Positions 1 through 64,000 of a stretch of 64,000 bases of DNA are shown one piece after another. The notes under the pieces are model-generated. The model saw only the letters and a list, made by a program, of their open reading frames with translations. It searched no databases and was not told the DNA's origin. The stretch's first letter is position 1, and each line of letters starts with the position of its first letter. Made by a program: the position numbers and the translations under genes. Origin of the DNA: Amaricoccus macauensis (GTDB taxonomy: Bacteria > Pseudomonadota > Alphaproteobacteria > Rhodobacterales > Rhodobacteraceae); NCBI RefSeq assembly GCF_014201905.1, contig NZ_JACHFM010000007.1, positions 1 to 64,000 of the forward strand. The letters run 5' to 3'.

Positions 1-1581
1 GAGCCAGCCGTCGACGGTGTCGTTGCCGCCCTGGCCGCCGAGGATGTTCGTCCCCGAGGTGCCGAAGATCGTCTCGCCGCCCTGGCTGCCGCGGGCGTTC
101 TCGAAGCCCGTCACCTGCTCGGTGTTGCCACCCGTCACGGTGGTGACGCCGGTGTTGAGGTTGATCGAGACGATGCCGTTCGCGAAGGTGATGAGCGAAT
201 AGTCGATCCAGTCGTTGCCCGCGCCGCCGTCGTTCACGTCGAAGGTGACCAGGTCGTCGTCATAGACGAGATCGTTGCCGTCGCCGCCATAGACCGTGTC
301 GATGCCGGTGCCGCCGAACAGCGTGTCGTTGTCGGCCTCGCCGAAGAGGTAATCGTTCTCGGTGCCGCCCACGAGATAGTCGGCGCCGCTGTAGCCGTAG
401 AGGGTGTCATTGCCGCTCTCGCCGAAGAACCAGTCGTTGCCGCCGCCCGGGAAGTCGTCGATGACGTCGTTGCCGGCGCCGCCGTAGACCACGTCGTTGC
501 CGAGCCCGGGCCGGAGGATGTTGCCGAGCGCGTTGCCGTAGATCACGTCCGCCCCCGCGCCGGTGCTGGCGTTCTCGATCCAGGTGCCGCGGGCGATCGA
601 CATGTTGCCGCTGAGCCCGCCGACGTTCGAGTTGGTCTCCGGGTTGAGGTTGATCAGCTGGTTCGCCGAGAAGCCGGAGAAGTCGATGGTGTCGATGCCG
701 GCGGAGTCCATGATGGTGAAGGCGTTCTCGTCGGCGATCACCCCGAGGACCGAGAAGATCGTCGAGGAGATGTTGGTGTTGAAGCCCCAGATGGTGTTGC
801 CGGTGAAGGCGTTGAGGCCGTACTTGCCCCCGAGGGCGATCCAGTCGGCCACCATGGGCGAGATCAGGAAGGCGTAGCTCGCCGGGACGTAGGTGTTTTC
901 CGACTGGTCGAAGTACGACATGATCGTCGCCTGCCAGCTGTCGTTCAGGTAGTGGTTGGTGCCCGGACCCGCCTGGGTCGAGTCCGTGACGTAGGTGGCG
1001 CTGCCGTTGTAGTTGCCGGCATGGCCGAGGCCGAGGGCGTGGCCGATCTCGTGCAGGAACGTCTGGAAGACGTAGTCTCCCATGGCGTTCGAGCCGCCGT
1101 ACCAGTCGGCGGAGATGTTGATCGAGGCGCTGGTGATCGTCGTGCCGCTGTAGGAGAAGTTGGCGTAGGCCGAGCCCGCGACGTTGTCGTCGAGGGTGAA
1201 GTCGGCCGTGCCCGCCACCTGCACGAAGTCGATGCCGAGCACCGCCTCGTAGAGCGCGAAGGCCTGCTGGGCGATCACCGCGCGCGGCGCGGAGAGGCCG
1301 TTGGTGTTGTAGGTGAGCTGGCCGAACTGCGGCGCGGTGCCCGAGGAGCCGAGGTTCCACTTGTAGTCGGCACCGAAGTAGCCGCTGCGGATGTAGCTCG
1401 CGATCTGGTCGTTCGAGTAGACCGGCAGCGGCGCCTGGACGGTGATCGTCGTCCCGTCCCCGTCCGCGGGGGCGGTGGAGAGGTCGAGGGCCGCGCCGCC
1501 GACCCCGATCGGATCGGGCTCGGAGAGCGGGGCTGCGGGGGTCGTGTCGAAGGAATCATTATTGTCGAATAGCGTAGACAT
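1..1581 (-). CDS. Serralysin-like M10 zinc metalloprotease with RTX repeats (partial)
   Basis: Reading frame open from an ATG at 1581 to the window edge (527 codons visible, C-terminus missing). A GGAGG ribosome site lies about 7 bases upstream of the ATG. The zinc-binding motif HEIGHALGLGH is at about residues 177-187 and a Met-turn of the form IMSYFDQ follows near residue 214, together diagnostic of the M10B/serralysin metzincins. From about residue 330 come glycine/aspartate nonapeptides of the RTX calcium-binding type (GNDVVYGGAGND, GGDGND). There is no signal peptide, which fits export by a type I system using a C-terminal signal lost beyond the edge. Likely role: extracellular protein degradation. 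Same strand as the subtilisin-like RTX protease upstream of it, about 200 bases away. Confidence 0.9.
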   Translation of the reverse strand, partial: MSTLFDNNDSFDTTPAAPLSEPDPIGVGGAALDLSTAPADGDGTTITVQAPLPVYSNDQIASYIRSGYFGADYKWNLGSSGTAPQFGQLTYNTNGLSAPRAVIAQQAFALYEAVLGIDFVQVAGTADFTLDDNVAGSAYANFSYSGTTITSASINISADWYGGSNAMGDYVFQTFLHEIGHALGLGHAGNYNGSATYVTDSTQAGPGTNHYLNDSWQATIMSYFDQSENTYVPASYAFLISPMVADWIALGGKYGLNAFTGNTIWGFNTNISSTIFSVLGVIADENAFTIMDSAGIDTIDFSGFSANQLINLNPETNSNVGGLSGNMSIARGTWIENASTGAGADVIYGNALGNILRPGLGNDVVYGGAGNDVIDDFPGGGNDWFFGESGNDTLYGYSGADYLVGGTENDYLFGEADNDTLFGGTGIDTVYGGDGNDLVYDDDLVTFDVNDGGAGNDWIDYSLITFANGIVSINLNTGVTTVTGGNTEQVTGFENARGSQGGETIFGTSGTNILGGQGGNDTVDGWL

Positions 1582-1743
1582 ATCGAAGCCTCCGTACTGA
1601 ATCATGACATGGTCAGAACTCGACAGGCTGTACGTCTTGCCCGTTATTGCGGGCGTCTTCTTGAATAGGCTTCATGCACTGGAAGCAACTTGGGGGTATC
1701 CGCCGGGTGGAAATATCACCCGGGCGGGCCTTGGGGGTGGCGA

Positions 1744-1765
1744 GGGGCGCGCGTGCCGGCGCCCC
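1744..1765 (-). terminator. Weak GC-rich hairpin after the S8 protease gene
   Basis: GGGGCGC (1744-1750) pairs with GCGCCCC (1759-1765) around an 8-base loop. It lies about 20 bases past the stop of the minus-strand protease gene at 1786. No T-run follows, so a terminator role is only plausible. Confidence 0.3.
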
Positions 1766-1785
1766 CGGCCCTTGTCGGGCGGGCT

Positions 1786-4170
1786 TCAGAGGATGAAGTC
1801 CGCCGCTCCGTAGGCGGTGGCGCGAATGCCGCCGTCGTAGATGTCGATCCGGAAATCCGCGCCCGGGTCGTTGTCGATGTTGGCGAGGATGCTGGTGATG
1901 CCGCCGCGATCGACGCACCAGACGTGGCCCTTGCCCGTGCCGCCGAAGACGAAGGCCTGGTCACCGGCGGCGCTGATGTCCGCGTCGATCGCCGAGAGGT
2001 CGATCCGGTCGCCGGCCGCGGCCCCCGCGCCGTCGAACGCCGCGCCGCCGAGACTCGGGCGCAGCACGTCGAAGTGCCCCGCCTCGTTCGGCGACTCCGC
2101 GACGTTGCGGAAGACGAAGGTATCGCGGCCGCTGCCGCCCATCAGCACGTCGCGCCCGGCGCTGCCGAAGAGCGTGTCGTTGCCGTTGCCGCCGAGGAGC
2201 GTGTCGTCGCCGGTGCCGCCGGCGAGGGAATCCGCCCCGGTGCCGCCATCGAGCCGGTCGTTGCCGGCCGCGCCCATGAGCGTGTCGGCGCCGCGCATCC
2301 CGTGGAGGGCGTTGCCGCTGGCGTTGCCGGTGATGAGGTCGTTGCCGTCGCCGCCGACCGCGTGCTCGATGCCGGTGAGGCGGGTGACGACGCCGTCGAT
2401 CCGGCCCGCGACGCCGTTGAGATGGATCGTCACGTCCGAGGTCACCGCCGCGGCGTTCGCCGTGTCGGTGCCGCCGTTGGTGTCGGTGATCTTCATGGCC
2501 CTGCCCCGGACCTCGGAATACTCGTCGGTGAAGATGTAGCGGTCGGCCGGGTTGGCGGCGCCGAAGGTCTTCAGCACGATGTCGGAGACGCTGATCCGGT
2601 CGCCGGTGGAGGAGTCCGCCACCTTGACCGTCCAGGTGCCGGCGCCGCGCTCGCCGCGGAACGCCTGGCTCTCGAAGGTCCAGCTGCCGTTGTAGGAGGC
2701 CGAATCGAGCAGGTCGCCGTCGTAGAGCCGGCTGGTCGTGCCGTCGGGCGAGGTGACGAAGAGATCGAGATCCCCGACGAAGGCGGCGCTGATCTTCATC
2801 TGCACGGTGACGCGCTCGACGAGATCGTCCGCGTTGACGCTGCTCTTGAACACCAGGCCCTCGGGCTTGCCGTCGGGCACCTTCCGGGCACCGTCGAGCA
2901 CCTTCATCGTGCCCGACACCTCGTTGGCGCTGGTCGCCGCCGCGCGGCCACCGACGCTCCAGGTCTCGGCGAGACGCACCGCGGCGTGGGCATCGACGAG
3001 GCCGAAGCCGTAATCGTTGGAATAGTGCAGGCCGCCGCCGTTCCAGGTGCCGGCGCCGTTCAGGAGCCAGGCGGAATGCTCGGCCTCGGCCGAGGTGCCG
3101 GGCGCCGCGCCGACCTCCGAGCCCACGTGGCGGGCCGAGGAGGCGAGGATCGTCTGCACGTCGCGCCAGCCGAGCCGGGGCGCTGCCTGGTACATGAGCG
3201 CCACCACGCCCGCGACCATCGGCGCCGCCGCCGAGGTTCCGTCGAAGTGGCGGGTGAAGTCGGTCACGTCGTAACCGGGCTCGCCCACCCGGTCGGTGGT
3301 CACCACCTCGCCCGGGCTGCCGAAGGCCGAGACGAGGATTGCCGAGCCATAGCTCGAATAGAGGTCGATCGCGCCGGTGCGGTCGACCGCGCCGACCACC
3401 ACCTGGCGGGTGTCGTTGGTCCAGTCGTCGGCGTTGACGTCATAGACGTCTTCGCGGGCGTTGCCGGCCGCCTTGACGATGGTGGTGCCGAAGCCGTCGC
3501 GGCCGTCCGCGACCGCGTGGCCGATCGCCGTCTCGATGGCGCCGAAGCGCGCCGCCGCGTAGCCGGTGGCGAACTGGCTGTTGGGATCGTTGGAAATCGC
3601 CTGGCTGATGTTGATCACGTCGCCGCCGTTCGACGCGGCGCTGTCGATGGCGCTGGCGATCTCCTTCAGCCAGGTATCACTGATCGTCGGCGACGTGCGG
3701 TAACCGGTGATCTCGGCGTTGAAGGCGACACCGACCGTGCCGCTGCCGTTCTGCGCCGCGCCGATCAGTCCGGCGACCGCGGTGCCATGCGCCTCGGACG
3801 CCGACCCGAAGGAATCGTTCTTGCCGGTGACGAAGTCCCGGTCATGCTCGGTGTCGTAGTTCGGCGCCAGATCGGAATGCTTGTAGTCGATGCCGGTATC
3901 GACGACGAAGACCCGGGTGCCCTTGCCGGTGTAGCCCGTGCCCTCGGCCGGCTTCCAGGCCGTCGCGATGTCGAGGTCGTACTGGCCGGCCGCGGTGTTC
4001 TTCAGATGCCATTGCGCCGCGTAGAGCGGATCGCCGGGCGCTGCCGCATCGATGGCCCGGCTGGCATTCGGTCCGGCAGTGGGACCGGTGGCCGGAGAAG
4101 CGGATCCCGCCCCCTCTGCCGCCTGTTCCGTCGTCGTTCGGGACAAGGTCCCGCCATGGTCCCGGCGCAT
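1786..4170 (-). CDS. Subtilisin/kexin-like S8 protease with P domain and RTX repeats
   Basis: 794 aa from ATG at 4170. That ATG has a GGTGGGGGA ribosome site and lies 4 bases after the upstream stop; a GTG at 4185 would add 5 residues. The catalytic triad is visible as Asp in VVDTGID (D91), His in AHGTAVAGLIG (H128) and Ser in GTSAAAPMVAG (S313), with the oxyanion Asn in AAGN near 237. A proprotein-convertase P domain follows (about 425-540), then RTX nonapeptides (about 615-690). The C-terminal block ends in DFIL, like type I secretion substrates. No N-terminal signal peptide is seen. Probably an exported calcium-dependent protease. The gene follows a small membrane-anchored protein gene so closely that co-translation is likely. 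Confidence 0.9.
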   Translation of the reverse strand: MRRDHGGTLSRTTTEQAAEGAGSASPATGPTAGPNASRAIDAAAPGDPLYAAQWHLKNTAAGQYDLDIATAWKPAEGTGYTGKGTRVFVVDTGIDYKHSDLAPNYDTEHDRDFVTGKNDSFGSASEAHGTAVAGLIGAAQNGSGTVGVAFNAEITGYRTSPTISDTWLKEIASAIDSAASNGGDVINISQAISNDPNSQFATGYAAARFGAIETAIGHAVADGRDGFGTTIVKAAGNAREDVYDVNADDWTNDTRQVVVGAVDRTGAIDLYSSYGSAILVSAFGSPGEVVTTDRVGEPGYDVTDFTRHFDGTSAAAPMVAGVVALMYQAAPRLGWRDVQTILASSARHVGSEVGAAPGTSAEAEHSAWLLNGAGTWNGGGLHYSNDYGFGLVDAHAAVRLAETWSVGGRAAATSANEVSGTMKVLDGARKVPDGKPEGLVFKSSVNADDLVERVTVQMKISAAFVGDLDLFVTSPDGTTSRLYDGDLLDSASYNGSWTFESQAFRGERGAGTWTVKVADSSTGDRISVSDIVLKTFGAANPADRYIFTDEYSEVRGRAMKITDTNGGTDTANAAAVTSDVTIHLNGVAGRIDGVVTRLTGIEHAVGGDGNDLITGNASGNALHGMRGADTLMGAAGNDRLDGGTGADSLAGGTGDDTLLGGNGNDTLFGSAGRDVLMGGSGRDTFVFRNVAESPNEAGHFDVLRPSLGGAAFDGAGAAAGDRIDLSAIDADISAAGDQAFVFGGTGKGHVWCVDRGGITSILANIDNDPGADFRIDIYDGGIRATAYGAADFIL

Positions 4171-4174
4171 GGTT

Positions 4175-4678
4175 TTATCCCCCACCGGGCGCGCCGTTAC
4201 TCGGGGCGCCCTCTACCAGTTCATCCACTACCAGCACGACGCCACGACATGTCGTCGTGACTGCAAGCGTGCCCCTCACCGTCACCCGGTCGCCGGGAGC
4301 AATCCGCGGCGGCAGGTAGGACACCGGGTGCAGGACCCCGGCGTCGTCCCGGAGCTGCGGGCAATCGACCGCGCCGCCCCGGCTCGCACGGACCCCGGTC
4401 AGGACCACGGTCCCGGTTCCGGCATCCCCGGAGTTGCCTCCGGACCTCTCGGCGCCTCTCCCCTCCGGCGGGCTCAGCGGCTGTGCCGCAGCCGGAAGAT
4501 CCGGCGAGTCACCCCGCGAAAACCCTGACGAAATCCCCGGGCTGGCAAAGGCCGTGCCCACACCGAAAGCAATCACGCCGAGTATGATGCCAGGAGGGAT
4601 GCGCGGCGCCGACCCTCCTCCTGCCGGATCCCGCATGGGCGGGACAATGTCGGGATCTGCCACCGTCGTCCAGCCCAT
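4175..4678 (-). CDS. Small membrane-anchored protein, unknown function
   Basis: 167 aa, not recognised as a named family. One hydrophobic segment (IILGVIAFGVGTAFA, about residues 30-45) is followed by a Pro/Gly-rich linker. A compact beta-rich C-terminal part (about 90-160) contains VDCPQLRDD and PGDRVTVRGTL and could be an OB-like fold; that is inference. Two Cys residues in this part (DCPQ and TTCRG) may form a disulfide outside the membrane. Its TAA stop is 4 bases before the protease start at 4170, so the two genes are probably one transcript. Coding is supported by this junction and by the domain-like layout, not by recognised homology. Confidence 0.6.
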   Translation of the reverse strand: MGWTTVADPDIVPPMRDPAGGGSAPRIPPGIILGVIAFGVGTAFASPGISSGFSRGDSPDLPAAAQPLSPPEGRGAERSGGNSGDAGTGTVVLTGVRASRGGAVDCPQLRDDAGVLHPVSYLPPRIAPGDRVTVRGTLAVTTTCRGVVLVVDELVEGAPSNGAPGGG

Positions 4679-4894
4679 CCCCGATCACGGCGTCTTTACG
4701 CCGGATCCCGCCGGTGAAGGCTCGCCGCAGGCGCTTCCCGCCCGAAGTCACTACCCGAAAGAGCCGCCGTAATTTGCGGCCGATCACGACAATATCATGA
4801 AATTCCGCGAATCAGCATCCGGAATCGCTTCGCCGGTCCGGCTCCCCGGAGGGAGTCGGAACCGGACAAAACGCCGCAGACGCGCGGTCCTGCC

Positions 4895-6493
4895 TCAGAC
4901 GTAGTCGAGGTGGAACGAGACGAGGGAGAAGTCCGGCTCGCCGTTCGGATGGGCCCCGGAGGTCACCCAGTCGATAGCTTCGAGCTTGGCGTAGTGCGCG
5001 TCATTGCCAAGATCGAGGCTGTAGTTGCCGTTCTTCGTGTAGGTCCGGGTGTCGAGGACGTCGCCGTCGCTGTCATAGACCGTGAGCTTCGCCGCCTCGC
5101 TGGCGCCGTTGCGCACGGCGAGCCCGGCGAGCTTGAAGGTCATCACGTCGGCCTCGGCACCGAAGTCGAAGCCGAGCGCCTCGCTCTTCGCGCCCTGGTG
5201 GTCGACGGTGTTGGCGTCGCTGACCGCCGCCACGCCGATCTTGCCGCCCTCGCGGCCGATCGCCGCCGCCTTGCCGTCGAGATCGAGGGCATAGAGGCTG
5301 GCGACGCCCTGCTTCAGGGGAGTGCCGCTGGTGGTGAAGGGCGCGCTGCCCGTGCCCGGCTGGGTCGGGGTCTCGGGCTGCGACGGAGTTTCCGGCTGCG
5401 ACGGGGTCTCGGGCTGCGTCACCGGCGGGGTCGTCGGGGAGCTGGTACCGCCGGGCTTCTTGCCGCTGAGCAGATCCGCGATCTTCTGGGCGTTGAACTC
5501 GTTGTAGAGATCGCGGAGCCGGCCCCCGCCGTCGGTCTTGATGCGGTGTGCCCAGAGATCGCCCGAGGGCAGGCTCTCGTTGCCGCGCATCTGGGTGCCC
5601 CAGGCCGCCTGCAGGTCGCCGAGGTCGGCGGCGAAGGCGTGGCTGCCCGCGTCCGAGGCGTCGAGGGTCGACCGGAAGGTGGCGTTCGACAGGGCGCCGA
5701 ACGACTTCGAGCCGATCGCCACGTCGAGGGCCTTGTCGAAGTTCGCCCCGAACGCCGAGCCGTCGATCCCGGCCTTGTTGACGATGGCGTGCTTCAGATC
5801 CGGCCCCTTGGTGCCGTTCGTGTACTTCGCCATGTTCTGGTTCGAGATCGCGATGGTGAAGTCACGGGTGATCTCGCGGGCCTCGGCCTCGTAGTTGTTC
5901 TCCCAGTTCGACCGGCCATGCTGGATGACGGCGAAATGCGAGGTGAGCGCGTCGTGGCTGTAGCCCAGGTTCTCCAGGTAGGCGATCGCCTCGGCCGGCA
6001 CGTTGGCGCCGCCGCCGGCGGAGTAGACCACCGCCGCGTTGCCCTTGTTGATCGCCGAGATGATGTCGCTCGCCAGCGACTGGGCGGCCCAGGTGATCTG
6101 CGACTTCGAGGTGGCGTCGAAATTCCAGGCGCGCTTGCCGCCGTTGTCGGAGGCGAGCAGGTCGAACTGCTTCCAGCCGCCGAGGTCGTTCAGCGCCGCC
6201 TTGCCGTATTCCTTGTAGAAGGCATAGTTGCCCGCCGCCTGCTTGTTGCCCGAGACGCTGCTGTAGCGGGCATCGGTGCCATAGGACGCGGGCGCCTTGC
6301 CGCCGGGGTTCAGCGTATAATACTGCCCACCGTCCTTGGTGTCGCCAAAGACATAGCCGCCGAGCGAGACCCGGCCATTGGAAGACGCGATGGCCTTGAT
6401 CTGGGCGCCGCCTATGAGCGTCGCGAGGTTGTCGTCGGGATCCCTGTAACCGTCGGCACTGAACCAGACCTTTACTTGGGTTGAACCATCCAT
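4895..6493 (-). CDS. Secreted-type protein with nucleoside-hydrolase-like N-terminus
   Basis: 532 aa from ATG at 6493, with GGAG about 8 bases upstream. The N-terminus VWFSADGYRDPDDNLATL resembles the Asp-cluster metal site of nucleoside-hydrolase-like proteins (DUF1593 type); this is a resemblance only. Residues up to about 340 form one globular region. A Pro/Thr linker of repeated QPETPS units follows (about 350-375). A C-terminal beta-rich domain (about 380-532) ends in SFHLDYV. There is no signal peptide. The domain-linker-domain layout and lack of N-terminal signal match the other putative surface proteins here (59342-62068). It may act on polysaccharide or bind it; the reaction is unknown. 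Confidence 0.8.
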   Translation of the reverse strand: MDGSTQVKVWFSADGYRDPDDNLATLIGGAQIKAIASSNGRVSLGGYVFGDTKDGGQYYTLNPGGKAPASYGTDARYSSVSGNKQAAGNYAFYKEYGKAALNDLGGWKQFDLLASDNGGKRAWNFDATSKSQITWAAQSLASDIISAINKGNAAVVYSAGGGANVPAEAIAYLENLGYSHDALTSHFAVIQHGRSNWENNYEAEAREITRDFTIAISNQNMAKYTNGTKGPDLKHAIVNKAGIDGSAFGANFDKALDVAIGSKSFGALSNATFRSTLDASDAGSHAFAADLGDLQAAWGTQMRGNESLPSGDLWAHRIKTDGGGRLRDLYNEFNAQKIADLLSGKKPGGTSSPTTPPVTQPETPSQPETPSQPETPTQPGTGSAPFTTSGTPLKQGVASLYALDLDGKAAAIGREGGKIGVAAVSDANTVDHQGAKSEALGFDFGAEADVMTFKLAGLAVRNGASEAAKLTVYDSDGDVLDTRTYTKNGNYSLDLGNDAHYAKLEAIDWVTSGAHPNGEPDFSLVSFHLDYV

Positions 6494-7104
6494 AATGTGC
6501 TCCGTTACAGGCGCAAATGGCCCAATCTCGGTTCAAGATCATCACGACCTTGAAGCCGACACCGAGGGCCAGACGAGGGGTTGTTTCACGTAACTTGTGG
6601 TCGGGATCCCTGGCTGGATCTACCCGAAATTCTGCGGTGACATCACATCGGCATGAATCTGCCGATACTGAGTGCAATCACGGCGTTATATCAATATATT
6701 AGTAATCTTATTCATAAATATTCCATTAATCTATGTTGATTTACTGTGAACTTGTCGGAAGGGCCAGAGTGGCCTTCTGTATTTCCCGTAGAACGTCCTG
6801 TAGGACAATTCCACGGGAATGGAAGATTTTTTTCCAGCCATTCCGGGGCCAGCCATTCCGGGCATTGTATTATGCAGGCGCCCGTGGGATGGGAAAGGCC
6901 CCGGGCCGGCCGGGCAGGCTGCAGACATGCGCCTCTCGTTACTTGCCGGCGGATCCGGGCGGAGGGTTCCTGCGCGACCGGTCACTTCCGGGGGATGTTC
7001 CCCCCGGCTTCCTCGCCGGTTCTGGTGTGAGACTCCCTCCCGATTGTCCCTCGGGGTGGCCGATGGCTTTCCCGGATAACGAGTAAGAGAGGAGATTGAC
7101 GAGG
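6494..7104. promoter_or_regulatory. 611-base divergent intergenic region with AT-rich core and repeats
   Basis: Separates the minus-strand gene at 4895-6493 from rfbF. Bases about 6675-6750 are AT-rich and likely hold promoters for one or both sides. A nested palindrome lies at 6783-6819: TTCCCGT/ACGGGAA outside and GTCCT/AGGAC inside (6795-6806). A 15-base unit starting CCAGCCATTCCGGG is repeated directly at 6834-6848 and 6849-6863. No gene was seen in it. Confidence 0.5.
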
Positions 7105-7911
7105 ATGAAGGTCGTCATTCTGGCCGGCGGGTTCGGAACCCGGATCAGCGAAGAATCCGTCACGATCCCGAAGCCGCTCGTCGAGATCGGCAACATGCCG
7201 ATTCTCTGGCACATCATGAAGATCTATGCCCACCACGGCCTCACGGACTTCGTGATCTGCTGTGGCTACAAGGGCAATCTCATCAAGGACTATTTCCTCA
7301 ACTTCTCGCACCGCAACGCCGATTTCACCATCGATCTCGGCAGCCGCGACATCGAGGTCCACCGCCGCGGCGGCGAGGACTGGAAGGTGACGCTGGTCGA
7401 CACCGGCCTCGACACCATGACCGGCGGCCGGCTCCGCCGGGTGCGCGACTACGTGGGCGACGAGACCTTCTGCCTCACCTACGGCGACGGGGTGAGCGAC
7501 ATCGACGTGAAGGACACGATCGCCTTCCACCGCGCCCAGGGCACCCTCGCGACGGTGACCGCGGTGCAGCAGCCCGGCCGCTTCGGCGCGCTCGACCTCT
7601 CGCCCGACCGCACGAGGGTGAACGGCTTCCGCGAGAAGAGCATGTCCGACGGGCATCTCATCAACGGCGGGTTCCTGGTGCTCGAGCCGCAGGTCTTCGA
7701 CTTCATCGAGGGCGACGACACCGTCTTCGAGCAGGAGCCGCTGCACGCGCTCACCGCCCGCGGCCAGCTTGCGGTCTATCACCACAAGGGCTACTGGCAG
7801 AACATGGACACGCTCAGGGACAAGCACGTGCTGCAGGGTCTCTGGGAAAGCGGCAAGGCGCCGTGGCGGATCTGGGATCGCCCGTCGCCGAAGATCGCTG
7901 CAATTGGTTGA
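7105..7911 (+). CDS. rfbF: Glucose-1-phosphate cytidylyltransferase
   Basis: 268 aa. The ATG at 7105 is preferred over the in-frame TTG at 7096 because GAGAGGAG (7087-7094) is correctly spaced only for the ATG. It catalyses CTP plus glucose-1-phosphate to CDP-glucose, the entry step to CDP-linked deoxy and branched sugars. The nucleotidyltransferase signature VVILAGGFGTRI is at residues 3-14, followed by IPKPLVEIG. LTYGDGVSDID near residue 130 carries the metal-binding Asp, and KGYWQNMDTLRD near the C-terminus is typical of RfbF. Length is normal for the family. First gene of a plus-strand operon, 24 bases before an SDR epimerase. No CDP-glucose 4,6-dehydratase of the classic RfbG type is visible. 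Confidence 0.93.
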   Translation: MKVVILAGGFGTRISEESVTIPKPLVEIGNMPILWHIMKIYAHHGLTDFVICCGYKGNLIKDYFLNFSHRNADFTIDLGSRDIEVHRRGGEDWKVTLVDTGLDTMTGGRLRRVRDYVGDETFCLTYGDGVSDIDVKDTIAFHRAQGTLATVTAVQQPGRFGALDLSPDRTRVNGFREKSMSDGHLINGGFLVLEPQVFDFIEGDDTVFEQEPLHALTARGQLAVYHHKGYWQNMDTLRDKHVLQGLWESGKAPWRIWDRPSPKIAAIG

Positions 7912-7935
7912 GTAACAGGTAGAAGGCTCCCTGAC

Positions 7936-8973
7936 ATGCGCGTGCTTCTGACCGGAGCCGACGGCTATATCGGTGCGATCATGGGCCCGAAGCTCATCGA
8001 GGCCGGCCACGACGTCGTGGGCCTCGATACCGGCTTCTATCGCCGCGGCTGGCTCTTCGATGACCACCGGACCCATCCGAAGGTGGTCTCGAAAGACCTC
8101 CGTTCGGTGACGGCGGACGATCTCGCGGGCTTTGACGCGGTCGTCCACCTCTCGGAGCTCTCGAACGATCCGATCGGCGAGAACGACCCCGGGCTCACCA
8201 TGGAGATCAACCACGAGGGCTCGGTCGGCCTTGCCCGAAAGGCGAAGGAGGCCGGCGTCAAGCGGTTCGTCTACGCCTCGTCGTGCTCCACCTACGGCGC
8301 CGGCAGCGACGAGATGCGTACCGAGACCTCGGAGCTCGCGCCGCAGACCGCCTATGCCCGCTGCAAGATCCTCGTGGAGGAGGCCGTGCGGCCGATGGCC
8401 TCGCCCGGCTTCACCCCGGTCTTCATGCGCAACGCCACCGCCTATGGCGCGAGCCCGCGGCAGCGCTTCGACATCGTCCTCAACAACCTCTGCGGCTTCG
8501 CCCACACGCTGGGTGAAATCCGCATGACGAGCGACGGCTCGCCCTGGCGGCCGATCGTGCACATCGAGGACATCTGCGAGGCGATGCTCTGCGCGCTCAG
8601 CGCCGACCGCGAGGCGATCTCGGGCGAGAGCTTCAACGTCGGCGCGGATTCCGAGAACTACCGGGTGCGCGAGATCGCCGAGATCGTGGCGAAGACCTTC
8701 CCCGGCTGCCAGCTCACCATCGGCGACTCGGGCGGCGACACCCGCAGCTACCGGGTCTCCTTCGCGAAGATCCGCGAGCGGATGCCGCACTTCCGGACCT
8801 CCTGGACCGCCGAGCGCGGCGCGAGGCAGCTGAAGGCGGTCTTCGAGCGCATCGGGCTCGACCGCGAGATGTTCGAGGCCGCGCCCTTCACGCGGCTGAA
8901 GGAGATCAAGCACCTGCGCAACACCGGCCAGGTGGACGAGCGGCTGCACTGGAACGCCACCGAGGCGGTCTGA
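7936..8973 (+). CDS. NAD-dependent nucleotide-sugar epimerase/dehydratase (extended SDR)
   Basis: 345 aa. The N-terminal Rossmann motif GADGYIGA (residues 7-14) and the catalytic pair YxxxK in YARCK (about 137-141), with Ser in ASSCSTYGAG, mark an extended short-chain dehydrogenase. It acts on a nucleotide sugar, by context the CDP-glucose made by the preceding rfbF product or a derivative. The exact reaction (epimerisation, 4,6-dehydration or reduction) cannot be fixed from motifs. GAAGG precedes the start. Expected to be cytosolic. The next gene follows after 218 bases that contain a small hairpin. Confidence 0.85.
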   Translation: MRVLLTGADGYIGAIMGPKLIEAGHDVVGLDTGFYRRGWLFDDHRTHPKVVSKDLRSVTADDLAGFDAVVHLSELSNDPIGENDPGLTMEINHEGSVGLARKAKEAGVKRFVYASSCSTYGAGSDEMRTETSELAPQTAYARCKILVEEAVRPMASPGFTPVFMRNATAYGASPRQRFDIVLNNLCGFAHTLGEIRMTSDGSPWRPIVHIEDICEAMLCALSADREAISGESFNVGADSENYRVREIAEIVAKTFPGCQLTIGDSGGDTRSYRVSFAKIRERMPHFRTSWTAERGARQLKAVFERIGLDREMFEAAPFTRLKEIKHLRNTGQVDERLHWNATEAV

Positions 8974-8983
8974 ACGAGTCCGG

Positions 8984-9006
8984 CGCGCGTGTCCGTTGCA
9001 CGCGCG
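8984..9006 (+). terminator. Hairpin between SDR and GMC genes (attenuator-like)
   Basis: CGCGCGTG (8984-8991) pairs with CACGCGCG (8999-9006) around a 7-base loop, 10 bases past the SDR stop. No strong T-run follows, so it may slow rather than stop transcription or protect the upstream mRNA end. Confidence 0.35.
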
Positions 9007-9191
9007 CGCCGCGCCCCCCTTCTCCCGTGCCGAGTATCCGGGGTCTGAACCGAATATCCCGTGCCTGCACGCCCCGGCGGATCCGGCCGGTCATGTCCTG
9101 ACGAGTGCCAAGCGAGGTTCCATGCCAGTTTCCGCCCGCCGCCCTTCCCCGCGGTTCGCTTCGGGGTCCGCTCCGGCAGGGGAGATGCGCC

Positions 9192-10829
9192 ATGCGCTTT
9201 GACGCCGGCAATCCCGCCGACCGCGCCGCCTTCGGGCGCCCGTTCGACGTCTGCGTCATCGGCACCGGCCCGGCCGGCACCACGCTGGCGCGCCAGCTTG
9301 CCGCCCGCGGCCTCGACGTGGCGCTGATGGAGGCCGGCGGGCTCGAGTGGTCCGAGGAATCCCAGGACGTCACCAGGGGGACAAGCGTCGGCATCCTCTA
9401 TCCCGATCTCGACGTGGCGCGCCTGCGCTTTCTCGGCGGCAATTCGAACCACTGGAACGGCCTCTGCCGCGCCTTCGACGCCACGGACTTCGAGGCGCGC
9501 CCGGCGAACCCGGACGCCGCCTGGCCGATCGGGCGGGCCGATCTCGATCCCTACACCGACGCGGTGCATGACATCCTCGACCTCACGCCGATCGACGACG
9601 GCGACCCGAACCCGGGGACCGAGCCCGCGACCGGCTTCCGCCGCATCCACTACTTCCGCAGCGCCCCGACCCGCTTCGGCGAGAAGTACCTCGACGAGCT
9701 GACCGCGAGCGAGCGCATCTCGCTCTGCCTGAACGCGAACCTCGTCGACATCCGCCTCGACGACGCCCTCGGCACGGTGACGGGCGCGCTCTTCAAGGGC
9801 TACGCCAGGGACGATTCCGGCTTCACCGTGCAGGCGCGGGCCTATGCGCTCTGCTGCGGCGGCATCGAGAACCCGCGGCTGCTGCTGAACTTCCGGAGCC
9901 AGATCCCCGCCGGCATCGGCAACCAGAACGATCTGGTCGGGCGCTACTACAACGACCATCCCGGCACGCCGCCGCCGCTCGGCGAGGTGATCTTCACCGG
10001 CCAGCCGCTCGCCGACGCGCAGTTCTTCGAGCCGACCGAGGCGCTGATGGCCGAGCTCGGCAGCATGCCGATGAACGTCCGCATCAACTACGCCGCCGAC
10101 CGCAAGCCCCTGCCCTTCGGCAAGGAGCTCGCCCGCACGCTGCAATGCGCCGTGCCCTACGCCGACCGGCTGACCGACGCGGTGCTCGGCGACGCGCTGA
10201 CCTGCGGGCTCGGCGGTGGCGTCGAGGACTGGTGGCACAGCCGCGACGGCGTCCGCTGGCCCTGGGGCCGGGTGGCGTTCAACGCCCAGGCCGCGCTCAA
10301 CCGCGACAGCCGGGTGATGCTCTCCGACGAGGTGGACGCCTTCGGCATGAACCGGGTGAAGCTCGACTGGCGCGTCCAGCCGGTCGACAACGCCTCGATC
10401 CGCGAGACGATCCAGGCCTTCGCCGGCTGGCTGGCCGAGGAGGACATCGGCCGGATGAAGATCTACGACTGGGTGCTCACCGACACCCCGATCGAGGTCG
10501 CCTCCTCCGGGACCGAAAGCATGAGCTCCTGGCACCACATGTGCGGCACCCGCATGGCGACCGACCCGAAGATGGGCGTGGTCGACGCGGACTGCCGGGT
10601 GCACGGGGTCTCGAACCTCTACATCGGCGGCTCGAGCGTGTTCTCGTCCTCGGGCTTCGTGAACCCGACCTACACCATCGTGCAGCTGGCGCTGCGCCTC
10701 GGCGACCATCTGGGCGAAACGCTGCCCGCCGCCGCGACACCCGCCGCCACCACCACCACGCCGGCCATCACGCCGGCAGGCGCTCCCGATGCGCCCGCCG
10801 CCCCCGCCCCCGAAGGAAGCAAGCCATGA
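9192..10829 (+). CDS. GMC-family FAD oxidoreductase
   Basis: 545 aa. ATG at 9192 chosen because GGGGAG lies 7-12 bases upstream. The FAD-binding motif CVIGTGPAGTTLARQL is near residues 18-33, and the C-terminal GMC region has HHMCGTRM and VDADCRVHGVSNLYIGGSSV, with the Asn-Pro pair in NPTYTI. GMC enzymes oxidise alcohols or sugar hydroxyls; the substrate here is unknown, perhaps a sugar of the EPS pathway. A low-complexity Ala/Thr/Pro tail follows residue 515. The stop overlaps the next start in an ATGA, so the two genes are translationally coupled. A paralog with the same motifs lies at 21118-22662; only that one has a Tat-signal partner gene. Confidence 0.9.
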   Translation: MRFDAGNPADRAAFGRPFDVCVIGTGPAGTTLARQLAARGLDVALMEAGGLEWSEESQDVTRGTSVGILYPDLDVARLRFLGGNSNHWNGLCRAFDATDFEARPANPDAAWPIGRADLDPYTDAVHDILDLTPIDDGDPNPGTEPATGFRRIHYFRSAPTRFGEKYLDELTASERISLCLNANLVDIRLDDALGTVTGALFKGYARDDSGFTVQARAYALCCGGIENPRLLLNFRSQIPAGIGNQNDLVGRYYNDHPGTPPPLGEVIFTGQPLADAQFFEPTEALMAELGSMPMNVRINYAADRKPLPFGKELARTLQCAVPYADRLTDAVLGDALTCGLGGGVEDWWHSRDGVRWPWGRVAFNAQAALNRDSRVMLSDEVDAFGMNRVKLDWRVQPVDNASIRETIQAFAGWLAEEDIGRMKIYDWVLTDTPIEVASSGTESMSSWHHMCGTRMATDPKMGVVDADCRVHGVSNLYIGGSSVFSSSGFVNPTYTIVQLALRLGDHLGETLPAAATPAATTTTPAITPAGAPDAPAAPAPEGSKP

Positions 10830-12142
10830 TCCTCGTCGACAGCGCCCTCGCGAAGCTGAAGGAGAGCGGCAAGGGGCCGATCCGCGTCGGGATGATCGGC
10901 GCGGGCTTCATGGCCTCGGGCGTGCTCCTGCAGATCAACACCGTGCATCAGGGCGCCATGCGCGTCGTCGCCGTGGCGAACCGGACGCCGGCGAAGGCGG
11001 TCAGGGCCTATGCCGAGGCCGGGCAGGACGACGCCGTCCTCTGCGACTCCGCCGCCGCGCTCGCCCGCGCCATCGAGGCGGGCCACGCCGCGGTGACCGA
11101 GGATCCGATGCTCATAGCCACCAGCCCGCACGTCGACGTGCTGCTCGAGGTGACCGGTGCCGTCGAAGAGGCGGTGGGTCCGGTGCTCGCCGCGATCGAG
11201 CACGGCAAACACGTGGCGCTGATGAACCCCGAGCTCGACGGCACGCTCGGGCCGCTCCTGAAGGCGAAGGCCGACAAGGCCGGCGTCATCTTCACCGACG
11301 TCGACGGCGACCAGCCGGGCGTCGAGGGCAACCTCTGGCGCTTCGTGAAGGGTCTGGGCGTGCGCCCGGTGCTCTGCGGCAACATCAAGGGGTTGCAGGA
11401 TCCCTACCGCACGCCGACCACCCAGAAGGCCTTCGCCGAGCGCTGGGGCCAGAAGCCCGCCATGGTGACCTCCTTCGCCGACGGCACCAAGGTTTCCTTC
11501 GAGCAGGCGGTGGTCGCCAACATGACCGGCATGACCGTCGCGAAGCGCGGCTGCCACGGCTACACCGTCGAGGCCGGCACCCCGCTCATGGAGGCCGCGA
11601 AGCTCTGGGATCCGGCGGAGCTGCTGCAGGGCCCGGGCATCGTCGACTACGTGGTGGGGGCGGCGCCGGGGCCGGGCGTCTTCGTGCTCGGCACCATCGA
11701 GCACCCGCGCCAGCAGCATTACCTCAACCTCTACAAGCTCGGCGAAGGCCCGATCTACTGCTTCTACACCCCCTATCACCTCTGCCACTTCGAGGTGCCG
11801 ACGACGATCGCCCGCGCGGCGCTGTTCCATGACGCGACGATCGCCCCGGCGGGCGGCCCGTGCGTCGAGGTGGTGGCGATCGCCAAGCGCGACCTGAAGG
11901 CGGGCGAGGTGGTGGACGAGCTCGGCGGCTATCTGGTCTACGGCGAGTGCGAGGACGCGGGCGAGACCGCGAAATCGGGCCACCTGCCGATCGGCGTCGC
12001 CGTCGGCGCGACGCTGCTTCGCGACGTGAAGAAGGACGCGGTCCTGACCTATGCCGACGTGAAGCTCCCCGAGGGCCGGCTCGTCGACAAGCTCCGCGCC
12101 GAGCAGGCGGCAATGTTCGGGCTCGCCGCGGCGGCGGAATAG
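10826..12142 (+). CDS. SAF-domain NAD(P)-dependent oxidoreductase
   Basis: 438 aa; the ATG at 10826 overlaps the preceding stop as ATGA. An N-terminal Rossmann domain (GMIGAGFMASG about residues 22-32) of the Gfo/homoserine-dehydrogenase type is followed by a catalytic half. A C-terminal SAF-like part (about 335-420) has VAIAKRDLKAGEVVDELGG and TYADV. Proteins of this layout occur in nucleotide-sugar operons next to rfbF and SDR epimerases; the reaction is not established. Coupling to the GMC gene suggests they act on the same intermediate, one oxidising by FAD and one by NAD(P). A perfect hairpin 50 bases downstream ends the operon. Confidence 0.85.
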   Translation: MILVDSALAKLKESGKGPIRVGMIGAGFMASGVLLQINTVHQGAMRVVAVANRTPAKAVRAYAEAGQDDAVLCDSAAALARAIEAGHAAVTEDPMLIATSPHVDVLLEVTGAVEEAVGPVLAAIEHGKHVALMNPELDGTLGPLLKAKADKAGVIFTDVDGDQPGVEGNLWRFVKGLGVRPVLCGNIKGLQDPYRTPTTQKAFAERWGQKPAMVTSFADGTKVSFEQAVVANMTGMTVAKRGCHGYTVEAGTPLMEAAKLWDPAELLQGPGIVDYVVGAAPGPGVFVLGTIEHPRQQHYLNLYKLGEGPIYCFYTPYHLCHFEVPTTIARAALFHDATIAPAGGPCVEVVAIAKRDLKAGEVVDELGGYLVYGECEDAGETAKSGHLPIGVAVGATLLRDVKKDAVLTYADVKLPEGRLVDKLRAEQAAMFGLAAAAE

Positions 12143-12194
12143 GGCGACTCTCAGGGGGGGCCGCGCGCCGGCTCCCTTGCTCCATGACATGACA

Positions 12195-12221
12195 GGGGCC
12201 GCCGGGCTTTCCGGCGGCCCC
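12195..12221 (+). terminator. Rho-independent-like terminator of the rfbF operon
   Basis: An 11-bp perfect stem GGGGCCGCCGG (12195-12205) and CCGGCGGCCCC (12211-12221) with a 5-base loop GCTTT, followed by TTGTCTTGT. It lies between the SAF oxidoreductase and the RHH regulator. Confidence 0.75.
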
Positions 12222-12248
12222 TTGTCTTGTGCGAGTTTCCATCCATAT

Positions 12249-12266
12249 ACCATCCACACAGATGGT
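12249..12266. promoter_or_regulatory. Inverted repeat, possible operator of the RHH regulator
   Basis: ACCATC (12249-12254) and GATGGT (12261-12266) are separated by CACACA. The repeat lies 14 bases before the regulator start at 12280, overlapping where a promoter would be. An RHH protein binding its own promoter is common, so autoregulation is a reasonable guess. Confidence 0.45.
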
Positions 12267-12279
12267 GTGAGGAGTGAGC

Positions 12280-12693
12280 ATGGCCGACAATGTGGTGAAG
12301 CTGCGGGGTGGTGACAGCGAGAAGATCACCATCAACCTCGGCCATGTGGATCTCGGCCGCATCGACCTGCTGGTGCAGGAAGGGTTCTACTCCAACCGCA
12401 CCGACTTCATCCGCTCGGCGATCCGCAGCCAGCTCGGCCTGCACGCGCCCGAGATCGCCCGCTCGATCGAGCGCCACACGCTGGAGCTCGGCCTGCGCGA
12501 CTACAGCGCCGCCGATCTCGAGGCGGTGCGGCGCGCCGGCGAGACCCTGCACGTCAAGGTGGTGGGCCTTGCCCGCATCGCGGCGGACGTGACCCCCGAA
12601 CTCGCCCGCGCCACCATCGGCTCGCTCACCGTGCTCGGCGCGCTGCAGGCGAGCCCGGAGGTGAAGCGCGCGCTCGCCGACCGCATCAGCTGA
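12280..12693 (+). CDS. Ribbon-helix-helix (CopG-like) transcriptional regulator
   Basis: 137 aa from the ATG at 12280; GAGGAG ends 6 bases before it, favouring this over the GTG at 12274. The N-terminal 50 residues hold an RHH pattern: beta strand EKITINLG, helix VDLGRIDLLVQEG, turn FYSNRTDFIRSAIRSQL. The rest is helical and may sense or oligomerise. It likely represses or tunes the esterase gene that follows after 49 bases. An inverted repeat directly upstream may be its operator. Small regulator-esterase pairs of this type occur with polyhydroxybutyrate metabolism, but no other PHB gene is in the window. Confidence 0.8.
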   Translation: MADNVVKLRGGDSEKITINLGHVDLGRIDLLVQEGFYSNRTDFIRSAIRSQLGLHAPEIARSIERHTLELGLRDYSAADLEAVRRAGETLHVKVVGLARIAADVTPELARATIGSLTVLGALQASPEVKRALADRIS

Positions 12694-12742
12694 AGCCCCG
12701 CAAGACGTCCCTCCCCCAAGCCAGCCCTGAAAGGACGACATC

Positions 12743-14032
12743 ATGACCCCCGATTTCTCCCGGGCCCTCGCCCGGGCCATGGAGCGCGTGCGCGCGCAGG
12801 ATCCGCTGGAGGCCACCGCGATCATCCAGGCCGCCCTTGGTCAGGCTGCGTCCGGTCAGGCGTCCGGTCAGGCGGGCCAGCAGCCCCCCACGTCGGAGCC
12901 AGCCGCACCGGAACAGGTCCGGCATTCCCGCCGCGCCCCTGACGTGCAGGAGGCCGAGGTCGTCGAGGCCGCTCCGCAGAAGGAGACCCCCGGGGGCACG
13001 GCCGGGGACACGGCCGGGGACACGGCCGCAGGCACGCCGCGCGCCGGGGAACGGCGCTCGCTGCGCGAGGTGGTGGACCTGCTGCGCGGCGGCCGCGCCG
13101 CCCTCGATCTTCCCGCCTTCGACCTGCCCGGCCTTGATCTTGGAGGGGTCGACCTGCCGGGCCTCGACCTTCCCGGTGCCCGCCCGCCCGCGCCGCCGCT
13201 GCCCGAGGGGGCGCGGTTCGAGTGGCGCACCCATGCCTGCGCCGCAGGGACCCGGCGCTACCGGCTCTTCCTGCCGTCCTGCGCGGCGTCCGAGCTGCAG
13301 GGGCTGGTGCTGATGCTGCATGGCTGCACCCAGGACCCGGACGATTTCGCCGCCGGCACCGGCATGAACCGGCTGGCCGAGGACGCCCGCCTCGTCGTCG
13401 CCTACCCCGAGCAGCCGCGGGGCGCCAACACCTCGGGCTGCTGGAACTGGTTCGAGCCCGGCCACCAGTGCCGCGACGCGGGCGAGCCGGCGATCCTCGC
13501 AGATCTCGCCCGCGGCCTCGCCGCCGAATTCGCCCTGCCCCCGGGCCGGATCTTCGCCGCCGGGCTTTCCGCCGGCGGGGCGATGGCGGCGGTGCTGGCG
13601 GAGACCCACGGCGACGTCTTCGCCGCCGTGGGCATCCACTCGGGCCTGCCGCACGGCGCGGCACACGACGTCGCCTCGGCCTTCGCCGCCATGCGCGGCC
13701 TTGGGGGCGCCGCTGCCCCGGGCGGGCGCCGCCCGGGGCAGCGGGCCATCGTCTTCCACGGCACCGCCGACCATACGGTCAGCCCGGGCAACGCCCACGC
13801 CCTCGCCGCGCGCTACGGTATCGCGGGAGATATGCCGGGGAGCGCGCCCGAGACCGGCACCACCGCCGGCCGGAGCTGGCGCCGCAACCGCGACGCAGAT
13901 CAGTTCGAGCTCTGGCTCGTCGAGGGCGCCGGCCACGCCTGGTCGGGCGGGCACCCTTCAGGCTCCTTCACCGATCCGAAGGGGCCCGATGCCTCGGCCG
14001 AGATGCTGCGCTTCTTTCTCGCCGGGGCCTGA
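12743..14032 (+). CDS. PHB-depolymerase-family esterase
   Basis: 429 aa. The alpha/beta-hydrolase core starts near residue 150 with FEWRTHACAAGTRRYRLFLP. It has the oxyanion region LMLHGCTQDPDDFAAGTGMN, nucleophile elbow GLSAGG (catalytic Ser), Asp in HGTADHTV and His in GAGHAWSGG. This is the type-1 polyhydroxybutyrate depolymerase/LpqC-like arrangement, which hydrolyses short-chain polyesters or acyl esters. The N-terminal 145 residues are low-complexity, with short tandem DNA repeats and a DLPGLDLGGVDLPGL stretch. No clear signal peptide is seen, so location is uncertain. It could also de-acylate a polysaccharide. Confidence 0.85.
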   Translation: MTPDFSRALARAMERVRAQDPLEATAIIQAALGQAASGQASGQAGQQPPTSEPAAPEQVRHSRRAPDVQEAEVVEAAPQKETPGGTAGDTAGDTAAGTPRAGERRSLREVVDLLRGGRAALDLPAFDLPGLDLGGVDLPGLDLPGARPPAPPLPEGARFEWRTHACAAGTRRYRLFLPSCAASELQGLVLMLHGCTQDPDDFAAGTGMNRLAEDARLVVAYPEQPRGANTSGCWNWFEPGHQCRDAGEPAILADLARGLAAEFALPPGRIFAAGLSAGGAMAAVLAETHGDVFAAVGIHSGLPHGAAHDVASAFAAMRGLGGAAAPGGRRPGQRAIVFHGTADHTVSPGNAHALAARYGIAGDMPGSAPETGTTAGRSWRRNRDADQFELWLVEGAGHAWSGGHPSGSFTDPKGPDASAEMLRFFLAGA

Positions 14033-14080
14033 AGCCGGGGCCAAAGGAGGGGCAAACCAGCCCCTCCCCGGCCTTCGCCC

Positions 14081-14142
14081 GCATGTCTGCAGTCCGTGTT
14101 GGTCCATGCCGGTGCATCGACCAACACGGACTGCAGACATGC
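14081..14142. repeat. Dispersed long-hairpin element, copy A
   Basis: A 24-bp perfect inverted repeat: arms 14081-14104 and 14119-14142, with core TGTCTGCAGTCCGTGTTGG. The 14-base loop CATGCCGGTGCATC can itself pair (ATGC/GCAT). It lies between the convergent esterase and FAD-oxidoreductase genes, 5 bases from the stop of the latter. Related copies are at 34757, 54375 and 63580. Confidence 0.9.
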
Positions 14143-14147
14143 CCCGG

Positions 14148-15266
14148 CTACCCTTCGAGCAGCCCCACGCCCGCCTCGGCGATGGCGAGCGAGGAGGTGA
14201 GGCCCGGGCTCTCGATGCCGTAGAGGTTCAGGAGCCCCGGCAGCCCGTGGGTCTCCGGCCCCTCGATGGTGAAGTCCGTCGCCGCCCCGCCCGCGGGCGC
14301 GAGCTTCGGCCGGATCCCGGTATAGTCGGGCGAGAGCGCGCCATCCTGAAGCGTCGGCCAGTAGCGGCGGATCGCGGCATAGAACCCGTCGCCCCGCCGC
14401 GGGTCGAGACTGTAGTCGATGCCCTCGATCCACTCGGTGTCGGGGCCGAACTTGCCCTTGCCGCCCATGTCGATCGTCAGGTGCACCCCGAGCCCGTCGC
14501 GCTCGGGGATCGGATAGATCAGATGGTCGAAGGGCACCCGGCCCGAGACGCTGAAGTAGTTGCCCTTGCAGTAGAAGACTTCGCGGCGGAACGGCGGAAC
14601 AAGCCCGTCGATCGCAGCACCCGCCTCGCCGGCGAAGAGCCCGGCGGCGTTGACGAGGATCGAGGTCTCGAGCGTCACCCGCTCCGCCCGCCCGGCGGGG
14701 CCACTCTCGGCCTCCACCACGAAGCCGCCGGCGCCGGGCCGCGCGGCGATGAAGCGGGTCTCGAGCGCGATCGCGCCGCCCGCGTCCTCGATCTCGCCCT
14801 GAAGGCTCAGCATCAGCGCATGGCTGTCGATGATGCCGGTCGAGCCGGAGAGCAGTCCGGCACTCGCCCGGAGCGCGGGCTCCATGGCGGCGAGGTCCGC
14901 CCGGGAGAGCGGGCGCATCGCCTCGACGCCGTTGCCGTCCGCCGCCGCGGCGATGCCGGCGAGCGCGCCCTCCTGTTCGGGCTCGGTCGCGACGATGATC
15001 TTGCCGATCCGCCGGTGCGGCACGCCGCGGCTCGCGGCGTAGTCGTAGAGCATCCGCCGGCCGCGCACGCAGAGCGCCGCCTTCACCGAGCCCTTCGGAT
15101 AGTAGATCCCGGCGTGGATCACCTCGGAATTGCGCGCGCTCGTGTGGCTGCCGATCAGCCGCTCGCGCTCGAGGACGATGACCTCGCGGCCCGACTGCGC
15201 CAGCGCCCGCGCGACGGCGAGACCGATGACGCCCGCCCCCACCACGATCGCATCCGTCCGCTCCAT
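14148..15266 (-). CDS. FAD-dependent oxidoreductase, L-2-hydroxyglutarate-dehydrogenase-like
   Basis: 372 aa from the ATG at 15266; the long open frame upstream is not coding. FAD motif VVGAGVIGLAVARAL (about residues 8-22), then ERERLIGSHTSARNSEVIHAG, where the NSEVIHAGIYYP signature is characteristic of LhgO-like members of the DAO superfamily. The C-terminal LYGIESPGLTSSLAIAE is also typical. It would oxidise a 2-hydroxy acid using FAD. Its role in an EPS locus is unclear: it might recycle 2-hydroxyglutarate or act on a sugar acid. It is divergent from rfbC across 246 bases that hold a palindrome at 15373. Confidence 0.88.
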   Translation of the reverse strand: MERTDAIVVGAGVIGLAVARALAQSGREVIVLERERLIGSHTSARNSEVIHAGIYYPKGSVKAALCVRGRRMLYDYAASRGVPHRRIGKIIVATEPEQEGALAGIAAAADGNGVEAMRPLSRADLAAMEPALRASAGLLSGSTGIIDSHALMLSLQGEIEDAGGAIALETRFIAARPGAGGFVVEAESGPAGRAERVTLETSILVNAAGLFAGEAGAAIDGLVPPFRREVFYCKGNYFSVSGRVPFDHLIYPIPERDGLGVHLTIDMGGKGKFGPDTEWIEGIDYSLDPRRGDGFYAAIRRYWPTLQDGALSPDYTGIRPKLAPAGGAATDFTIEGPETHGLPGLLNLYGIESPGLTSSLAIAEAGVGLLEG

Positions 15267-15372
15267 GCACCGCCCCCGCCCGTTCCGTCCGCCCGTTCCG
15301 TCCAGGAGCCTCTCTGCCCCGCTTCGGGCGCGGGGTCCAGCCCACCGTAAACCGGTGGTATTATCCCGCGCG

Positions 15373-15385
15373 ATATCAATGATAT
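15373..15385. promoter_or_regulatory. Palindrome in the rfbC/FAD-oxidoreductase divergent region
   Basis: ATATCA-A-TGATAT, a perfect 13-base palindrome with a central A. It lies in the relatively AT-rich part of the divergent intergenic region, 107 bases upstream of the FAD gene and 127 upstream of rfbC. It could be an operator or promoter element. Confidence 0.35.
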
Positions 15386-15512
15386 GCTCCGGATCGTCCC
15401 TATCGGATTCGCCTCGGCGCATTCCCCCGCGACCTGTCCGGGGGGCTTCTATCCCGGCAGTTCCCGAGATAGTCTCCGCCGTTCCCGACTTGTCTGCTTG
15501 CCCGGAGTTTCC

Positions 15513-16052
15513 ATGCGTTTCCTGCCCACCACCCTCAAGGACGCGGTCCTGATCGAGCCCGAGCGCCGGGAGGATCCGCGCGGCTGGTTCGCCCGCACCT
15601 TCTGCGAGGACGAGTTCGCCGCGGCGGGGCTCAAGACCCGTTTCGTGCAGCAGAACGCCAGCCAGAACCCGAAGGCGGGCACGCTGCGCGGCATGCACTA
15701 CCAGAACGCCCCCCATGCCGAGGTGAAGGTGGTCCGCTGCACCCGTGGCGCGCTCTTCGATGCCATCGTCGACCTGCGCCCCGACTCGCCGACCCGGGGC
15801 AAGTGGGAGGGTTTCGAGCTCACCGCGGAGAACGGCCGGATGCTCTACGTGCCGGAGGGCTTCGGCCACGGCTACCTGACGCTTCAGGACGACACCGAGG
15901 CGGCCTATCTCGTCTCCTATCCCTACACCCCCGGCGCCGAGGGCGGCCTGCGCTACGACGACCCGGCCTTCGGCATCGCGTGGCCGCGCGACATCGCGGT
16001 CATCTCCGACAAGGACGCCGCCTGGCCGGCATTCGGCCAGCCGGCCGGCTGA
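15513..16052 (+). CDS. rfbC: dTDP-4-dehydrorhamnose 3,5-epimerase
   Basis: 179 aa, normal for RmlC/RfbC. GGAG lies about 6 bases before the ATG. Family motifs are clear: EDPRGWFARTF, RGMHYQNAPHAEVKVVRC with the catalytic His, DAIVDLRPDSPT, and VPEGFGHGYLTLQ. It converts dTDP-4-keto-6-deoxyglucose to the L-lyxo isomer for rhamnose, or a CDP/dTDP 4-keto sugar by context. rfbA, rfbB and rfbD are absent from the window, so they must lie elsewhere or this enzyme serves the rfbF pathway. A two-domain glycosyltransferase gene follows after 26 bases. Confidence 0.93.
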   Translation: MRFLPTTLKDAVLIEPERREDPRGWFARTFCEDEFAAAGLKTRFVQQNASQNPKAGTLRGMHYQNAPHAEVKVVRCTRGALFDAIVDLRPDSPTRGKWEGFELTAENGRMLYVPEGFGHGYLTLQDDTEAAYLVSYPYTPGAEGGLRYDDPAFGIAWPRDIAVISDKDAAWPAFGQPAG

Positions 16053-16078
16053 ACGTGCCCGAAGGGGGAAAGCAGGAC

Positions 16079-18394
16079 ATGCCCGCGGACGCCGCTCCGG
16101 GAACCTCCGCCACGGCCTCCGGCACGGCCGAGCCGCGGAAGCCCGCCGCCGCCCCGGTGCTGCCCCAGATCGGGGCGCCACCGGGCCGGAGCATCTTTCG
16201 CCGTGCGGCCGGCTTCCTGCGGCGCCGGGCGGTCGGTGCCGGCACGAAAGGGCTCGCGCGCCTGCGCCGGGCCTCGACCGCTGCCCGGCTCCAGGCCGAG
16301 GCGCGGTTGCAGGCCGCGGCCCTCGCCCGGCCCGAGCTTTTCCTCCGCCCGCTCGGCACCGCCCGCCGTCTCTGGCCGAACCGGCTCGATCTCGCCCAGG
16401 CCGAGGCGCTGCTCACCGCCCGTGCCCGGGGCTGGGCAGCGGCCGCACCGCTTTTCGCCCGCATCGGTGACCCCGAGGCACCGGTGCTCGCCGGCCAGCC
16501 TGCGGCCGGCCTGCTGCGCGCCGGCAGCTCGACGACCGCCGGCCCCCTCGCCATTCCGGCGGACGACCGCCCGGGCAGCCTGCCGCCGGCACACGCCCGC
16601 GACATCGTCGTCGTCACCGCCATCGTCGGCCGGCAGCGCCCGCTCCTGCCGGTGTTCGGCGCACCCGAGGGCCTGCGGCTCGTCTGCTTCACCGACCAGC
16701 CGCTCGCCGCCGCGCCGGGCTGGCAGGGCCTGCCGCTGCCGCCGCTGCCCGCCGATGCGCTGGCGGACGCGGACGTGACAGCGGTCGCCGGCGCCGGATT
16801 GTCCGAGGCCGAGATCGAGGCCGAGGCCTGGGCCGCCTGGCTGAAGATCCGCACCCCCGAGGCGCTCGCCGCCGCCGGGATCGAGGCCGAAGCCTCGCTC
16901 TGGGTCGATCCCGACTGCTGGCTGGTGGGCAACCTCGACACCCTCTTCACCCGCTGGCTGCTCGGCCAGGAACTGGTGCTCTGGCGCCACCCGTCGAACG
17001 ACTGGCGCGACATGGCCGAGCGGCACCTGCTCTCGGGCGCCCTGCCCTCCCAGGGCGTGCTCGCCCAGGCCGGGCGGCTCGCCATGGACAAGATCCCCGG
17101 TGGCCGTGGCGCCTGCGACACCGGCATGGTCTGGCGCCGGCACACCGCCCCGGGCCTGCCGGCGCTCACCGAGGCCTGGTGGCAGGCCTGGGCGGCGGCG
17201 CCCGGCCCCGACGATCTCGCGCTCTACCGCGCCCTGAACGATCCGGCCGCGCCGCTCGATCCCGCGGTGCCGGGCGAGCGGCCGTCGATCCTGCCGGCGC
17301 GGCTCGGAGCGGCCTCCGACAACATCTTCACCGTCCGCACCGAGCGCCGGCCAGTCCGCGGGGCCGAGACGCGCCCGGCGCTGCCCGCGCCCACTCCGCC
17401 CGAGACTCTGGCCGGGACTCTGGCCGAGACTCCGCCCCAGACTCTGGCCCAGACTCTGGCCGTGACTTCAGCCGCTACCCCGCCCGGCACCCGGATCTCC
17501 GGCCGCACGCAGCCGCTCGTCTTCCTCTCCGCCGCGGCGCATGCCAATTCCGCCTCGACGCTGCTGCGCGGCCACCAGCTCTCCGGCCTCATCGCGGCCG
17601 CCTTCCCCGACCGCTACACCGTCGCCTTCACCGAGAATGCCCGGGCGGTCGAGGATGCGGTGGTGCTGCTCACCAAGGGCGCCATGGCGACGCTGAAGCC
17701 GGACGAGATCATCGACCTCCGCCGGCGCAACCGCGCCCTGGTCGGCGCCTGGGACGACATCCGCCCCGACCCGCGCAAGGCGCGGCTGGTGGACGCCACC
17801 ATGACGCTGTCGCACCGCCAGACCGTCGAGCTGAACCGGCTCTATCCCGATACCCCGAGCTTTCTCGTCACCCACCACGTGAACACCCAGGTGCAGGCGA
17901 TGGCGCGGGGGATGATGCCGCCCGTCGACCGGCTCCGCACCGGCTACTTCGGCGATCTCGAGAACACCGTGCGCCCGGCGCCGCTCGCACCCCTGGTGGA
18001 ACTCGTCGGCATCGACACCCGCAACGTCGAGAGCGGCAGCTCCTGGATCGACACCCTGCCCCGCTTCAACTGCCACTGGATCGTGCGGCGCGCCCGGCCC
18101 TGGGATGGCTGGAAGCCGTTCCTGAAGGGCTTCGTCGCCGCCCACTGCCATTCGGTGGTCATCACCACCGCCGACGATGGCGATGCGCCCTACTATCTCG
18201 GCGACGATTATCCGTTCTACGCCGCGAGCCTCGGGGCCGGCGATCTCGAGACGGCACTGCACGAGACCGCCTCGGCCTTTGGCGGCCCGGAGTGGCACCT
18301 TGCCCTCGAGATCATGGCCGAGGTGGCGGCCCGTTCCACCGATGCGCAGGTGGCCGAGGAATTCCGCCTGATGATCGACGAGGTGACCGGCTGA
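16079..18394 (+). CDS. Two-domain glycosyltransferase-like protein
   Basis: 771 aa from ATG at 16079. The N-terminal 150 residues are Ala/Arg-rich. Domain 1 (about 170-440) begins DIVVVTAIVGRQRPLLP and contains WLKIRTPEALAAAG and SLWVDPDCWLVGNLDTLF, resembling the DUF616/TOD1 glycosyltransferase-like family. A linker of repeated ETLAxTLA units (about 440-475) is encoded by a short tandem repeat at 17403-17465. Domain 2 (about 480-771) has LVFLSAAAHANSASTLLRGHQ and TMTLSHRQTVELNRLYPDTPSFLVTHH split across its length and is not a named family to me. It probably transfers two sugars, or one sugar and one other group, to the EPS unit. Confidence 0.7.
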   Translation: MPADAAPGTSATASGTAEPRKPAAAPVLPQIGAPPGRSIFRRAAGFLRRRAVGAGTKGLARLRRASTAARLQAEARLQAAALARPELFLRPLGTARRLWPNRLDLAQAEALLTARARGWAAAAPLFARIGDPEAPVLAGQPAAGLLRAGSSTTAGPLAIPADDRPGSLPPAHARDIVVVTAIVGRQRPLLPVFGAPEGLRLVCFTDQPLAAAPGWQGLPLPPLPADALADADVTAVAGAGLSEAEIEAEAWAAWLKIRTPEALAAAGIEAEASLWVDPDCWLVGNLDTLFTRWLLGQELVLWRHPSNDWRDMAERHLLSGALPSQGVLAQAGRLAMDKIPGGRGACDTGMVWRRHTAPGLPALTEAWWQAWAAAPGPDDLALYRALNDPAAPLDPAVPGERPSILPARLGAASDNIFTVRTERRPVRGAETRPALPAPTPPETLAGTLAETPPQTLAQTLAVTSAATPPGTRISGRTQPLVFLSAAAHANSASTLLRGHQLSGLIAAAFPDRYTVAFTENARAVEDAVVLLTKGAMATLKPDEIIDLRRRNRALVGAWDDIRPDPRKARLVDATMTLSHRQTVELNRLYPDTPSFLVTHHVNTQVQAMARGMMPPVDRLRTGYFGDLENTVRPAPLAPLVELVGIDTRNVESGSSWIDTLPRFNCHWIVRRARPWDGWKPFLKGFVAAHCHSVVITTADDGDAPYYLGDDYPFYAASLGAGDLETALHETASAFGGPEWHLALEIMAEVAARSTDAQVAEEFRLMIDEVTG
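17403..17465 (+). repeat. In-frame tandem repeat in the two-domain glycosyltransferase
   Basis: Units based on GACTCTGGCC recur about every 12 bases and encode ETLAGTLAETPPQTLAQTLA-like linker between the two domains. Copy number could change without loss of frame only in multiples of three bases. Confidence 0.7.
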
Positions 18395-18424
18395 ACACTG
18401 GCCGGCGTATGAGGTATCCCCAGC

Positions 18425-19447
18425 ATGACGAGTCCGAGGCCGAACCCTGGTTCCCCTCCCGGAAGCTCCTTCCCCGGAAATTCCCCCGTGAACACAGAAA
18501 CCACCGCTGAAAGCACTGAAAGCACGGCTGAAAGCACGGCCGGCAACGCCTACGTGCTGATGACCGCGGCCTACAACGAGGCGCGGTTCCTGCCGGCGAC
18601 GATCGAGTCGGTGGCGGCGCAGAGCGTGCTGCCCGCCCTCTGGATCATCGTGAGCGACAGCTCGACCGACGAGACCGACGACATCGCCCGCGAGGCCGCG
18701 GCGCGCCACGGCTTCATCCGCTTCCTGCGCCACGAGGACCGCCGGCCCTCGCCCGCGCCCATGGGCGGCACCGCCTGGAAGAAGGTGACCGCGCTCCGGG
18801 CCGGGCTCGCGGCCTTCGGCGCCGAGGCCCCCGACACGCCCTATCTCGGCAACATCGACGGCGACGTCACCTTCGCCCCGGAGTTCTACGCCAGCCTCAT
18901 GGCGCGCATGGCGAAGGACCCGGGCCTCGGGCTCGCGGGCGGCTTCATCTACCATTCGAGCGAGGGCCGCGAATGGCCCTACATCACCAGCGCCGACGGG
19001 GTGGGCGGCCCGATCCAGTTCTTCCGCCGCGCCGCCTGGGACGCGGTCGGCGGCTATATCCCCTGGGGGCAGGAGGATTCCATCGTGCAGATGGCGCTGC
19101 GCATGCACGGCTGGAAGATCCGCTCCTTCCCCGACCTCCGGGTCGGCCACCACAAGACCCCGAAGGAAAAGAAGAAGAACCCGCTGCGCGGCCGCTTCCA
19201 CACCGGCATGATGGAGCGGGCGATGCGCTACCACCCGGTGTTCGAGGCGGCGAAATGCGCCGCCACGATCACCCGCCGGCCGGTGGTGCTCGGCGGCGCG
19301 GCGCAGCTCGCGGGCTTCGCCTGGGCGGCATGGAAGGGCGTGCCCTCGCAGCTCCCGGACGATCTCGTCACCTTCTCCCAGACCGAGCAGATGGCAAAGC
19401 TCCGCCGGCAGATCGGCCTCGGGAGCCGCCGATCCGGCCGGGCTTGA
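18425..19447 (+). CDS. GT2-family glycosyltransferase
   Basis: 340 aa. After a low-complexity Thr/Glu/Ser start (short tandem repeats at 18511-18540) the GT-A fold begins at YVLMTAAYNEARFLPATIES. DSSTDETDDIA and a GNIDGDVTFAPEFY metal-binding site (DxD-like) follow. The acceptor side shows GGPIQFFRRAAWDAVGGY and WGQEDSIVQMALRMHGWK. This fits a cytosolic inverting GT2 enzyme adding one sugar to the lipid-linked EPS unit. It begins 30 bases after the preceding gene and is the last gene of this plus-strand group; a hairpin at 19454 separates it from a convergent sulfotransferase. Confidence 0.88.
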   Translation: MTSPRPNPGSPPGSSFPGNSPVNTETTAESTESTAESTAGNAYVLMTAAYNEARFLPATIESVAAQSVLPALWIIVSDSSTDETDDIAREAAARHGFIRFLRHEDRRPSPAPMGGTAWKKVTALRAGLAAFGAEAPDTPYLGNIDGDVTFAPEFYASLMARMAKDPGLGLAGGFIYHSSEGREWPYITSADGVGGPIQFFRRAAWDAVGGYIPWGQEDSIVQMALRMHGWKIRSFPDLRVGHHKTPKEKKKNPLRGRFHTGMMERAMRYHPVFEAAKCAATITRRPVVLGGAAQLAGFAWAAWKGVPSQLPDDLVTFSQTEQMAKLRRQIGLGSRRSGRA

Positions 19448-19453
19448 CCATCG

Positions 19454-19483
19454 GGCTGATATCCGCCCCGATGGATATCAGCC
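19454..19483. terminator. Bidirectional hairpin between convergent genes
   Basis: GGCTGATATCC (19454-19464) and GGATATCAGCC (19473-19483) form an 11-bp perfect stem with an 8-base loop. It lies 7 bases after the GT2 stop and 54 bases from the sulfotransferase stop. Confidence 0.65.
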
Positions 19484-19537
19484 GCTCCCGATCCCTCGAT
19501 TGCCCCGGAAGGGCTGACGCCACCGAGGCGGGTGCGG

Positions 19538-20197
19538 CTATTGCTGTCGCCGGATGTCGGGCGGGGTATCGGGTGGGCAGGTTGCCGGTGCCGCGGTGCC
19601 GCGGAACCTGCGCCAGATCTTCTTCAGCCGGTCGCGCAGCGCCGGGGGCAGGAAGTCGTAGTGGCGGTGGTTGGAATGCGGAAACGGCACCGCCGGGACC
19701 GGCTTGCCGAGGAAGCCGCAGATCTGCTCCCAGCCCGGCGCCCTGGTGACGTCGATGACCAGGAGATCGTCCGGGCGGTCGCGGAAATAGGCGCGCACCT
19801 CATCGTTGTGCCGGCGCATCCGTCCCTTGTAGAACTCCGCGCCCTCGGGATGCGCCGCCGCGGGGCCGTAGATGAGTTCAGCCATCGGCGTGCGGGTGAG
19901 CCCGTCGAAGTGGTTGCCGAAACTGTTGTACCACTTCTGCTCGTCGCGGATCGTCAGGATGAACTTCGAGCCCGGATGGAGCGCGTCCATCTCGCGGTAG
20001 ACCAGCGGCCAGGGATTGTCCTGAAACGCATCGTAGCGTTCTGACAGCGCGACGGTGAGCGGCCCGAGGATCCGCGCGAGGTTCTTGCTGTCCACCCCGT
20101 TCGGTCCGGTGACCCGGTAGCCGAGTTCGGTCAGGACATGCATCATCGTCGTGGTGCCGGTCTTGTGAAAGCCGATGCAGAAGACCTTCCCGCTCAT
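19538..20197 (-). CDS. Sulfotransferase-family protein
   Basis: 219 aa. The PAPS phosphosulfate-binding loop is CIGFHKTGTTTMMHVL near residue 7, and the 3-prime phosphate site is KFILTIRDEQKWYNSF near residue 100. Proteins of this short type (Sulfotransfer_4-like) transfer sulfate from PAPS to a hydroxyl. By context the acceptor is the EPS or a glycolipid intermediate. The Arg-rich C-terminus may be membrane-peripheral. Last gene of the minus-strand operon that starts with the polymerase at 27389; 42 bases separate it from the preceding sulfotransferase gene. PAPS-synthesis genes are not in the window. Confidence 0.85.
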   Translation of the reverse strand: MSGKVFCIGFHKTGTTTMMHVLTELGYRVTGPNGVDSKNLARILGPLTVALSERYDAFQDNPWPLVYREMDALHPGSKFILTIRDEQKWYNSFGNHFDGLTRTPMAELIYGPAAAHPEGAEFYKGRMRRHNDEVRAYFRDRPDDLLVIDVTRAPGWEQICGFLGKPVPAVPFPHSNHRHYDFLPPALRDRLKKIWRRFRGTAAPATCPPDTPPDIRRQQ

Positions 20198-20239
20198 TTT
20201 TCCCCCCGCGCCCCTACCCTGCGCCGCTTGTCCTGGCCG

Positions 20240-21115
20240 CTATCCTGCTGGTGCGAGCGCCCCCGGCACTGGCCTGCGCCTCGTCATCTGCCCGCCCGCA
20301 TCCACGTGGAAGCCGAAGATCCGGTCCGAGAGCCGGCGGACCTCGGCGTCCTCGAACAGCGGCCGCGAGGCGGCGTGGGTGAGCACGTGCTGCCAGCGGG
20401 AGTCGACCGCGAGGCTCCTGCCGTCCACCGGCGTGGCGAAGAGCCGGGCGACATAGCTGCCCGGCGCCTTCATGAAGCGCTCGCGGAAGATGCGCGAGCG
20501 GTAGTAGGCCTGCTTGCCCAGCATGGCGCGCCAGGTGGGCCGGCCGTAGCCGTCGAACGAACTGCCGCCGCCTTCGCTCCGCACCTCGCGCAGGGTGCGC
20601 TCGGAATAGGTGCCGCCGAGCCGGGCGCAGACCGCCTCGCGGTAAGCCCGGCTGCCGTGCCAGGCGTTGTAGAGCAGCACCGTCTCGGGCGCGCGCTCGG
20701 CGATCCGGGCGATGTCGAGCCAGTCGCGCCGGAAGTCCTCGAGCCGCGGCGAGGACGAGAGCTTGCCGCCTTCGCGCGCCTTCACCCGGCTCGCCCAGCA
20801 ATTGTAGGGGTCGCGCAGGATGTAGAGCACGTGGCAGTCGTGGCCGGGGAAGTCCACCGGATCGAGCCGGCGGACGTTCGCGACCAGCGCCTCGCCCTGC
20901 AGCTTGCTCACCCCGACCGCGTCCTCGAAGGAGACGATGACGCAATCGCTTCGCCCGAGCGCCGCGCGGGTCGAGACCACGCTCTCGGCATCCTCGAAGA
21001 AGCCGTGCGGCTGTTCGTTCAGGTGGGTCGAGCGCGGAAAGAGCGACTCGAGCCAGTTGATGATGGCATGGTTGCCGGAGCGCTGCACTCCGACGATCTG
21101 AAGCAGGGTGGCCAT
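20240..21115 (-). CDS. Sulfotransferase-like P-loop protein
   Basis: 291 aa from ATG at 21115, two bases after the GMC stop at 21118. The loop LQIVGVQRSGNHAIINWL (residues 5-22) matches the PAPS-binding P-loop layout, and CHVLYILRDPYNCWASRV (about 93-110) matches the second PAPS site. The body has Arg/Lys-rich stretches usual for acidic polysaccharide binding. It likely sulfates a sugar of the EPS. The near-overlap with the GMC gene suggests that oxidation and sulfation are functionally linked. Sequence similarity to the neighbour at 19538 is low, so the two probably have different acceptor positions. Confidence 0.8.
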   Translation of the reverse strand: MATLLQIVGVQRSGNHAIINWLESLFPRSTHLNEQPHGFFEDAESVVSTRAALGRSDCVIVSFEDAVGVSKLQGEALVANVRRLDPVDFPGHDCHVLYILRDPYNCWASRVKAREGGKLSSSPRLEDFRRDWLDIARIAERAPETVLLYNAWHGSRAYREAVCARLGGTYSERTLREVRSEGGGSSFDGYGRPTWRAMLGKQAYYRSRIFRERFMKAPGSYVARLFATPVDGRSLAVDSRWQHVLTHAASRPLFEDAEVRRLSDRIFGFHVDAGGQMTRRRPVPGALAPAG

Positions 21116-21117
21116 CG

Positions 21118-22662
21118 TCAGGCTTTCAGTGTTCCGGTGAGGTGATCCCCGAGACGCAGCGCCATCTGCACGATGGTGTACGTCGGATTGGCGTAGCCGG
21201 TGGTGGCGAAGGCGCTCGAGCCGCCGATGTAGAGGTTCGAGACCCCGTGTACCTTGCAGTCTGCGTCCACCACCCCCTCGCGCGGGTTCGTACTCATGCG
21301 CGTCGCGCACATGTGGTGGTGGCCGCCCACCCGGCTGCCCTGGCCGAGGCCCGGCGCGCGCACCGGATCGGCGGTCAGCCAGTCGCTGATCTGCACCCGC
21401 CCGATGCCCTGCTCGGCGTAATGCGCTCCGAGTTCGGCGACGGCGGTCTCCATGGTGTGAAAGTCGATCTCGGTCAGGCGCCAGTCGAAGCGGATGCGCC
21501 GGAGGCCGAAGCGGTCCACCTCGTCGCTGAGCATGACCCGGCTCTCCGGGTGCAGCCCCTGCTCCGCGTGCACCGCCACCCTGCCCTGCACCGCGTGGCG
21601 CTGCCCGTCCTGGGCGAAGTACATCCTGAGGCCGCCGCGGGAGCAGTCGAGGTTCTTGCCCAGCACCTTCTCGAGCACATGCTCGGAAAAGCCGGTGACG
21701 CAGCCCGCGGTGCGCATCACCTCGGTCGAGAGGCGCAGCGGCTCCTCGATCATCGGCGTGACGAGGAGCGAGAAGCTCAGGGTGTCGTGCGTCTCGAGGA
21801 ACTCGACGGTGGGCGCGTAGGCTTCTTCCGGGTCGGCGAGGATCTGCGCCTCGGGGATCGGCCGGTTGTAGTAGATCTGGCCCAGGAGGAAGTGCGGATG
21901 CTCGCAGAAATAGCGGCCGACCTGATCATTGTCGTTGCCGATGCCGTTCGGCTTCTGGCTCTGGCAGTTCAGCAGCGCCCGCGGGTTCTCGAGGCCGCCG
22001 AGGCAGAGCGCGAAGGCCCGGGCGTTGATCGTGAAGCCCGGATCGCCGTCGGCGAACGACTTGAAGGTCGCGCCCGTCACCGTGCCGAGCGCGTCGTCGA
22101 GGCGCATGTCGATGAGGTTCGCGTTCAGCGCGCAGACGATCCCCTCGCTCTCGGCGAGCTCCTCACGATACTTCTCGCCGAAGCGGGTGGGCGGGCTGTA
22201 GCGATACTGGATGCGGTGGAAGCGCGGGGTCTTCTGCGTGAGCGGCAGGTCCGGCATCTCGGCCGCCGAGACCATGTCGAGGATCTCGTCGGTCTCCTCG
22301 GCGTAGGGATCGAGCGCCGCCTTGTCGATCGGCCAGCCGCTCAGCGGATTCGCCGCGAGCGGCAGGAAGTTCATCGCATCGAGTTCCCGGCAGCGCCCGC
22401 CCCAGTGGTTCGACGCGCCGCCGAAGTAGCGCAGCCGCGCCTCCTCGAGCGGGAAGTATTCGAGCCCGACGTTCTCGCCCTTGTAGAGGTCCTGGGACTC
22501 CTCGGAGAACTCGAACCCGCCGCCCTCCATCAGCGCCACGGAAAGGCCGCGTGCCGCGAGGCGCCGCGCGAGCGTGATGCCCGCGGGGCCGGCGCCGATC
22601 ACGCAGGCGTCGAAAGTGCGGTCAAACAGCCCGCGATCCGCATCAGTGGCGTCGACGATCAT
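21118..22662 (-). CDS. GMC-family FAD oxidoreductase (Tat-partnered)
   Basis: 514 aa. FAD-binding ACVIGAGPAGITLARRLA (about residues 19-36), GGASNHWGGRCREL, and the C-terminal GMC part HHHMCATRM and VDADCKVHGVSNLYIGGSSA. Clearly paralogous to the 9192-10829 product. It has no signal of its own, but its start overlaps by 4 bases the stop of a 66-aa gene with a twin-arginine signal. In membrane-bound GMC dehydrogenases (gluconate, fructose, sorbitol types) the FAD subunit is carried out of the cytosol by a Tat-signal small subunit and passes electrons to a triheme cytochrome. Here that would mean a periplasmic sugar or alcohol oxidation; this is inference. Confidence 0.9.
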   Translation of the reverse strand: MIVDATDADRGLFDRTFDACVIGAGPAGITLARRLAARGLSVALMEGGGFEFSEESQDLYKGENVGLEYFPLEEARLRYFGGASNHWGGRCRELDAMNFLPLAANPLSGWPIDKAALDPYAEETDEILDMVSAAEMPDLPLTQKTPRFHRIQYRYSPPTRFGEKYREELAESEGIVCALNANLIDMRLDDALGTVTGATFKSFADGDPGFTINARAFALCLGGLENPRALLNCQSQKPNGIGNDNDQVGRYFCEHPHFLLGQIYYNRPIPEAQILADPEEAYAPTVEFLETHDTLSFSLLVTPMIEEPLRLSTEVMRTAGCVTGFSEHVLEKVLGKNLDCSRGGLRMYFAQDGQRHAVQGRVAVHAEQGLHPESRVMLSDEVDRFGLRRIRFDWRLTEIDFHTMETAVAELGAHYAEQGIGRVQISDWLTADPVRAPGLGQGSRVGGHHHMCATRMSTNPREGVVDADCKVHGVSNLYIGGSSAFATTGYANPTYTIVQMALRLGDHLTGTLKA

Positions 22663-22859
22663 GCCAGCCCGAGCGTCTCGAGGTCATTCGCCGTCAGCAC
22701 CCAGCCGTTGACGATGAAGAACTTGCCCCATGGCCGGATCTCCGGCAGCAGCCCGGGAAAGCCCCCGGCACCCGGAGCAAACGCGGCAGCCGGCCCGGCG
22801 AGCGCCGGTGCGACGGTGGCGGCGGCGAGGGAAGCAAGAATGGCGCGACGACTCGGCAT
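22659..22859 (-). CDS. Tiny Tat-signal peptide protein upstream of GMC gene
   Basis: 66 aa. Starts MPSRRAILASLAAATVAPALA, so a twin-arginine motif SRRAIL, a hydrophobic stretch and an Ala-rich cleavage region fill residues 1-27. About 38 residues remain after cleavage, including GLLPEIRPWGKFFIVNGW. Its stop overlaps the GMC start by 4 bases. Small Tat subunits of GMC dehydrogenases normally have about 150-200 residues, so this would be a minimal escort if it does that job. The alternative is an unrelated short exported peptide. The 4-base overlap argues for translational coupling. Confidence 0.75.
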   Translation of the reverse strand: MPSRRAILASLAAATVAPALAGPAAAFAPGAGGFPGLLPEIRPWGKFFIVNGWVLTANDLETLGLA

Positions 22860-22976
22860 GCGAAACCTCGGAACAGACTGGCCGGCAATATCTTTCTGCC
22901 GGGAGGGGGGATTGAAGTCAAGAAAACGTTATCTGCAGAGTAATCCCTGGAATTTACCAGGTATGTCTGGCCACCA

Positions 22977-24119
22977 TCAGCGGATCACCCCGGATTCCTG
23001 CAAGTCTCTCCACGAAGAATATTCGCGCGATACCCCGGAACGAAAGCTGGCACCCGCCTGAATCATTCGCTCGATCAGCGTCGAATACAGGCGGTAGCTT
23101 CTGGAACCCTGATTGTAGCTGCCGCTCGTCAGGGCGTATTCGATCTTGCGTCCCAGATCGGCGGTGAACTTGAAGTGCAGGATCGCCACCGCATGGCTGG
23201 CGCTCACCGGCTTCGTGGTCACGTGACAGTTGAGGAACCGGTCGCCGCCCTGCCAGCGCAGGAACGGCGTCTTGTGGATCATGCTGGCACCCTGGTAGCG
23301 ATAGCCCGAGATCCGCCGGCGGATCCGGCGGATGAGCGAGCCCTGCTCGAGCACGCCCCAGGTGGCGAAGAGCCGCGAGACGCTGCCCGGATAGACGGTG
23401 CGCGGGATCGCCGGGGACTGGACGAGCTGGCCCGGGTCGATGTGCGGCCGGGCGTCGAAGTACCAGGGCCCCGACCCCGATCCGGCGGGATCGAAGCCGC
23501 CCGGGCCGGTCCTGCCGGCGCCCGGGCCGGTGATGTCGCCGATCGCCGCAGGGTACATGTCGATCATCGCCCCCCAGACCGCGTCCGCCCCCTCCGCCTC
23601 GAGGCGGGCGGCGAAGGCGGGCAGCGAGAGCCCGTCCGGCAGCACGAGGAACTCGTCCGGGTCGACCATCGCCGCCCACTGGCCGGTGCAGAAGCCCTCG
23701 AGCATCTGGTCGCGCCAGAGCCGGACCGCGCGGGTCTCGAGCACCTGCGCCCGGGTCGCGGGGTCGTACTCGACGATCTCGGAGTAGCGGATCGGGCTCT
23801 CCACCACCATCACGTCGGACTGCTGGCCGAGATACTCCGCCGTCCCGTCGCCGGAGCGGTCGTCGAGGATGATGAAGCGATCCGCCCCGAGCCCGCGATA
23901 GTAGGCGAGAAACGCCGGCAGGAAGTACATCTCGTCATGCACGATGGCGCAGACCGTGGCCGCATGGCGGCCTTCCGCCAGGCCTGGGTTCGTGCGGATC
24001 GAGAGCGGCGGATGGGCCACGGCCGGAGCGACCGGCGCGGCGCCGGCCGCATGAGTCACGGGATGCGTCCCGGGCGCGGCTTCTGCCGCGCCGGGAATGT
24101 CCGCGCGATCCTCAGGCAC
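22977..24119 (-). CDS. GT92/GT2-like glycosyltransferase
   Basis: 380 aa. After about 50 low-complexity residues the fold starts TVCAIVHDEMYFLPAFLAYY, followed by FIILDDRSGDGTAEYL and the metal-binding WAAMVDPDEFLVLPDG. This matches the Glyco_tranf_2_4/GT92-type pattern. The second half contains GSVSRLFATWGVLEQ and HKTPFLRWQGGDRF, with basic segments. A cytosolic or membrane-associated transferase that adds a sugar to the EPS unit is likely. Its start overlaps the stop of the ABC transporter gene by 8 bases. 117 bases separate it from the Tat-peptide gene downstream, enough for an internal promoter. Confidence 0.82.
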   Translation of the reverse strand: MPEDRADIPGAAEAAPGTHPVTHAAGAAPVAPAVAHPPLSIRTNPGLAEGRHAATVCAIVHDEMYFLPAFLAYYRGLGADRFIILDDRSGDGTAEYLGQQSDVMVVESPIRYSEIVEYDPATRAQVLETRAVRLWRDQMLEGFCTGQWAAMVDPDEFLVLPDGLSLPAFAARLEAEGADAVWGAMIDMYPAAIGDITGPGAGRTGPGGFDPAGSGSGPWYFDARPHIDPGQLVQSPAIPRTVYPGSVSRLFATWGVLEQGSLIRRIRRRISGYRYQGASMIHKTPFLRWQGGDRFLNCHVTTKPVSASHAVAILHFKFTADLGRKIEYALTSGSYNQGSRSYRLYSTLIERMIQAGASFRSGVSREYSSWRDLQESGVIR

Positions 24120-25914
24120 CGGCCAGCGCCCGGAACTGCCGGTTGGTCTCGATGAGCTCGTCGTAGGTGCCGCCGGCGACCACCTGGCCCTGCTCGAGCA
24201 TGTAGATCGTGTCGCAGTCGCGCACGGTGGTGAGCCGGTGCGCGATCATCACGATGGTCTTCGCCCGCCCGAGGTTGTGCACCGCGTCCATCACCGCCTT
24301 CTCGGTCAGGTTGTCGAGCGCGCTGGTCGCCTCGTCGAGGATGAGCACGTCCGGGTCGTGATAGAGCGCGCGGGCGATGCCGATCCGCTGGCGCTGGCCA
24401 CCGGAGAGCCGCACGCCGCGCTCACCCACCTTGGTCTGATAGCCATCGGGCAGCTCGCGCAGGACGAAGTCGTGCAGCTCGGCGATCCGCGCCGCCCGCT
24501 CCACCGCCGCCATGTCGATGTCCTTGGCCTTCTGGCCGAAGGCGATGTTTGCCGCGATGGTGTCGTCGGTCAGGAAGATATGCTGCGGCACGTAGCCGAT
24601 CGAGCGCTGCCAGCCGGGCAGCGTCGCGGGCGTGATCGCCACCCCGTCGATGACGAGCGCGCCGGCCTGCGGCTCGAGCAGCCCGAGCATGATGTCGACC
24701 GCGGTGGTCTTGCCCGCACCGGTGCCACCCACGAGGCCGACGCTGCTGTGTGCCTCGACCGTGATCGAGAAGCCCCGGAGCGCCGCGCGCTCGGCGTTCG
24801 GATAGGCGTAGACCACGTCGCGCAGCTCCAGCGTGCTGGTGAGCCGGACCGGCGCGGCCGAGCGGCCGGCGTCGAGCCGCTGCGGGTTCTTCGCGTTGGT
24901 GGTGAGAAAGTCGTCGTGCAGCTTGTCGAGGGTCGGCTGGGCGAAGCGCATCTGCCCGATCGAGCCGTAGACTTGCTGCAGCGCCGGGAACAGCCGGATC
25001 GCGGTGAAGGCGTAGACCGACAGGATCGGCACCACGCTCGCCAGATCCCCGTCGCCGGAGATGAGCAGGTAGAGCACGAAGACCAGCAGCCCGCCGAAGG
25101 CCACGCCCTCGATCACGTAGCGCGGCACCTCGCGCTGGATGAGGTTGACCGCGTCGCAATAGGCGACCCGCTCGGCCGGGTGGCGGAAGCGCGCGCTGAA
25201 ATACGACTCGAGGTTCAGGAGCTTCACGTCCTTCATGCCGCCGAACGCCTCGCCCACCACCCGGTAGCGCAGTTCGTTCATCTGGTGCCGCTCGCGCCCC
25301 ATGCGAACCGCCTTGCGCCGCACGCTCATGTAGAGCAGGCCGTAGATGCCGCCGATGAGCCCGGCCGCGACCATCGCCACGCCGGGACGGATCACGATGA
25401 GCAGCGTGATGAGCGAGACCGAGAGCACCACCGAGGTGATGAAGCGCATCGCCGGCAGGAGCGAGGTCGTGACCACCTTCTGCACCTCGCCGAGCACCGC
25501 CGAGCCGAGCCCGGCGCTGTTCCGCGTCAGGAACCAGGCGTAGGGCTGGGCGAGATAGGCGTTCAGCATCCGGAGGCTGATCGTGTAGGCCCGCATCATG
25601 GTGAAGCGGTAGGTGGCGTAGGAGGCCACCGCCTTGAACACCATGCCGAAGATGATGAAGAAGAACACCGCCGCCGCGAGGCCGATCATGAAGCCCTGGT
25701 GCGACTGGAAGCCGAAGGTCTGGTAGAACCAGGAGAGGGTCGTATTGGTGTCGATCACGTCGGGCCGGCGCAGCACGAACATGAGCGGCAGGATCAGGGC
25801 GATCGACATCATCTGGAGCACGCCCATGATGACGATCATGACGATCAGCCAGTAGAACTGCCGCCGCTCCCGCGCCGTCAGGAGATCGAGAAGCTTGCGG
25901 TACGTCGCGATCAC
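24112..25914 (-). CDS. PglK-like ABC transporter, lipid-linked oligosaccharide flippase
   Basis: 600 aa from GTG at 25914, overlapping the polymerase stop as GTGA. Six membrane segments lie in residues 20-310, starting FYWLIVMIVIMGVLQMMSIA with SIALILPLMFVL. An ATPase domain follows: Walker A GGTGAGKTTAV, ABC signature LSGGQRQRIGIAR and Walker B DVLILDEATSALD. The short N-terminus and the residues around the first helix resemble PglK of Campylobacter, which flips undecaprenyl-diphosphate oligosaccharide. With the polymerase as its neighbour and no Wzx protein in the window, flipping of the EPS unit is the best guess. Export of a lipid or peptide cannot be excluded. Confidence 0.85.
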   Translation of the reverse strand: MIATYRKLLDLLTARERRQFYWLIVMIVIMGVLQMMSIALILPLMFVLRRPDVIDTNTTLSWFYQTFGFQSHQGFMIGLAAAVFFFIIFGMVFKAVASYATYRFTMMRAYTISLRMLNAYLAQPYAWFLTRNSAGLGSAVLGEVQKVVTTSLLPAMRFITSVVLSVSLITLLIVIRPGVAMVAAGLIGGIYGLLYMSVRRKAVRMGRERHQMNELRYRVVGEAFGGMKDVKLLNLESYFSARFRHPAERVAYCDAVNLIQREVPRYVIEGVAFGGLLVFVLYLLISGDGDLASVVPILSVYAFTAIRLFPALQQVYGSIGQMRFAQPTLDKLHDDFLTTNAKNPQRLDAGRSAAPVRLTSTLELRDVVYAYPNAERAALRGFSITVEAHSSVGLVGGTGAGKTTAVDIMLGLLEPQAGALVIDGVAITPATLPGWQRSIGYVPQHIFLTDDTIAANIAFGQKAKDIDMAAVERAARIAELHDFVLRELPDGYQTKVGERGVRLSGGQRQRIGIARALYHDPDVLILDEATSALDNLTEKAVMDAVHNLGRAKTIVMIAHRLTTVRDCDTIYMLEQGQVVAGGTYDELIETNRQFRALAGA

Positions 25915-27389
25915 ACAGGTACTCCTTCGCTCATTCCGCCAGCCATTCCGTTTCGGCCGCGTCCCGTTCCCCGGATCGCCGCCGGCTCCTGCATCCGCGC
26001 CCGCGCCCCGGCTGGCCGGGCTACCCCCGTGGCAGGCTTGCCCCGGACGCCACCGCGCCCCTGTGCTGCCCGCCGGGCCCGCGTCTCCTCGTCCTGGGTC
26101 TCCTCGCCGGGCTCCTTCGACATGTAGAACCACGCGCCGGCGCCCAGATAGATCCAGACGAAGATGCAGGTGGCGTTCCAGATGTAGACGGTGCCGAGGG
26201 TGATCGTGAGGCCCGCGAGCGCGATCAGGTAGCCGCGCCGGCAGTCCTGCTCCTCGGGGGTGAGCGTGCGCTGGGTCGCGATGCGCAGGGCCCCGCCGAC
26301 CCAGGCGAGGGCCAGGAACCCGAAGGTCGGCAGGCCGTAGCGCATGGCCTCGAGCAGCCAGAAATTGTCGAAGCTCGACTTGCCGGCCCGATACCAGGGC
26401 CGCGTCCAGTCGTTGAGGCCGATGCCGAACACCGGGTGCTTCATCACCTCCATCATGCCGTAGTCGAAGACCACGAGTCGGCCGTCCGCGGACGTCTTGC
26501 TGAAGGTGAAGTTGTCGAGCACGAAGTCGAGCACCTGGAACTCCGCGAGGATCCGCAGGAGCATGAGCGCCATGAGCGCGAGGAACCCCAGCACGATCCA
26601 GCGGAAGCGCATGAAGAACAGCAGCCGGTCCCAGACGATGAAGCAGGCCTGCGCGAAGACCGAGAGCAGCGGCCCCGAGGAGAGCGAGGTGCCCACCATG
26701 AAGGTGAAGAAGCCGCTCATGCCGAGGGCCTTCACCAGGTTCTGCCGCCAGATGTAGAAGCCGTTCGCCACGCCGATGGTGGCGACGAGTCCCCAGAGGA
26801 TCGGGTGCTCGAGCGTGCCCTGCGCCCGCACGAGGCCGAGGCGCATGCCGAGGTTGTGCTGGCGCGCCGGGATGGTGAAGAAGACGTCGAAGATCCGCCG
26901 CACCAGGTTGAAGCCCGTCACCATCTCGAGGAGGGCAAAGGGCAGCAGCACCGCGAAGGCTATGGCGAGGATCTTGAAGAAGCGCTTGTATTCGCTGGCG
27001 TTGGTGATCAGGATCCGCCCGATCAGGTAGGCGCCGAAGAACTCCACGAAGGAAATCACCGCCCGTGGCCCCACGCCGAGCCCGTGGTTCTTCACGAGCG
27101 CGAGCACCGTCCATGTGGCGCTCGCAAGGACGAGGAAATCGACGACGCAGGGGCGCATGGTGAGCCAGCGCCAGAGCAGCCAGGGGAAGATGCCGAGCAG
27201 CAGCACCCGGTAGGGGGACAGCACGCTGCCCGCGACCATGAAGATTCCGGGGATGAACAGGACGACGACGATCGCCACGAGAAGGCGGCCACGGAACAGC
27301 GTGTCCCGCTCATCGGCCGTCAGGGTGGCGACCGGAGCTCGGGGTGGCACGACGTACCGGGCATTGCCCGGATGGGTCTGCTCAACCAT
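25911..27389 (-). CDS. O-antigen-ligase/Wzy-family EPS polymerase
   Basis: 492 aa from ATG at 27389 with GGAG about 9 bases upstream. Ten or more hydrophobic segments lie between residues 30 and 430, with a periplasmic loop around GIGLNDWTRPWYRAGKSSFD and FWLLEAMRYGLPTF, the region where the O-antigen ligase/polymerase family (PF04932) carries conserved Arg/His. The C-terminal 60 residues are Arg/Gly-rich and cytosolic. It probably polymerises the repeat unit on the outer face of the inner membrane. First gene of the minus-strand operon that continues with the ABC flippase, a glycosyltransferase, the GMC pair and two sulfotransferases. Confidence 0.82.
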   Translation of the reverse strand: MVEQTHPGNARYVVPPRAPVATLTADERDTLFRGRLLVAIVVVLFIPGIFMVAGSVLSPYRVLLLGIFPWLLWRWLTMRPCVVDFLVLASATWTVLALVKNHGLGVGPRAVISFVEFFGAYLIGRILITNASEYKRFFKILAIAFAVLLPFALLEMVTGFNLVRRIFDVFFTIPARQHNLGMRLGLVRAQGTLEHPILWGLVATIGVANGFYIWRQNLVKALGMSGFFTFMVGTSLSSGPLLSVFAQACFIVWDRLLFFMRFRWIVLGFLALMALMLLRILAEFQVLDFVLDNFTFSKTSADGRLVVFDYGMMEVMKHPVFGIGLNDWTRPWYRAGKSSFDNFWLLEAMRYGLPTFGFLALAWVGGALRIATQRTLTPEEQDCRRGYLIALAGLTITLGTVYIWNATCIFVWIYLGAGAWFYMSKEPGEETQDEETRARRAAQGRGGVRGKPATGVARPAGARARMQEPAAIRGTGRGRNGMAGGMSEGVPV

Positions 27390-27771
27390 TAAAGGCTCCA
27401 GCCTCGCATCGACATCACCAGACACCGGGTACACAAACGACAAAAACCGGGCGCGCACGGTCCCGGAATCACCCCCCCGGACCCGGGCCGGCTTCCCGCC
27501 GTAACGCCCCTCACTTCCGGTGGCTCATACCGTCATTTGCCGGAACGATCAATTGACAGATCTGCGCACCCCCCGGCCCGGGCCGGTTGCGCCAGAGCTT
27601 GCCGATGCAGAACAGCCGGCGGACACTGGGCCGAGACCGGTGAAAATGCCGCAGGGAACAGGGAAAAGGGGGCGGATCCTCCCGGATCCGCCCCCTTTCC
27701 CCTTCCGGACCGAGGCGCGCCCGCGTCATCCCCGAAGGGGGCGGGCGGCCGGCCATCCTGTCACAGGTGCG
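27390..27771. promoter_or_regulatory. 382-base region upstream of the polymerase operon
   Basis: Lies between the polymerase start (minus) and the stop of the 1481-aa gene (minus). It contains the terminator hairpin at 27668-27695. The promoter of the polymerase operon must lie in about 27390-27640, which includes the AT-richer stretch 27420-27445. No gene was seen here. Confidence 0.5.
27668..27695 (-). terminator. Rho-independent terminator of the 1481-aa gene
   Basis: GGGGGCGGATCC (27668-27679) and GGATCCGCCCCC (27684-27695) make a 12-bp perfect stem with loop TCCC, extended by A/T pairs. On the minus strand it is followed by TTTTCCC. It lies 77 bases past the stop at 27772. Confidence 0.85.
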
Positions 27772-30700
27772 TCAGCGGGCGTTGAAGGCCCGCGTGCGGT
27801 CATAGACCGAGGTCCCGGGCGCGAGGCCCGCCCGGATCCCGGCGGGCGGCGGCAGCACGTGGGTGCCGTGCGACGAGCCGAAGAACACGTCCGAGGTGAG
27901 CGGGTGGATGAAGATCTCCCCGTCGAGGCTCGGCACGTTGCGCGAGATGTCGGTCCAGCTGGCGCCGCGGTCGGTGGAGCGGAAGACGTTCGGCGTGCCC
28001 CACATGAAGAGCGAGACATAGAGCAGGTCCTCGTTGCGCGGATCGACCGCGATCGAGTTCACCGCGTACTTCGGATGCCCCGGCGCGACGAAGTCCCGCG
28101 CGTCGAAGATCATCGTCTCGGTCGGGTTCGTCACCCCCTCGATGCGCACCACCTTCGCCCCGGCGCTCACCGCATAGACCCGGGCCGGATGGTGCGGGCA
28201 GACGGTGATGGCCGGGGTCTGGTCCACCGGGCGGAAGCTCGCCGAGGCGGTCGCCCAGCCGGTCCAGCCGGTGCCCCGGTTGACCGAGCGGCGGATCACC
28301 TTGTCGGTCTTGTCCTTCGAGGTGCCGAAGATCGCCGTGGTGCCGCCCGCCCCCGTCGCGCCGAGAAAGCCGTAGGCGAACCGGGTGAAGCCGATCCCGG
28401 CGAGCTCGGGCGCGTCGAGATTGTCCGCCCGGAAGTTGCCGAGGAAGGCGGTGTTCGGGTCGTGGGGATCGAGCTGCGCCACGCTCGAGAGGGTGCTGAC
28501 CGCGTCCGTCACCACCAGGATCTCGCCCATGGGGTCATTGCCCCTCGGCTGCATCAGGCAGGGAACCCGCTTGCCGCTGACGTTGCCCTGCAGGGTGAGG
28601 ATCCGCCCGCTCGGGTGGAGGACGGTGCCCCCGCCCGAGATGTGCTGACCGTTGTCGATCGCCGCGGCGATCTGCCCGCCCGGCATGCTGACCGGATCCT
28701 GCGGGCCGCCGATCAGGTCGTTCAGCCAGTAGTCGCCCGCGGTCGCGGTGTAGACCAGGCTGCGGTCCTGCTGCGCCTGAGCAAAGACGCGCCAGTCCGA
28801 CGGATGGAAGCCGATGTCGCGGGTGTGGCTGCCATCGAAGAACTTGCCGGTCCAGTCAAAGGTGGCGCCGCCGTCCCGCGAGATGCCGAGATGCTGGCCG
28901 CGCTGTGCGAAGAACACCTGCGGGTCGTCCGGCTTGCCCACCAGACCGTAGTGGTCGCCGCTGCCCATCTTGTGGCTGAAGTTGTCCTCCTGGCCGAGGG
29001 CCGGGTTGGTGACGGTCTCCCTCCAGGTCCTGCCGCCGTCGCGGGTGTAGCGCGGCGGGCTGCCGTTGCCGCTCACGACGATGCAGTTGCGATCCGCCGG
29101 CGAGATCGCGAAGGTCATCGCCCGGTAGACGCCGAGCCCGGCGTTGCGGGTGAAGCGCACCCCGTCGGTGGCGGTGTAGAGCCCGCTGTCCTCGACCGCG
29201 GCCCAGACCACGCCATTGCCGGCGGCGGCGTCGATCATGTGCACCGTCTTGCCCGCGGGCAGCGACGAGAGCTTCGTCCAGGTGGTGCCGACCGCGGCGC
29301 CCGCGGCCGAGCGCCAGGCGCCGGTCTCGGTCCAGAGGTAGAGATCGCCGTTCGGCGCCGCCGCGATGCCGTAGGCGCCGTTCTTGCCCTTGGCATAGGT
29401 CGCGGCATCGAGCTCGCCGCCGAGCTTCGCCCAGGTCGCGCCACCGTTCTGCGAGCGCCAGAGCTGCAGCATCCCGATCGTGGGCTCCTTCGAGTCCGCC
29501 CGGGCGTTGTGCAGCGCATAGAGCGTGCGGGTCGCGGGCGTGCCGCCCGGCACGTGGGTGACGAGGCGCATGTTGTGGCGCGAGCTCGTCGTCCCCTGCA
29601 AGAGCGGCATCGACAGCACGTGGGTGCAGCTGACGCCGCCGTCGGTGGAGAGATAGACCCCGGAAAACGCATCGAAGGCCGGGTCGATCGCCTGGCTGGC
29701 GGCGGAATACATGAGGATCTGCCGGTTCGCGTCCTCCGGGTCGATCCAGGCCGAGACCCCGGAGCGCCCGACCCAGAGCCCGTTCCAGTTCGGCGTGTAG
29801 AGGCTCGCCCCGAAATCATCCGACGCCCAGGGGAAGTTCTGGTCCATCGGGCAGAGGATGAGGTTCGGGTTCGCCGGGGTCGTGGCGAAGTCCCGCAGGA
29901 ACTGCATGCCCGGGCCGCCGACCTGACCGGCCTCGAACTGCGCCTTGTTGCGGGCGACGAGCGGCACCCAGAGCGGATCCCCCGTCGCCGACGCCTCCGG
30001 CACCTCGACCGCCGCCGAGGGCGCCGACCAGGCGCCATCCGCCACACGCTGCCAGCGGAAGCGCAGCGCCTTGCGCCGGTTGGTCTCGTCCAGCCGCCAG
30101 ACGCTGTAATCGACCCGCGGCTGCGCCCCCGGCGCGTTCCGGCCCGCGTCGCGCATGAAGAGCGCGTGGGTGTCGGTCGTGCCGATGCGGGCCACCACTT
30201 CGTACTGGCTGTCCGCCACCGTCTCGCCGGTCGCGGTCGTCCACTCGATCGCGGCCACCGCCTCCGCGGCGAGGCCGGGGAAGCGCACCACCGGCGAGAA
30301 CCACACGCTCTGGTCCGTGGGGCGGAACTCCGAGCGCAGCACCTCCATGTCCTCGATCTCGAGCGGGAAGGGCGCGTCGTCCTCGGCCTCCACCGTCACC
30401 GGGAAGCGCGAGGTGGCAGCCCCGCCGGAGTTCGTCGCGGTCACCGCCACGGTGAGCGCGAGCGCCGCGGTGGTGGGGATCGTCGCCACCCCGCTGCCCG
30501 CGTCGATCGTGACGCCCGCCGTCGACGCGGCCGGGTCCACCGCGAAGGCCAGCGCCTCGCCGGTGAAGTCGCCCGCCGTCGGCACCGGCTGCGGCCCGGT
30601 GCCCGCGTCGAAGATCTCCTCCGCCAGCAGACCCTTCGCGGTCGGCGCCACGTAGGTCGGCACCACCGTCGCAGTCGTGGCGACGACCGAGCCCACCACG

Positions 30701-32217
30701 TTCCGCGCCGTCACCCGGCAGCAGATCGACCGCTGGTCGTCCTGCGGGGTGAGGGTGTAGCTCGCGCCGGTCGCGCCGGGGATCGCCACGCCGTCGCGCA
30801 GCCACTGCCGCGGCGCAGTCGGCGCCGGATAGCCGCCCCAGGAGCCGGTACCCGCGGTCATGGCCGAGCCGATCTTCGCCGACCCGGCGAGAAGCGGCAG
30901 CGTGAGCAGGAACGGCAGCACGTTCGCCGGCTGCGCGGTCACCGTCGCCCGGAAGCTCGTGACGGCGCTGCCCCCCGAGTTCGTCGCCGTCACGCGCACC
31001 GTGGCGCCCGCGAGGGCCGCGGTGGTCGCCACGCTGACCCGGCCGGTCGCCGCCTGCACCGTCACGCCGGCGGCCTGCGCCGCGCTGACCCCGGTGACCG
31101 CGATCGCGAAGCCGAGCCCCTCGCCCGAGAAGGCGCGGGATGCGTCAAGGACGAGGGCAGGCGCCCCCCGGTAGGTGGTGACATCGCCGAGGGCCGTCAC
31201 CGCCACCGGCGGGGTGCGGCTGATGGCGAGGCCCGGGGTCACCGCCACGGCACTGCCGCCCGGGTTCGTCGCCGTCACCCGGACGGTGAGCTCCTTGCGG
31301 TCGTCGGCCGCAACCGGCGTGTAGCTCGTCCCCGTGGCGCCAGCGATCGCCACGCCGCCCCGGAGCCACTGGTAGGTAAAGCCCGGTGCCCCGCTCCAGA
31401 CGCCGGGCGAGACGCCGACCGGCGCACCGATCCGGCCGGTGCCCGAGAGCGCCGGCGCGGTCTGGACGACAGGCAGGCTGGGGCGAACCGTCAGGAAAAA
31501 GTCGCCCGTGGCACTGCCGCCGGAGTTCGTCGCCGTCACCGTGATCCGCTCCCGGGTGAGCAGGGTTGCGGTGGAGATGGTCACCACGCCGGTCGCGCTG
31601 TCAATCCGCACACCGGCGCCGCTCACGCTGAACGTGAGCCCCGCGCCGTCGAAGGCCGCGGCCGCCGGGACGCTGGCCGCCGCGCCGCCGAGATCGGTCG
31701 CCACGTCGGCGAGCCCGCGCGCCGCCACCGGCGCCACCCGGGTGACGCTGAGGGCGGGGGTCTCGGCCACCACCGTGCCGAGGGCGTTCGCGGCACTCAC
31801 CCGCACCGAGAGGAGCCGCCGGTCGTCGGCCGCCACCGGCTGGTAGGAGAGCCCGGTCGCACCGGCGATCGCCACCCCGTCCCGGAGCCACGCGAGGCCG
31901 AGCACCGGCGCGCCGCGCCAGCTGCCGGGCAGGAGCGACAGCGCGACGCCGACCTTTGGCGCACCCTGAAGGGCCGGCGCGAGCAGCACCGACGGCGGCG
32001 CCACCGCGTCTGCATCGGCGCGGAAGCGGCTCACCTGCTGGCCGGCGGCGTCGCGGCCGCTCACCACCACGCCGAACCCGGCCCTGAGCTCGTCGATGGA
32101 AACGATGTCGTCGCCAGTCCCCACAGGGACGGAAGCAGAGGTCCCCGCAGGGACGGAAACAGAGGTCGTCCCTACAGGGACGGTGGCAGAGGTATCCGGG
32201 GATTGATCCACTGGCAT
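27772..32217 (-). CDS. Giant Ig-like/beta-propeller surface protein (1481 aa)
   Basis: No signal peptide. Residues 1-35 repeat VPVGT/VPAGT units. Residues about 75-590 hold three pairs of beta-sandwich modules. The first member of each pair carries WLRDGVAIAGATGxSY followed by DDRxxLxVRV, the second ends in TVTATNSGGSA-like strands. A connecting domain reaches about residue 720. The rest, to 1481, is a beta-propeller with Asp-box (BNR) turns: WRSQNGGATW, YTRDGGRTW, ISRDGGATF, FRSTDRGASW, as in sialidase, sortilin or GH74 folds. It may bind or cut polysaccharide at the cell surface. Export by a type I system is inferred. Divergent from the gene at 32498, with a shared 280-base promoter region. 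Confidence 0.85.
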   Translation of the reverse strand: MPVDQSPDTSATVPVGTTSVSVPAGTSASVPVGTGDDIVSIDELRAGFGVVVSGRDAAGQQVSRFRADADAVAPPSVLLAPALQGAPKVGVALSLLPGSWRGAPVLGLAWLRDGVAIAGATGLSYQPVAADDRRLLSVRVSAANALGTVVAETPALSVTRVAPVAARGLADVATDLGGAAASVPAAAAFDGAGLTFSVSGAGVRIDSATGVVTISTATLLTRERITVTATNSGGSATGDFFLTVRPSLPVVQTAPALSGTGRIGAPVGVSPGVWSGAPGFTYQWLRGGVAIAGATGTSYTPVAADDRKELTVRVTATNPGGSAVAVTPGLAISRTPPVAVTALGDVTTYRGAPALVLDASRAFSGEGLGFAIAVTGVSAAQAAGVTVQAATGRVSVATTAALAGATVRVTATNSGGSAVTSFRATVTAQPANVLPFLLTLPLLAGSAKIGSAMTAGTGSWGGYPAPTAPRQWLRDGVAIPGATGASYTLTPQDDQRSICCRVTARNVVGSVVATTATVVPTYVAPTAKGLLAEEIFDAGTGPQPVPTAGDFTGEALAFAVDPAASTAGVTIDAGSGVATIPTTAALALTVAVTATNSGGAATSRFPVTVEAEDDAPFPLEIEDMEVLRSEFRPTDQSVWFSPVVRFPGLAAEAVAAIEWTTATGETVADSQYEVVARIGTTDTHALFMRDAGRNAPGAQPRVDYSVWRLDETNRRKALRFRWQRVADGAWSAPSAAVEVPEASATGDPLWVPLVARNKAQFEAGQVGGPGMQFLRDFATTPANPNLILCPMDQNFPWASDDFGASLYTPNWNGLWVGRSGVSAWIDPEDANRQILMYSAASQAIDPAFDAFSGVYLSTDGGVSCTHVLSMPLLQGTTSSRHNMRLVTHVPGGTPATRTLYALHNARADSKEPTIGMLQLWRSQNGGATWAKLGGELDAATYAKGKNGAYGIAAAPNGDLYLWTETGAWRSAAGAAVGTTWTKLSSLPAGKTVHMIDAAAGNGVVWAAVEDSGLYTATDGVRFTRNAGLGVYRAMTFAISPADRNCIVVSGNGSPPRYTRDGGRTWRETVTNPALGQEDNFSHKMGSGDHYGLVGKPDDPQVFFAQRGQHLGISRDGGATFDWTGKFFDGSHTRDIGFHPSDWRVFAQAQQDRSLVYTATAGDYWLNDLIGGPQDPVSMPGGQIAAAIDNGQHISGGGTVLHPSGRILTLQGNVSGKRVPCLMQPRGNDPMGEILVVTDAVSTLSSVAQLDPHDPNTAFLGNFRADNLDAPELAGIGFTRFAYGFLGATGAGGTTAIFGTSKDKTDKVIRRSVNRGTGWTGWATASASFRPVDQTPAITVCPHHPARVYAVSAGAKVVRIEGVTNPTETMIFDARDFVAPGHPKYAVNSIAVDPRNEDLLYVSLFMWGTPNVFRSTDRGASWTDISRNVPSLDGEIFIHPLTSDVFFGSSHGTHVLPPPAGIRAGLAPGTSVYDRTRAFNAR

Positions 32218-32373
32218 TACTCCGGGGAGACAAAAGGAACGATCAGGCGGGCGGGAAGTTCCGCCCCGAATTTACCGGGTTATACGCACATCTTTCGTCG
32301 CTTTGCCAAACCAACCCGAACACAGTTCGTGGAATTAAGGGAACATTCACCAAAGTTTATGCTTGTTTTACAA

Positions 32374-32387
32374 TTGGGTATTCCCAA
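32374..32387. promoter_or_regulatory. Palindrome in the divergent promoter region
   Basis: TTGGG-TATT-CCCAA, a 14-base inverted repeat in the AT-rich part of the 280-base region between the 1481-aa gene (start 32217, minus) and the gene at 32498 (plus). It is a candidate operator. Confidence 0.35.
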
Positions 32388-32497
32388 GGAATAATCAACG
32401 ACTTGACTCCCGGCGCCCCCGTGCTCAGGAAGCGCCTGCCGTCCGGGTTCCGCCATCCCGGATCGCCGTGACAGCGGGCGGAACGGATTTTCCGAGG

Positions 32498-34693
32498 GTG
32501 AAAGACCTGCCCCTCCGCAGCCTTCTCGTGATCGGCCTTCCCCTGGCCTGCCTCCTCCTCGCCACGCCGGAGGCGGCGTATACCCAAGCCCCCGCTCAGA
32601 CCACACCGGAAGCCGCCGCGACCGACCCGCTGCTCCTTCCCCTGCCCCGCCCCGCCCCCGCGCTGGAAACGGCACCGGAGACTGCCCCGGAGACTGCCCC
32701 GGAAACTGCCGCCGCCGCACCCGGCACGCCCGATCCGGCTCCGACTGCCATCGGGCCGCCCGCAGCTCCGCCCCCCGATCCGCCCCCCGATCCGGCAGCC
32801 GTCGCATTCTTCACCCGGCCCGCCGTTGCGGCCGAGGTGGATCTCGCCCTCGGTGAGGCCGAGGCGGGCGATCTCACTGGTGCCGCCCGCCGGCTCGACG
32901 CCCGGATCGCGGCGAGCCCCGCCCTGCCGGAACCCCGCGCCGCCCGGGCCGCGCTCGCCATGCTGGCGGGCGTCCCCACCAGCGCGCTCGACGACCTCGA
33001 GGCCGCGGCGGACGCCGGGCTCACCGGCCTTGCCCAGCTCCTCGCCGGCCCGATCTTCGCACCGCTCGGCGATGACCCCGCCCTCGCGCCCCGCCTCGCG
33101 GCGCTGCTGGCGCGGCCGGACCCCGCGCCGGTGGCCCCGGTGCCGGCGGCGGTCACGGATCAGAGCGCGCCCATCACCGAGGCCAGCACCGCCTGGACCC
33201 CCGAGACCGGCCGGCTCACGCCGCGCTTCGCCTTCGCCGCGAAGCCACCCGGCCCGGTCCTGCCGGCGAAGCCCAAGGTCGCCGCCCTCGACATCCTGCG
33301 CGAGCACTGGAAACGCGGCCGCGCCGCCGGCAACTGGGGCGATCTCTACGACAACCGCGATCGCGGCAACTCGCGCCTCGATCTCACCCGCTACCCGCAG
33401 GTCGCGGCCACGGTCTACGACCCGGCCGCCCGGGCGGCGGATGCCGACTACGGCCTGCAGGACCGCTTCCTCTTCGACCGGCCGACCTTCGGCAACTCCT
33501 CGACCGCGGTCACCGACGGCGCGCTCTGGCGCAGCCTGCCGCGCCTCGCCATGACCGAGCCCGACGGCGCCGGCCCCCTGCGCCTCTGGCAGAACGCCAG
33601 CACGAACGCGCTCTACGTCTATCCCGCGCACAAGGACTTCGACGCGGCGAAGACGGACGAGGTGGGCGACCTCTTCCCGGCGAACACCCCCTACCTGCTG
33701 GTCAGCCACGGCTCCTCGGGGTCGGACCAGCCATTCCTCGACGCGGTCGCACTCATCCTCGCGAGCTTCCGCCCCGACACCAAGGCAAAGCTCACCGCGG
33801 AAAACCTGATCGTGCCCACGGTGCAGATGGTCTTCCACCGCAGCCTCCGGCCGGTCACCTCGCGCCCGCTCTACATGAGCGCCACCGCCTGGCCGGCCGC
33901 GATCGCGCCCTGGGACATCAACACCGCCCGCATGGTGAGCCTCGCGAACGCCATCAAGGCCGACGCCATCCCGCCGCAGGTGCGCCTCAGCGTCGAGAGC
34001 GAAGACCTCGCCACCCCGGGCATCGACTTCTTCGGCGCCGGTCTCTCGGAACAGCTCTTCGACACGCCGGGCGCGATCGCGCGGGTCTGGCGCTCCAAGG
34101 CCGCCCGGCGCAGCATGGTGGTCTCGGCGGCGGAGACCCGCGATCCGAACGGCCGCAAGCTCGTCCTCGAGTGGCGCCTGCTGCAGGGCGATCCGCGCCA
34201 CGTCACGATCGAGCCGCTCGACGGCGGCACCCGCGCCCGCATCACCCTCGACTGGACGCCGCCGTTCCCGATCTCGAAGGAGAACCCGATCCGTTCCGCC
34301 CGCGTCGATGTGGGCGTCTTCGCCTCGAACGGCGCCCACGACAGCGCGCCGGCGATCCTCAGCTGGTACATGCCGCCCTCGGAGGTCCGCGAGATCGAGA
34401 CCGGGCCGGACGGCGCGCCGCGCACCGCAGCGATCGCCCACGCCGCACCCGGGGTCTACGCCGACCCGATGCTGGTGCCGCACGCCGACTGGACCGACCA
34501 CTTCACCTACGGCGAGGACGGCGTGCTCACCGGCTGGGTCCGGAGCCGCGGCGACGGCACCCCGGACGAGATCTTCGCCCCCGACGGCAGCCGCCTGCCG
34601 GAGACCGGCGGCCCGGCCGAGACCGTCGCCTATCCGCTGGAACGCGACCCGGACGGCCGCCTCGTGGTGCGGGAGACCGGCCGGCCAGAATGA
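32498..34693 (+). CDS. Periplasmic protein of unknown function
   Basis: 731 aa from GTG at 32498, chosen because it gives a signal peptide (MKDLPLRSLLVIGLPLACLLLATPEA in outline, cut near TQA). The open frame upstream lacks such a signal. A Pro/Ala/Thr-rich linker with an in-frame tandem repeat (GAGACTGCCCCG units near 32680-32710) follows. An Ala-rich helical segment (about 105-225) may be TPR-like. The C-terminal globular part (about 265-640) contains LYVYPAHKDFDAA, LVSHGSSGSDQPFLDAV and RVDVGVFASNGAHDSAPAILSW-like strands. I do not recognise the family. The SHGSSGSDQ turn looks like an active-site loop. Possible role in EPS processing by context only. Confidence 0.75.
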   Translation: MKDLPLRSLLVIGLPLACLLLATPEAAYTQAPAQTTPEAAATDPLLLPLPRPAPALETAPETAPETAPETAAAAPGTPDPAPTAIGPPAAPPPDPPPDPAAVAFFTRPAVAAEVDLALGEAEAGDLTGAARRLDARIAASPALPEPRAARAALAMLAGVPTSALDDLEAAADAGLTGLAQLLAGPIFAPLGDDPALAPRLAALLARPDPAPVAPVPAAVTDQSAPITEASTAWTPETGRLTPRFAFAAKPPGPVLPAKPKVAALDILREHWKRGRAAGNWGDLYDNRDRGNSRLDLTRYPQVAATVYDPAARAADADYGLQDRFLFDRPTFGNSSTAVTDGALWRSLPRLAMTEPDGAGPLRLWQNASTNALYVYPAHKDFDAAKTDEVGDLFPANTPYLLVSHGSSGSDQPFLDAVALILASFRPDTKAKLTAENLIVPTVQMVFHRSLRPVTSRPLYMSATAWPAAIAPWDINTARMVSLANAIKADAIPPQVRLSVESEDLATPGIDFFGAGLSEQLFDTPGAIARVWRSKAARRSMVVSAAETRDPNGRKLVLEWRLLQGDPRHVTIEPLDGGTRARITLDWTPPFPISKENPIRSARVDVGVFASNGAHDSAPAILSWYMPPSEVREIETGPDGAPRTAAIAHAAPGVYADPMLVPHADWTDHFTYGEDGVLTGWVRSRGDGTPDEIFAPDGSRLPETGGPAETVAYPLERDPDGRLVVRETGRPE

Positions 34694-34729
34694 GGCGTGC
34701 CAGAACGAGGCGTGCCGGAGTGAGGCGCG
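34685..34729 (+). repeat. 15-base tandem repeat over the stop codon
   Basis: Three imperfect copies of CCAGAATGAGGCGTG (34685-34699, 34700-34714, 34715-34729). The stop codon of the 731-aa gene lies in the first unit, so copy changes would not alter the protein. Confidence 0.6.
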
Positions 34730-34756
34730 GGCAGCGTGAAACACCTGCCCGGGCGC

Positions 34757-34864
34757 ATGTCTGCACTCCGTGTTGGCCAGTGGATCCGGCCAGTGGATCC
34801 GGCCAGTGGATCCGGCCAGTGGATCCCGGATGCATCGGCATCGACCAACACGGAGTGCCGACAT
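34757..34864. repeat. Dispersed long-hairpin element, copy B with tandem-repeat loop
   Basis: Arms 34757-34776 and 34845-34864 (core TGTCTGCACTCCGTGTTGG) pair with one mismatch. The loop holds four direct copies of GGCCAGTGGATCC (34775-34826) in place of the short loop of copies A and D, then CGGATGCATCGGCATC. It follows the stop of the 731-aa gene by 63 bases. Confidence 0.88.
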
Positions 34865-34943
34865 TTCCGCGAGGCCCGCGCGCCTTGCATTGGAAACCCC
34901 TGCCGCCTCGCCTATAGCTCGGGTCCGACCAGAGAAGCACCAC

Positions 34944-35900
34944 ATGCGTCCAGCCGACTCCCCGCCCCTGTCACCGTCCTCGCCCCCCGTCACGGTGGTG
35001 ATCCCGGCCTATGAGCGGGCGGCGACCATCGTCGCGGCGATCGACAGCGTGCTGCGGCAGACCCGGACCGATTTCGAACTCCTCGTCATCGACGACGGCT
35101 CCTCGGACGGCACCGCCGAGGCGGCGGAAACCGTCGCCGACCCCCGGCTCCGGGTGGTGCGGCTGCCGAAGAACCGCGGGGCGGCGGGGGCGCGCAACGC
35201 CGGTGCCGCCGAGGCGCGGGGCCGCTGGATCGCCTTCCAGGACAGCGACGACGAATGGCTGCCGGAAAAGCTCGCGCTGCAGCTCGCCCGCCTCGAGGCG
35301 CACCCGGACGCGATCGCCGCCTACTGCGGCCTGCTGACCGTGGGGGAGCTTGACGCGGACGCCCACGGCCGCACCCGGCTCGCCTACGTTCCCGGCCCGG
35401 AGATCGAGCTCGTCGAGGGGCGGATCCAGCCGACGCTGCTCATGCAGAACGTCATGAGCACCCAGACCGTGGTGGTGCGCCGCGACGTCTTCCTCGCGCT
35501 CGGCGGCTTCGACGAGAGCCTGCCCGCCATGGAGGACTGGGAATTCGCGATCCGCCTCGCGGGCGCCGGCGAGATCGCCTTCGTCGACGCGCCGCTGGTG
35601 CATCAGCGCTTCTCGCCGAACTCGCTCACCCGCAATCTCGAGAAGCAGCTCCGCTCGCACGCGATGATCCTCGAAAAGTCGCGGCCGCTCTATGCCGGGC
35701 GCCCCGACCTCCTCGCCCGGCAATACTACATCCTCGCCGGCGACAGCCGGCGCAGCGGCGACCTCGATGCGGCGCGGTGCTACCTCGCCCTCGCCCGGGC
35801 CGCCCGGCCGGGACAATCCCGGCCAATCGCCATGTCGCTCTACGTGGCGGGCCTGCGCCTCGCCCGCGCCCTCCGGCGCCAGCCCCCCGACGCCTCCTGA
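34944..35900 (+). CDS. GT2-family glycosyltransferase
   Basis: 318 aa from ATG at 34944. Classic GT2 opening VTVVIPAYERAATIVAAIDS (residues 16-35), then LVIDDGSSDGTAEAA, NRGAAGARNAG, and the metal-binding FQDSDDEWLPEKL. The acceptor half carries LGGFDESLPAMEDWEFAIRL. This is the usual domain of capsule/EPS sugar transferases, acting on the cytosolic side of the membrane. The C-terminal 60 residues are helical and basic. Its upstream neighbour is hairpin copy B, so it probably has its own promoter in 34865-34943. Donor sugar is not predictable from the sequence. Confidence 0.9.
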   Translation: MRPADSPPLSPSSPPVTVVIPAYERAATIVAAIDSVLRQTRTDFELLVIDDGSSDGTAEAAETVADPRLRVVRLPKNRGAAGARNAGAAEARGRWIAFQDSDDEWLPEKLALQLARLEAHPDAIAAYCGLLTVGELDADAHGRTRLAYVPGPEIELVEGRIQPTLLMQNVMSTQTVVVRRDVFLALGGFDESLPAMEDWEFAIRLAGAGEIAFVDAPLVHQRFSPNSLTRNLEKQLRSHAMILEKSRPLYAGRPDLLARQYYILAGDSRRSGDLDAARCYLALARAARPGQSRPIAMSLYVAGLRLARALRRQPPDAS

Positions 35901-35952
35901 GGGCGAACTGCCCCCGTGGCAGACTGCTTCCCATCCTGGCATGACCACATTG

Positions 35953-36003
35953 GGAAATATTTCCATTTATATTTGGAAGTATCTCATATCGTTATCGGAT
36001 ATG
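35953..36003. promoter_or_regulatory. AT-rich palindrome cluster upstream of the cytochrome gene
   Basis: GGAAATATTTCC (35953-35964) is a perfect palindrome. CATATC (35985-35990) and GATATG (35998-36003) form an inverted repeat with a 7-base spacer. The whole 35940-36085 stretch is far more AT-rich than its surroundings, which fits a regulated promoter region. Confidence 0.45.
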
Positions 36004-36063
36004 CCACGGGGATATCTCCGACTTAACTCAAAGATGCACCCCGCATTATCCATATCAACAGAA

Positions 36064-36077
36064 TTGATCATGATCAA
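36064..36077. promoter_or_regulatory. Perfect FNR/FnrL-type box
   Basis: TTGATCATGATCAA matches the consensus TTGATnnnnATCAA exactly and sits inside the 18-base palindrome AATTGATCATGATCAATT. Its centre is 75 bases before the cytochrome ATG at 36146. A class II site at -41.5 would place the transcript start near 36112. Alphaproteobacterial FnrL binds this motif under low oxygen. Confidence 0.75.
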
Positions 36078-36145
36078 TTTATTCAGATACCGGATCCCAT
36101 AGGCTGGCGGCTGGATTTGCCTGAGGCCGGACGAAGGAACTCAGA

Positions 36146-38218
36146 ATGCTCGGGAAGAAAGCAGCCATCGGTGCTGCGGCCGTATTGGGCGTGGCGGGTC
36201 TCGCCCTCTGGTTCGCGCTGCCGCCACGTCTGGCGGAGATCTCTCCGGGCTTTACCGAAGCGCCTGTCCCGGAGCTTATCGAGCAGGGACGATACATTGC
36301 CGAGCTCGGCGACTGCGTCGCCTGTCACACCGCCAGGGACGGCGAGCCCATGGCCGGGGGTCTGGCGCTCGAAAGCCCGATGGGCACGATCTATTCGACG
36401 AACATCACCCCGGACCGGGAAACCGGCATCGGCGAGTGGACCTTCGCCGAGTTCGACCGCGCCATGCGCCAGGGCGTCGCCGCCGACGGGCACAATCTCT
36501 ATCCCGCGATGCCCTATCCCTCCTACGCGCGGATGACGGACGAGGACATGAGCGCGCTCTGGGCCTACATGACGGCGGGCGTCGCCCCGGTCGAGCGGGC
36601 CAACACGCCGACCGCGCTGCCCTTTCCGTTCAGCCAGCGCTGGGGGCTCTCCTACTGGAACGCCGTCTTCCTCGACGACCGGCAGTTCGTGGCCGACCCG
36701 GCCGAGGACGCCGGGTGGAACCGCGGCGCCTATCTCGTCCAGAGCCTCGGGCACTGCGGCGCCTGCCACACGCCCCGCGGCCTCGCCTTCCAGGAAGTCA
36801 CCATGGACGAGAAGGGCCGCAACGGAGCCGACTTCCTCGCCGGCGCCCAGGTCGAGAACTGGAACGCGGTCAGCCTGCGCAACCTCTGGGACATCCCCGA
36901 CATGGTGGAGCTGCTCAGGACCGGCCAGAACCGGTTCGCCACCGTCTCGGGCGGCATGGTCGACGTGATCTCGCACTCGACGCAGCATTTCACCGAGGAA
37001 GACCTGACGGCGATGGCCGTCTACATGAAGTCGCTGCCCTATGAGCGCACCGAGCCCGAGGTGCCCCTGACCCAGGAGGAGCTGGTCGCGGCCGCGACGG
37101 TGCCCGGGACCACCTACACCACGCCGGGCGGACTCGGCTACGCGCAGTTCTGCGCCGACTGCCACCGGCTGAACGGCCAAGGCGTGCCGGGGATCTTCCC
37201 GCCCTTCGTGGGCAACCACACGATCTCGGCCGAGGATCCGGCGACGCTTCTCCACATCACGCTCACCGGCTGGCAGACACCGGTCACCGCGACCCATCCG
37301 CGCAGCTTCCACATGCCGGGCTTCGCCCGCCTCGGCGACGACGAGATCGCCGCGATCCTGACCTTCGTGCGCGACAACTGGGGCGGCGGCGCGGGAGGCA
37401 TCTCGACGAAGCAGGTGGCCGAGGCGCGCCGGAAGCTCGACCCCTCGATCGACGATTCCCGCTTCGAGACCCCTCGCATCGCGAGCATGCTCGCCGAGGA
37501 CAACGCGGAACAGCTCGTGCACGGCATGCGGCTCAACGCCGAGACCCGCGACCTCCTGCCGGAGAACGTCGGGAACGGCCTCAACTGCTCGTCGTGCCAC
37601 CTGAACGCCGGCACGGTCGCCGACGGCTCGCCCTACGTGGGCATCTCCGCGTTCTTCCCGTCCTACCAGAAGCGCGCGGGCAAGGTCATCTCGATGGAGG
37701 AGCGCATCAACGGCTGCTTCCGCCGCTCGATGAACGGCAAGCCGATCGACCCCACCGGCGACGACATGAAGGCCATGCTGGCCTATTTCGACTGGATGCG
37801 CGGCGAGACGAAGCCCGAGGACAAGGTCGAGGGCCGCGGAATCGGCAAGATCGACACGACGCTCACGCCCGATCCCGTCCGCGGCAAGGAGATCTATGCC
37901 GCGCAGTGCGCCGTCTGCCACGGCGCGGACGGCGAGGGCATCAGGGACGCCGCCGGCCGGATCATCTATCCCGCGCTCTGGGGCGCGTACTCGTTCAACA
38001 TCGGTGCCGGCATGGCCCGGACGAACACCGCCGCCGCCTTCGTCAGGCAGAACATGCCGATCGCGGCGCACGGACAGTTCCCGCTCGGCCAGGGCGGCCT
38101 CAGCGATCAGGACGCGCTGGACGTGGCCGAGTACTTCTCGCACATGCCCCGGCCGGACTTCCCCGACAAGGTCGGGGACTGGCCGAACGACCCGAAGCCG
38201 AAGGACTCCCGCTACTGA
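36146..38218 (+). CDS. Pentahaem cytochrome c: triheme AdhB-like part fused to diheme TsdA-like part
   Basis: 690 aa. An N-terminal hydrophobic helix (about 6-26) anchors or exports it. Five CxxCH haem sites are CVACH 57-61, CGACH 204-208, CADCH 336-340, CSSCH 481-485 and CAVCH 588-592. Residues 40-415 resemble the triheme cytochrome subunit of alcohol/gluconate dehydrogenases (GIGEWTFAEFDRAMRQG, GHCGACHTPRG). Residues 445-675 resemble the diheme thiosulfate dehydrogenase TsdA (NCSSCHLNAGT, RINGCFRRSMNGKPI), including a Cys at 524, about 40 residues after the fourth haem His, where TsdA has its Cys haem ligand. It probably moves electrons from a periplasmic dehydrogenase, possibly the GMC enzyme, and may handle thiosulfate or tetrathionate. 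An FNR box upstream suggests low-oxygen control. Confidence 0.9.
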   Translation: MLGKKAAIGAAAVLGVAGLALWFALPPRLAEISPGFTEAPVPELIEQGRYIAELGDCVACHTARDGEPMAGGLALESPMGTIYSTNITPDRETGIGEWTFAEFDRAMRQGVAADGHNLYPAMPYPSYARMTDEDMSALWAYMTAGVAPVERANTPTALPFPFSQRWGLSYWNAVFLDDRQFVADPAEDAGWNRGAYLVQSLGHCGACHTPRGLAFQEVTMDEKGRNGADFLAGAQVENWNAVSLRNLWDIPDMVELLRTGQNRFATVSGGMVDVISHSTQHFTEEDLTAMAVYMKSLPYERTEPEVPLTQEELVAAATVPGTTYTTPGGLGYAQFCADCHRLNGQGVPGIFPPFVGNHTISAEDPATLLHITLTGWQTPVTATHPRSFHMPGFARLGDDEIAAILTFVRDNWGGGAGGISTKQVAEARRKLDPSIDDSRFETPRIASMLAEDNAEQLVHGMRLNAETRDLLPENVGNGLNCSSCHLNAGTVADGSPYVGISAFFPSYQKRAGKVISMEERINGCFRRSMNGKPIDPTGDDMKAMLAYFDWMRGETKPEDKVEGRGIGKIDTTLTPDPVRGKEIYAAQCAVCHGADGEGIRDAAGRIIYPALWGAYSFNIGAGMARTNTAAAFVRQNMPIAAHGQFPLGQGGLSDQDALDVAEYFSHMPRPDFPDKVGDWPNDPKPKDSRY

Positions 38219-38328
38219 TGATGATGACCGCTCCCCCCGCCCGAGGCACCTCGGGCGGTCAGAGCACCCGGCATCCGCTCTCGCTGGCGCTCCGGGCTCG
38301 TGGCCGGGTCAGGTTTCCGCGCTCCGGG

Positions 38329-38356
38329 GTTAACGAAGCTTGCGATCCCCGTTAAC
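38329..38356. terminator. Possible bidirectional hairpin
   Basis: GTTAACG (38329-38335) and CGTTAAC (38350-38356), with overlapping GGGG/CCCC pairing, lie between the convergent cytochrome and UDP-xylose synthase genes. The stem is short and the call is weak. Confidence 0.35.
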
Positions 38357-38432
38357 GCGCAGGGAGGGTATCATTGACAATCAATCGCCTGACCCATCCG
38401 CGCAACTTGCGCAGCCAGGGCTCCGCAACCTC

Positions 38433-39404
38433 TCACGCCTCGGCGGCGACCCGGCCCGCGAGCAGGTCGTCGAAATAGGCGATGGTCTTCTTCAGCCCCT
38501 CCTCGAGGGCGACGGTCGGCTCCCAGCCGAGCACCGACCGGGCGCGGGTGATGTCGGGCTGGCGCTGGGTCGGGTCGTTCTCCGGCAGCGGCCGGTGCAC
38601 CAGCTCGGACGCCGATCCGGTGAGCTCCAGCACCTTCTCGGCCAGCTCGCGGATGGTGAACTCACCCGGATTGCCGATGTTGATCGGTCCGGTCACGTCG
38701 TCGGGCGTCGCCATCAGCCGCACGAATCCCTCGATCAGGTCGTCGACGTAGCAGAAGCTCCGGGTCTGGCTGCCCTCGCCATAGAGGGTGATCGGCTCGC
38801 CCCGCAGCGCCTGCACGATGAAGTTCGACACCACCCGCCCGTCGTTCGGATGCATCCGCGGCCCGTAGGTGTTGAAGATCCGCACCACCTTGATGCGGAG
38901 CTTGTGCTGGCGGAGGTAGTCGAAGCACAGGGTCTCGGCGCAGCGCTTGCCCTCGTCGTAGCATGACCGCGGCCCGATCGGATTGACGTTGCCCCAGTAC
39001 TCTTCGGTCTGCGGATGCTGGCTCGGATCGCCGTAGACCTCCGAGGTCGAGGCCTGGAACATCTTCGCCCGGGTCCGCTTGGCGAGACCGAGCATGTTGA
39101 TCGCGCCGTGCACGGAGGTCTTCGTGGTCTGCACCGGGTCGAACTGGTAGTGCACCGGGCTCGCGGGGCAGGCGAGGTTGTAGATCTCGTCGACCTCCAC
39201 ATAGAGCGGGAAGGTCACGTCGTGGCGCATCAGCTCGAAGTTCGACGCATCCATCAGGTGCGCGACATTGGCCCGGCGCCCGGTGAAATAGTTGTCGACG
39301 CAGAGCACCTCGTTGCCTTCGGCGACCAGCCGCTCGCAGAGGTGGCTGCCGAGGAAGCCGGCGCCGCCGGTCACGAGAATCCGCTTCGAGATGATCCCGC
39401 CCAT
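38433..39404 (-). CDS. UDP-glucuronate decarboxylase (UDP-xylose synthase)
   Basis: 323 aa from ATG at 39404, with GGAG 9-12 bases upstream. Rossmann motif [18 protein letters not shown] (about residues 8-25), then [16 protein letters not shown], the UXS-type [17 protein letters not shown], catalytic STSEVYGDP and YDEGKRCAE (YxxxK), and [20 protein letters not shown]. These are hallmark residues of UXS. It forms UDP-xylose from UDP-glucuronate with NAD. It therefore supplies xylose to the EPS, or UDP-4-keto-arabinose-type side products. It is convergent with the cytochrome gene and divergent from a sulfotransferase gene across 159 bases. Confidence 0.95.
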
Positions 39405-39563
39405 CCACTGTCTCCGCCTGTTTTCGGCTCCTCCTACCAGACCGCGCATCGGCGGGTAAATGACACTTGTGCAGCGCAGCGGAATTGCCGCTTGCTTTTA
39501 TCCGCGCCGGAATCGATTCTGCGGCATGTGTTTCCTTACCCGGTATGAGGGAGTCCCCACCGC

Positions 39564-40568
39564 ATGCTGGACGAGCAGGCGTCCTTCCCCGACATGACCA
39601 TCGCCGACCTCGCCTCCCGCCCCGGCGACCGATCACCGATTCTCGTGACCGGCGCCCCGCGCTCGGGATCGACGTGGCTCGGCAACGTGCTCTGTCTCGC
39701 GCCAAACGTGGGATTCGTGCACGAACCGTTTAACCAGTACTGCTCGCAGGGCCTCTGCCGCGCCGATTTCCCGCATTCCTTCGTGCAGGTCACCGAGGAG
39801 AACGAGGCGCATTATCTCGAGGCGATGCGGGACACGCTGGCCTGGCGCTTCAGCCTGAGGGCGGAGCTTCGCGCCATCCCGACCCGCTCCAAACCGCGGC
39901 CGCCCCGCGCGCTCGCTCGCCTTGTGCGCGATTATGCCTACTTCGAGCAGATGCGCCGCAAGGACGCGCGGATGGTCATCAAGGATCCGATCGCGCTCTT
40001 CTCCGCCGACTGGATCGCCCGGCGCTTCGGCGCGAAGGTCGTGGTGCTGGTGCGCCACCCGGCGGGCTTCGTCGCCTCGATGCAGGCGGCGGGTTTCAAG
40101 ATGAACTTCGAGGCGTTCAGCCAGCAGCCCGCGCTCATGGAGGGCCGCCTCGCGCCCTTCGCCGACGAGATCCGCGCCGCGCCGCGCCTCTCCCCGAGCC
40201 TCGAGGCGAACACCCTGCTCTGGCGCATCCTGCACCACCACATCGACCTGCTGGCCCAGGAGCACCCGGACTGGATCTTCGTGCGCCACGAGGATCTCTC
40301 GCGCGATCCCGAGACCGCCTTCCCGCCGCTCTTCGAACGGCTCGGGCTGCCGTTCACCGACGAGGTGAGGGCCGGGCTCACGCAGTTCACCAGCGACCAG
40401 CCGGCGATCGGGCGGTTCTCGCTCTTCGGCACCCGCCGGCGCACCATGCGCTCGAGCGCCGCCTCGATGCGTTCCTACCGCAGCCGTCTCACCCCGGAGG
40501 AGATCGCCACCATCCGGCGGCTGGCCTCGCCGATCTGGGAGCGTTTCTACGACGCGAGCGACTGGTAG
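39564..40568 (+). CDS. Sulfotransferase
   Basis: 334 aa. P-loop ILVTGAPRSGSTWLGNVL (about residues 26-43) matches the PAPS phosphosulfate site, and KVVVLVRHPAGFVASM (about 156-171) the second PAPS site. Length and layout match carbohydrate sulfotransferases of the Sulfotransfer_1/3 group. The C-terminal region (TRRRTMRSSAASMRSYR) is strongly basic, suitable for anionic polysaccharide binding. It is followed after 106 bases by another sulfotransferase-like gene, with a 16-base palindrome (parS candidate) in between. Confidence 0.87.
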   Translation: MLDEQASFPDMTIADLASRPGDRSPILVTGAPRSGSTWLGNVLCLAPNVGFVHEPFNQYCSQGLCRADFPHSFVQVTEENEAHYLEAMRDTLAWRFSLRAELRAIPTRSKPRPPRALARLVRDYAYFEQMRRKDARMVIKDPIALFSADWIARRFGAKVVVLVRHPAGFVASMQAAGFKMNFEAFSQQPALMEGRLAPFADEIRAAPRLSPSLEANTLLWRILHHHIDLLAQEHPDWIFVRHEDLSRDPETAFPPLFERLGLPFTDEVRAGLTQFTSDQPAIGRFSLFGTRRRTMRSSAASMRSYRSRLTPEEIATIRRLASPIWERFYDASDW

Positions 40569-40587
40569 GTCGCACGCCCCGCCTGGC

Positions 40588-40603
40588 GTTCCGCGCGCGG
40601 AAC
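40588..40603. repeat. 16-base palindrome, parS candidate copy 1
   Basis: Exact copy of GTTCCGCGCGCGGAAC, extended to 18 bp as CG...CG (40587-40604). Intergenic, 19 bases past a sulfotransferase stop and 2 kb from the iterons. The other copies are at 44520, 45516 and 47172. Confidence 0.75.
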
Positions 40604-40674
40604 GTGCCCACCGGATCCGCGTGCGGAGTGCCTCGCAAGCCCCCCGCGCGCATCGGCAGAAGGACTAGCAGAGA

Positions 40675-41598
40675 GTGCCGGACCACTCGCACAACTTCGT
40701 CATCATCTATTCCGGCCGTACCGGATCGAGCCCCGTCGTCAATATCCTCGCCCGCCAGCCCGGGATCTGCGTGCCGGTGTTCGAGAACCTCGACCGCCGC
40801 TTCATCGGCGCCGACCGGACGGGCGAGATCCCCGGCATCCTCGACCAGGTGTTCGCCACCGGGGTGCTGCCCGGCGCGAACCTGCCCGAGCACCTGCCGC
40901 GGTTTCCCGCCGGCGAGACGCCCGCGAGCATCGGCTTCAAGTGGCGCCCGTTCGGCGACTGGGCGAAGGTCTGCGAGGTCCTGCGCGCGCGCGACGTGAC
41001 GCTCTTCGTGCTCACCCGGCGCGACTTCGTCGAACTCGCGAGCAGCCTCTACATCACGAGCCACGGCAACAAGCTGCAGTCCGAGGTGAAGATCGAGAAG
41101 CACCCGCAGTTCGGCCTCGCCATCGGTGCCCGCGCCGCGGTGGAGCGCGAGGCGATCGAGCGGCTGCAGACCATGACCTTCCCGGTGCGGCCGCGGCTGC
41201 TCTATCAGGTGATGCGCCACCAGGCCGACATGCGCGGCCGGCTGCTCGATCTCGCCGCCGACGCGCACCAGCGCGGGGTGCGGGTGCGCTCGATCCTCTA
41301 CGAGGACTTCACCGCCGACAACGCCGGCTTCATCCGCGGCCTGCTCGCCGAGATCGGCATGCCGGCGGGCGAGGTCGACACCACCACCGCCTTCGAGAAG
41401 GTGATGAAGGTGCCGGCGAAGTCGCGCCTCAAGCGGCTCGGCAGCTGGCTCCTGCTGCCACCGATCCGGCTGCAGATGCGGCGCTACACCCGCTACGGCC
41501 GGGATCTCGAGGCGCTTGGCCGCGCCAGCCGCGACGGCAGCCAGACCCCGGTCCGGCCGCGCCGGCCGGTGCAGGGTCTGGTCCACCTCGGAGGCTGA
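40675..41598 (+). CDS. Sulfotransferase-like protein
   Basis: 307 aa from GTG at 40675. The N-terminal loop FVIIYSGRTGSSPVVNIL (about residues 8-25) is a PAPS-type P-loop similar to Stf0-like proteins. VTLFVLTRRDFVELASSLY (about 108-126) fits the second PAPS site. The second half is basic, with RLKRLGSWLLLPPIRLQMRR. Sulfate transfer to a sugar hydroxyl of the EPS is the likely role. It differs strongly from the neighbouring sulfotransferase, suggesting a different acceptor. It is convergent with repA, whose stop is 8 bases away, with no clear terminator between. Confidence 0.78.
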   Translation: MPDHSHNFVIIYSGRTGSSPVVNILARQPGICVPVFENLDRRFIGADRTGEIPGILDQVFATGVLPGANLPEHLPRFPAGETPASIGFKWRPFGDWAKVCEVLRARDVTLFVLTRRDFVELASSLYITSHGNKLQSEVKIEKHPQFGLAIGARAAVEREAIERLQTMTFPVRPRLLYQVMRHQADMRGRLLDLAADAHQRGVRVRSILYEDFTADNAGFIRGLLAEIGMPAGEVDTTTAFEKVMKVPAKSRLKRLGSWLLLPPIRLQMRRYTRYGRDLEALGRASRDGSQTPVRPRRPVQGLVHLGG

Positions 41599-41605
41599 GG
41601 GGCGC

Positions 41606-42649
41606 TCAGCTCCGGCGCGCCGCGCGGGCCTTCGCGAAGGCGAGAAACGCCGCGTCGGGGCTGCGCAGCCGCGGCCGTCCGGTGGCATGCCAGAGCCGGA
41701 GCCACTCCGCCTCGAGATAATACGGGTCGAGCCCCGGGGCGGCGGCGCGCACCTCGTCGTGGACGTCCGCCCCGAGCCGGGGCCCCTCGCCGGGTGCGAG
41801 ACCGCGGGCGCGCACCCGGACCACGTCGCCGGCATCGAGGGCGATGGTGTAGTCGGGCAGCCCGTTCTCCTCGACCATGTCGCGGATCATCTTGCGGAAC
41901 ACCCGGCGCGGGCTGGTGGATCCGGTCTTCTTCAGCAGCGTCTCGAGGCCCACCTTCCACTCCGCCTGCCGGCCGCAGTGCTTGCGCGCGATCTCGTAGA
42001 CCCGCCGCTCGAGGGGCTTTCGCAGGTGGAAATAGTCGCGCGACAGCGTCAGGACCGAGCGGGCGAGGACCGAGCGGTAGATCCAGTCCGAGAGCGTGAC
42101 GGTGACGAGGATCATCCGGCCGCCCCGCGCCTTGCGCACGATCTCCCAGCTGTCGAGCAGACCGAAGCCGCGGGTGGTCTCGATGCCGCCGGTCAGGATG
42201 TTGGTGACGATGCGCGTGCCCGAGAGCCGCTCGAAGGCCTCGCGCAGCCGGCGATAGCCGTCGCCGCTGGTGTCGCGGTGGGTGGCGGCCAGCAGGTCAT
42301 GGGCAACGAGGCGCAGGGTGGGCGCCACCGGCCGCCCGGCGTTCAGCGCCGCCATGAGCTGGCTGATGCAGAAGATCAGCACGTCCTTGTCATGGATCGT
42401 CGCGAGCCCCTTCACCGAGGGCGTCACCTCGATCGTGGCGCCGGCATGCTCGTAGCGCAGGATCCGCCGGTCGGGCCGTGTCGCCAGGGTGAAGAGCGGA
42501 TGCTCCATGGACGCCATGTCGTCCTTCGGCGCCGGCGAGGCGAGATCGCAGATGAAGAACCCCGGCAGCGCCGGAGTGATGCCGTCTGCCGTGGCCGCCG
42601 GCAGGCGCGAGTCCGCGCCCTGCCCCATGCTGCTCTGCCTCATGCCCAT
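41606..42649 (-). CDS. repA: Replication initiator RepA (RPA family)
   Basis: 347 aa from ATG at 42649; a TTG at 42721 and ATGs at 42643 and 42628 are alternatives, and no start has a strong ribosome site. The core matches the alphaproteobacterial plasmid initiator family RPA (PF10134): HPLFTLATRPDRRILRYEH, IEVTPSVKGLATIHDKDVLI, a winged-helix region GGYRRLREAFERLSGTRI-like, and RDYFHLRKPLERRVYEIARKH. It would bind the iterons just upstream of its own start and open the origin. It is divergent from parA/parB across 401 bases, as in RepA-type plasmids of roseobacters. This gene defines the replicon as extrachromosomal or plasmid-derived. Confidence 0.9.
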   Translation of the reverse strand: MGMRQSSMGQGADSRLPAATADGITPALPGFFICDLASPAPKDDMASMEHPLFTLATRPDRRILRYEHAGATIEVTPSVKGLATIHDKDVLIFCISQLMAALNAGRPVAPTLRLVAHDLLAATHRDTSGDGYRRLREAFERLSGTRIVTNILTGGIETTRGFGLLDSWEIVRKARGGRMILVTVTLSDWIYRSVLARSVLTLSRDYFHLRKPLERRVYEIARKHCGRQAEWKVGLETLLKKTGSTSPRRVFRKMIRDMVEENGLPDYTIALDAGDVVRVRARGLAPGEGPRLGADVHDEVRAAAPGLDPYYLEAEWLRLWHATGRPRLRSPDAAFLAFAKARAARRS

Positions 42650-43050
42650 GAAACGGTGATCCCGTTTTCTATCGTGGTTTCGATGACGCCCGAGGGTAGG
42701 GAGCGCCTGCCCGTCGGGCAATCAGAGATTTCGCGGTTTCGGAATCGCTTTCCCGTGGTTTCGGAGTCGGGCAAACGTGGTTCCGGATTCACCCGAAGGG
42801 ATCTCGGCCCGGAATCCGCCAGTCGACTCAAGGCGGTTGGCGGCAGCTCCGATCCGCGTAACACTCTATCTAACACGAGAATAACACCGGAAGAATTTCC
42901 CCACCCGCCACAGGCCCCCTGAAAAACCACCGGGAAACCCTGAAAACCGGCTGATCCGGCAGGAAAATCCGAATCGGATGCCGGAAAATCTTCCATGTAC
43001 CGCGAATCTTGATACACTGCCGAAAACGCAGCACATGAGGCGCGAGCAGG
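42650..43050. other. Predicted replication origin (oriV) between repA and parA
   Basis: The 401-base region holds four iteron-like repeats (42673-42791). Next come three TAACAC units (42859, 42871, 42882), then a stretch poorer in GC (about 42855-43000) with two GGAAAATC units (near 42962 and 42983) that could melt. No classical DnaA box (TTATCCACA) was found. Promoters for repA and parA must also lie here. Confidence 0.75.
42673..42791. repeat. RepA iterons, three phased at 22 bp plus one outlier
   Basis: Consensus CGTGGTTTCGGAGTCG. Copies start at 42673 (CGTGGTTTCGATGACG), 42732 (CGCGGTTTCGGAATCG), 42754 (exact) and 42776 (CGTGGTTCCGGATTCA). The last three are spaced exactly 22 bp, two turns of DNA, as expected for initiator-binding iterons on one face. 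The first lies 23 bases from the repA start and could serve autoregulation. Confidence 0.8.
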
Positions 43051-44448
43051 ATGGCCCAGACCCCGGACGAGGCGCTGCCTCCCTACTTCGGCATTTCCCC
43101 TGACGAGGCGTTGCGCGAGCTCGGCGGACCGGTCGGAACCGCCGACTTCGCCGAGATGGCGGCCCTCTGCGCCCAGGGCCGGGACGATCTCACCCGGCGC
43201 GGCCACAGCGAGGGCGGGGGCAAGCAGCTCCGGCCCTTCTCCACCTGGGAGATCACCAAATACCTGATCCCGGTCGCGCCGGCCCACTTCCGCCGGGTGC
43301 TCCGGGCAAACCCGGCCCTGCCGCAGGGACGCTCCGAGACCGAAGGCGGCGCCCGCTGGTTCAGCCTCGACGAGGTGCTGCGGCTCCGGGCGCACTTCGC
43401 CGCCGAGGGCTCGCGCGCCAAGCCCTACGCGCCGTGGCGCCCCGCGGGGCTGCCGGCGAAGATCGCCGCCATCGCCAACTTCAAGGGCGGGGTCGGCAAG
43501 ACCTCGATGGCCGCGCATCTCGCCATGTCGGCGGCCCTCGACGGCTACCGGGTGCTCGTGGTCGACCTCGACAGCCAGGGCTCGATGACCTCGATCTTCG
43601 GCGGCACCGTCACCTCGGAATGGGACACGGTCTTTCCGCTGATCGCGCGGGACTACGCCCTCGGGCTGCAGGCCGAGAACCGCCGCCGGGCCGAGCGGGG
43701 CGAGGCGCCGCTGCCGCTCGAGGAAACCCTCGACGCGGCGCTGACGAAATCCGCCGACGACGTGATCCAGCCGACCCACTGGCCGAACATCGACCTGATC
43801 GGGGCGCAGCTGAACCTCTACTGGGCCGAGTTCCAGATCCCGGTCTGGCGCATGTCCCTGCGTGCCTGGAAGCTCTGGGAGGCGCTCGGCAACGCCTTCG
43901 AGCGCGACGGCGTGCTCGGGCGCTACGACCTCATCATCCTCGATACGCCCCCCGCCCTCGGCTACCTGACGATCAACGGCCTGACCGCGGCCGACATCCT
44001 GCTGGTGCCGCTCGGCGCGTCGTTTCTCGAGTTCGATTCCACCGGGCGCTTCTTCGACATGCTGCACTCGACCTTCCAGTCGATCGAGGACGGCGAGAAC
44101 ATGGCCGCGCGCGCGCTGGGGCGCCCGGAAATCCGCTTCGAGTGGGACGCGGTCCGGGCGGTCGTCACCCGCTACGACGCCGTCCAGCAGGCCGAGCTGG
44201 CCGGTCTGATGCAGGCCTACCTCGGGCGGCACCTCTCGCCCTACCGCCAGGACTTCACCGCGCTCGTCGGTCAGGCCGGCGAGCAGGCGGGCGGCATCTA
44301 CGAGGCCGATTACCGCGACTTCAACCGCGAGACCTACGCCCGTGGCCGGCAGACCTTCGATCTCACCTATGCCGCCTTCAAGCGGCTGCTGCTGGCCGCC
44401 TGGCGCCGCGACGAACGCGCCGCCGCCGAACTCCGGGAGACCGCCTGA
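43051..44448 (+). CDS. parA: ParA-type partition ATPase
   Basis: 465 aa. An N-terminal extension with a helix-turn-helix-like region (about 60-118, FSTWEITKYLIPVAPAHFRRVL) precedes the deviant Walker A FKGGVGKTS (residues 144-152), Walker A-prime VLVVDLDSQGSMTS and Walker B DLIILDTPPALGY. This is the large type Ia ParA/RepA-partition form that also represses its own promoter. It moves plasmid copies apart together with ParB bound at the centromere. The stop codon overlaps the parB start (TGATG), so the pair is one operon. Divergent from repA. Confidence 0.93.
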   Translation: MAQTPDEALPPYFGISPDEALRELGGPVGTADFAEMAALCAQGRDDLTRRGHSEGGGKQLRPFSTWEITKYLIPVAPAHFRRVLRANPALPQGRSETEGGARWFSLDEVLRLRAHFAAEGSRAKPYAPWRPAGLPAKIAAIANFKGGVGKTSMAAHLAMSAALDGYRVLVVDLDSQGSMTSIFGGTVTSEWDTVFPLIARDYALGLQAENRRRAERGEAPLPLEETLDAALTKSADDVIQPTHWPNIDLIGAQLNLYWAEFQIPVWRMSLRAWKLWEALGNAFERDGVLGRYDLIILDTPPALGYLTINGLTAADILLVPLGASFLEFDSTGRFFDMLHSTFQSIEDGENMAARALGRPEIRFEWDAVRAVVTRYDAVQQAELAGLMQAYLGRHLSPYRQDFTALVGQAGEQAGGIYEADYRDFNRETYARGRQTFDLTYAAFKRLLLAAWRRDERAAAELRETA

Positions 44449-45512
44449 TGGCCCGCCGCCGCCTGACCCTGGGCCCCACCCTCGGCCCCACTCCCGGCTC
44501 GGCGCTGGGGGACGCGGACGTTCCGCGCGCGGAACTCTCCCCTGCCCGACCGCTCGGCCTCGGGCCAGCGTCCGGGCCAGCAGCGCCGATCGCGCGCGTG
44601 GCCGCCGAGGCCGCCGGGGCCGCGGCGCTGCAGGAGCTCGCCGACAGTGTCGCGCGCGCCCGCGACACCGGGCGCATGGTGCTCGACCTGCCGCTTGGCG
44701 ACATCGCCCCCGACCACCTCACCCGCGACCGGATCCCGGCCGAGGACGAGGACATGAGCGTGCTGCGCGCCTCGATTCGCGCCCATGGCCAGCGCACGCC
44801 GATCGAGGTGACGCCGCTCGTCACGGGTAACGGCACGGGCAATGTCACGGGCCTCATCCCGGGCAACGCGAAGGGCACCCTGCCCTACGGGCTCATCTCC
44901 GGCTGGCGTCGGCTCGCGGCGCTGAAGGCACTGCACGCGGAAACCGGCGAGGCGCGGTTTGCCACGGTGCAGGCGCTGGTGCGCCGACCGGAGACCGTGG
45001 CCGACGCCTATGTCACCATGGTCGAGGAAAACGAGATCCGCGTCGGGCTCAGCCACTACGAGCGGGCGCGGGTGGCGGCCCTCGCCGCGGCGCGCGGGGT
45101 CTTCCCCGACGAGGAGGCCGCCCTCAGGACGCTCTTTGCCAGCGCCTCGCGGCCGAAGCGCTCGCGGATCCGGTCGTTCCTCGAACTCTTCCACGCCTTC
45201 GACGACATCCTGCGCTTCCCCGCGCACCTGCCCGAGAGGCTCGGCCTCACGCTCGTGGAGCGGCTCCGCGCCGGTGGGCGCGACGAGATCGCCGCCGCCC
45301 TCGCCACGGCCGCCCCCGAGACGCCCGAGGCCGAGCTCGCGGCTCTGGGTGCGCTGCTGGCGCCGCCTCGGGCCGCGAAGCCCGCGCCTGAGCCGTTCCG
45401 CCCGGGCGTCACCCTCGAGACCCGGCTCAGGGGCCGCACGCTCAGCTTCGTGCTGAAGGGGCCGGGCGTCACCCCGGAGCTTCTCGAGGAACTGCGCGCC
45501 CGGCTCGGCTGA
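44448..45512 (+). CDS. parB: ParB-type partition protein
   Basis: 354 aa; the ATG at 44448 overlaps the parA stop. The ParB/Srx N-terminal domain is at about residues 80-190: [28 protein letters not shown], where the family GQ-x-P-I motif appears, and [16 protein letters not shown] (GxRRxxA type). The HTH/central domain follows ([18 protein letters not shown]). A low-complexity insert, [17 protein letters not shown], interrupts the core between two conserved strands and is encoded by short DNA repeats. A parS candidate lies inside the coding sequence at 44520-44535. The protein should bind the 16-base palindromes and recruit ParA. Confidence 0.88.
44520..44535. repeat. 16-base palindrome, parS candidate copy 2 (inside parB)
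   Basis: Exact core GTTCCGCGCGCGGAAC within codons 25-30 of parB. The outer flank is broken on the right side only. Its conservation inside a coding frame, where codons could drift, argues for a DNA-binding function. Confidence 0.75.
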
Positions 45513-45534
45513 GACGTTCCGCGCGCGGAACGTC
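45513..45534. repeat. 22-base perfect palindrome, parS candidate copy 3
   Basis: The core GTTCCGCGCGCGGAAC (45516-45531) with flanks GAC and GTC forms a 22-bp perfect palindrome. It starts on the first base after the parB stop codon. This is the usual place for a parS site downstream of parAB; it could also act as a hairpin in mRNA. Confidence 0.8.
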
Positions 45535-45632
45535 GACAGGGTTCCCCGGGTGGCCGGCTCCCGGCTCTCGCGGGACAGCCTTCTCGGGGGGCTTGCCGTC
45601 CGGCCCGCGACGTGGCATCCCCTCGCCTGCCC

Positions 45633-45722
45633 GGAGAGGTGGCCGAGTGGTCGAAGGCGCACGCCTGGAAAGTGTGTAGGCGGGGAACCGTCTCGAGGGT
45701 TCGAATCCCTCTCTCTCCGCCA
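45633..45722 (+). tRNA. tRNA-Ser (anticodon GGA)
   Basis: A 90-base gene including encoded CCA. Acceptor GGAGAGG pairs with TCTCTCC; the D arm is GCCGAGTGGTCGAAGGC; the anticodon stem CACGC/GTGTG carries loop CTGGAAA (anticodon GGA). A long variable arm (TAGGCGGGGAACCGTCT) and T arm GAGGGTTCGAATCCCTC follow. It reads UCC/UCU. It is unusual on a RepA-type replicon. Confidence 0.95.
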
Positions 45723-45835
45723 GTTTCCCGTTTCTGAAGCCGCGTTTCGGATGTGGTCCCGCCGGGGGCGGGGCGTTCGTGCGCCCGGCCCCCGCCCCCG
45801 AGGAAGGCCCGAGAAAGGCTCGTGTCAGGCCCGGA

Positions 45836-46987
45836 TCAGGCGAAGAGGAAGTCGGCCGCGGTCAGCCCGCCGACGTCTGCCACCCGGAACACGTCGTGCC
45901 CGGCCATGCCGCCCGAGGCGTGGCCGAGGTCGATGAGCGTGCCTTCGCGGCCAGCGACGTCGGCGTCGCCCCGGTCGAGCACGCCGTTGCCGTTCGTGTC
46001 GAGGTCGTCCCAGGCGAGCGGCAGCGCCTGGAGATCGATGCGGTCGCCATCGGCCGCGCGGAAGTCCTCGATCACGTCATGCCCGCTGTGCAGCGCGAAG
46101 ACGAACCTGTCGGCGCCGCCGGTCAGCGCGAAGTCTGTCGTTCCCGCCGAGGCGGCGTAGCCGTCGCCCCAGAGCAGGTCATTGCCGTCACCGCCTGCGA
46201 GAGTGTCCGCGCCGCCAATGAGTGCGGCACCGGAGGCGGAATCCGCTGTGCCGTCACCGCAGAGCGTGTCATTGCCGGCGCCGCCCGTGAGGGTGTCGTC
46301 GCCGCCGATGAGGGTGGCCCGGCTGCCGCCCGCCGTCGCGACGCCGTCGCCCCAGAGCAGGTCATTGCCGGCGCCGCCTGCGAGGGTGTCGTCTCCGCCG
46401 GTGAGCCGGGCATTGCCGATGTAGACGGTGCTGACCGTGCCGTCGCCGTAGAGGACGTCCGCGTCCTTCCCGGCGAGGAGCAGGTCGGCCGCCCCGTCGA
46501 GCGTCGGATAGCCGATGCCGTCGCCGTAGAGGGTGTCCGCCCCGGCACCGGCGGTGAGGGTGTCGGCGCCGCCATGCACCACCTCGGCGATGCCGTCGCC
46601 GTAGAGCAGGTCATTGCCCGCGCCGCCCGCGAGCGCGTCGTGGCCACCGTCGACGATGCCGCGGGACCGGCCGAAGCCGGTGGTGCCGTCGCCCCAGAGA
46701 GTGTCGTTGCCGGCGCCGCCCGCGAGGATGTCGTCGCCGCCGATGACATGGCCGGTGGCGAAGGCGCCGGCAGCGATGCCGTCGCCGTAGAGCAGGTCAT
46801 TGCCGCCGGCGCCGAAGAGGTTGTCCGCGTCCCCGGTCAGGGTCACGCTGCCGTTGGCCGGCGCGACGAGCGCGCCGTCGCCATAGAGCGTGTCGGGCCC
46901 GGGGCTGCCGATCAGGGTCTGGCTGGCGCGGAGAGCCGCTTCCGGGGCGTCGGCGAAGGCCGGCCCGCGAAGAAATGCGATTGTCAT
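45836..46987 (-). CDS. RTX calcium-binding repeat protein, type I secretion substrate
   Basis: 383 aa from ATG at 46987 (AGGGGA lies 8 bases upstream; a TTG at 47002 is less likely). Almost the whole protein is RTX-derived repeats with unusually long units of the form GGDDTLAGGAGNDLLWGDG separated by 10-15 variable residues. About eight blocks lie between residues 30 and 290. The tail has GGADRFVFALHSGHDVIEDF and ends in GLTAADFLFA, the usual C-terminal signal of type I substrates. No catalytic domain is visible, so it may be an adhesin, surface-layer-like coat, or calcium-folded binding protein. No ABC/HlyD/TolC exporter gene is in the window. Confidence 0.88.
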   Translation of the reverse strand: MTIAFLRGPAFADAPEAALRASQTLIGSPGPDTLYGDGALVAPANGSVTLTGDADNLFGAGGNDLLYGDGIAAGAFATGHVIGGDDILAGGAGNDTLWGDGTTGFGRSRGIVDGGHDALAGGAGNDLLYGDGIAEVVHGGADTLTAGAGADTLYGDGIGYPTLDGAADLLLAGKDADVLYGDGTVSTVYIGNARLTGGDDTLAGGAGNDLLWGDGVATAGGSRATLIGGDDTLTGGAGNDTLCGDGTADSASGAALIGGADTLAGGDGNDLLWGDGYAASAGTTDFALTGGADRFVFALHSGHDVIEDFRAADGDRIDLQALPLAWDDLDTNGNGVLDRGDADVAGREGTLIDLGHASGGMAGHDVFRVADVGGLTAADFLFA

Positions 46988-47168
46988 GAAAATCCCCTTC
47001 AAACTGTCCCCGAAGCTTACGCCCGGAGCGGTTCCCCGGCAGATCAGCCTTTTGGGGAAAGGGGATGGACAGAATTGCGGGGGCTACCGGGATTGCGAGG
47101 GCTGCCGGGCGCAACTCTTGTCCGGCAGGGACGTGGGCCCACCGGGATACGGGCCTGCGATGCCGCCC

Positions 47169-47190
47169 GACGTTCCGCGCGCGGAACGTC
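47169..47190. repeat. 22-base perfect palindrome, parS candidate copy 4
   Basis: The same 22-bp palindrome as at 45513 (core GTTCCGCGCGCGGAAC at 47172-47187). It lies between an RTX gene and a glycosyltransferase gene, 12 bases from the stop of the latter. Both flanks match copy 3 exactly. Confidence 0.78.
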
Positions 47191-47201
47191 TCAGGAGTGT
47201 C

Positions 47202-48128
47202 TCAGGAGCGGTTCCAGCGGGTGGCGCGGGCGTGGGATTCCGGGCGGAAGGCTTCCTCGAGCATCCGCCGCGACCGGTAGCCGCGCATGGCGACGACGCC
47301 GCGGAAGGCGTCGAGGCGCTGGCGGGTGCCCGAGAGCCGGTCGCTGCCGAGGATGCGCGGGATCTCGGCGAGCGGCGAGCCCGCGATTGCCACGGCGTGG
47401 GCGATCCAGATCGCGCTGCTCTTCGTGGTCTTCGGCCGCATGCTCCAGAAGTGGCTCACGTGGCGGTCCCACTGCTTCCTGAGGGCCGCCATGCTGTCGC
47501 GCGCCGGGTGGCGCACCAGCGCGCCCGGCGCGAGGCGGGTGGGCCACCCGGCGGCGTCGGCGCGCTGGCCCCATTCCATGTCCTCTGAGACCGCGAGACC
47601 GGCGAAGAGGCCGACCGCGTCGAAGACCTCGCGCCGGACCGCGAGGTTCGCCGTGGCGGCGAAGCGGTGGCGGGCGATCGTCACTTCCTGGCGGATGCCA
47701 TAGACCAGATCGAAGGCCTCGGCGACGTTCGGCCGTGGTCCGGCGGCGAAGATCGTCACCCGGCCGCCGAGGACACCGGTCTCCGGCTGGGCGGCGAAGG
47801 TCTCGAGCAGCGTCGCGAGCCAGCGCGGGTCGGCGATGCAGTCGGAATCGAGGAAGGCGATGATCCCGGCGCGGGCGAGGGCGATGCCGCGGTTGCGCGC
47901 AGGGCCCGGTCCCGGCTCCGGCTCGAGCACCAGCCGGGCGAAGGGGAAGTGCGCCACCTCGGCCGCGGGCAGCCGGCCCGAGCCGTTGTCGACGATGATG
48001 ACCTCGAAGCGGTCTGGCGGCAGGGTCTGGGCGGCGAGCGAGGCGAGGCAGATCTCGAGCAGGTCGGGCTGGTTCAGGTGCGGGACGACGACGGAAATCT
48101 CCGGGCCGCCCGCTGCTGCGCTGTCCAT
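47202..48128 (-). CDS. GT2-family glycosyltransferase
   Basis: 308 aa from ATG at 48128; a GTG at 48158 would add 10 residues. GT2 signature ISVVVPHLNQPDLLEICLAS (about residues 10-29), FEVIIVDNGSGRLP, GPGPARNRGIALARAGIIAF and the metal site FLDSDCIADPRWL. The acceptor half has ATANLAVRREVFDAVGLF and VSEDMEWGQRADAAGW. This is a standard membrane-associated EPS sugar transferase. It lies 214 bases downstream of another GT2 gene on the same strand; the spacer holds short direct repeats. Confidence 0.9.
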   Translation of the reverse strand: MDSAAAGGPEISVVVPHLNQPDLLEICLASLAAQTLPPDRFEVIIVDNGSGRLPAAEVAHFPFARLVLEPEPGPGPARNRGIALARAGIIAFLDSDCIADPRWLATLLETFAAQPETGVLGGRVTIFAAGPRPNVAEAFDLVYGIRQEVTIARHRFAATANLAVRREVFDAVGLFAGLAVSEDMEWGQRADAAGWPTRLAPGALVRHPARDSMAALRKQWDRHVSHFWSMRPKTTKSSAIWIAHAVAIAGSPLAEIPRILGSDRLSGTRQRLDAFRGVVAMRGYRSRRMLEEAFRPESHARATRWNRS

Positions 48129-48255
48129 GGTTCTCAAAATCCCCCGTCCACTCGTCACCCCGAAATACTGGCGCGCGAGCCTACCAGACCGGCCCGTGGC
48201 ATCAAGGTCGGGGGCAGGGGAGCGACCCGATCAGGCCGTCGTGAACTGGAAACCG

Positions 48256-48345
48256 CGATCATGTTGCCGTGATCGGGTGTCCTGCCCGGTTGTTCCTGTC
48301 CGGGGCATCCCTGTCCGGCGTATCCCTGCCCGGGCCGGCGGATCA
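48256..48345. repeat. Inverted repeat and short tandem repeats between GT genes
   Basis: CGATCA (48256-48261) and TGATCG (48270-48275) form a small inverted repeat. It is followed by about four imperfect units of TATCCCTGTCCGG (about 48278-48333). No gene seen. Confidence 0.45.
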
Positions 48346-49395
48346 GTCCTTGCGGGCGGGGTGGGGCAGGGGAGGGTAGCCCTCGCGCCAGTCGGCCCGG
48401 GCGCGCCAGACGGTGCCCCACATCTCCGCCGCCTCCGCAAGGCCCTGACGGCCCGTCAGCCGCGCGAGGAGCCCGCCACTCGCCATCCGGCTCCAGGGCC
48501 ACGCCTCGAGCAGCAGGACGCCCAGGGAGCGCTGCCAGGCGGGCAGGTGGCGCTTCACCACGGTGACGTTGGCCCTGAGCGTCATGATCTCGCGCGCCGC
48601 CCGGCGCGAGGAGGCACCGTGGAAGTGCACGATCTCCGCCTCGGGCGTCATGCGCGGCCGGGCGCCGAGGGCGGCGGCGCGCAGGCAGAGATCCTGTTCC
48701 TCGCCGTACATGACGAAGGTCGGGTCGAAGCCGCCGAGGCGCTCCCAGAGATCGCGGCGGATCAGGAAGAAGCTGCCCTGGACGATGTCGACCGGGCGCT
48801 CGTCGTCGCGCTGCCAGGCGCCCATCTCCTCGGGATTGAAGAGCGGGCTCTTGCGGAAGACGAGCGCGAGGCCGCTGGTGCGGCAGAAGAGGCTCCAGAG
48901 GGTGATCCGGCCGAAGACGCTGGCGGGGTTCAGGGTGCGGTCGCCGTTCAGCGTCCGGCCGCCCCAGATCAGCGCCTCGGGCGTGCGCTCGGCGAAGCCG
49001 ACGATGCGGTCGATGGCGTGGTCGAGGACCAGCGTGTCGGGATTGAGCAGGAGCACGTACTTGCCGCGCGCACCGGCCGAGGCGACGTTGTTGCCGACGG
49101 CGAAGCCGTGGTTCTCCGGGCTCGCGATCAGGCGGAGGTCGGGGAAGGCCTCGGCGATCGCCTGAGCCGAGCCGTCGGGCGAGGCGTTGTCGAGGACGAT
49201 GAGCTCGTAGGGCACGGAGGTCTGCTCGATGACGCTCGCGATGCACGCGATCGTCATCGAGCGGGTGTTGTAGCTGACGACCAGGACCGAGACGACGGGC
49301 TCGGCCGCCTTCGCCGCCTCGGGCAGGAAGGTCGGGGGGATCGGGGCAGGGGCCGGGGGCGTGGCGTCCGCCTCGGCTGCGGGGGCGTCGATCAT
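48343..49395 (-). CDS. GT2 glycosyltransferase, rhamnosyltransferase-like (WbbL type)
   Basis: 350 aa from ATG at 49395; GGAGG lies 9-13 bases upstream and rules out earlier starts. After a Pro/Ala-rich start the fold begins VVSVLVVSYNTRSMTIACIA, with LIVLDNASPDGSAQAIAEAF, NHGFAVGNNVAS and the metal site YVLLLNPDTLVLDHAID. GSFFLIRRDLWERLGGFD and FMYGEEQDLCLRAAALG in the second half match WbbL-like rhamnosyltransferases. An L-rhamnose donor would fit the rfbC gene at 15513. Divergent from a sulfotransferase gene across 293 bases. Confidence 0.9.
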   Translation of the reverse strand: MIDAPAAEADATPPAPAPIPPTFLPEAAKAAEPVVSVLVVSYNTRSMTIACIASVIEQTSVPYELIVLDNASPDGSAQAIAEAFPDLRLIASPENHGFAVGNNVASAGARGKYVLLLNPDTLVLDHAIDRIVGFAERTPEALIWGGRTLNGDRTLNPASVFGRITLWSLFCRTSGLALVFRKSPLFNPEEMGAWQRDDERPVDIVQGSFFLIRRDLWERLGGFDPTFVMYGEEQDLCLRAAALGARPRMTPEAEIVHFHGASSRRAAREIMTLRANVTVVKRHLPAWQRSLGVLLLEAWPWSRMASGGLLARLTGRQGLAEAAEMWGTVWRARADWREGYPPLPHPARKD

Positions 49396-49688
49396 GGAGC
49401 CGGCCTCCTCTCGGTCGGAAATGAATCGGGGGAGCTCGCGAGCGAGCCGGGCCGCGGAGGGGTTTACGGGCATGTGCCCGGCAATGTCTACCGGGTGGGA
49501 CCCTTCACTCTGGCGGCCACTGGCCCTAGGGTGGCGAGTGCCACGCCACCTCCGCAACGGAACCGTGCAAAAGGTCGCCATCGTCGCAATGGCAACCCAA
49601 ACTTGCCCGGAAAGGCAGCGGACAGGCGGCGGCGCGCGGGTTTCGAGGCGGATGTGAAGTTGTGGTTACGGGTGCGGAGAGGCGGGTG

Positions 49689-50660
49689 ATGAAGCAGGAC
49701 AACGGCATGACCGTCACGACTGCGACAGGAACGGCGGCAGGGGCTGCACAGGGGGCGGACAGGTCTCTCGCGCCGGTTACCCACTGGCGCGTTCACCTCG
49801 GGGCGCACAAGACGGCCACGACGCACCTGCAGGAGACCCTGACCCTCGTCCGGCCGGCGCTCGCCGCCCGCGGCCTCGACTACATCCCGAACCCGCTCCT
49901 GCGCGAGCGCCGGCTGGCGCGCGCGATCTGGAAGCGCCGGCCGCTCGTCCGGCTGCCGCTGATCGGGCCCTGGCAGATGCGCGAGGCGATCGAGGCGGCG
50001 GTGACGCCGCTTCGGCTCGGGCCGCAGACGGTGGTGCTCTCGGAGGAGAACATCCTCGGGGTCCCGGAGCAGGTGCTGCGGGTGCCGTTCTATCCGCAGG
50101 CGGAGCAGAGCGTCACCCGGCTCGCCATGCTCGGCTCGAAGGCGAAGCTCGTGCTCTTCCTGTCGATCCGCGGCTATGACGGGCTCCTGCCGTCGGCTTA
50201 CGCCGAGTCGCTGAAGTTCCGGCCGCCCCGCGAGGGGGGCTTCAACCGGGCACGCCTGCTCGCCTCCCCGCCGAGCTGGTACGATCTCGTCGCCCTGATC
50301 CACCGCTCGGCGCCTGGGGTGCCGCTGCGGATCTGGCGCCAGGAGGACTACCGGGAGAACGCCCAGGCGATCATGGAGGAGGTCTGCGGCCTCGAGCTCG
50401 GGCCGCTGCCCGACATCTCGGATCCGAGCTGGACCCGCTCTCCCACGGCCGAGGGGATCCGGGCCGCCGAGGAGCTCGACCGCACCCTCACGATGGTGGA
50501 GCGGCGCCGGCAGGTGGGCGAACTCTACGCCACGGCCGGGGGCGAGCGCTTCCAGCCGTTCAGCGAGGCCGAGCGCAGCGAGCTGCGCGAGCGCTACGAC
50601 GCGGATCTCGCGCGGATCGAGCGGGAGTTCCCGGGCGAGATCATGCGCTTCCCGGGCTGA
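49689..50660 (+). CDS. Sulfotransferase-like P-loop protein
   Basis: 323 aa from ATG at 49689, with GGAGAGG about 6 bases upstream. The P-loop VHLGAHKTATTHLQETL (about residues 36-52) is a PAPS-type loop in which the usual Gly-Thr is replaced by Ala-Thr. LVLFLSIRGYDGLLPSAYAE (about 153-172) fits the second site. The rest is helical, with many Arg. It could also belong to a P-loop family of unknown activity next to GTs. Together with the other five candidates in this window it supports a multiply sulfated EPS. Confidence 0.72.
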   Translation: MKQDNGMTVTTATGTAAGAAQGADRSLAPVTHWRVHLGAHKTATTHLQETLTLVRPALAARGLDYIPNPLLRERRLARAIWKRRPLVRLPLIGPWQMREAIEAAVTPLRLGPQTVVLSEENILGVPEQVLRVPFYPQAEQSVTRLAMLGSKAKLVLFLSIRGYDGLLPSAYAESLKFRPPREGGFNRARLLASPPSWYDLVALIHRSAPGVPLRIWRQEDYRENAQAIMEEVCGLELGPLPDISDPSWTRSPTAEGIRAAEELDRTLTMVERRRQVGELYATAGGERFQPFSEAERSELRERYDADLARIEREFPGEIMRFPG

Positions 50661-50782
50661 GACCGGCGGCAGGACTGCCGCCTCGGCGGGCTTCATCGAA
50701 GAGGGAAGGGTGGGGCGCTTCACGCGACCGGCCGATGCCTCGGGGGCACCGGCCGGTACGGGAAGAGCGGGTATGGGAAGCT

Positions 50783-50807
50783 CCTTTCCCGCCACTTGCG
50801 GGAAAGG
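50783..50807 (-). terminator. Hairpin after the outer-membrane barrel gene
   Basis: CCTTTCCCGC (50783-50792) and GCGGGAAAGG (50798-50807) make a 10-bp perfect stem with a 5-base loop, 10 bases past the barrel stop on the minus strand. A second stem, GGCGGCAG/CTGCCGCC, follows the convergent sulfotransferase stop at 50665-50682. Confidence 0.6.
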
Positions 50808-50816
50808 GGAAGCAGC

Positions 50817-52265
50817 TCAGAAGCCGGTCACGAAGGTCCGGCCGATCACCAGGAAGACCTCGTTCGAGTCGGCCGTCCCGTCCTGATTGCGGCTGCGGTA
50901 GGAGTAGCCGACCTGCGCCATCACCGCCTCGGTGATCTCGTGGGTGTAGCGCGCGGTCAGGGTGGTGCGCTTGATGCTGTTGTCGGGGCCTTCGAGGTCC
51001 ACCTGCTCGGCCCAGGCGGCATTGAGCCCGATGCTCGACACCGTGTTGATTTCCTGGGTGATGCCGATGCCTGCGCCGGTGATGCGCTGGTCGTCGCCGC
51101 CGGAGCCGTTCGAGTAGTTCTGGAACACCTGACCGGCAAGCTGGGCGCGCGGCAGCCGGTAGATGGCGCCGAGGTTGCCCGACAGGCGGTTTTGCGGCGC
51201 CGCAGTGGTGTACTCGGCGTTGGCGAGGAAGGTGACGTTCTCGGTGATGTAGCGCATGTCGGTGCGCAGCAGCGGGCCGCTGTTGCTTTCGGTCGTCCGG
51301 TTCGAGTTGGTGAACGAGATGTCCTGCTTGCGCTCCCGGTCGGCATAGCCGATGCCGCCACGGATGCGGAAGGTCTCCGACCGCTCGTAGGCGAGCCCGG
51401 CATCGAGCGAGGTGGTGCGCACCTCGGTGCTGAGACCGTCGTCCGTGGCGGAATAGCCGTAACGGGCCGAGACCACGGTGGAGAGCACCGGGGAGACGTC
51501 GAGGTTCCAGGTCACTTCGCCGGACAGGCTGTCCCGCGGGGTGACGTTCACGCCGTCGTCGACGCTGGAATAGTCGATGGAGGTGCCGCGCACACGGAAC
51601 TCGTAGCTCGACGGATCGTTCGAGCCGAGCACGAAGCCGACATTGCCGTCGATCCGGGTCTGGCGCGCCGTGCCGATGCCGTCGAGCGGCGTCGGGACCG
51701 GGTTGTCCACATCGAAGGTGATGATGTCGTCATCGACTTCGCTCGAGCGCAGGCGGAAGTTCGAATCGAACGCGGTGTTGGCGCCTTCCTGGTCGAAGGT
51801 CAGGTAGGCGGTGGAGGGCGACGCGACGACCACGTCGGTGCTCTCGTCCGCTTCCCAGAGCGGCCGGAAACCGGTGTCGATGCCGGCGCCGAAGGTCTGG
51901 GTGTCGGTGCGCTTCAGGAGATCGAGCGCGAGGCGGGTGTCGCCGTAGTACGACGTACCGGGCGAATCCCGGTCGAGGCGGTAGTTGGTGTTCGCCTCGA
52001 TGCTCTGCGAGACGGTGGCGGTGAGGACCGAGGCACTGCCGTCAGGCACCTCGAACGCCGGCAGGTCGGGGCCGACGTTGCCGAGACCGAGGCCCATGCC
52101 CATCCCCTGGGCCGACGCGACGGTCGGCGCAAGGGCGGCTGCGGCGAGGGCGAGGGCGGCCGTCGTCGCGAAGCGGTTCTTCCGGGCCAGAGATGCGGCC
52201 AGAGGCGCGCGCAGAGTCCGGGTGGCGGCCGCCCTCGTCAGGGCGGCGAGAGGGCGGCGTGCCAT
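50817..52265 (-). CDS. Outer-membrane beta-barrel protein of the EPS exporter
   Basis: 482 aa. A long basic N-region and hydrophobic core (about 30-53, cleavage after ASA) form a signal peptide. The mature part alternates hydrophobic residues in about 16 or more strands and ends in Phe (GRTFVTGF), the outer-membrane assembly signature. It resembles the BBP2_2-type barrel proteins that accompany Wza-like exporters in EPS operons. It may form or line the export pore, or anchor the polymer. Its start is 7 bases from the stop of the Wza-like gene, so the two are one transcript. Confidence 0.85.
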   Translation of the reverse strand: MARRPLAALTRAAATRTLRAPLAASLARKNRFATTAALALAAAALAPTVASAQGMGMGLGLGNVGPDLPAFEVPDGSASVLTATVSQSIEANTNYRLDRDSPGTSYYGDTRLALDLLKRTDTQTFGAGIDTGFRPLWEADESTDVVVASPSTAYLTFDQEGANTAFDSNFRLRSSEVDDDIITFDVDNPVPTPLDGIGTARQTRIDGNVGFVLGSNDPSSYEFRVRGTSIDYSSVDDGVNVTPRDSLSGEVTWNLDVSPVLSTVVSARYGYSATDDGLSTEVRTTSLDAGLAYERSETFRIRGGIGYADRERKQDISFTNSNRTTESNSGPLLRTDMRYITENVTFLANAEYTTAAPQNRLSGNLGAIYRLPRAQLAGQVFQNYSNGSGGDDQRITGAGIGITQEINTVSSIGLNAAWAEQVDLEGPDNSIKRTTLTARYTHEITEAVMAQVGYSYRSRNQDGTADSNEVFLVIGRTFVTGF

Positions 52266-52272
52266 GTCCGCC

Positions 52273-52863
52273 TCACTCGAAGAGGTGGCGTTCGGGGACG
52301 ATGATCACGTCGCCTTCGCGCAGGGTGATCATCGACTGGATCGTGCCGCCACGCTCCACCGCGTTGTAATTGAAGAGATAGAGCCGCTCCTGGCCGGTCG
52401 AGGCGTCGGTCCGGCGAAGCTGGATGCGCTTGGTCGCCGCGAAGCGGTCGAGCCCGCCTGCGAGAGCGATCGCCTGCAGCAGGTTGGTGCCAACGCGCGC
52501 TTCGTGCTCGCCGGGGTTCGTCACCTTGCCCACCACGTAGATCGGGAAGGTCTCGCCGGTGTCCGAGACGCCGGTGATCGAGACGAAGACGCTCGGGCGC
52601 ACCGCGAAGTTCGAGGCGAGCCGGTCGGCGATGGTGGCCTCGACGGAATCGACCGTGCGGCCGGAAGCCTGGATCGTACCGGCGAGCGGCACCGAGATCC
52701 GGCCGTCGGGCAGCACGAGAACGGTGCGGTTCAGGCTGTCGTCCTCAAGGACGGTGATCGCCAGCTGATCGCCGGGCTGAATGCGGTAGTTGGCGCTCTG
52801 AGCCCAGGCGAAGGGCGCCGAGAGCAGCATCACGACTGCCGCGAGAAGGGAAACTAATCTCAT
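52273..52863 (-). CDS. Polysaccharide export protein, Wza-like
   Basis: 196 aa from ATG at 52863. Signal peptide in residues 1-21 (VSLLAAVVMLLSAPFAWAQ), then the Poly_export domain NYRIQPGDQLAITVLEDDSL and a SLBB domain (about 105-180, FPIYVVGKVTNPGEHEARVG, LLQAIALAGGLDRFA). It ends with RLYLFNYNAVERGG and LREGDVIIVPER. It lacks the lipobox Cys and the C-terminal helix of E. coli Wza, so it is the short type that depends on a separate barrel, here the next gene. It forms the periplasmic part of the EPS channel. Confidence 0.93.
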   Translation of the reverse strand: MRLVSLLAAVVMLLSAPFAWAQSANYRIQPGDQLAITVLEDDSLNRTVLVLPDGRISVPLAGTIQASGRTVDSVEATIADRLASNFAVRPSVFVSITGVSDTGETFPIYVVGKVTNPGEHEARVGTNLLQAIALAGGLDRFAATKRIQLRRTDASTGQERLYLFNYNAVERGGTIQSMITLREGDVIIVPERHLFE

Positions 52864-53218
52864 TGTTCTGCCTCTTGTCCCTCTTTGAGCCCTTTTATAG
52901 TCAGGGCCGCGGAGGGCGAAAGCGAAAACCGTCCCCCGGGGGCCGGGCCGGGCCGGCTGAGGTCCGGGGTCGTCATTTTTGCCACAGTGAGGCGGTTTTT
53001 TGCTGCCCGGGGCCCCGGGCAGCCGGGTTCCCGGCCGGATCCCGCCGGATCCCGTGGTGGCCGCGGCTGGACAAGGCGCGCCGGCTTCCCTTAGCGTCGT
53101 GGCCGTCTGGGGCTCCGCGGTACCGGGGGTTGCGGTACTGGAGTTGCGGTACGGGGCAGGGGGAGTTGGTGCAGCCGCCGGGCATGATGCCGGCGGACGG
53201 TGCATCGGTAACGATTTC
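52864..53218. promoter_or_regulatory. 355-base divergent region with GCGGTAC direct repeats
   Basis: Between the Wza-like gene (minus) and the Alg14-like gene (plus). GCGGTAC occurs at 53117, 53132 and 53146, spaced 15 and 14 bases; the last two are part of GTTGCGGTAC. These could bind one regulator along one DNA face. Nothing else recognisable was seen. Confidence 0.4.
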
Positions 53219-53680
53219 ATGGGTAGCAGATTGCGCAAGGTGATGGCGGTCGCCTCAGGCGGCGGGCACTGGGTCGAACTCAGGCGGGTCATGCCGGCTT
53301 TCGCCGACTGCGAGACGGTTTATGTCTCGACCGAGCCGGTAGCCGACGCCGACCTCGCGCCGGCACGCTACTATGCCGTCACCAACGTCACCCGCCGCGA
53401 CCGGCTGAGCTTCGTGCGCATCGTCGCCGAGCTCGTGCGCATCGTTCGCCGCGAGCGTCCCGACGTGGTGGTCTCCACGGGCGCGGCGCCGGGGATGCTG
53501 GCGATCGCGATCGCCAAGCTCTTCTGCCGCAGCCGGACGGTCTGGATCGACACGGTGGCGCATACCGAGGGCATGACCCTCTCCGGGCGGCTGGTGCGGC
53601 CGCTCGCCGACGCCTGGCTGGTGCAGTGGCCGCATCTCGCGAAGCCCGGTGGCCCGGAATACTGGGGGTCGGTGCTGTGA
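53219..53680 (+). CDS. Alg14/PssD-like glycosyltransferase subunit
   Basis: 153 aa from ATG at 53219. The N-terminal motif KVMAVASGGGHWVELRRV is typical of Alg14/PssD, the membrane-tethering and donor half of a split GT-B enzyme. VVSTGAAPGMLAIAIAKLF and WIDTVAHTEGMTLSGRL are also family features. It pairs with the Alg13-like product encoded 85 bases downstream to form one active glycosyltransferase, as with PssD/PssE of rhizobia. Acts at the cytosolic face on the lipid-linked sugar. Donor could be UDP-GlcA or UDP-GlcNAc; this is not fixed by sequence. Confidence 0.88.
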   Translation: MGSRLRKVMAVASGGGHWVELRRVMPAFADCETVYVSTEPVADADLAPARYYAVTNVTRRDRLSFVRIVAELVRIVRRERPDVVVSTGAAPGMLAIAIAKLFCRSRTVWIDTVAHTEGMTLSGRLVRPLADAWLVQWPHLAKPGGPEYWGSVL

Positions 53681-53765
53681 GGGGTGGTGTGGCTGCCGCC
53701 GGAGTCGCCGCCGAAGTCCTCGGCGCTGAAATCTGCCGGGCTCCCGGGTGCGGGGAGGGGTGCCG

Positions 53766-54248
53766 GTGATCTTCGTCACCATCGGATCGATCTTTCCCTT
53801 CGACCGGATGATCCGGGCGATGGACGACTGGGCCTCGGCGGAGGGCCGGGGTGAGGAGGTCTTCGCCCAGATCGGCGACGGCAGCTTCGAGCCGCGGCAC
53901 ATGCGCTGGGTGCGCCGGCTCGACCGCGGCGCCTATGCCGAGGCGATGGCGAGCTCGCGGCTCATCGTCGCCCATGCCGGCGTCGGCTCGGTGGTGACCG
54001 CGGGCGAGCTCGGCAAGCCCATCGTGGTCATGCCGCGGCGCGCGGCGCTTGGCGAGCATACCTCCGACCACCAGGTCGAAACGGTGAGCTGGCTCCGGGG
54101 CAAGCCCGGGCTGGTGGTCGCCGACGGCGAGGCGGACCTGCCGGAGTGCATCGCCGCGGCCGCGGCGGCGGCGAACGCCGGGGCGCGGCTCGCCACAACG
54201 GCTGATACCGGGCTGATCGAGCGGCTTCGGCATTTCATCCACGGGTGA
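53766..54248 (+). CDS. Alg13/PssE-like glycosyltransferase subunit
   Basis: 160 aa from GTG at 53766, which has GGGGAGGGG 6-14 bases upstream; GTGs at 53748 and 53760 are less well placed. Starts VIFVTIGSIFPFDRMIRAMD and contains VFAQIGDGSFEP and the donor-site stretch LIVAHAGVGSVVTAGELGKP, then HTSDHQVE. This matches the C-terminal (Alg13-like) half of split GT-B enzymes. It needs the preceding Alg14-like partner. Hairpin copy C lies 126 bases downstream. Confidence 0.88.
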   Translation: MIFVTIGSIFPFDRMIRAMDDWASAEGRGEEVFAQIGDGSFEPRHMRWVRRLDRGAYAEAMASSRLIVAHAGVGSVVTAGELGKPIVVMPRRAALGEHTSDHQVETVSWLRGKPGLVVADGEADLPECIAAAAAAANAGARLATTADTGLIERLRHFIHG

Positions 54249-54578
54249 CGGCACGGGCTGAGGGCACGGGCTGGAGGGCAGGCCCCCCCGGAGCGGCAGG
54301 TGGCCGCCCGCGTGCGCGCCTCTCCCACATCCCCCCCGGGAGTTCGTCCCGGTGTTCATCCCCCCGGGCTCTCCGATGTCTGCAGTCCGTGTTGGTCTCC
54401 GCCCGGCGACCCCCGGTCTGCGGGCACGGTGTCAGCGGAACTCCGGGGGGCGGTTGCGTTGACCAACACGGACTGCAGACATCGCCCCTTGCGAAAAGCC
54501 GAAAGGCGGACCCCTCGGCCCGCCTTGTCCATTGCGATCAGGTCTCTGCGCCGGGCGAGCTGTCCGGGCCGGACAGCC
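54249..54578. other. 330-base convergent intergenic region holding hairpin copy C
   Basis: Lies between the Alg13-like gene (plus) and the sugar transferase gene (minus). Apart from the long hairpin at 54375-54483 it contains only short direct repeats of GGGCACGGGCTG near the 5 prime end. No open frame of convincing type. Confidence 0.5.
54375..54483. repeat. Dispersed long-hairpin element, copy C
   Basis: A 23-bp perfect inverted repeat: arms 54375-54397 and 54461-54483 (core TGTCTGCAGTCCGTGTTGG) around a 63-base loop unrelated to the loops of A, B or D. It carries the G/C version of the variable arm position, as in copy A. Confidence 0.9.
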
Positions 54579-55268
54579 TCAGTAGCTGCCGTCCTTCTGG
54601 AACGGCACCACCAGCGTCCGGAACAGGATGCGGATGTCGAGCCAGAGCGAGTGGTCGCGGATGTACTCCACGTCGTAACGCACCCGCTCGCGACCCATGG
54701 CCACGCTTACGACCGGTCCGCGATTGCCGTTGATCTGCGCGAGCCCGGTGATCCCCGGCCGCACCGTGTGGCGCTGATGGTAGTTCGGCACCAGCTCCTC
54801 GATCGGGTGGCCGTCCACCTCGAGCGAGAGCGGATGCGGCCGCGGGCCGACGAGGCTCATGCGCCCGACGAGTACGTCCCAGATCTGCGGCAGCTCGTCG
54901 AGGCAGGTGCGGCGCAGGAACTTGCCCACCTTGGTGATCCGGTCGTCGTCGCGCGTCGCCTGGCGGCGGCCACCGATATCGGTGCCGTCCTGGCGCATGG
55001 TGCGGAACTTCGTGACCATGATGACCGAGCGGCCGGCGCCGAAGCGCGGCTGGCGGAAGAAGATCGGGCCGGGGCTGTCGAGGCGGACCGCCAGCGCGAC
55101 CAGAAGGATCGCCGGCCAGATCGCAACGAGCAGCAGGAACGCCACCAGGCGGTCCATCACCGCCTTCAGCTTCCAGGAAAAGGACGAGGAGCCCCCCACG
55201 GGCCCCGATGTGATTTCCTGGCTTGCACCGTAGCCAGGGACGGACTCGAACTCCGAATAATGTGCCAT
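54579..55268 (-). CDS. Initiating sugar-phosphate transferase (WcaJ/PssA-like)
   Basis: 229 aa from ATG at 55268. One membrane helix (AVMDRLVAFLLLVAIWPAIL, about residues 37-56) precedes the polyprenyl-phosphate sugar transferase domain: DSPGPIFFRQPRFGAGR, MVTKFRTMRQDG, RRTCLDELPQIWDVLVG and MSLVGPRPHPL, then the DVEYIRDHSLWLDIRILFRT tail. It transfers a hexose-1-phosphate to undecaprenyl phosphate and so starts EPS assembly. The short form without the N-terminal four-helix block is common in alphaproteobacteria. It is divergent from the AAA ATPase gene across 517 bases. Confidence 0.93.
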   Translation of the reverse strand: MAHYSEFESVPGYGASQEITSGPVGGSSSFSWKLKAVMDRLVAFLLLVAIWPAILLVALAVRLDSPGPIFFRQPRFGAGRSVIMVTKFRTMRQDGTDIGGRRQATRDDDRITKVGKFLRRTCLDELPQIWDVLVGRMSLVGPRPHPLSLEVDGHPIEELVPNYHQRHTVRPGITGLAQINGNRGPVVSVAMGRERVRYDVEYIRDHSLWLDIRILFRTLVVPFQKDGSY

Positions 55269-55785
55269 GTCACCCACGCAAATCCACACCACGACCACGC
55301 ACCTGACCGGATGCACGCGCCTGCGCCTCAAGCGATCCCGTGCGGAATTGCCCTGCGACCAGCTCGTTCACTTTCCCGGCAGGCGTCCCTCCAAATTGAA
55401 TCAGATTTGGGTGAGTCACCCCCCTCACCGCGGCCCATTAAGCCATCCTTTACCACCAAACTCAATCAAATTTAATTGACGCCTTAATGACTTGGCTGGT
55501 GATCACCGGTCCCGGACGACTGCCGGACGGCAAAATCCCCACCAAATCAGGGGCGAGGCTGTCAGAGGCCATGTCGAGCGGCCTTTCCGGGGGGCGACAA
55601 TCCTGCAACGGCGTCGAAAATTCCTGCAAATACGGGATCGGACCGCTGGCTTCACCTTTTTGGGGGATGATATGACCTGAGGAAGCCTGTATGAGAAAGG
55701 TCTGTGCCGGGGTGGGCGGTCAGTCGCGCGCCCCTACAAGTGTTTTTGGTGAATGCCCCGATTTTGGGGCCGGGTGGATGGGTGC
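55269..55785. promoter_or_regulatory. 517-base divergent promoter region with operators
   Basis: CCAAAT (55391-55396) and ATTTGG (55405-55410) form an inverted repeat, immediately followed by the palindrome GGGTGA-G-TCACCC (55409-55421). AT-rich DNA extends to about 55490. It should carry promoters for both the sugar transferase and the ATPase-Wzz-kinase operon. No gene is convincing here. Confidence 0.45.
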
Positions 55786-56631
55786 ATGAGTACGCTCAGG
55801 ATCTACAACGAGCATTTCGGGCTGACCGAACGGCCGTTCACGCTCCTTCCCGACCCGGATTTTCTCTATTGGTCGGACAGTCATTCCCGGGCCTACACCA
55901 TGCTGGAATACGGCATGCTGACCCATGCGCCGATCACGGTGATCACCGGCGAGATCGGCGCGGGCAAGACGACGCTCCTGCGCCATCTGCTGCGGACGCT
56001 GCCCGAGGAGTTCACCGTCGGGCTGATCTCGAACGCGCAGGGCAACCGGGGCGAGCTGCTGCACTGGGTGCTGATGGCGCTCGGGGTGCAGACCGATGGC
56101 TCCGCGACCTATGTACAGCTCTTCGCCCAGTTCCAGGATTTCCTCATCGAGGAGTATGCCGCCGGCCGGCGGACGATGCTGATCTTCGATGAGGCGCAGA
56201 ACCTCTCCGTCGAGACCCTCGAGGAACTCCGGATGTTCTCCAACATCAACGCCGACAAGGACGAGCTCATCCAGCTCGTGCTCGTCGGCCAGCCGGAGCT
56301 GCGGGATCTGATCGCCCAGCCGCGCCTCGTGCAGTTCGCGCAGCGTGTGGCGGCGGAGTATCACCTGCCGGCGATGCCGGCCGACTCGGTATCGGCCTAC
56401 ATCAATCACCGGCTGAAGATCGCGGGCGCCACCCGGGAGATCTTCACGCCGGCGGCCTGCGAGTGCGTGCACCTCGCCTCGAAGGGCGTGCCGCGGCTCA
56501 TCAACCAGATCTGCGACTACGGGCTGGTCTATGCCTTCACCGACGGGCTCGACACGGTGGATGCGGGCGTGATCGAGCAGGTGGTGACCGACCGCCGGCG
56601 TCACGGCAACCTTAAGATGGTAGCGGGCTGA
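55786..56631 (+). CDS. AAA ATPase of EPS/XrtA-associated type
   Basis: 281 aa. Opens YNEHFGLTERPFTLLPDPDF, the hallmark of ExeA/GspA-like ATPases found in exosortase-linked EPS loci, then HSRAYTMLEYGMLTHAP. Walker A TGEIGAGKTTLLRHLL (about residues 52-67), Walker B MLIFDEAQNL and sensor LVLVGQPELRDL. C-terminal helices hold SKGVPRLINQICDYGLV. It may sense or power EPS assembly; the partners are not known for certain. It precedes the Wzz-like gene by 64 bases. No exosortase or PEP-CTERM protein was seen in the window. Confidence 0.85.
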   Translation: MSTLRIYNEHFGLTERPFTLLPDPDFLYWSDSHSRAYTMLEYGMLTHAPITVITGEIGAGKTTLLRHLLRTLPEEFTVGLISNAQGNRGELLHWVLMALGVQTDGSATYVQLFAQFQDFLIEEYAAGRRTMLIFDEAQNLSVETLEELRMFSNINADKDELIQLVLVGQPELRDLIAQPRLVQFAQRVAAEYHLPAMPADSVSAYINHRLKIAGATREIFTPAACECVHLASKGVPRLINQICDYGLVYAFTDGLDTVDAGVIEQVVTDRRRHGNLKMVAG

Positions 56632-56695
56632 TTTCCGGAACCTGCGGTGCCATCGGCGGCCGCGGGGACCGGAACCCGGAAGATTTCGCGAAGGG

Positions 56696-58255
56696 ATGAA
56701 CGAGGGGATGCTGGGGAATTTCGACATCAAGTACGCATGGGCGGTGTTCAAGCGCCGGATGCCGTATTTTCTGGTGATCACCACGCTCTTTGCGGCGGTC
56801 GCCACCACCATCGCCTATGTCCTGCCGCCGGTCTACCAGTCCTCGGCGAGCCTGCTCGTCGAGCCGCAGCAGATCTCGGACACCACCGTGGCTGCCCCGG
56901 TCAATCCCTACGAGCAGATCCAGATCATCGAGCAGCGGCTGATGACGCGGGCCAATCTCTACGACATGGCCGGGCGCATCGGCCTCTACGCCGACCAGCC
57001 CGATCTTTCGGCCGGCGAGATCATCGGCGACATGAAGACCCGGATCGAGTTCATCGGCTTCCAGCCCGACCCGACGACGAAGCCGGGCGAGCCGGGGGCG
57101 ACGATCATCGGCGTCAACTTCTTCGCGCCGACCCCGCCGCTCGCCACCAAGGGAGCGAACGAGCTCGTCTCGATCATCCTGCAGGAAAACACCCGGATGC
57201 GCACCGACCGGGCGAGCGATACCCTCGACTTCTTCAAGGGCGAGGTGACGCGGCTGACCGGCGAGATCGAGACCCAGTCGAAGAAGATCGCCGACTTCAA
57301 GACCGCGAACATCCAGGCGCTGCCCGACAGCCAGGATTCCCGCCGCGCCCAGCAGGAGCGCGGCCAGCAGCGGCTGCTCGACCTCGACCGCGAGGAAGCC
57401 TCGCTGAAGAGCCAGCGCGCCTCGATCGTCTGGGTGTTCGAGCGCACCGGCCGCGCCTCGGCGAACATGGCGCTCAGCCCCGAGGAAGAGGAACTGCAGA
57501 CCCTGCAGAGCCAGCTCCTGCAGCAGCAGGCGATCTACAAGTCGACGAGCCCGCAGATCCGCGTGCTGCAGACCCGCATCGCCGCGCTGAAGCAGCTCGT
57601 GGAGCAGCAGCAGGCCGACCGCGCCGTGCCCTCGGCCGATGGCACGGCGGGCAAGCCGCTCTCCGAGCTCGACGTCGAGCTTGCGCCGCTCGACCAGCGG
57701 CTGGGCGACATCGCCGCGGAGCGCGGCCTGCTCGAGAAGCAGCTCGCCGACCTCGACACCGCCCAGCAGGCGACGCCGCAGAACGAGATGGTGCTGAACG
57801 ACCTCGAGCGGCAGCTCCAGAGCCTGCAGACCCAGTACACCAACGCGGTCAGCTCCCTCGGCCAGGCGCAGCAGGGCGAGAAGATCGAGGTGATGTCCAA
57901 GGGCCAGCGCTTCACCCTGATCGAGGCGCCGTTCGACAGGAACGTGCCCGTGAGCCCGCAGCGGGTGCTGATCTCCGCCGCCGGCCTCGTGGGCGGCCTC
58001 GGCGCGGCGCTCGGCTTCGTCGTGCTCTGGGAAATGCTGAACCGCTCGATCCGCCGGCCGGTGGAACTGAGCCAGCGCCTCGGGATCCAGCCGATCATCA
58101 CCATTCCCTACATCCGCACCGCCGGCGAGCGTCGCTGGCGCCGATGGGCGGTGGTGGGCGCGATGCTGCTGATCATCGTGGCGATCCCGGTCATTCTGCT
58201 GATGATCCACACCTACTACGAGCCGCTGGACCAGCTGATCCCGGGCCTCGGCTAG
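56696..58255 (+). CDS. Wzz/GumC-like polysaccharide co-polymerase
   Basis: 519 aa. Two membrane segments, about residues 25-43 (FLVITTLFAAVATTIAYVL) and 475-497 (VVGAMLLIIVAIPVILLMI), flank a large periplasmic coiled-coil region (about 180-390, rich in Gln/Glu/Leu, LQTLQSQLLQQQAIYKS). A further hydrophobic stretch near 425-445 (ISAAGLVGGLGAALGFVVLW) may be a third helix. The N-terminal Wzz domain has PPVYQSSASLLVEPQQIS. It sets chain length and links polymerase to exporter. The cytosolic kinase partner is the next gene, as usual for PCP-2a systems with a split BY-kinase. Confidence 0.9.
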   Translation: MNEGMLGNFDIKYAWAVFKRRMPYFLVITTLFAAVATTIAYVLPPVYQSSASLLVEPQQISDTTVAAPVNPYEQIQIIEQRLMTRANLYDMAGRIGLYADQPDLSAGEIIGDMKTRIEFIGFQPDPTTKPGEPGATIIGVNFFAPTPPLATKGANELVSIILQENTRMRTDRASDTLDFFKGEVTRLTGEIETQSKKIADFKTANIQALPDSQDSRRAQQERGQQRLLDLDREEASLKSQRASIVWVFERTGRASANMALSPEEEELQTLQSQLLQQQAIYKSTSPQIRVLQTRIAALKQLVEQQQADRAVPSADGTAGKPLSELDVELAPLDQRLGDIAAERGLLEKQLADLDTAQQATPQNEMVLNDLERQLQSLQTQYTNAVSSLGQAQQGEKIEVMSKGQRFTLIEAPFDRNVPVSPQRVLISAAGLVGGLGAALGFVVLWEMLNRSIRRPVELSQRLGIQPIITIPYIRTAGERRWRRWAVVGAMLLIIVAIPVILLMIHTYYEPLDQLIPGLG

Positions 58256-58411
58256 GAAGCCCGGACAGGGAACAGAGGCCGGCCCACCGAGCGCGTGGAC
58301 CGGCGGCCCGAAGCGGAGGATACTTGCCGGTCACGGCAGGGAGCGACGGGCGAGACTTGAGAACGTGACCTTGGTCCGGCTGGGGCCGGCAGCGGGGGAA
58401 GACGAGAAAGC

Positions 58412-59239
58412 ATGGAACGCATTCAGGCTGCCATCCAGAAGGCCAAGGAACAGCGCGGCGAGGCAGTGCCCGGCGCCGGCATGGGAGCGGGCGTGGGCGG
58501 AGGCCTGACGCGCGGCACGGTGCGGCCGGCGCCGACCGGGCCGCTCTGGCCCGAGCTGGCCGCCTTCGAGCCCGATCAGGGCGCGCTCCGGCGCCACCAC
58601 ATCGTCACCATCGCCGACGTCGATCCGGCGGCGAGCCATTTCGACATCCTGCGCACCAAGATCCTCAGGACCATGCGGCGCAACAACTGGGTGTCGCTCG
58701 GCATCACCTCGCCGACCGCGGGCTGCGGCAAGACGACGATGACCACGAACATCGCCTTCAGCCTGGCGCAGCAGCCGGAAGTGAAGACGGTGCTGGTCGA
58801 CCTCGACCTGCGCCGTCCGGCGATCGCGCGGATGATCGGGATGAAGTCCGCGGGCTCGCTCGCGCAGTTCCTCCAGGGCCAGCGGTCGCTGCAGGAGAGC
58901 TTCGTGCGCTACGGCGACAACCTCGCGATCGGCGCCAACTCGCAGACGGTGTCGAACTCGGCGGAGCTGCTCATGCAGGCGACGACCTCCGAGAGCGTCG
59001 CGGCGATCAAGCGGGCGTTCCTGCCGACCGTGATCCTCTACGACCTGCCGCCGATGCTGCAGACCGACGACGCCATGGCGTTCCTGCCGCACCTCGACTG
59101 CGTGCTGCTCGTGGCCGGCGCCGAGAAGAGCCGGCTCGACGAGGTCGACAAGTGCGAGAAGGACATCGCCGAGCAGACGAACGTGCTCGGCGTCGCCCTC
59201 AACATGTGCCGCTACACCAGCGAGGAATTCGGCTACTGA
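58412..59239 (+). CDS. BY-kinase-like capsule ATPase (CpsD/CapB family)
   Basis: 275 aa. Walker A SPTAGCGKTTMTTNIAFSL (about residues 110-128), Walker A-prime VLVDLDLRRPAIARMIG and Walker B VILYDLPPMLQTDDAM give the P-loop fold of bacterial tyrosine kinases. The C-terminus CRYTSEEFGY has two Tyr but no longer Tyr cluster, so autophosphorylation may be limited. An N-terminal 50-residue tail is Gly/Ala-rich. It would regulate the Wzz-like partner in the membrane. 156 bases separate the two genes. A GC-rich hairpin at 59314 ends the operon. Confidence 0.87.
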   Translation: MERIQAAIQKAKEQRGEAVPGAGMGAGVGGGLTRGTVRPAPTGPLWPELAAFEPDQGALRRHHIVTIADVDPAASHFDILRTKILRTMRRNNWVSLGITSPTAGCGKTTMTTNIAFSLAQQPEVKTVLVDLDLRRPAIARMIGMKSAGSLAQFLQGQRSLQESFVRYGDNLAIGANSQTVSNSAELLMQATTSESVAAIKRAFLPTVILYDLPPMLQTDDAMAFLPHLDCVLLVAGAEKSRLDEVDKCEKDIAEQTNVLGVALNMCRYTSEEFGY

Positions 59240-59313
59240 GGTCCGCGCGCGACCGGACCCGGCGCTGCCGGGCCCGGTGCCGCCGGATTCAGGTCTGCTG
59301 ATCCTGGTGCTGC

Positions 59314-59334
59314 GGCCCGGGTGTGGCCCGGGCC
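59314..59334. terminator. GC-rich hairpin between convergent genes
   Basis: GGCCCGGG (59314-59321) and CCCGGGCC (59327-59334) form an 8-bp stem with loop TGTGG, between the kinase stop (59239) and the stop of the minus-strand gene (59342). Confidence 0.5.
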
Positions 59335-59341
59335 GGGCCGC

Positions 59342-60445
59342 TCAGACGTACTCGATGACGAGCTCGGGGGCCGCGCCGGCGCCTTCCCAGGCCATCGCGG
59401 CGCGCTGGCCCGAGCCGGTGACGCGGAAGGCGAGCGCATTGAGCGTGTCGATGCCGTTGTCGGCGATCACCGCCTCGATGAGGCTCGAGATGTCGGCGGA
59501 CCTGTAGGTCTCGCCCTTCTGCCAGGCGGTGGCGTTCCAGATCACCTCGTCGTCGAGATAGGCCCGCGCGTCGGGACCCTTCAGCGCCGAGTAGGTGCCG
59601 GGCCGGGTGGCATCCTGCACCTCGATCGCGAGCCGGGCGGTGCCGCTGCTCGTCGCGGTGGCCTCGAAGACGAAGTAGGCGGCCTTGATGTCCGCGTCGC
59701 CGTCGAGGCCGATTCCCTGGAAGCGCAGGCCGACGGACTGGGCGACGCCGCCGATCTTGCCGAGCTCGAGGACCTGGCTCGGGCCGGCCTTCTGCGACTC
59801 GAAGTCGTCGCTGCCAGCCCTGACCGCCACCGAGATGGTTTCGGTCACGGGCTCGGGCTGCTCGGGTTCGGGGGCCGGCCCCGGCTCGAAGCGGCTCGTC
59901 TGGATCACCTGAACCGAGTCGATGTGGTAGCCGATCGAGCGCGGGGCAAAGGTGATGGTGTGCTCGCCCACGCCGAACACCACGGTCGAGGCCGGGTTCT
60001 TGTCGCCCGATGTGTGGGTTGAGAACTGGTGGGCGTTCACCCAGCTGGTCTGGGCGCCCTTGAGCTTCACGAAGCCCTCGCCGCCGGAGGTGAGGGTGGG
60101 CGTGCCCTCGGGCATCGCCGACTGGGTGTCGCCGTCGACCCTGATCCAGATGTCGTTGCGGGCATCGCCGGGATTGTTGGTGTCGCGGGCGGCGCGCAGC
60201 AGGATGCTGTAGGTGCCGGCTTCCTTGATATCGAGGCTGAAGCTGAAGCGGCCTTCCGCCGGCACCGTCTTCAGCGAGCCCTCCGCCGTCTGGCTCTTGT
60301 AGTAGTAATGCGCGCCTTCGGCGTTCCTGTTGCCGACGCCGGGGGCCTGGTAGACCCAGCCGCCGGTCGGGTTCGTGCCGAGCAGGTCCTCGATCTGGAC
60401 CTTCACGCGCCCGTCGACGAGCCCGTATTTCCGCGTCACTGCCAT
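59342..60445 (-). CDS. Secreted-type carbohydrate-binding-like protein, paralog 1
   Basis: 367 aa from ATG at 60445 (MAVTRKYG, matching the start of the paralog). Domain 1 (about 1-190) includes GGWVYQAPGVGNRNAEGAHYY, SILLRAARDTNNPGDARNDI, WIRVDGD and a FVKLKGAQTSWV strand set, a jelly-roll carbohydrate-binding-like pattern. A short Pro/Glu linker follows. Domain 2 (about 225-367) has QSVGLRFQGIGLDGDADIKAAYFVFEA in pieces and ends APELVIEYV, like DNRLRE/disaggregatase-type beta domains. No signal peptide. It probably binds EPS or cell surface after export by an unknown route. Confidence 0.82.
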   Translation of the reverse strand: MAVTRKYGLVDGRVKVQIEDLLGTNPTGGWVYQAPGVGNRNAEGAHYYYKSQTAEGSLKTVPAEGRFSFSLDIKEAGTYSILLRAARDTNNPGDARNDIWIRVDGDTQSAMPEGTPTLTSGGEGFVKLKGAQTSWVNAHQFSTHTSGDKNPASTVVFGVGEHTITFAPRSIGYHIDSVQVIQTSRFEPGPAPEPEQPEPVTETISVAVRAGSDDFESQKAGPSQVLELGKIGGVAQSVGLRFQGIGLDGDADIKAAYFVFEATATSSGTARLAIEVQDATRPGTYSALKGPDARAYLDDEVIWNATAWQKGETYRSADISSLIEAVIADNGIDTLNALAFRVTGSGQRAAMAWEGAGAAPELVIEYV

Positions 60446-60826
60446 CTGACCAGTCCTTTTACACACCACGAGGGTTGCCGGCCCCGGGGGTGCATGCACG
60501 ACGCGCAGGCGGCCGGGCCACGGGGGGAAGCTTCCTCGTGGTGGGGACGCTGCGTGCAGGGCTGGGGCAGGCGGTGCCGAAACCTAGCGAGGGAGCCCGG
60601 ATCCGGGCAGGGGGATAATCGTATCCTGCCGTAAGTCGGCGATTTGTCGCCTATTTCGTGAGGGTTGCCGCAGGGCGCGGAACCTGCGCGCCCTGCGGCG
60701 GACATGCCTTCCCGAGGCTGCCGTCATGGTCTGGCCCCATGATCTGCGCCCATGATCTGGCCACCAGAACCTGGGGCCAGACCATGACCTGATGGGGCAA
60801 CCCGAGGCCCTTTCGGGCCCGGGGGC
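60446..60826. other. 381-base intergenic region between the two paralogs
   Basis: Holds the strong hairpin at 60723-60788 just past the downstream stop of paralog 2, and presumably the promoter of paralog 1 in about 60446-60650. No gene seen. Confidence 0.5.
60723..60788 (-). terminator. Long hairpin after paralog 2
   Basis: GTCATGGTCTGGCCCCA (60723-60739) and TGGGGCCAGACCATGAC (60772-60788) form a 17-bp perfect stem with a 32-base loop, 38 bases past the stop of the 60827 gene. Its sequence is unrelated to the A-D hairpin family. Confidence 0.7.
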
Positions 60827-62068
60827 TCAGGCGTACTCGATGACGAGCTCCGGCGCGTTGTCGCCCTTCGCCTCGAAGGCTTCCGCCACCCGCTCGCCGG
60901 AGCCGCTGACGCGGAAGGCGAGCGCGTCGAGCGCGTCGCTGCCGCCGTCCTCGATCACGTCCCTGATGAGCTCGGAGATGTCGGCGGACTTGTAGGTCTC
61001 GCCCTTCTTCCAGGCCTGGACGTCCCAGTCCACGTCGTCGGCGAGGTAGGCGCGGGCGTCCGGGCCGTTCGCACGCGTGTAGGTGGCGGCGTGGGTGGTG
61101 TCCTCGACCTCGATCTCGAAGTGCGCGGCGCCCTTGCTGGTCTCGGCGGCGGTGAAGACGAAGTAGGCCGCCTTGATCTCGGCGTCCTTGTCGAGCGCGA
61201 CCGCCTTGAAGCGCAGGCCGACCGACTGCTCGCCGGCGCCGTCATGCCCGAACTCGAGGTCCTTGCTGGCAGCCGCCTTGTTCGCCTCGAAGTCGTCGCT
61301 CGCGGCGGCGATCTTCGTCGAGACGACGCCGTCCGCCGCAGCCTTGTCAGCGCCCTTGTCAGCCGTCTTGTCGGCCGCCTTGTCGAGGGCCACCCCGACC
61401 TTGTCGGTGCCCTCGGGCCTGGTCACGGTCTCGGAAAGCTTCTCGACGGCGGTCTTGCCGGTCTCGGCTTCGGTCGCCGCGGCCACCTGGGTGGTGCTGG
61501 CGGTGGTCTTGCTGCCGCCGACCTTGATCACCTGCACCGAGTCGATGTGGTAGCCGGTCGAGCGCGGCGCGAAGGTGATCGAGTGCATCCCCTTGTCGAA
61601 GACCACGGTCGAGGGCGCGTTGCGGTCACCCTCGATCGGCGTCGAGAACTGCTTGGCGTCGATCCAGGAGGTGGTGGCGCCCTTGTACTTCACGAAGCCG
61701 TCGCCGCCGGAGGTGAGCTTGGGCGTGCCCTTCGGCATCACGCTCTGGGTGTTGCCGTCGACCTTGATCCAGATGTCGTTGCGCGCGTCGCCCGGGTTGT
61801 TGGTGTCGCGCGAGGCGCGCAGCAGGATGCTGTACTGCCCGGCCTCGGTGATGTTGAGGTTGAAGCTGAACCGGCCGGCGGCGGGGGCCTGCTTGTGCGA
61901 GCCGTCCGCCGTCTGGCTCTTGTAGTAATAGTGCGCACCCTCGGCGTTCTTGTTGCCGACGCCGGGAGCCTGGTAGACCCAGCCGCCGCCGGGAGTCTTG
62001 CCGAGGAGATCCTCGATCTGCACCTTCACCTTGCCGCCGGTGAGGCCGTAGGTCCTGGTCACTGCCAT
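60827..62068 (-). CDS. Secreted-type carbohydrate-binding-like protein, paralog 2
   Basis: 413 aa from ATG at 62068 (MAVTRTYG). Same two domains as paralog 1, closely similar in both. Domain 1 about 1-190 (GGWVYQAPGVGNKNAEGAHY, SILLRASRDTNNPGDARNDI) and domain 2 about 265-413 (QSVGLRFKAVALDKDAEIK, ending APELVIEYA). The linker is longer and made of repeated DKAADKTADKGADKA units that are likely helical. No signal peptide is seen. The different linkers suggest the two proteins space their domains differently on the same ligand. Confidence 0.82.
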   Translation of the reverse strand: MAVTRTYGLTGGKVKVQIEDLLGKTPGGGWVYQAPGVGNKNAEGAHYYYKSQTADGSHKQAPAAGRFSFNLNITEAGQYSILLRASRDTNNPGDARNDIWIKVDGNTQSVMPKGTPKLTSGGDGFVKYKGATTSWIDAKQFSTPIEGDRNAPSTVVFDKGMHSITFAPRSTGYHIDSVQVIKVGGSKTTASTTQVAAATEAETGKTAVEKLSETVTRPEGTDKVGVALDKAADKTADKGADKAAADGVVSTKIAAASDDFEANKAAASKDLEFGHDGAGEQSVGLRFKAVALDKDAEIKAAYFVFTAAETSKGAAHFEIEVEDTTHAATYTRANGPDARAYLADDVDWDVQAWKKGETYKSADISELIRDVIEDGGSDALDALAFRVSGSGERVAEAFEAKGDNAPELVIEYA

Positions 62069-62688
62069 CGTCACTGTCTCCACTTTTCTTGCGGGAACGC
62101 GCGCGCACGTCCCCGGTCACCGCGCTCCGCCGGGGGTGCGGAGGGGTGTCGTTGCCTTCGGTTTGCTGCCTGACGCTCGCCGCCGGACGACTTTGCCGGC
62201 CCGGGACGTATCTCCCCGAACTCGGGGAGCAGGATGGCGGGATCCGGGGGTGGTTTTAGGGGATGAGGGCGGGAACGGTCACCCAACGATTGTGACGGTT
62301 TGAGACTTCGGCGAGGTTCCGCTCAGAAACGCGCGGAAACATGCAAATGCGCGAGTTGCGCATCCAGTATAAAATATTGATTCCCAACGGGAACGTGTCT
62401 GTTCTTTATCAATTGTCAATTTTGATGGATCGGCTGGTTCGCCGGCTCTCCACCCGCCCGAAAGCCGGTTGCCCCCGCCTGGGCCGCCTGGGCGGGGGGC
62501 TGATCTTGCCCCGAGCCAGGAACCCCGAGTCCGGAAACTGACCGGGGATTCCACCCGGGCTCCGGTGGCACGCTGGCGCAGGCCGGGTCGTCACGGCCGC
62601 CGCGCTGCCGCCGGGCGGCTGGACAGGACCGGGACCGGCCGCGATAACGGCGGGGTTGCTTGGAGAGTGTGATGATCTGGAGTGTACC
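62069..62688. promoter_or_regulatory. 620-base divergent promoter region
   Basis: Contains ATGCGC-5-GCGCAT (62347-62363), a TATAAAATAT stretch (about 62369-62378) and TTCCC-AAC-GGGAA (62381-62393), in an AT-rich island at about 62340-62430. These likely serve promoters for paralog 2 (minus) and the sulfotransferase (plus). No credible gene lies within it. Confidence 0.5.
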
Positions 62689-63549
62689 ATGGGCACGATG
62701 ACCCGCCTGCTGCGCCCGGCGATGGAGGGTGCCCGGCGCCGCCTGCGGCAGATGCAGGACCGGGTGCTGCCCGACTTCGTCATCATCGGCGCGCAGAAGA
62801 GCGGCACCTCGAGCCTTTATCGCTATCTCACCCAGCACCCCCAGGTGCGCGAGAGTTCGGTGAAGGAGGTGCATTACTTCGACGGTGGCCTCGAGGAGGG
62901 GACCGACACCTATACCTTCGGCGAGCGCTGGTATCGCTCGCACTTCCCGCTGGCCTCGGAGATGGCGCCGGGCGTGCAAGCCTACGAGGCCTCGCCCCTC
63001 TACATGCTGCACCCGCTGGTGGCCGGGCGGATGGCGCAGATCCTGCCTCGGGTGAAGCTGGTGGCGATCCTGCGCGATCCCACCGACCGGGCGCTGTCGC
63101 ACTACTTCCACAATGTGCGGAAGAACGCGGTACGCCGCTGCAAGGAGGAGCTTGGCCCCGGCGCGGCGATGGCGGCGGAGGAGGAGCGGCTCGCGCCGGT
63201 GCTGGCGCGGGGCGACTACGGCGACGAGGCGTTCCGGGCCTACAGCTACAAGGCGCGCGGGCGCTACCTCGAGCAGATCGAACGCTACTGGGCGCATTTC
63301 CCGCGGGAGAACCTGCTGGTGCTCCGGGCGGAGGATCTCTTCGAGGATCCGGCCGGGCTCATGGGGGGCCTGTGCGATTTCCTCGGGCTCGACCGGACGA
63401 GGAGCGGGGAAGACTTCCGGCCGGCGAACGTCGGCTCGAACCGCGAGGAGGTGGACCCCGGTGTCCGGGCCGAGCTCGAGGCCTACTTCGCGCCGATGAA
63501 CCAGGCGCTCTACGCGGCCCTCGGGCGGGATTTCGGCTGGCCGGCCTGA
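62689..63549 (+). CDS. Sulfotransferase, heparan-sulfate-sulfotransferase-like
   Basis: 286 aa from ATG at 62689. PAPS loop FVIIGAQKSGTSSLYRYL (about residues 31-48), then HPQVRESSVKEVHYFD, and the second PAPS site VKLVAILRDPTDRALSHYFH (about 123-142). The spacing and the YKARGRYLEQIERYWAHFPRE-like segment match N-/O-heparan sulfate sulfotransferase-like bacterial proteins. This is the clearest sulfotransferase in the window. Hairpin copy D follows 30 bases after its stop. Confidence 0.92.
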   Translation: MGTMTRLLRPAMEGARRRLRQMQDRVLPDFVIIGAQKSGTSSLYRYLTQHPQVRESSVKEVHYFDGGLEEGTDTYTFGERWYRSHFPLASEMAPGVQAYEASPLYMLHPLVAGRMAQILPRVKLVAILRDPTDRALSHYFHNVRKNAVRRCKEELGPGAAMAAEEERLAPVLARGDYGDEAFRAYSYKARGRYLEQIERYWAHFPRENLLVLRAEDLFEDPAGLMGGLCDFLGLDRTRSGEDFRPANVGSNREEVDPGVRAELEAYFAPMNQALYAALGRDFGWPA

Positions 63550-63579
63550 GCCGGGGGGCGGTCGCTCGCCGCCATTTTT

Positions 63580-63637
63580 ATGTCTGCACTCCGTGTTGGT
63601 CCATGCCGATGCATCGACCAACACGGAGTGCAGACAT
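63580..63637. repeat. Dispersed long-hairpin element, copy D
   Basis: A 22-bp perfect inverted repeat: arms 63580-63601 and 63616-63637 (core TGTCTGCACTCCGTGTTGG), loop CATGCCGATGCATC. It carries the C/G version of the variable position, as in copy B. The loop differs from that of copy A at one base. Confidence 0.9.
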
Positions 63638-63753
63638 GGGCGCCCCGGCCCGCCATTGGCAAAAAACGCACCCCCGAGCCCGGGGATTAATCCGCCGCTA
63701 ACCAACTTCCCGCTTCATCGCCCCGGTTTCAGTCAAGAGAGAACGGGCGCGCC

Positions 63754-64000
63754 ATGGATCCCTTTGGTATCGGCATCACGGGACTGGGCGCGGCGGGCGC
63801 CGCCACCTTCGGCGCCTTTGGCCTCGCCTTCCGGGCCCGGCGCCGGCGGCTCGCCCTGCAGGCGGCAAGCGAGCTGGCGATCGCGGCCGGCACCGGCGAT
63901 GTCGACAGCGGCGAGGGCCCGGGCATCTCCGCCATCCGGCGAGCCGAGCGCGACCGGATCGAGGCGCTTGCCACCACCCAGGCCGAACTCGCGCTCCGGC
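63754..64000 (+). CDS. Membrane protein of unknown function (partial)
   Basis: 82 codons visible, cut by the right edge. An N-terminal hydrophobic segment (about residues 5-26, GITGLGAAGAATFGAFGLAF) is followed by RARRRRLALQ, so the rest should be cytosolic and starts with a helical, charged region (RRAERDRIEAL). No domain can be named. The frame is open to the end with a plausible ATG. A gene for a sensor or signalling protein is one possibility, not supported by motifs. Confidence 0.55.
   Translation, partial: MDPFGIGITGLGAAGAATFGAFGLAFRARRRRLALQAASELAIAAGTGDVDSGEGPGISAIRRAERDRIEALATTQAELALR

Follow-up and report, generated by a model that had tools for sequence, protein, structure and literature searches.

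What are the long hairpins that recur across this DNA, and how did they come to share their arms? The window (the whole stretch analysed, 64,000 nucleotides) forms the first 64,000 bp of a 99,075-bp contig of Amaricoccus macauensis, and a first-pass annotation had described four such hairpins within it, offering a REP-like mobile palindrome, a structured transcription end, or a protein site used in replicon organisation as candidate explanations. The reading we favour, with a probability of about 0.6, is that they are defective, REPIN-like non-autonomous mini-elements, each made of two facing arms that represent the core stretch of the terminal inverted repeat (TIR) found in IS1595 elements, and that they multiplied on a ~99-kb plasmid-like contig. 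The origin of the hairpins from IS1595 ends is the well-supported part of this reading.

All four hairpins were present where they had been described, as read directly from the sequence, and the window contained eight matches to the arm core (up to three mismatches allowed) against 0.02 expected, a number reached in 0 of 100 shuffles of the window. None of the hairpins is assigned to a strand. Hairpin A (14081..14142) has perfect 24-bp arms around a 14-nt loop and contains a 58-bp core unit at 14083-14140; hairpin B (34757..34864) has 20-bp arms with one mismatch; hairpin C (54374..54484) has 24-bp arms around a 63-nt loop unlike the other loops; and hairpin D (63580..63637) has 22-bp arms and a 14-nt loop. 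Their description as perfect therefore holds for A, C, and D (three of the four), but not for B. DNA folding returned z-scores of -11.5, -6.7, -9.4, and -12.0 for A, B, C, and D, respectively (C was folded from 54375-54483). At one variable position of the arm, N, the base is G in A and C and C in B and D, with both arms of each hairpin alike, just as had been annotated. The loops had been said to differ in length and sequence, but those of A and D are alike bar one base. The loop of B (34777-34828) holds four near-copies of CCAGTGGATCCGG.

These four copies belong to a larger family. A contig-wide core search located 22 arms (ATGTCTGCANTCCGTGTTGG), distributed over ten places on the contig that contains the window and comprising eight facing pairs (seven of them short hairpins of 58–108 bp, the eighth a 792-bp pair) and six further arms, two of which lie beside a hairpin, while the other four form two same-direction doublets. 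Across the 22 cores, with N left out, four bases depart from the consensus, in three arms. One same-direction arm pair, with changed bases, lies at contig 69498-69562, inside a predicted glycosyltransferase-61 gene. In the 4.83-Mb genome searched, the sole further arm is on contig C1; that ten of eleven sites should fall on the window's contig has a chance of ~1 in 10^16, assuming an even spread over the genome. Replicon organisation fits this near-confinement to one contig no better than local spread does.

The search of related genomes proposed with the first description found no comparable family in sixty relatives, ten of them of the same genus (core search, ≤2 mismatches), although four of the sixty had one single two-mismatch core match each. 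A search for short core doublets among 394 family genomes (14–44 bases between cores and no mismatch, so that longer or imperfect doublets are missed) matched this genome alone. The exact arm was found in two stretches of genome_contigs (257 billion bases), against an estimated ~7 expected for 18 fixed bases, and in two stretches of viral_contigs. When hairpin A was compared with plasmids and phages, a 38-bp stretch matched Acinetobacter records at 86.8% (18 plasmids at E 0.003 and two phages at E 0.0009, as listed), a match that we took as unrelated.

The origin of the arms can be approached through the 792-bp facing pair (contig 74652-75443), which lies beyond the window and has a 222-aa ORF (contig 74734-75402) between its arms, a transposase remnant 10.7 kb past the window end. 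The best matches of this ORF are IS1595-family transposases. It scored 26.5 bits for the IS1/IS1595 zinc-binding domain, just below the cut-off of 28, and 24 bits against the IS1595 transposase model NF033547 (cut-off 75), where the helix-turn-helix stretch only was matched; four longer relatives scored 94–136 bits across most of the same model. Aligned with five longer relatives (among which L027 and L098 each have one end that looks frame-disturbed), the ORF retains a zinc ribbon and helix-turn-helix and misses two segments, which we take to be where the catalytic (DDE) residues sit. The sole transposase-like ORF here thus differs from the IS1595 transposase, which has a DDE core, by being without the catalytic stretches. 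Its coding signal was weak (-0.11 per codon, against a median of 0.59 and a 10th percentile of 0.38 among our own predicted genes), as might be seen in a gene that is foreign or decaying. At E 1e-8, the ORF had no second relative in this genome, NF033547 had no match in it either (18 contigs, 99% complete), and the 792-bp element with its surrounding DNA had no match among plasmids.

Other loci of relatives of this ORF, 27 in genomes of the same family, connect the arms with IS1595. The core RTGTCN7CGTGTTGG was exact at 18 of them, and each of five control patterns (the reversed core and four mis-spaced versions) at 0/27, for which reason we read the arms as the core of the IS1595 TIR. With up to two mismatches, the core was found at 26 loci versus one for the reversed control, and 16 loci had a facing core pair. 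The IS1595 subgroup with this core shares with the hairpins both the core and its spacing, and a transposase ORF related to those of the subgroup lies between two of the arms here. Whole-genome counts gave no above-background support, which weighs against our preferred reading: the core pattern was present in 41 of 198 family genomes, no commoner than a mis-spaced version one base shorter (62 of 198), and the IS1595 link rests on the 27 loci. In one relative, L027 (258-314), a further core is found immediately beyond the end of an IS1595 element and points away from it.

A target duplication of 8 bp is usual in the IS1595 family (PMC8101967), and the relatives fit it. Among the 16 facing pairs (the best pair being taken at loci with more than two arms), an 8-base match lay exactly 4 nt outside the core, with identity of 8/8 in 11, 7/8 in two, and 6/8 in one (L022); the exceptions were L164 (8/8 at 3 nt) and L157 (4/8). 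At the eight facing pairs here and two alternative outer pairs, no 8-bp target duplication was found at offsets 0–8 (best 5/8, chance level). The same source (PMC8101967) states a terminal GG for Merlin elements, related to IS1595. The GG columns outside the core hold 0.0–0.1 bits in our 22 arms versus 1.1–1.4 bits in the relatives (15 hand-picked arms); GG stands at the outer columns in 3 of the 22 arms, and no pair has GG at both ends. The hairpins hence differ from IS1595 elements in being without transposase and 8-bp duplication, with the outer GG at background.

If the hairpins were ordinary IS1595 MITEs that an intact transposase, since lost, had moved in trans, and whose duplications and outer ends had decayed, they would have the core in common with IS1595 ends, as was found. 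Among the relatives there are facing pairs to which the ORF has no tblastn match (533, 543, and 883 bp at L087, L099, and L100, in listed order), and one of these three has a 7/8 duplication; counting L097 with them, two of the four have 7/8 and two have none clear. Neutral decay, however, would hit cores and outer ends alike, and here the cores have kept close to consensus but the outer columns show no more than background; moreover, the units at 63580 and 86522, being identical, seem too young for such decay. We regard this history as quite unlikely and, since the relatives' pairs mostly have a target duplication and 0/8 pairs here do, conclude that the hairpins are not ordinary IS1595 MITEs. 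They resemble bacterial MITEs in being short and non-autonomous, with facing inverted repeats that have IS-family ends, but differ in their size of 58–108 bp, in being mostly stem in the 58-bp copies, in having no target duplication, and in that no parent IS was found in the genome.

The same combination of a kept core with neither the target duplication nor the relatives' outer GG would suit a domesticated system, in which the arms are selected operators, bound but not cut by the truncated 222-aa protein, and this protein serves as a regulator or organiser of a polysaccharide replicon. Such a protein would keep its zinc ribbon and helix-turn-helix and forgo its catalytic stretches, as the ORF does, and its gene lies between two sites. 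We nonetheless hold domestication to be unlikely: the ORF has a weak coding signal, and operator selection does not need 58-bp units that are identical including their loops. Several open frames among the relatives of the ORF are also short.

Turning to the enzymes that might move such repeats, the Y1/RAYT transposase (PF01797) had 0 matches in the same 18 contigs, with a model that matched in 5 of 14 control genomes, and the RAYT gene that the first-pass annotation had thought worth seeking was accordingly not found. Its remark that no transposase or RAYT gene lay near stands as regards Y1/RAYT, but overlooks the transposase remnant between two arms. REPINs are described in PMC3116915 as short repeats paired in inverted orientation, with a predicted hairpin fold, which also occur singly, and our eight facing pairs and six other arms are alike in this respect. 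REPINs, however, go with RAYT, and here the ten sites lie on one contig of a genome with no such match. REP/REPIN elements moved by a RAYT, for all that the inverted doublets, singlets, and tandems resemble REPINs (PMC3116915), are thus highly improbable, as the arm matches IS1595 ends instead. The REP-like mobile palindrome was still the closest of the explanations first offered, given the doublets, the single arms, the location mostly outside predicted genes, and the identical 58-bp units. No IS1595-derived hairpin family appeared among the results listed for searches of open-access PMC text.

Shared units among the copies bear on how they may have spread. The 58-bp unit of hairpin D is identical to contig 86522-86579, at an unrelated site, from which we infer that 58-bp units have moved as units. 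The unit at 14083 (A) departs from those at 63580 and 86522 by a single base in the loop and by the N of each arm. Hairpin B can be read as the 58-bp unit reversed, its loop apparently enlarged by tandem near-copies of CCAGTGGATCCGG. At least some hairpin copies look recent, to judge by sequence, and yet are without target duplication.

The base change at N is real, and it is equal in both arms of 8/8 facing pairs (permutation p 0.00014). Counting three shared-loop copies once gives p 0.0014, with B left unmerged; if B counts as a further copy of their unit, there are fewer than eight independent comparisons, a point against our preferred reading. In four of the seven short hairpins, the palindrome also runs at least two bases into the flanks (GC|GC, CG|CG, CA|TG, and AACA|TGTT; p 0.0017 for a feature chosen post hoc). 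The earlier interpretation was that pairing is kept by matched changes, and selection for pairing is one possible source of them, though the matches are no proof of it. The matched base change may instead stem from homogenisation by template switching. If one arm were copied from its partner by this route, both the matched N and the flank extension could result, whereas insertion into small palindromes would explain the flank extension alone. Against template switching, the 792-bp pair is also matched at N although its arms are too distant for easy pairing. Reverse-complement copying can create stems and mend pairing and has been studied in RNA genes (PMC8794818); the likeness lies in this creation and repair of stems, and the difference is that the process, known in RNA genes (PMC8794818), is here proposed for IS-derived DNA repeats.

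Relative to our own gene predictions, A, B, C, and D lie 50, 63, 127, and 30 bp, respectively, behind the upstream stop codon. Across the contig, six of the seven short hairpins lie 3–127 bp behind a predicted stop codon, and those at 54376 and 82148 are between convergent predicted genes, as would be expected of bidirectional transcription terminators or 3′-end stabilisers selected at gene ends. Such a role is improbable, in our assessment. By eye, no run of five T was seen behind the stems (TGTTTTC follows the copy at 86522), and the terminator scan, which covered the surroundings of hairpin D alone, found stems separate from D, among them a terminator-like stem with T-run at 63557..63578 (+ strand; a consensus match only) that ends just before it. 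Furthermore, no predicted gene ends in front of the hairpin at 76322, some arms point in the same direction, two of them within a predicted gene, and the family is absent from the ten same-genus genomes. The structured transcription end considered at first therefore receives weak support. One predicted gene overlaps hairpin B, and its start is doubtful.

According to the mini-element reading that we prefer, the 20–22 bp arm would be the inner, presumably transposase-binding, core of the IS1595 TIR; mini-elements built from it would have multiplied on one plasmid-like contig, where they are now mostly behind or between genes; the 58-bp units would have moved as units, perhaps in the folded state and leaving no target duplication; and the matched arm changes would come from template switching between the two arms. 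A more specific version, which we put forward tentatively and consider doubtful, is that the core of a DDE-transposon end became a new kind of tiny hairpin that travels within a single replicon in folded form, with sharp ATG...CAT borders, duplication-free, possibly favouring the centres of short palindromes as targets, its arms perhaps still bound by the truncated transposase. If the preferred reading is true, a REPIN-like architecture would have arisen from the ends of DDE IS elements, not from Y1/RAYT, almost wholly on one replicon, and matched changes in hairpin arms, often taken as proof of a selected RNA structure, would gain a mutational explanation. If movement of the units does leave no target duplication, its mechanism would still have to be explained. 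Two further points count against this reading, namely that insertion is inferred with no clean empty site and that no moving enzyme was found in the genome.

Parts of the contig align at ~64–85% identity with contigs of six same-genus genomes, and no clean empty site was found where they align. Hairpin B came nearest, with 302 bases between aligned blocks here versus 92 in genome G006, a gap that would fit added DNA. No comparable hairpin families were seen in the same-genus contigs scanned (all of G006:C3 and parts of most others) with perfect arms of at least 14 and loops of up to 90; the list for G010:C69 was filled by N runs and is uninformative, and the repeat scan of G006:C3 took the five longest repeats per piece.

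The window's contig carries polysaccharide genes, and two of the same-genus contigs are also ~100 kb, which suggests a polysaccharide plasmid; part of one gene cluster is found on some Rhodobacter, Jannaschia, Palleronia, and other plasmids. The contig termini overlap by 95 bp, and the contig may therefore be a circle, although the ends lie in repeats. An integron attC reading of the hairpins was dropped on the basis of the attC consensus. Rfam placed one tRNA on the contig, a tRNA-Ser (GGA) gene at 45633-45722. At contig 86240-87023, a ParD-type antitoxin gene (PF03693) is separated by a hairpin and a further arm from a 117-aa ORF, which occupies the toxin-gene position and had no Pfam match at 0.001. 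Lastly, a 46-bp stretch at 456-501 is 93.6% identical to an unannotated place on Sinorhizobium megaplasmids, as nine of the matches listed show, and 48 of the 61 matching records in that search are from Sinorhizobium.
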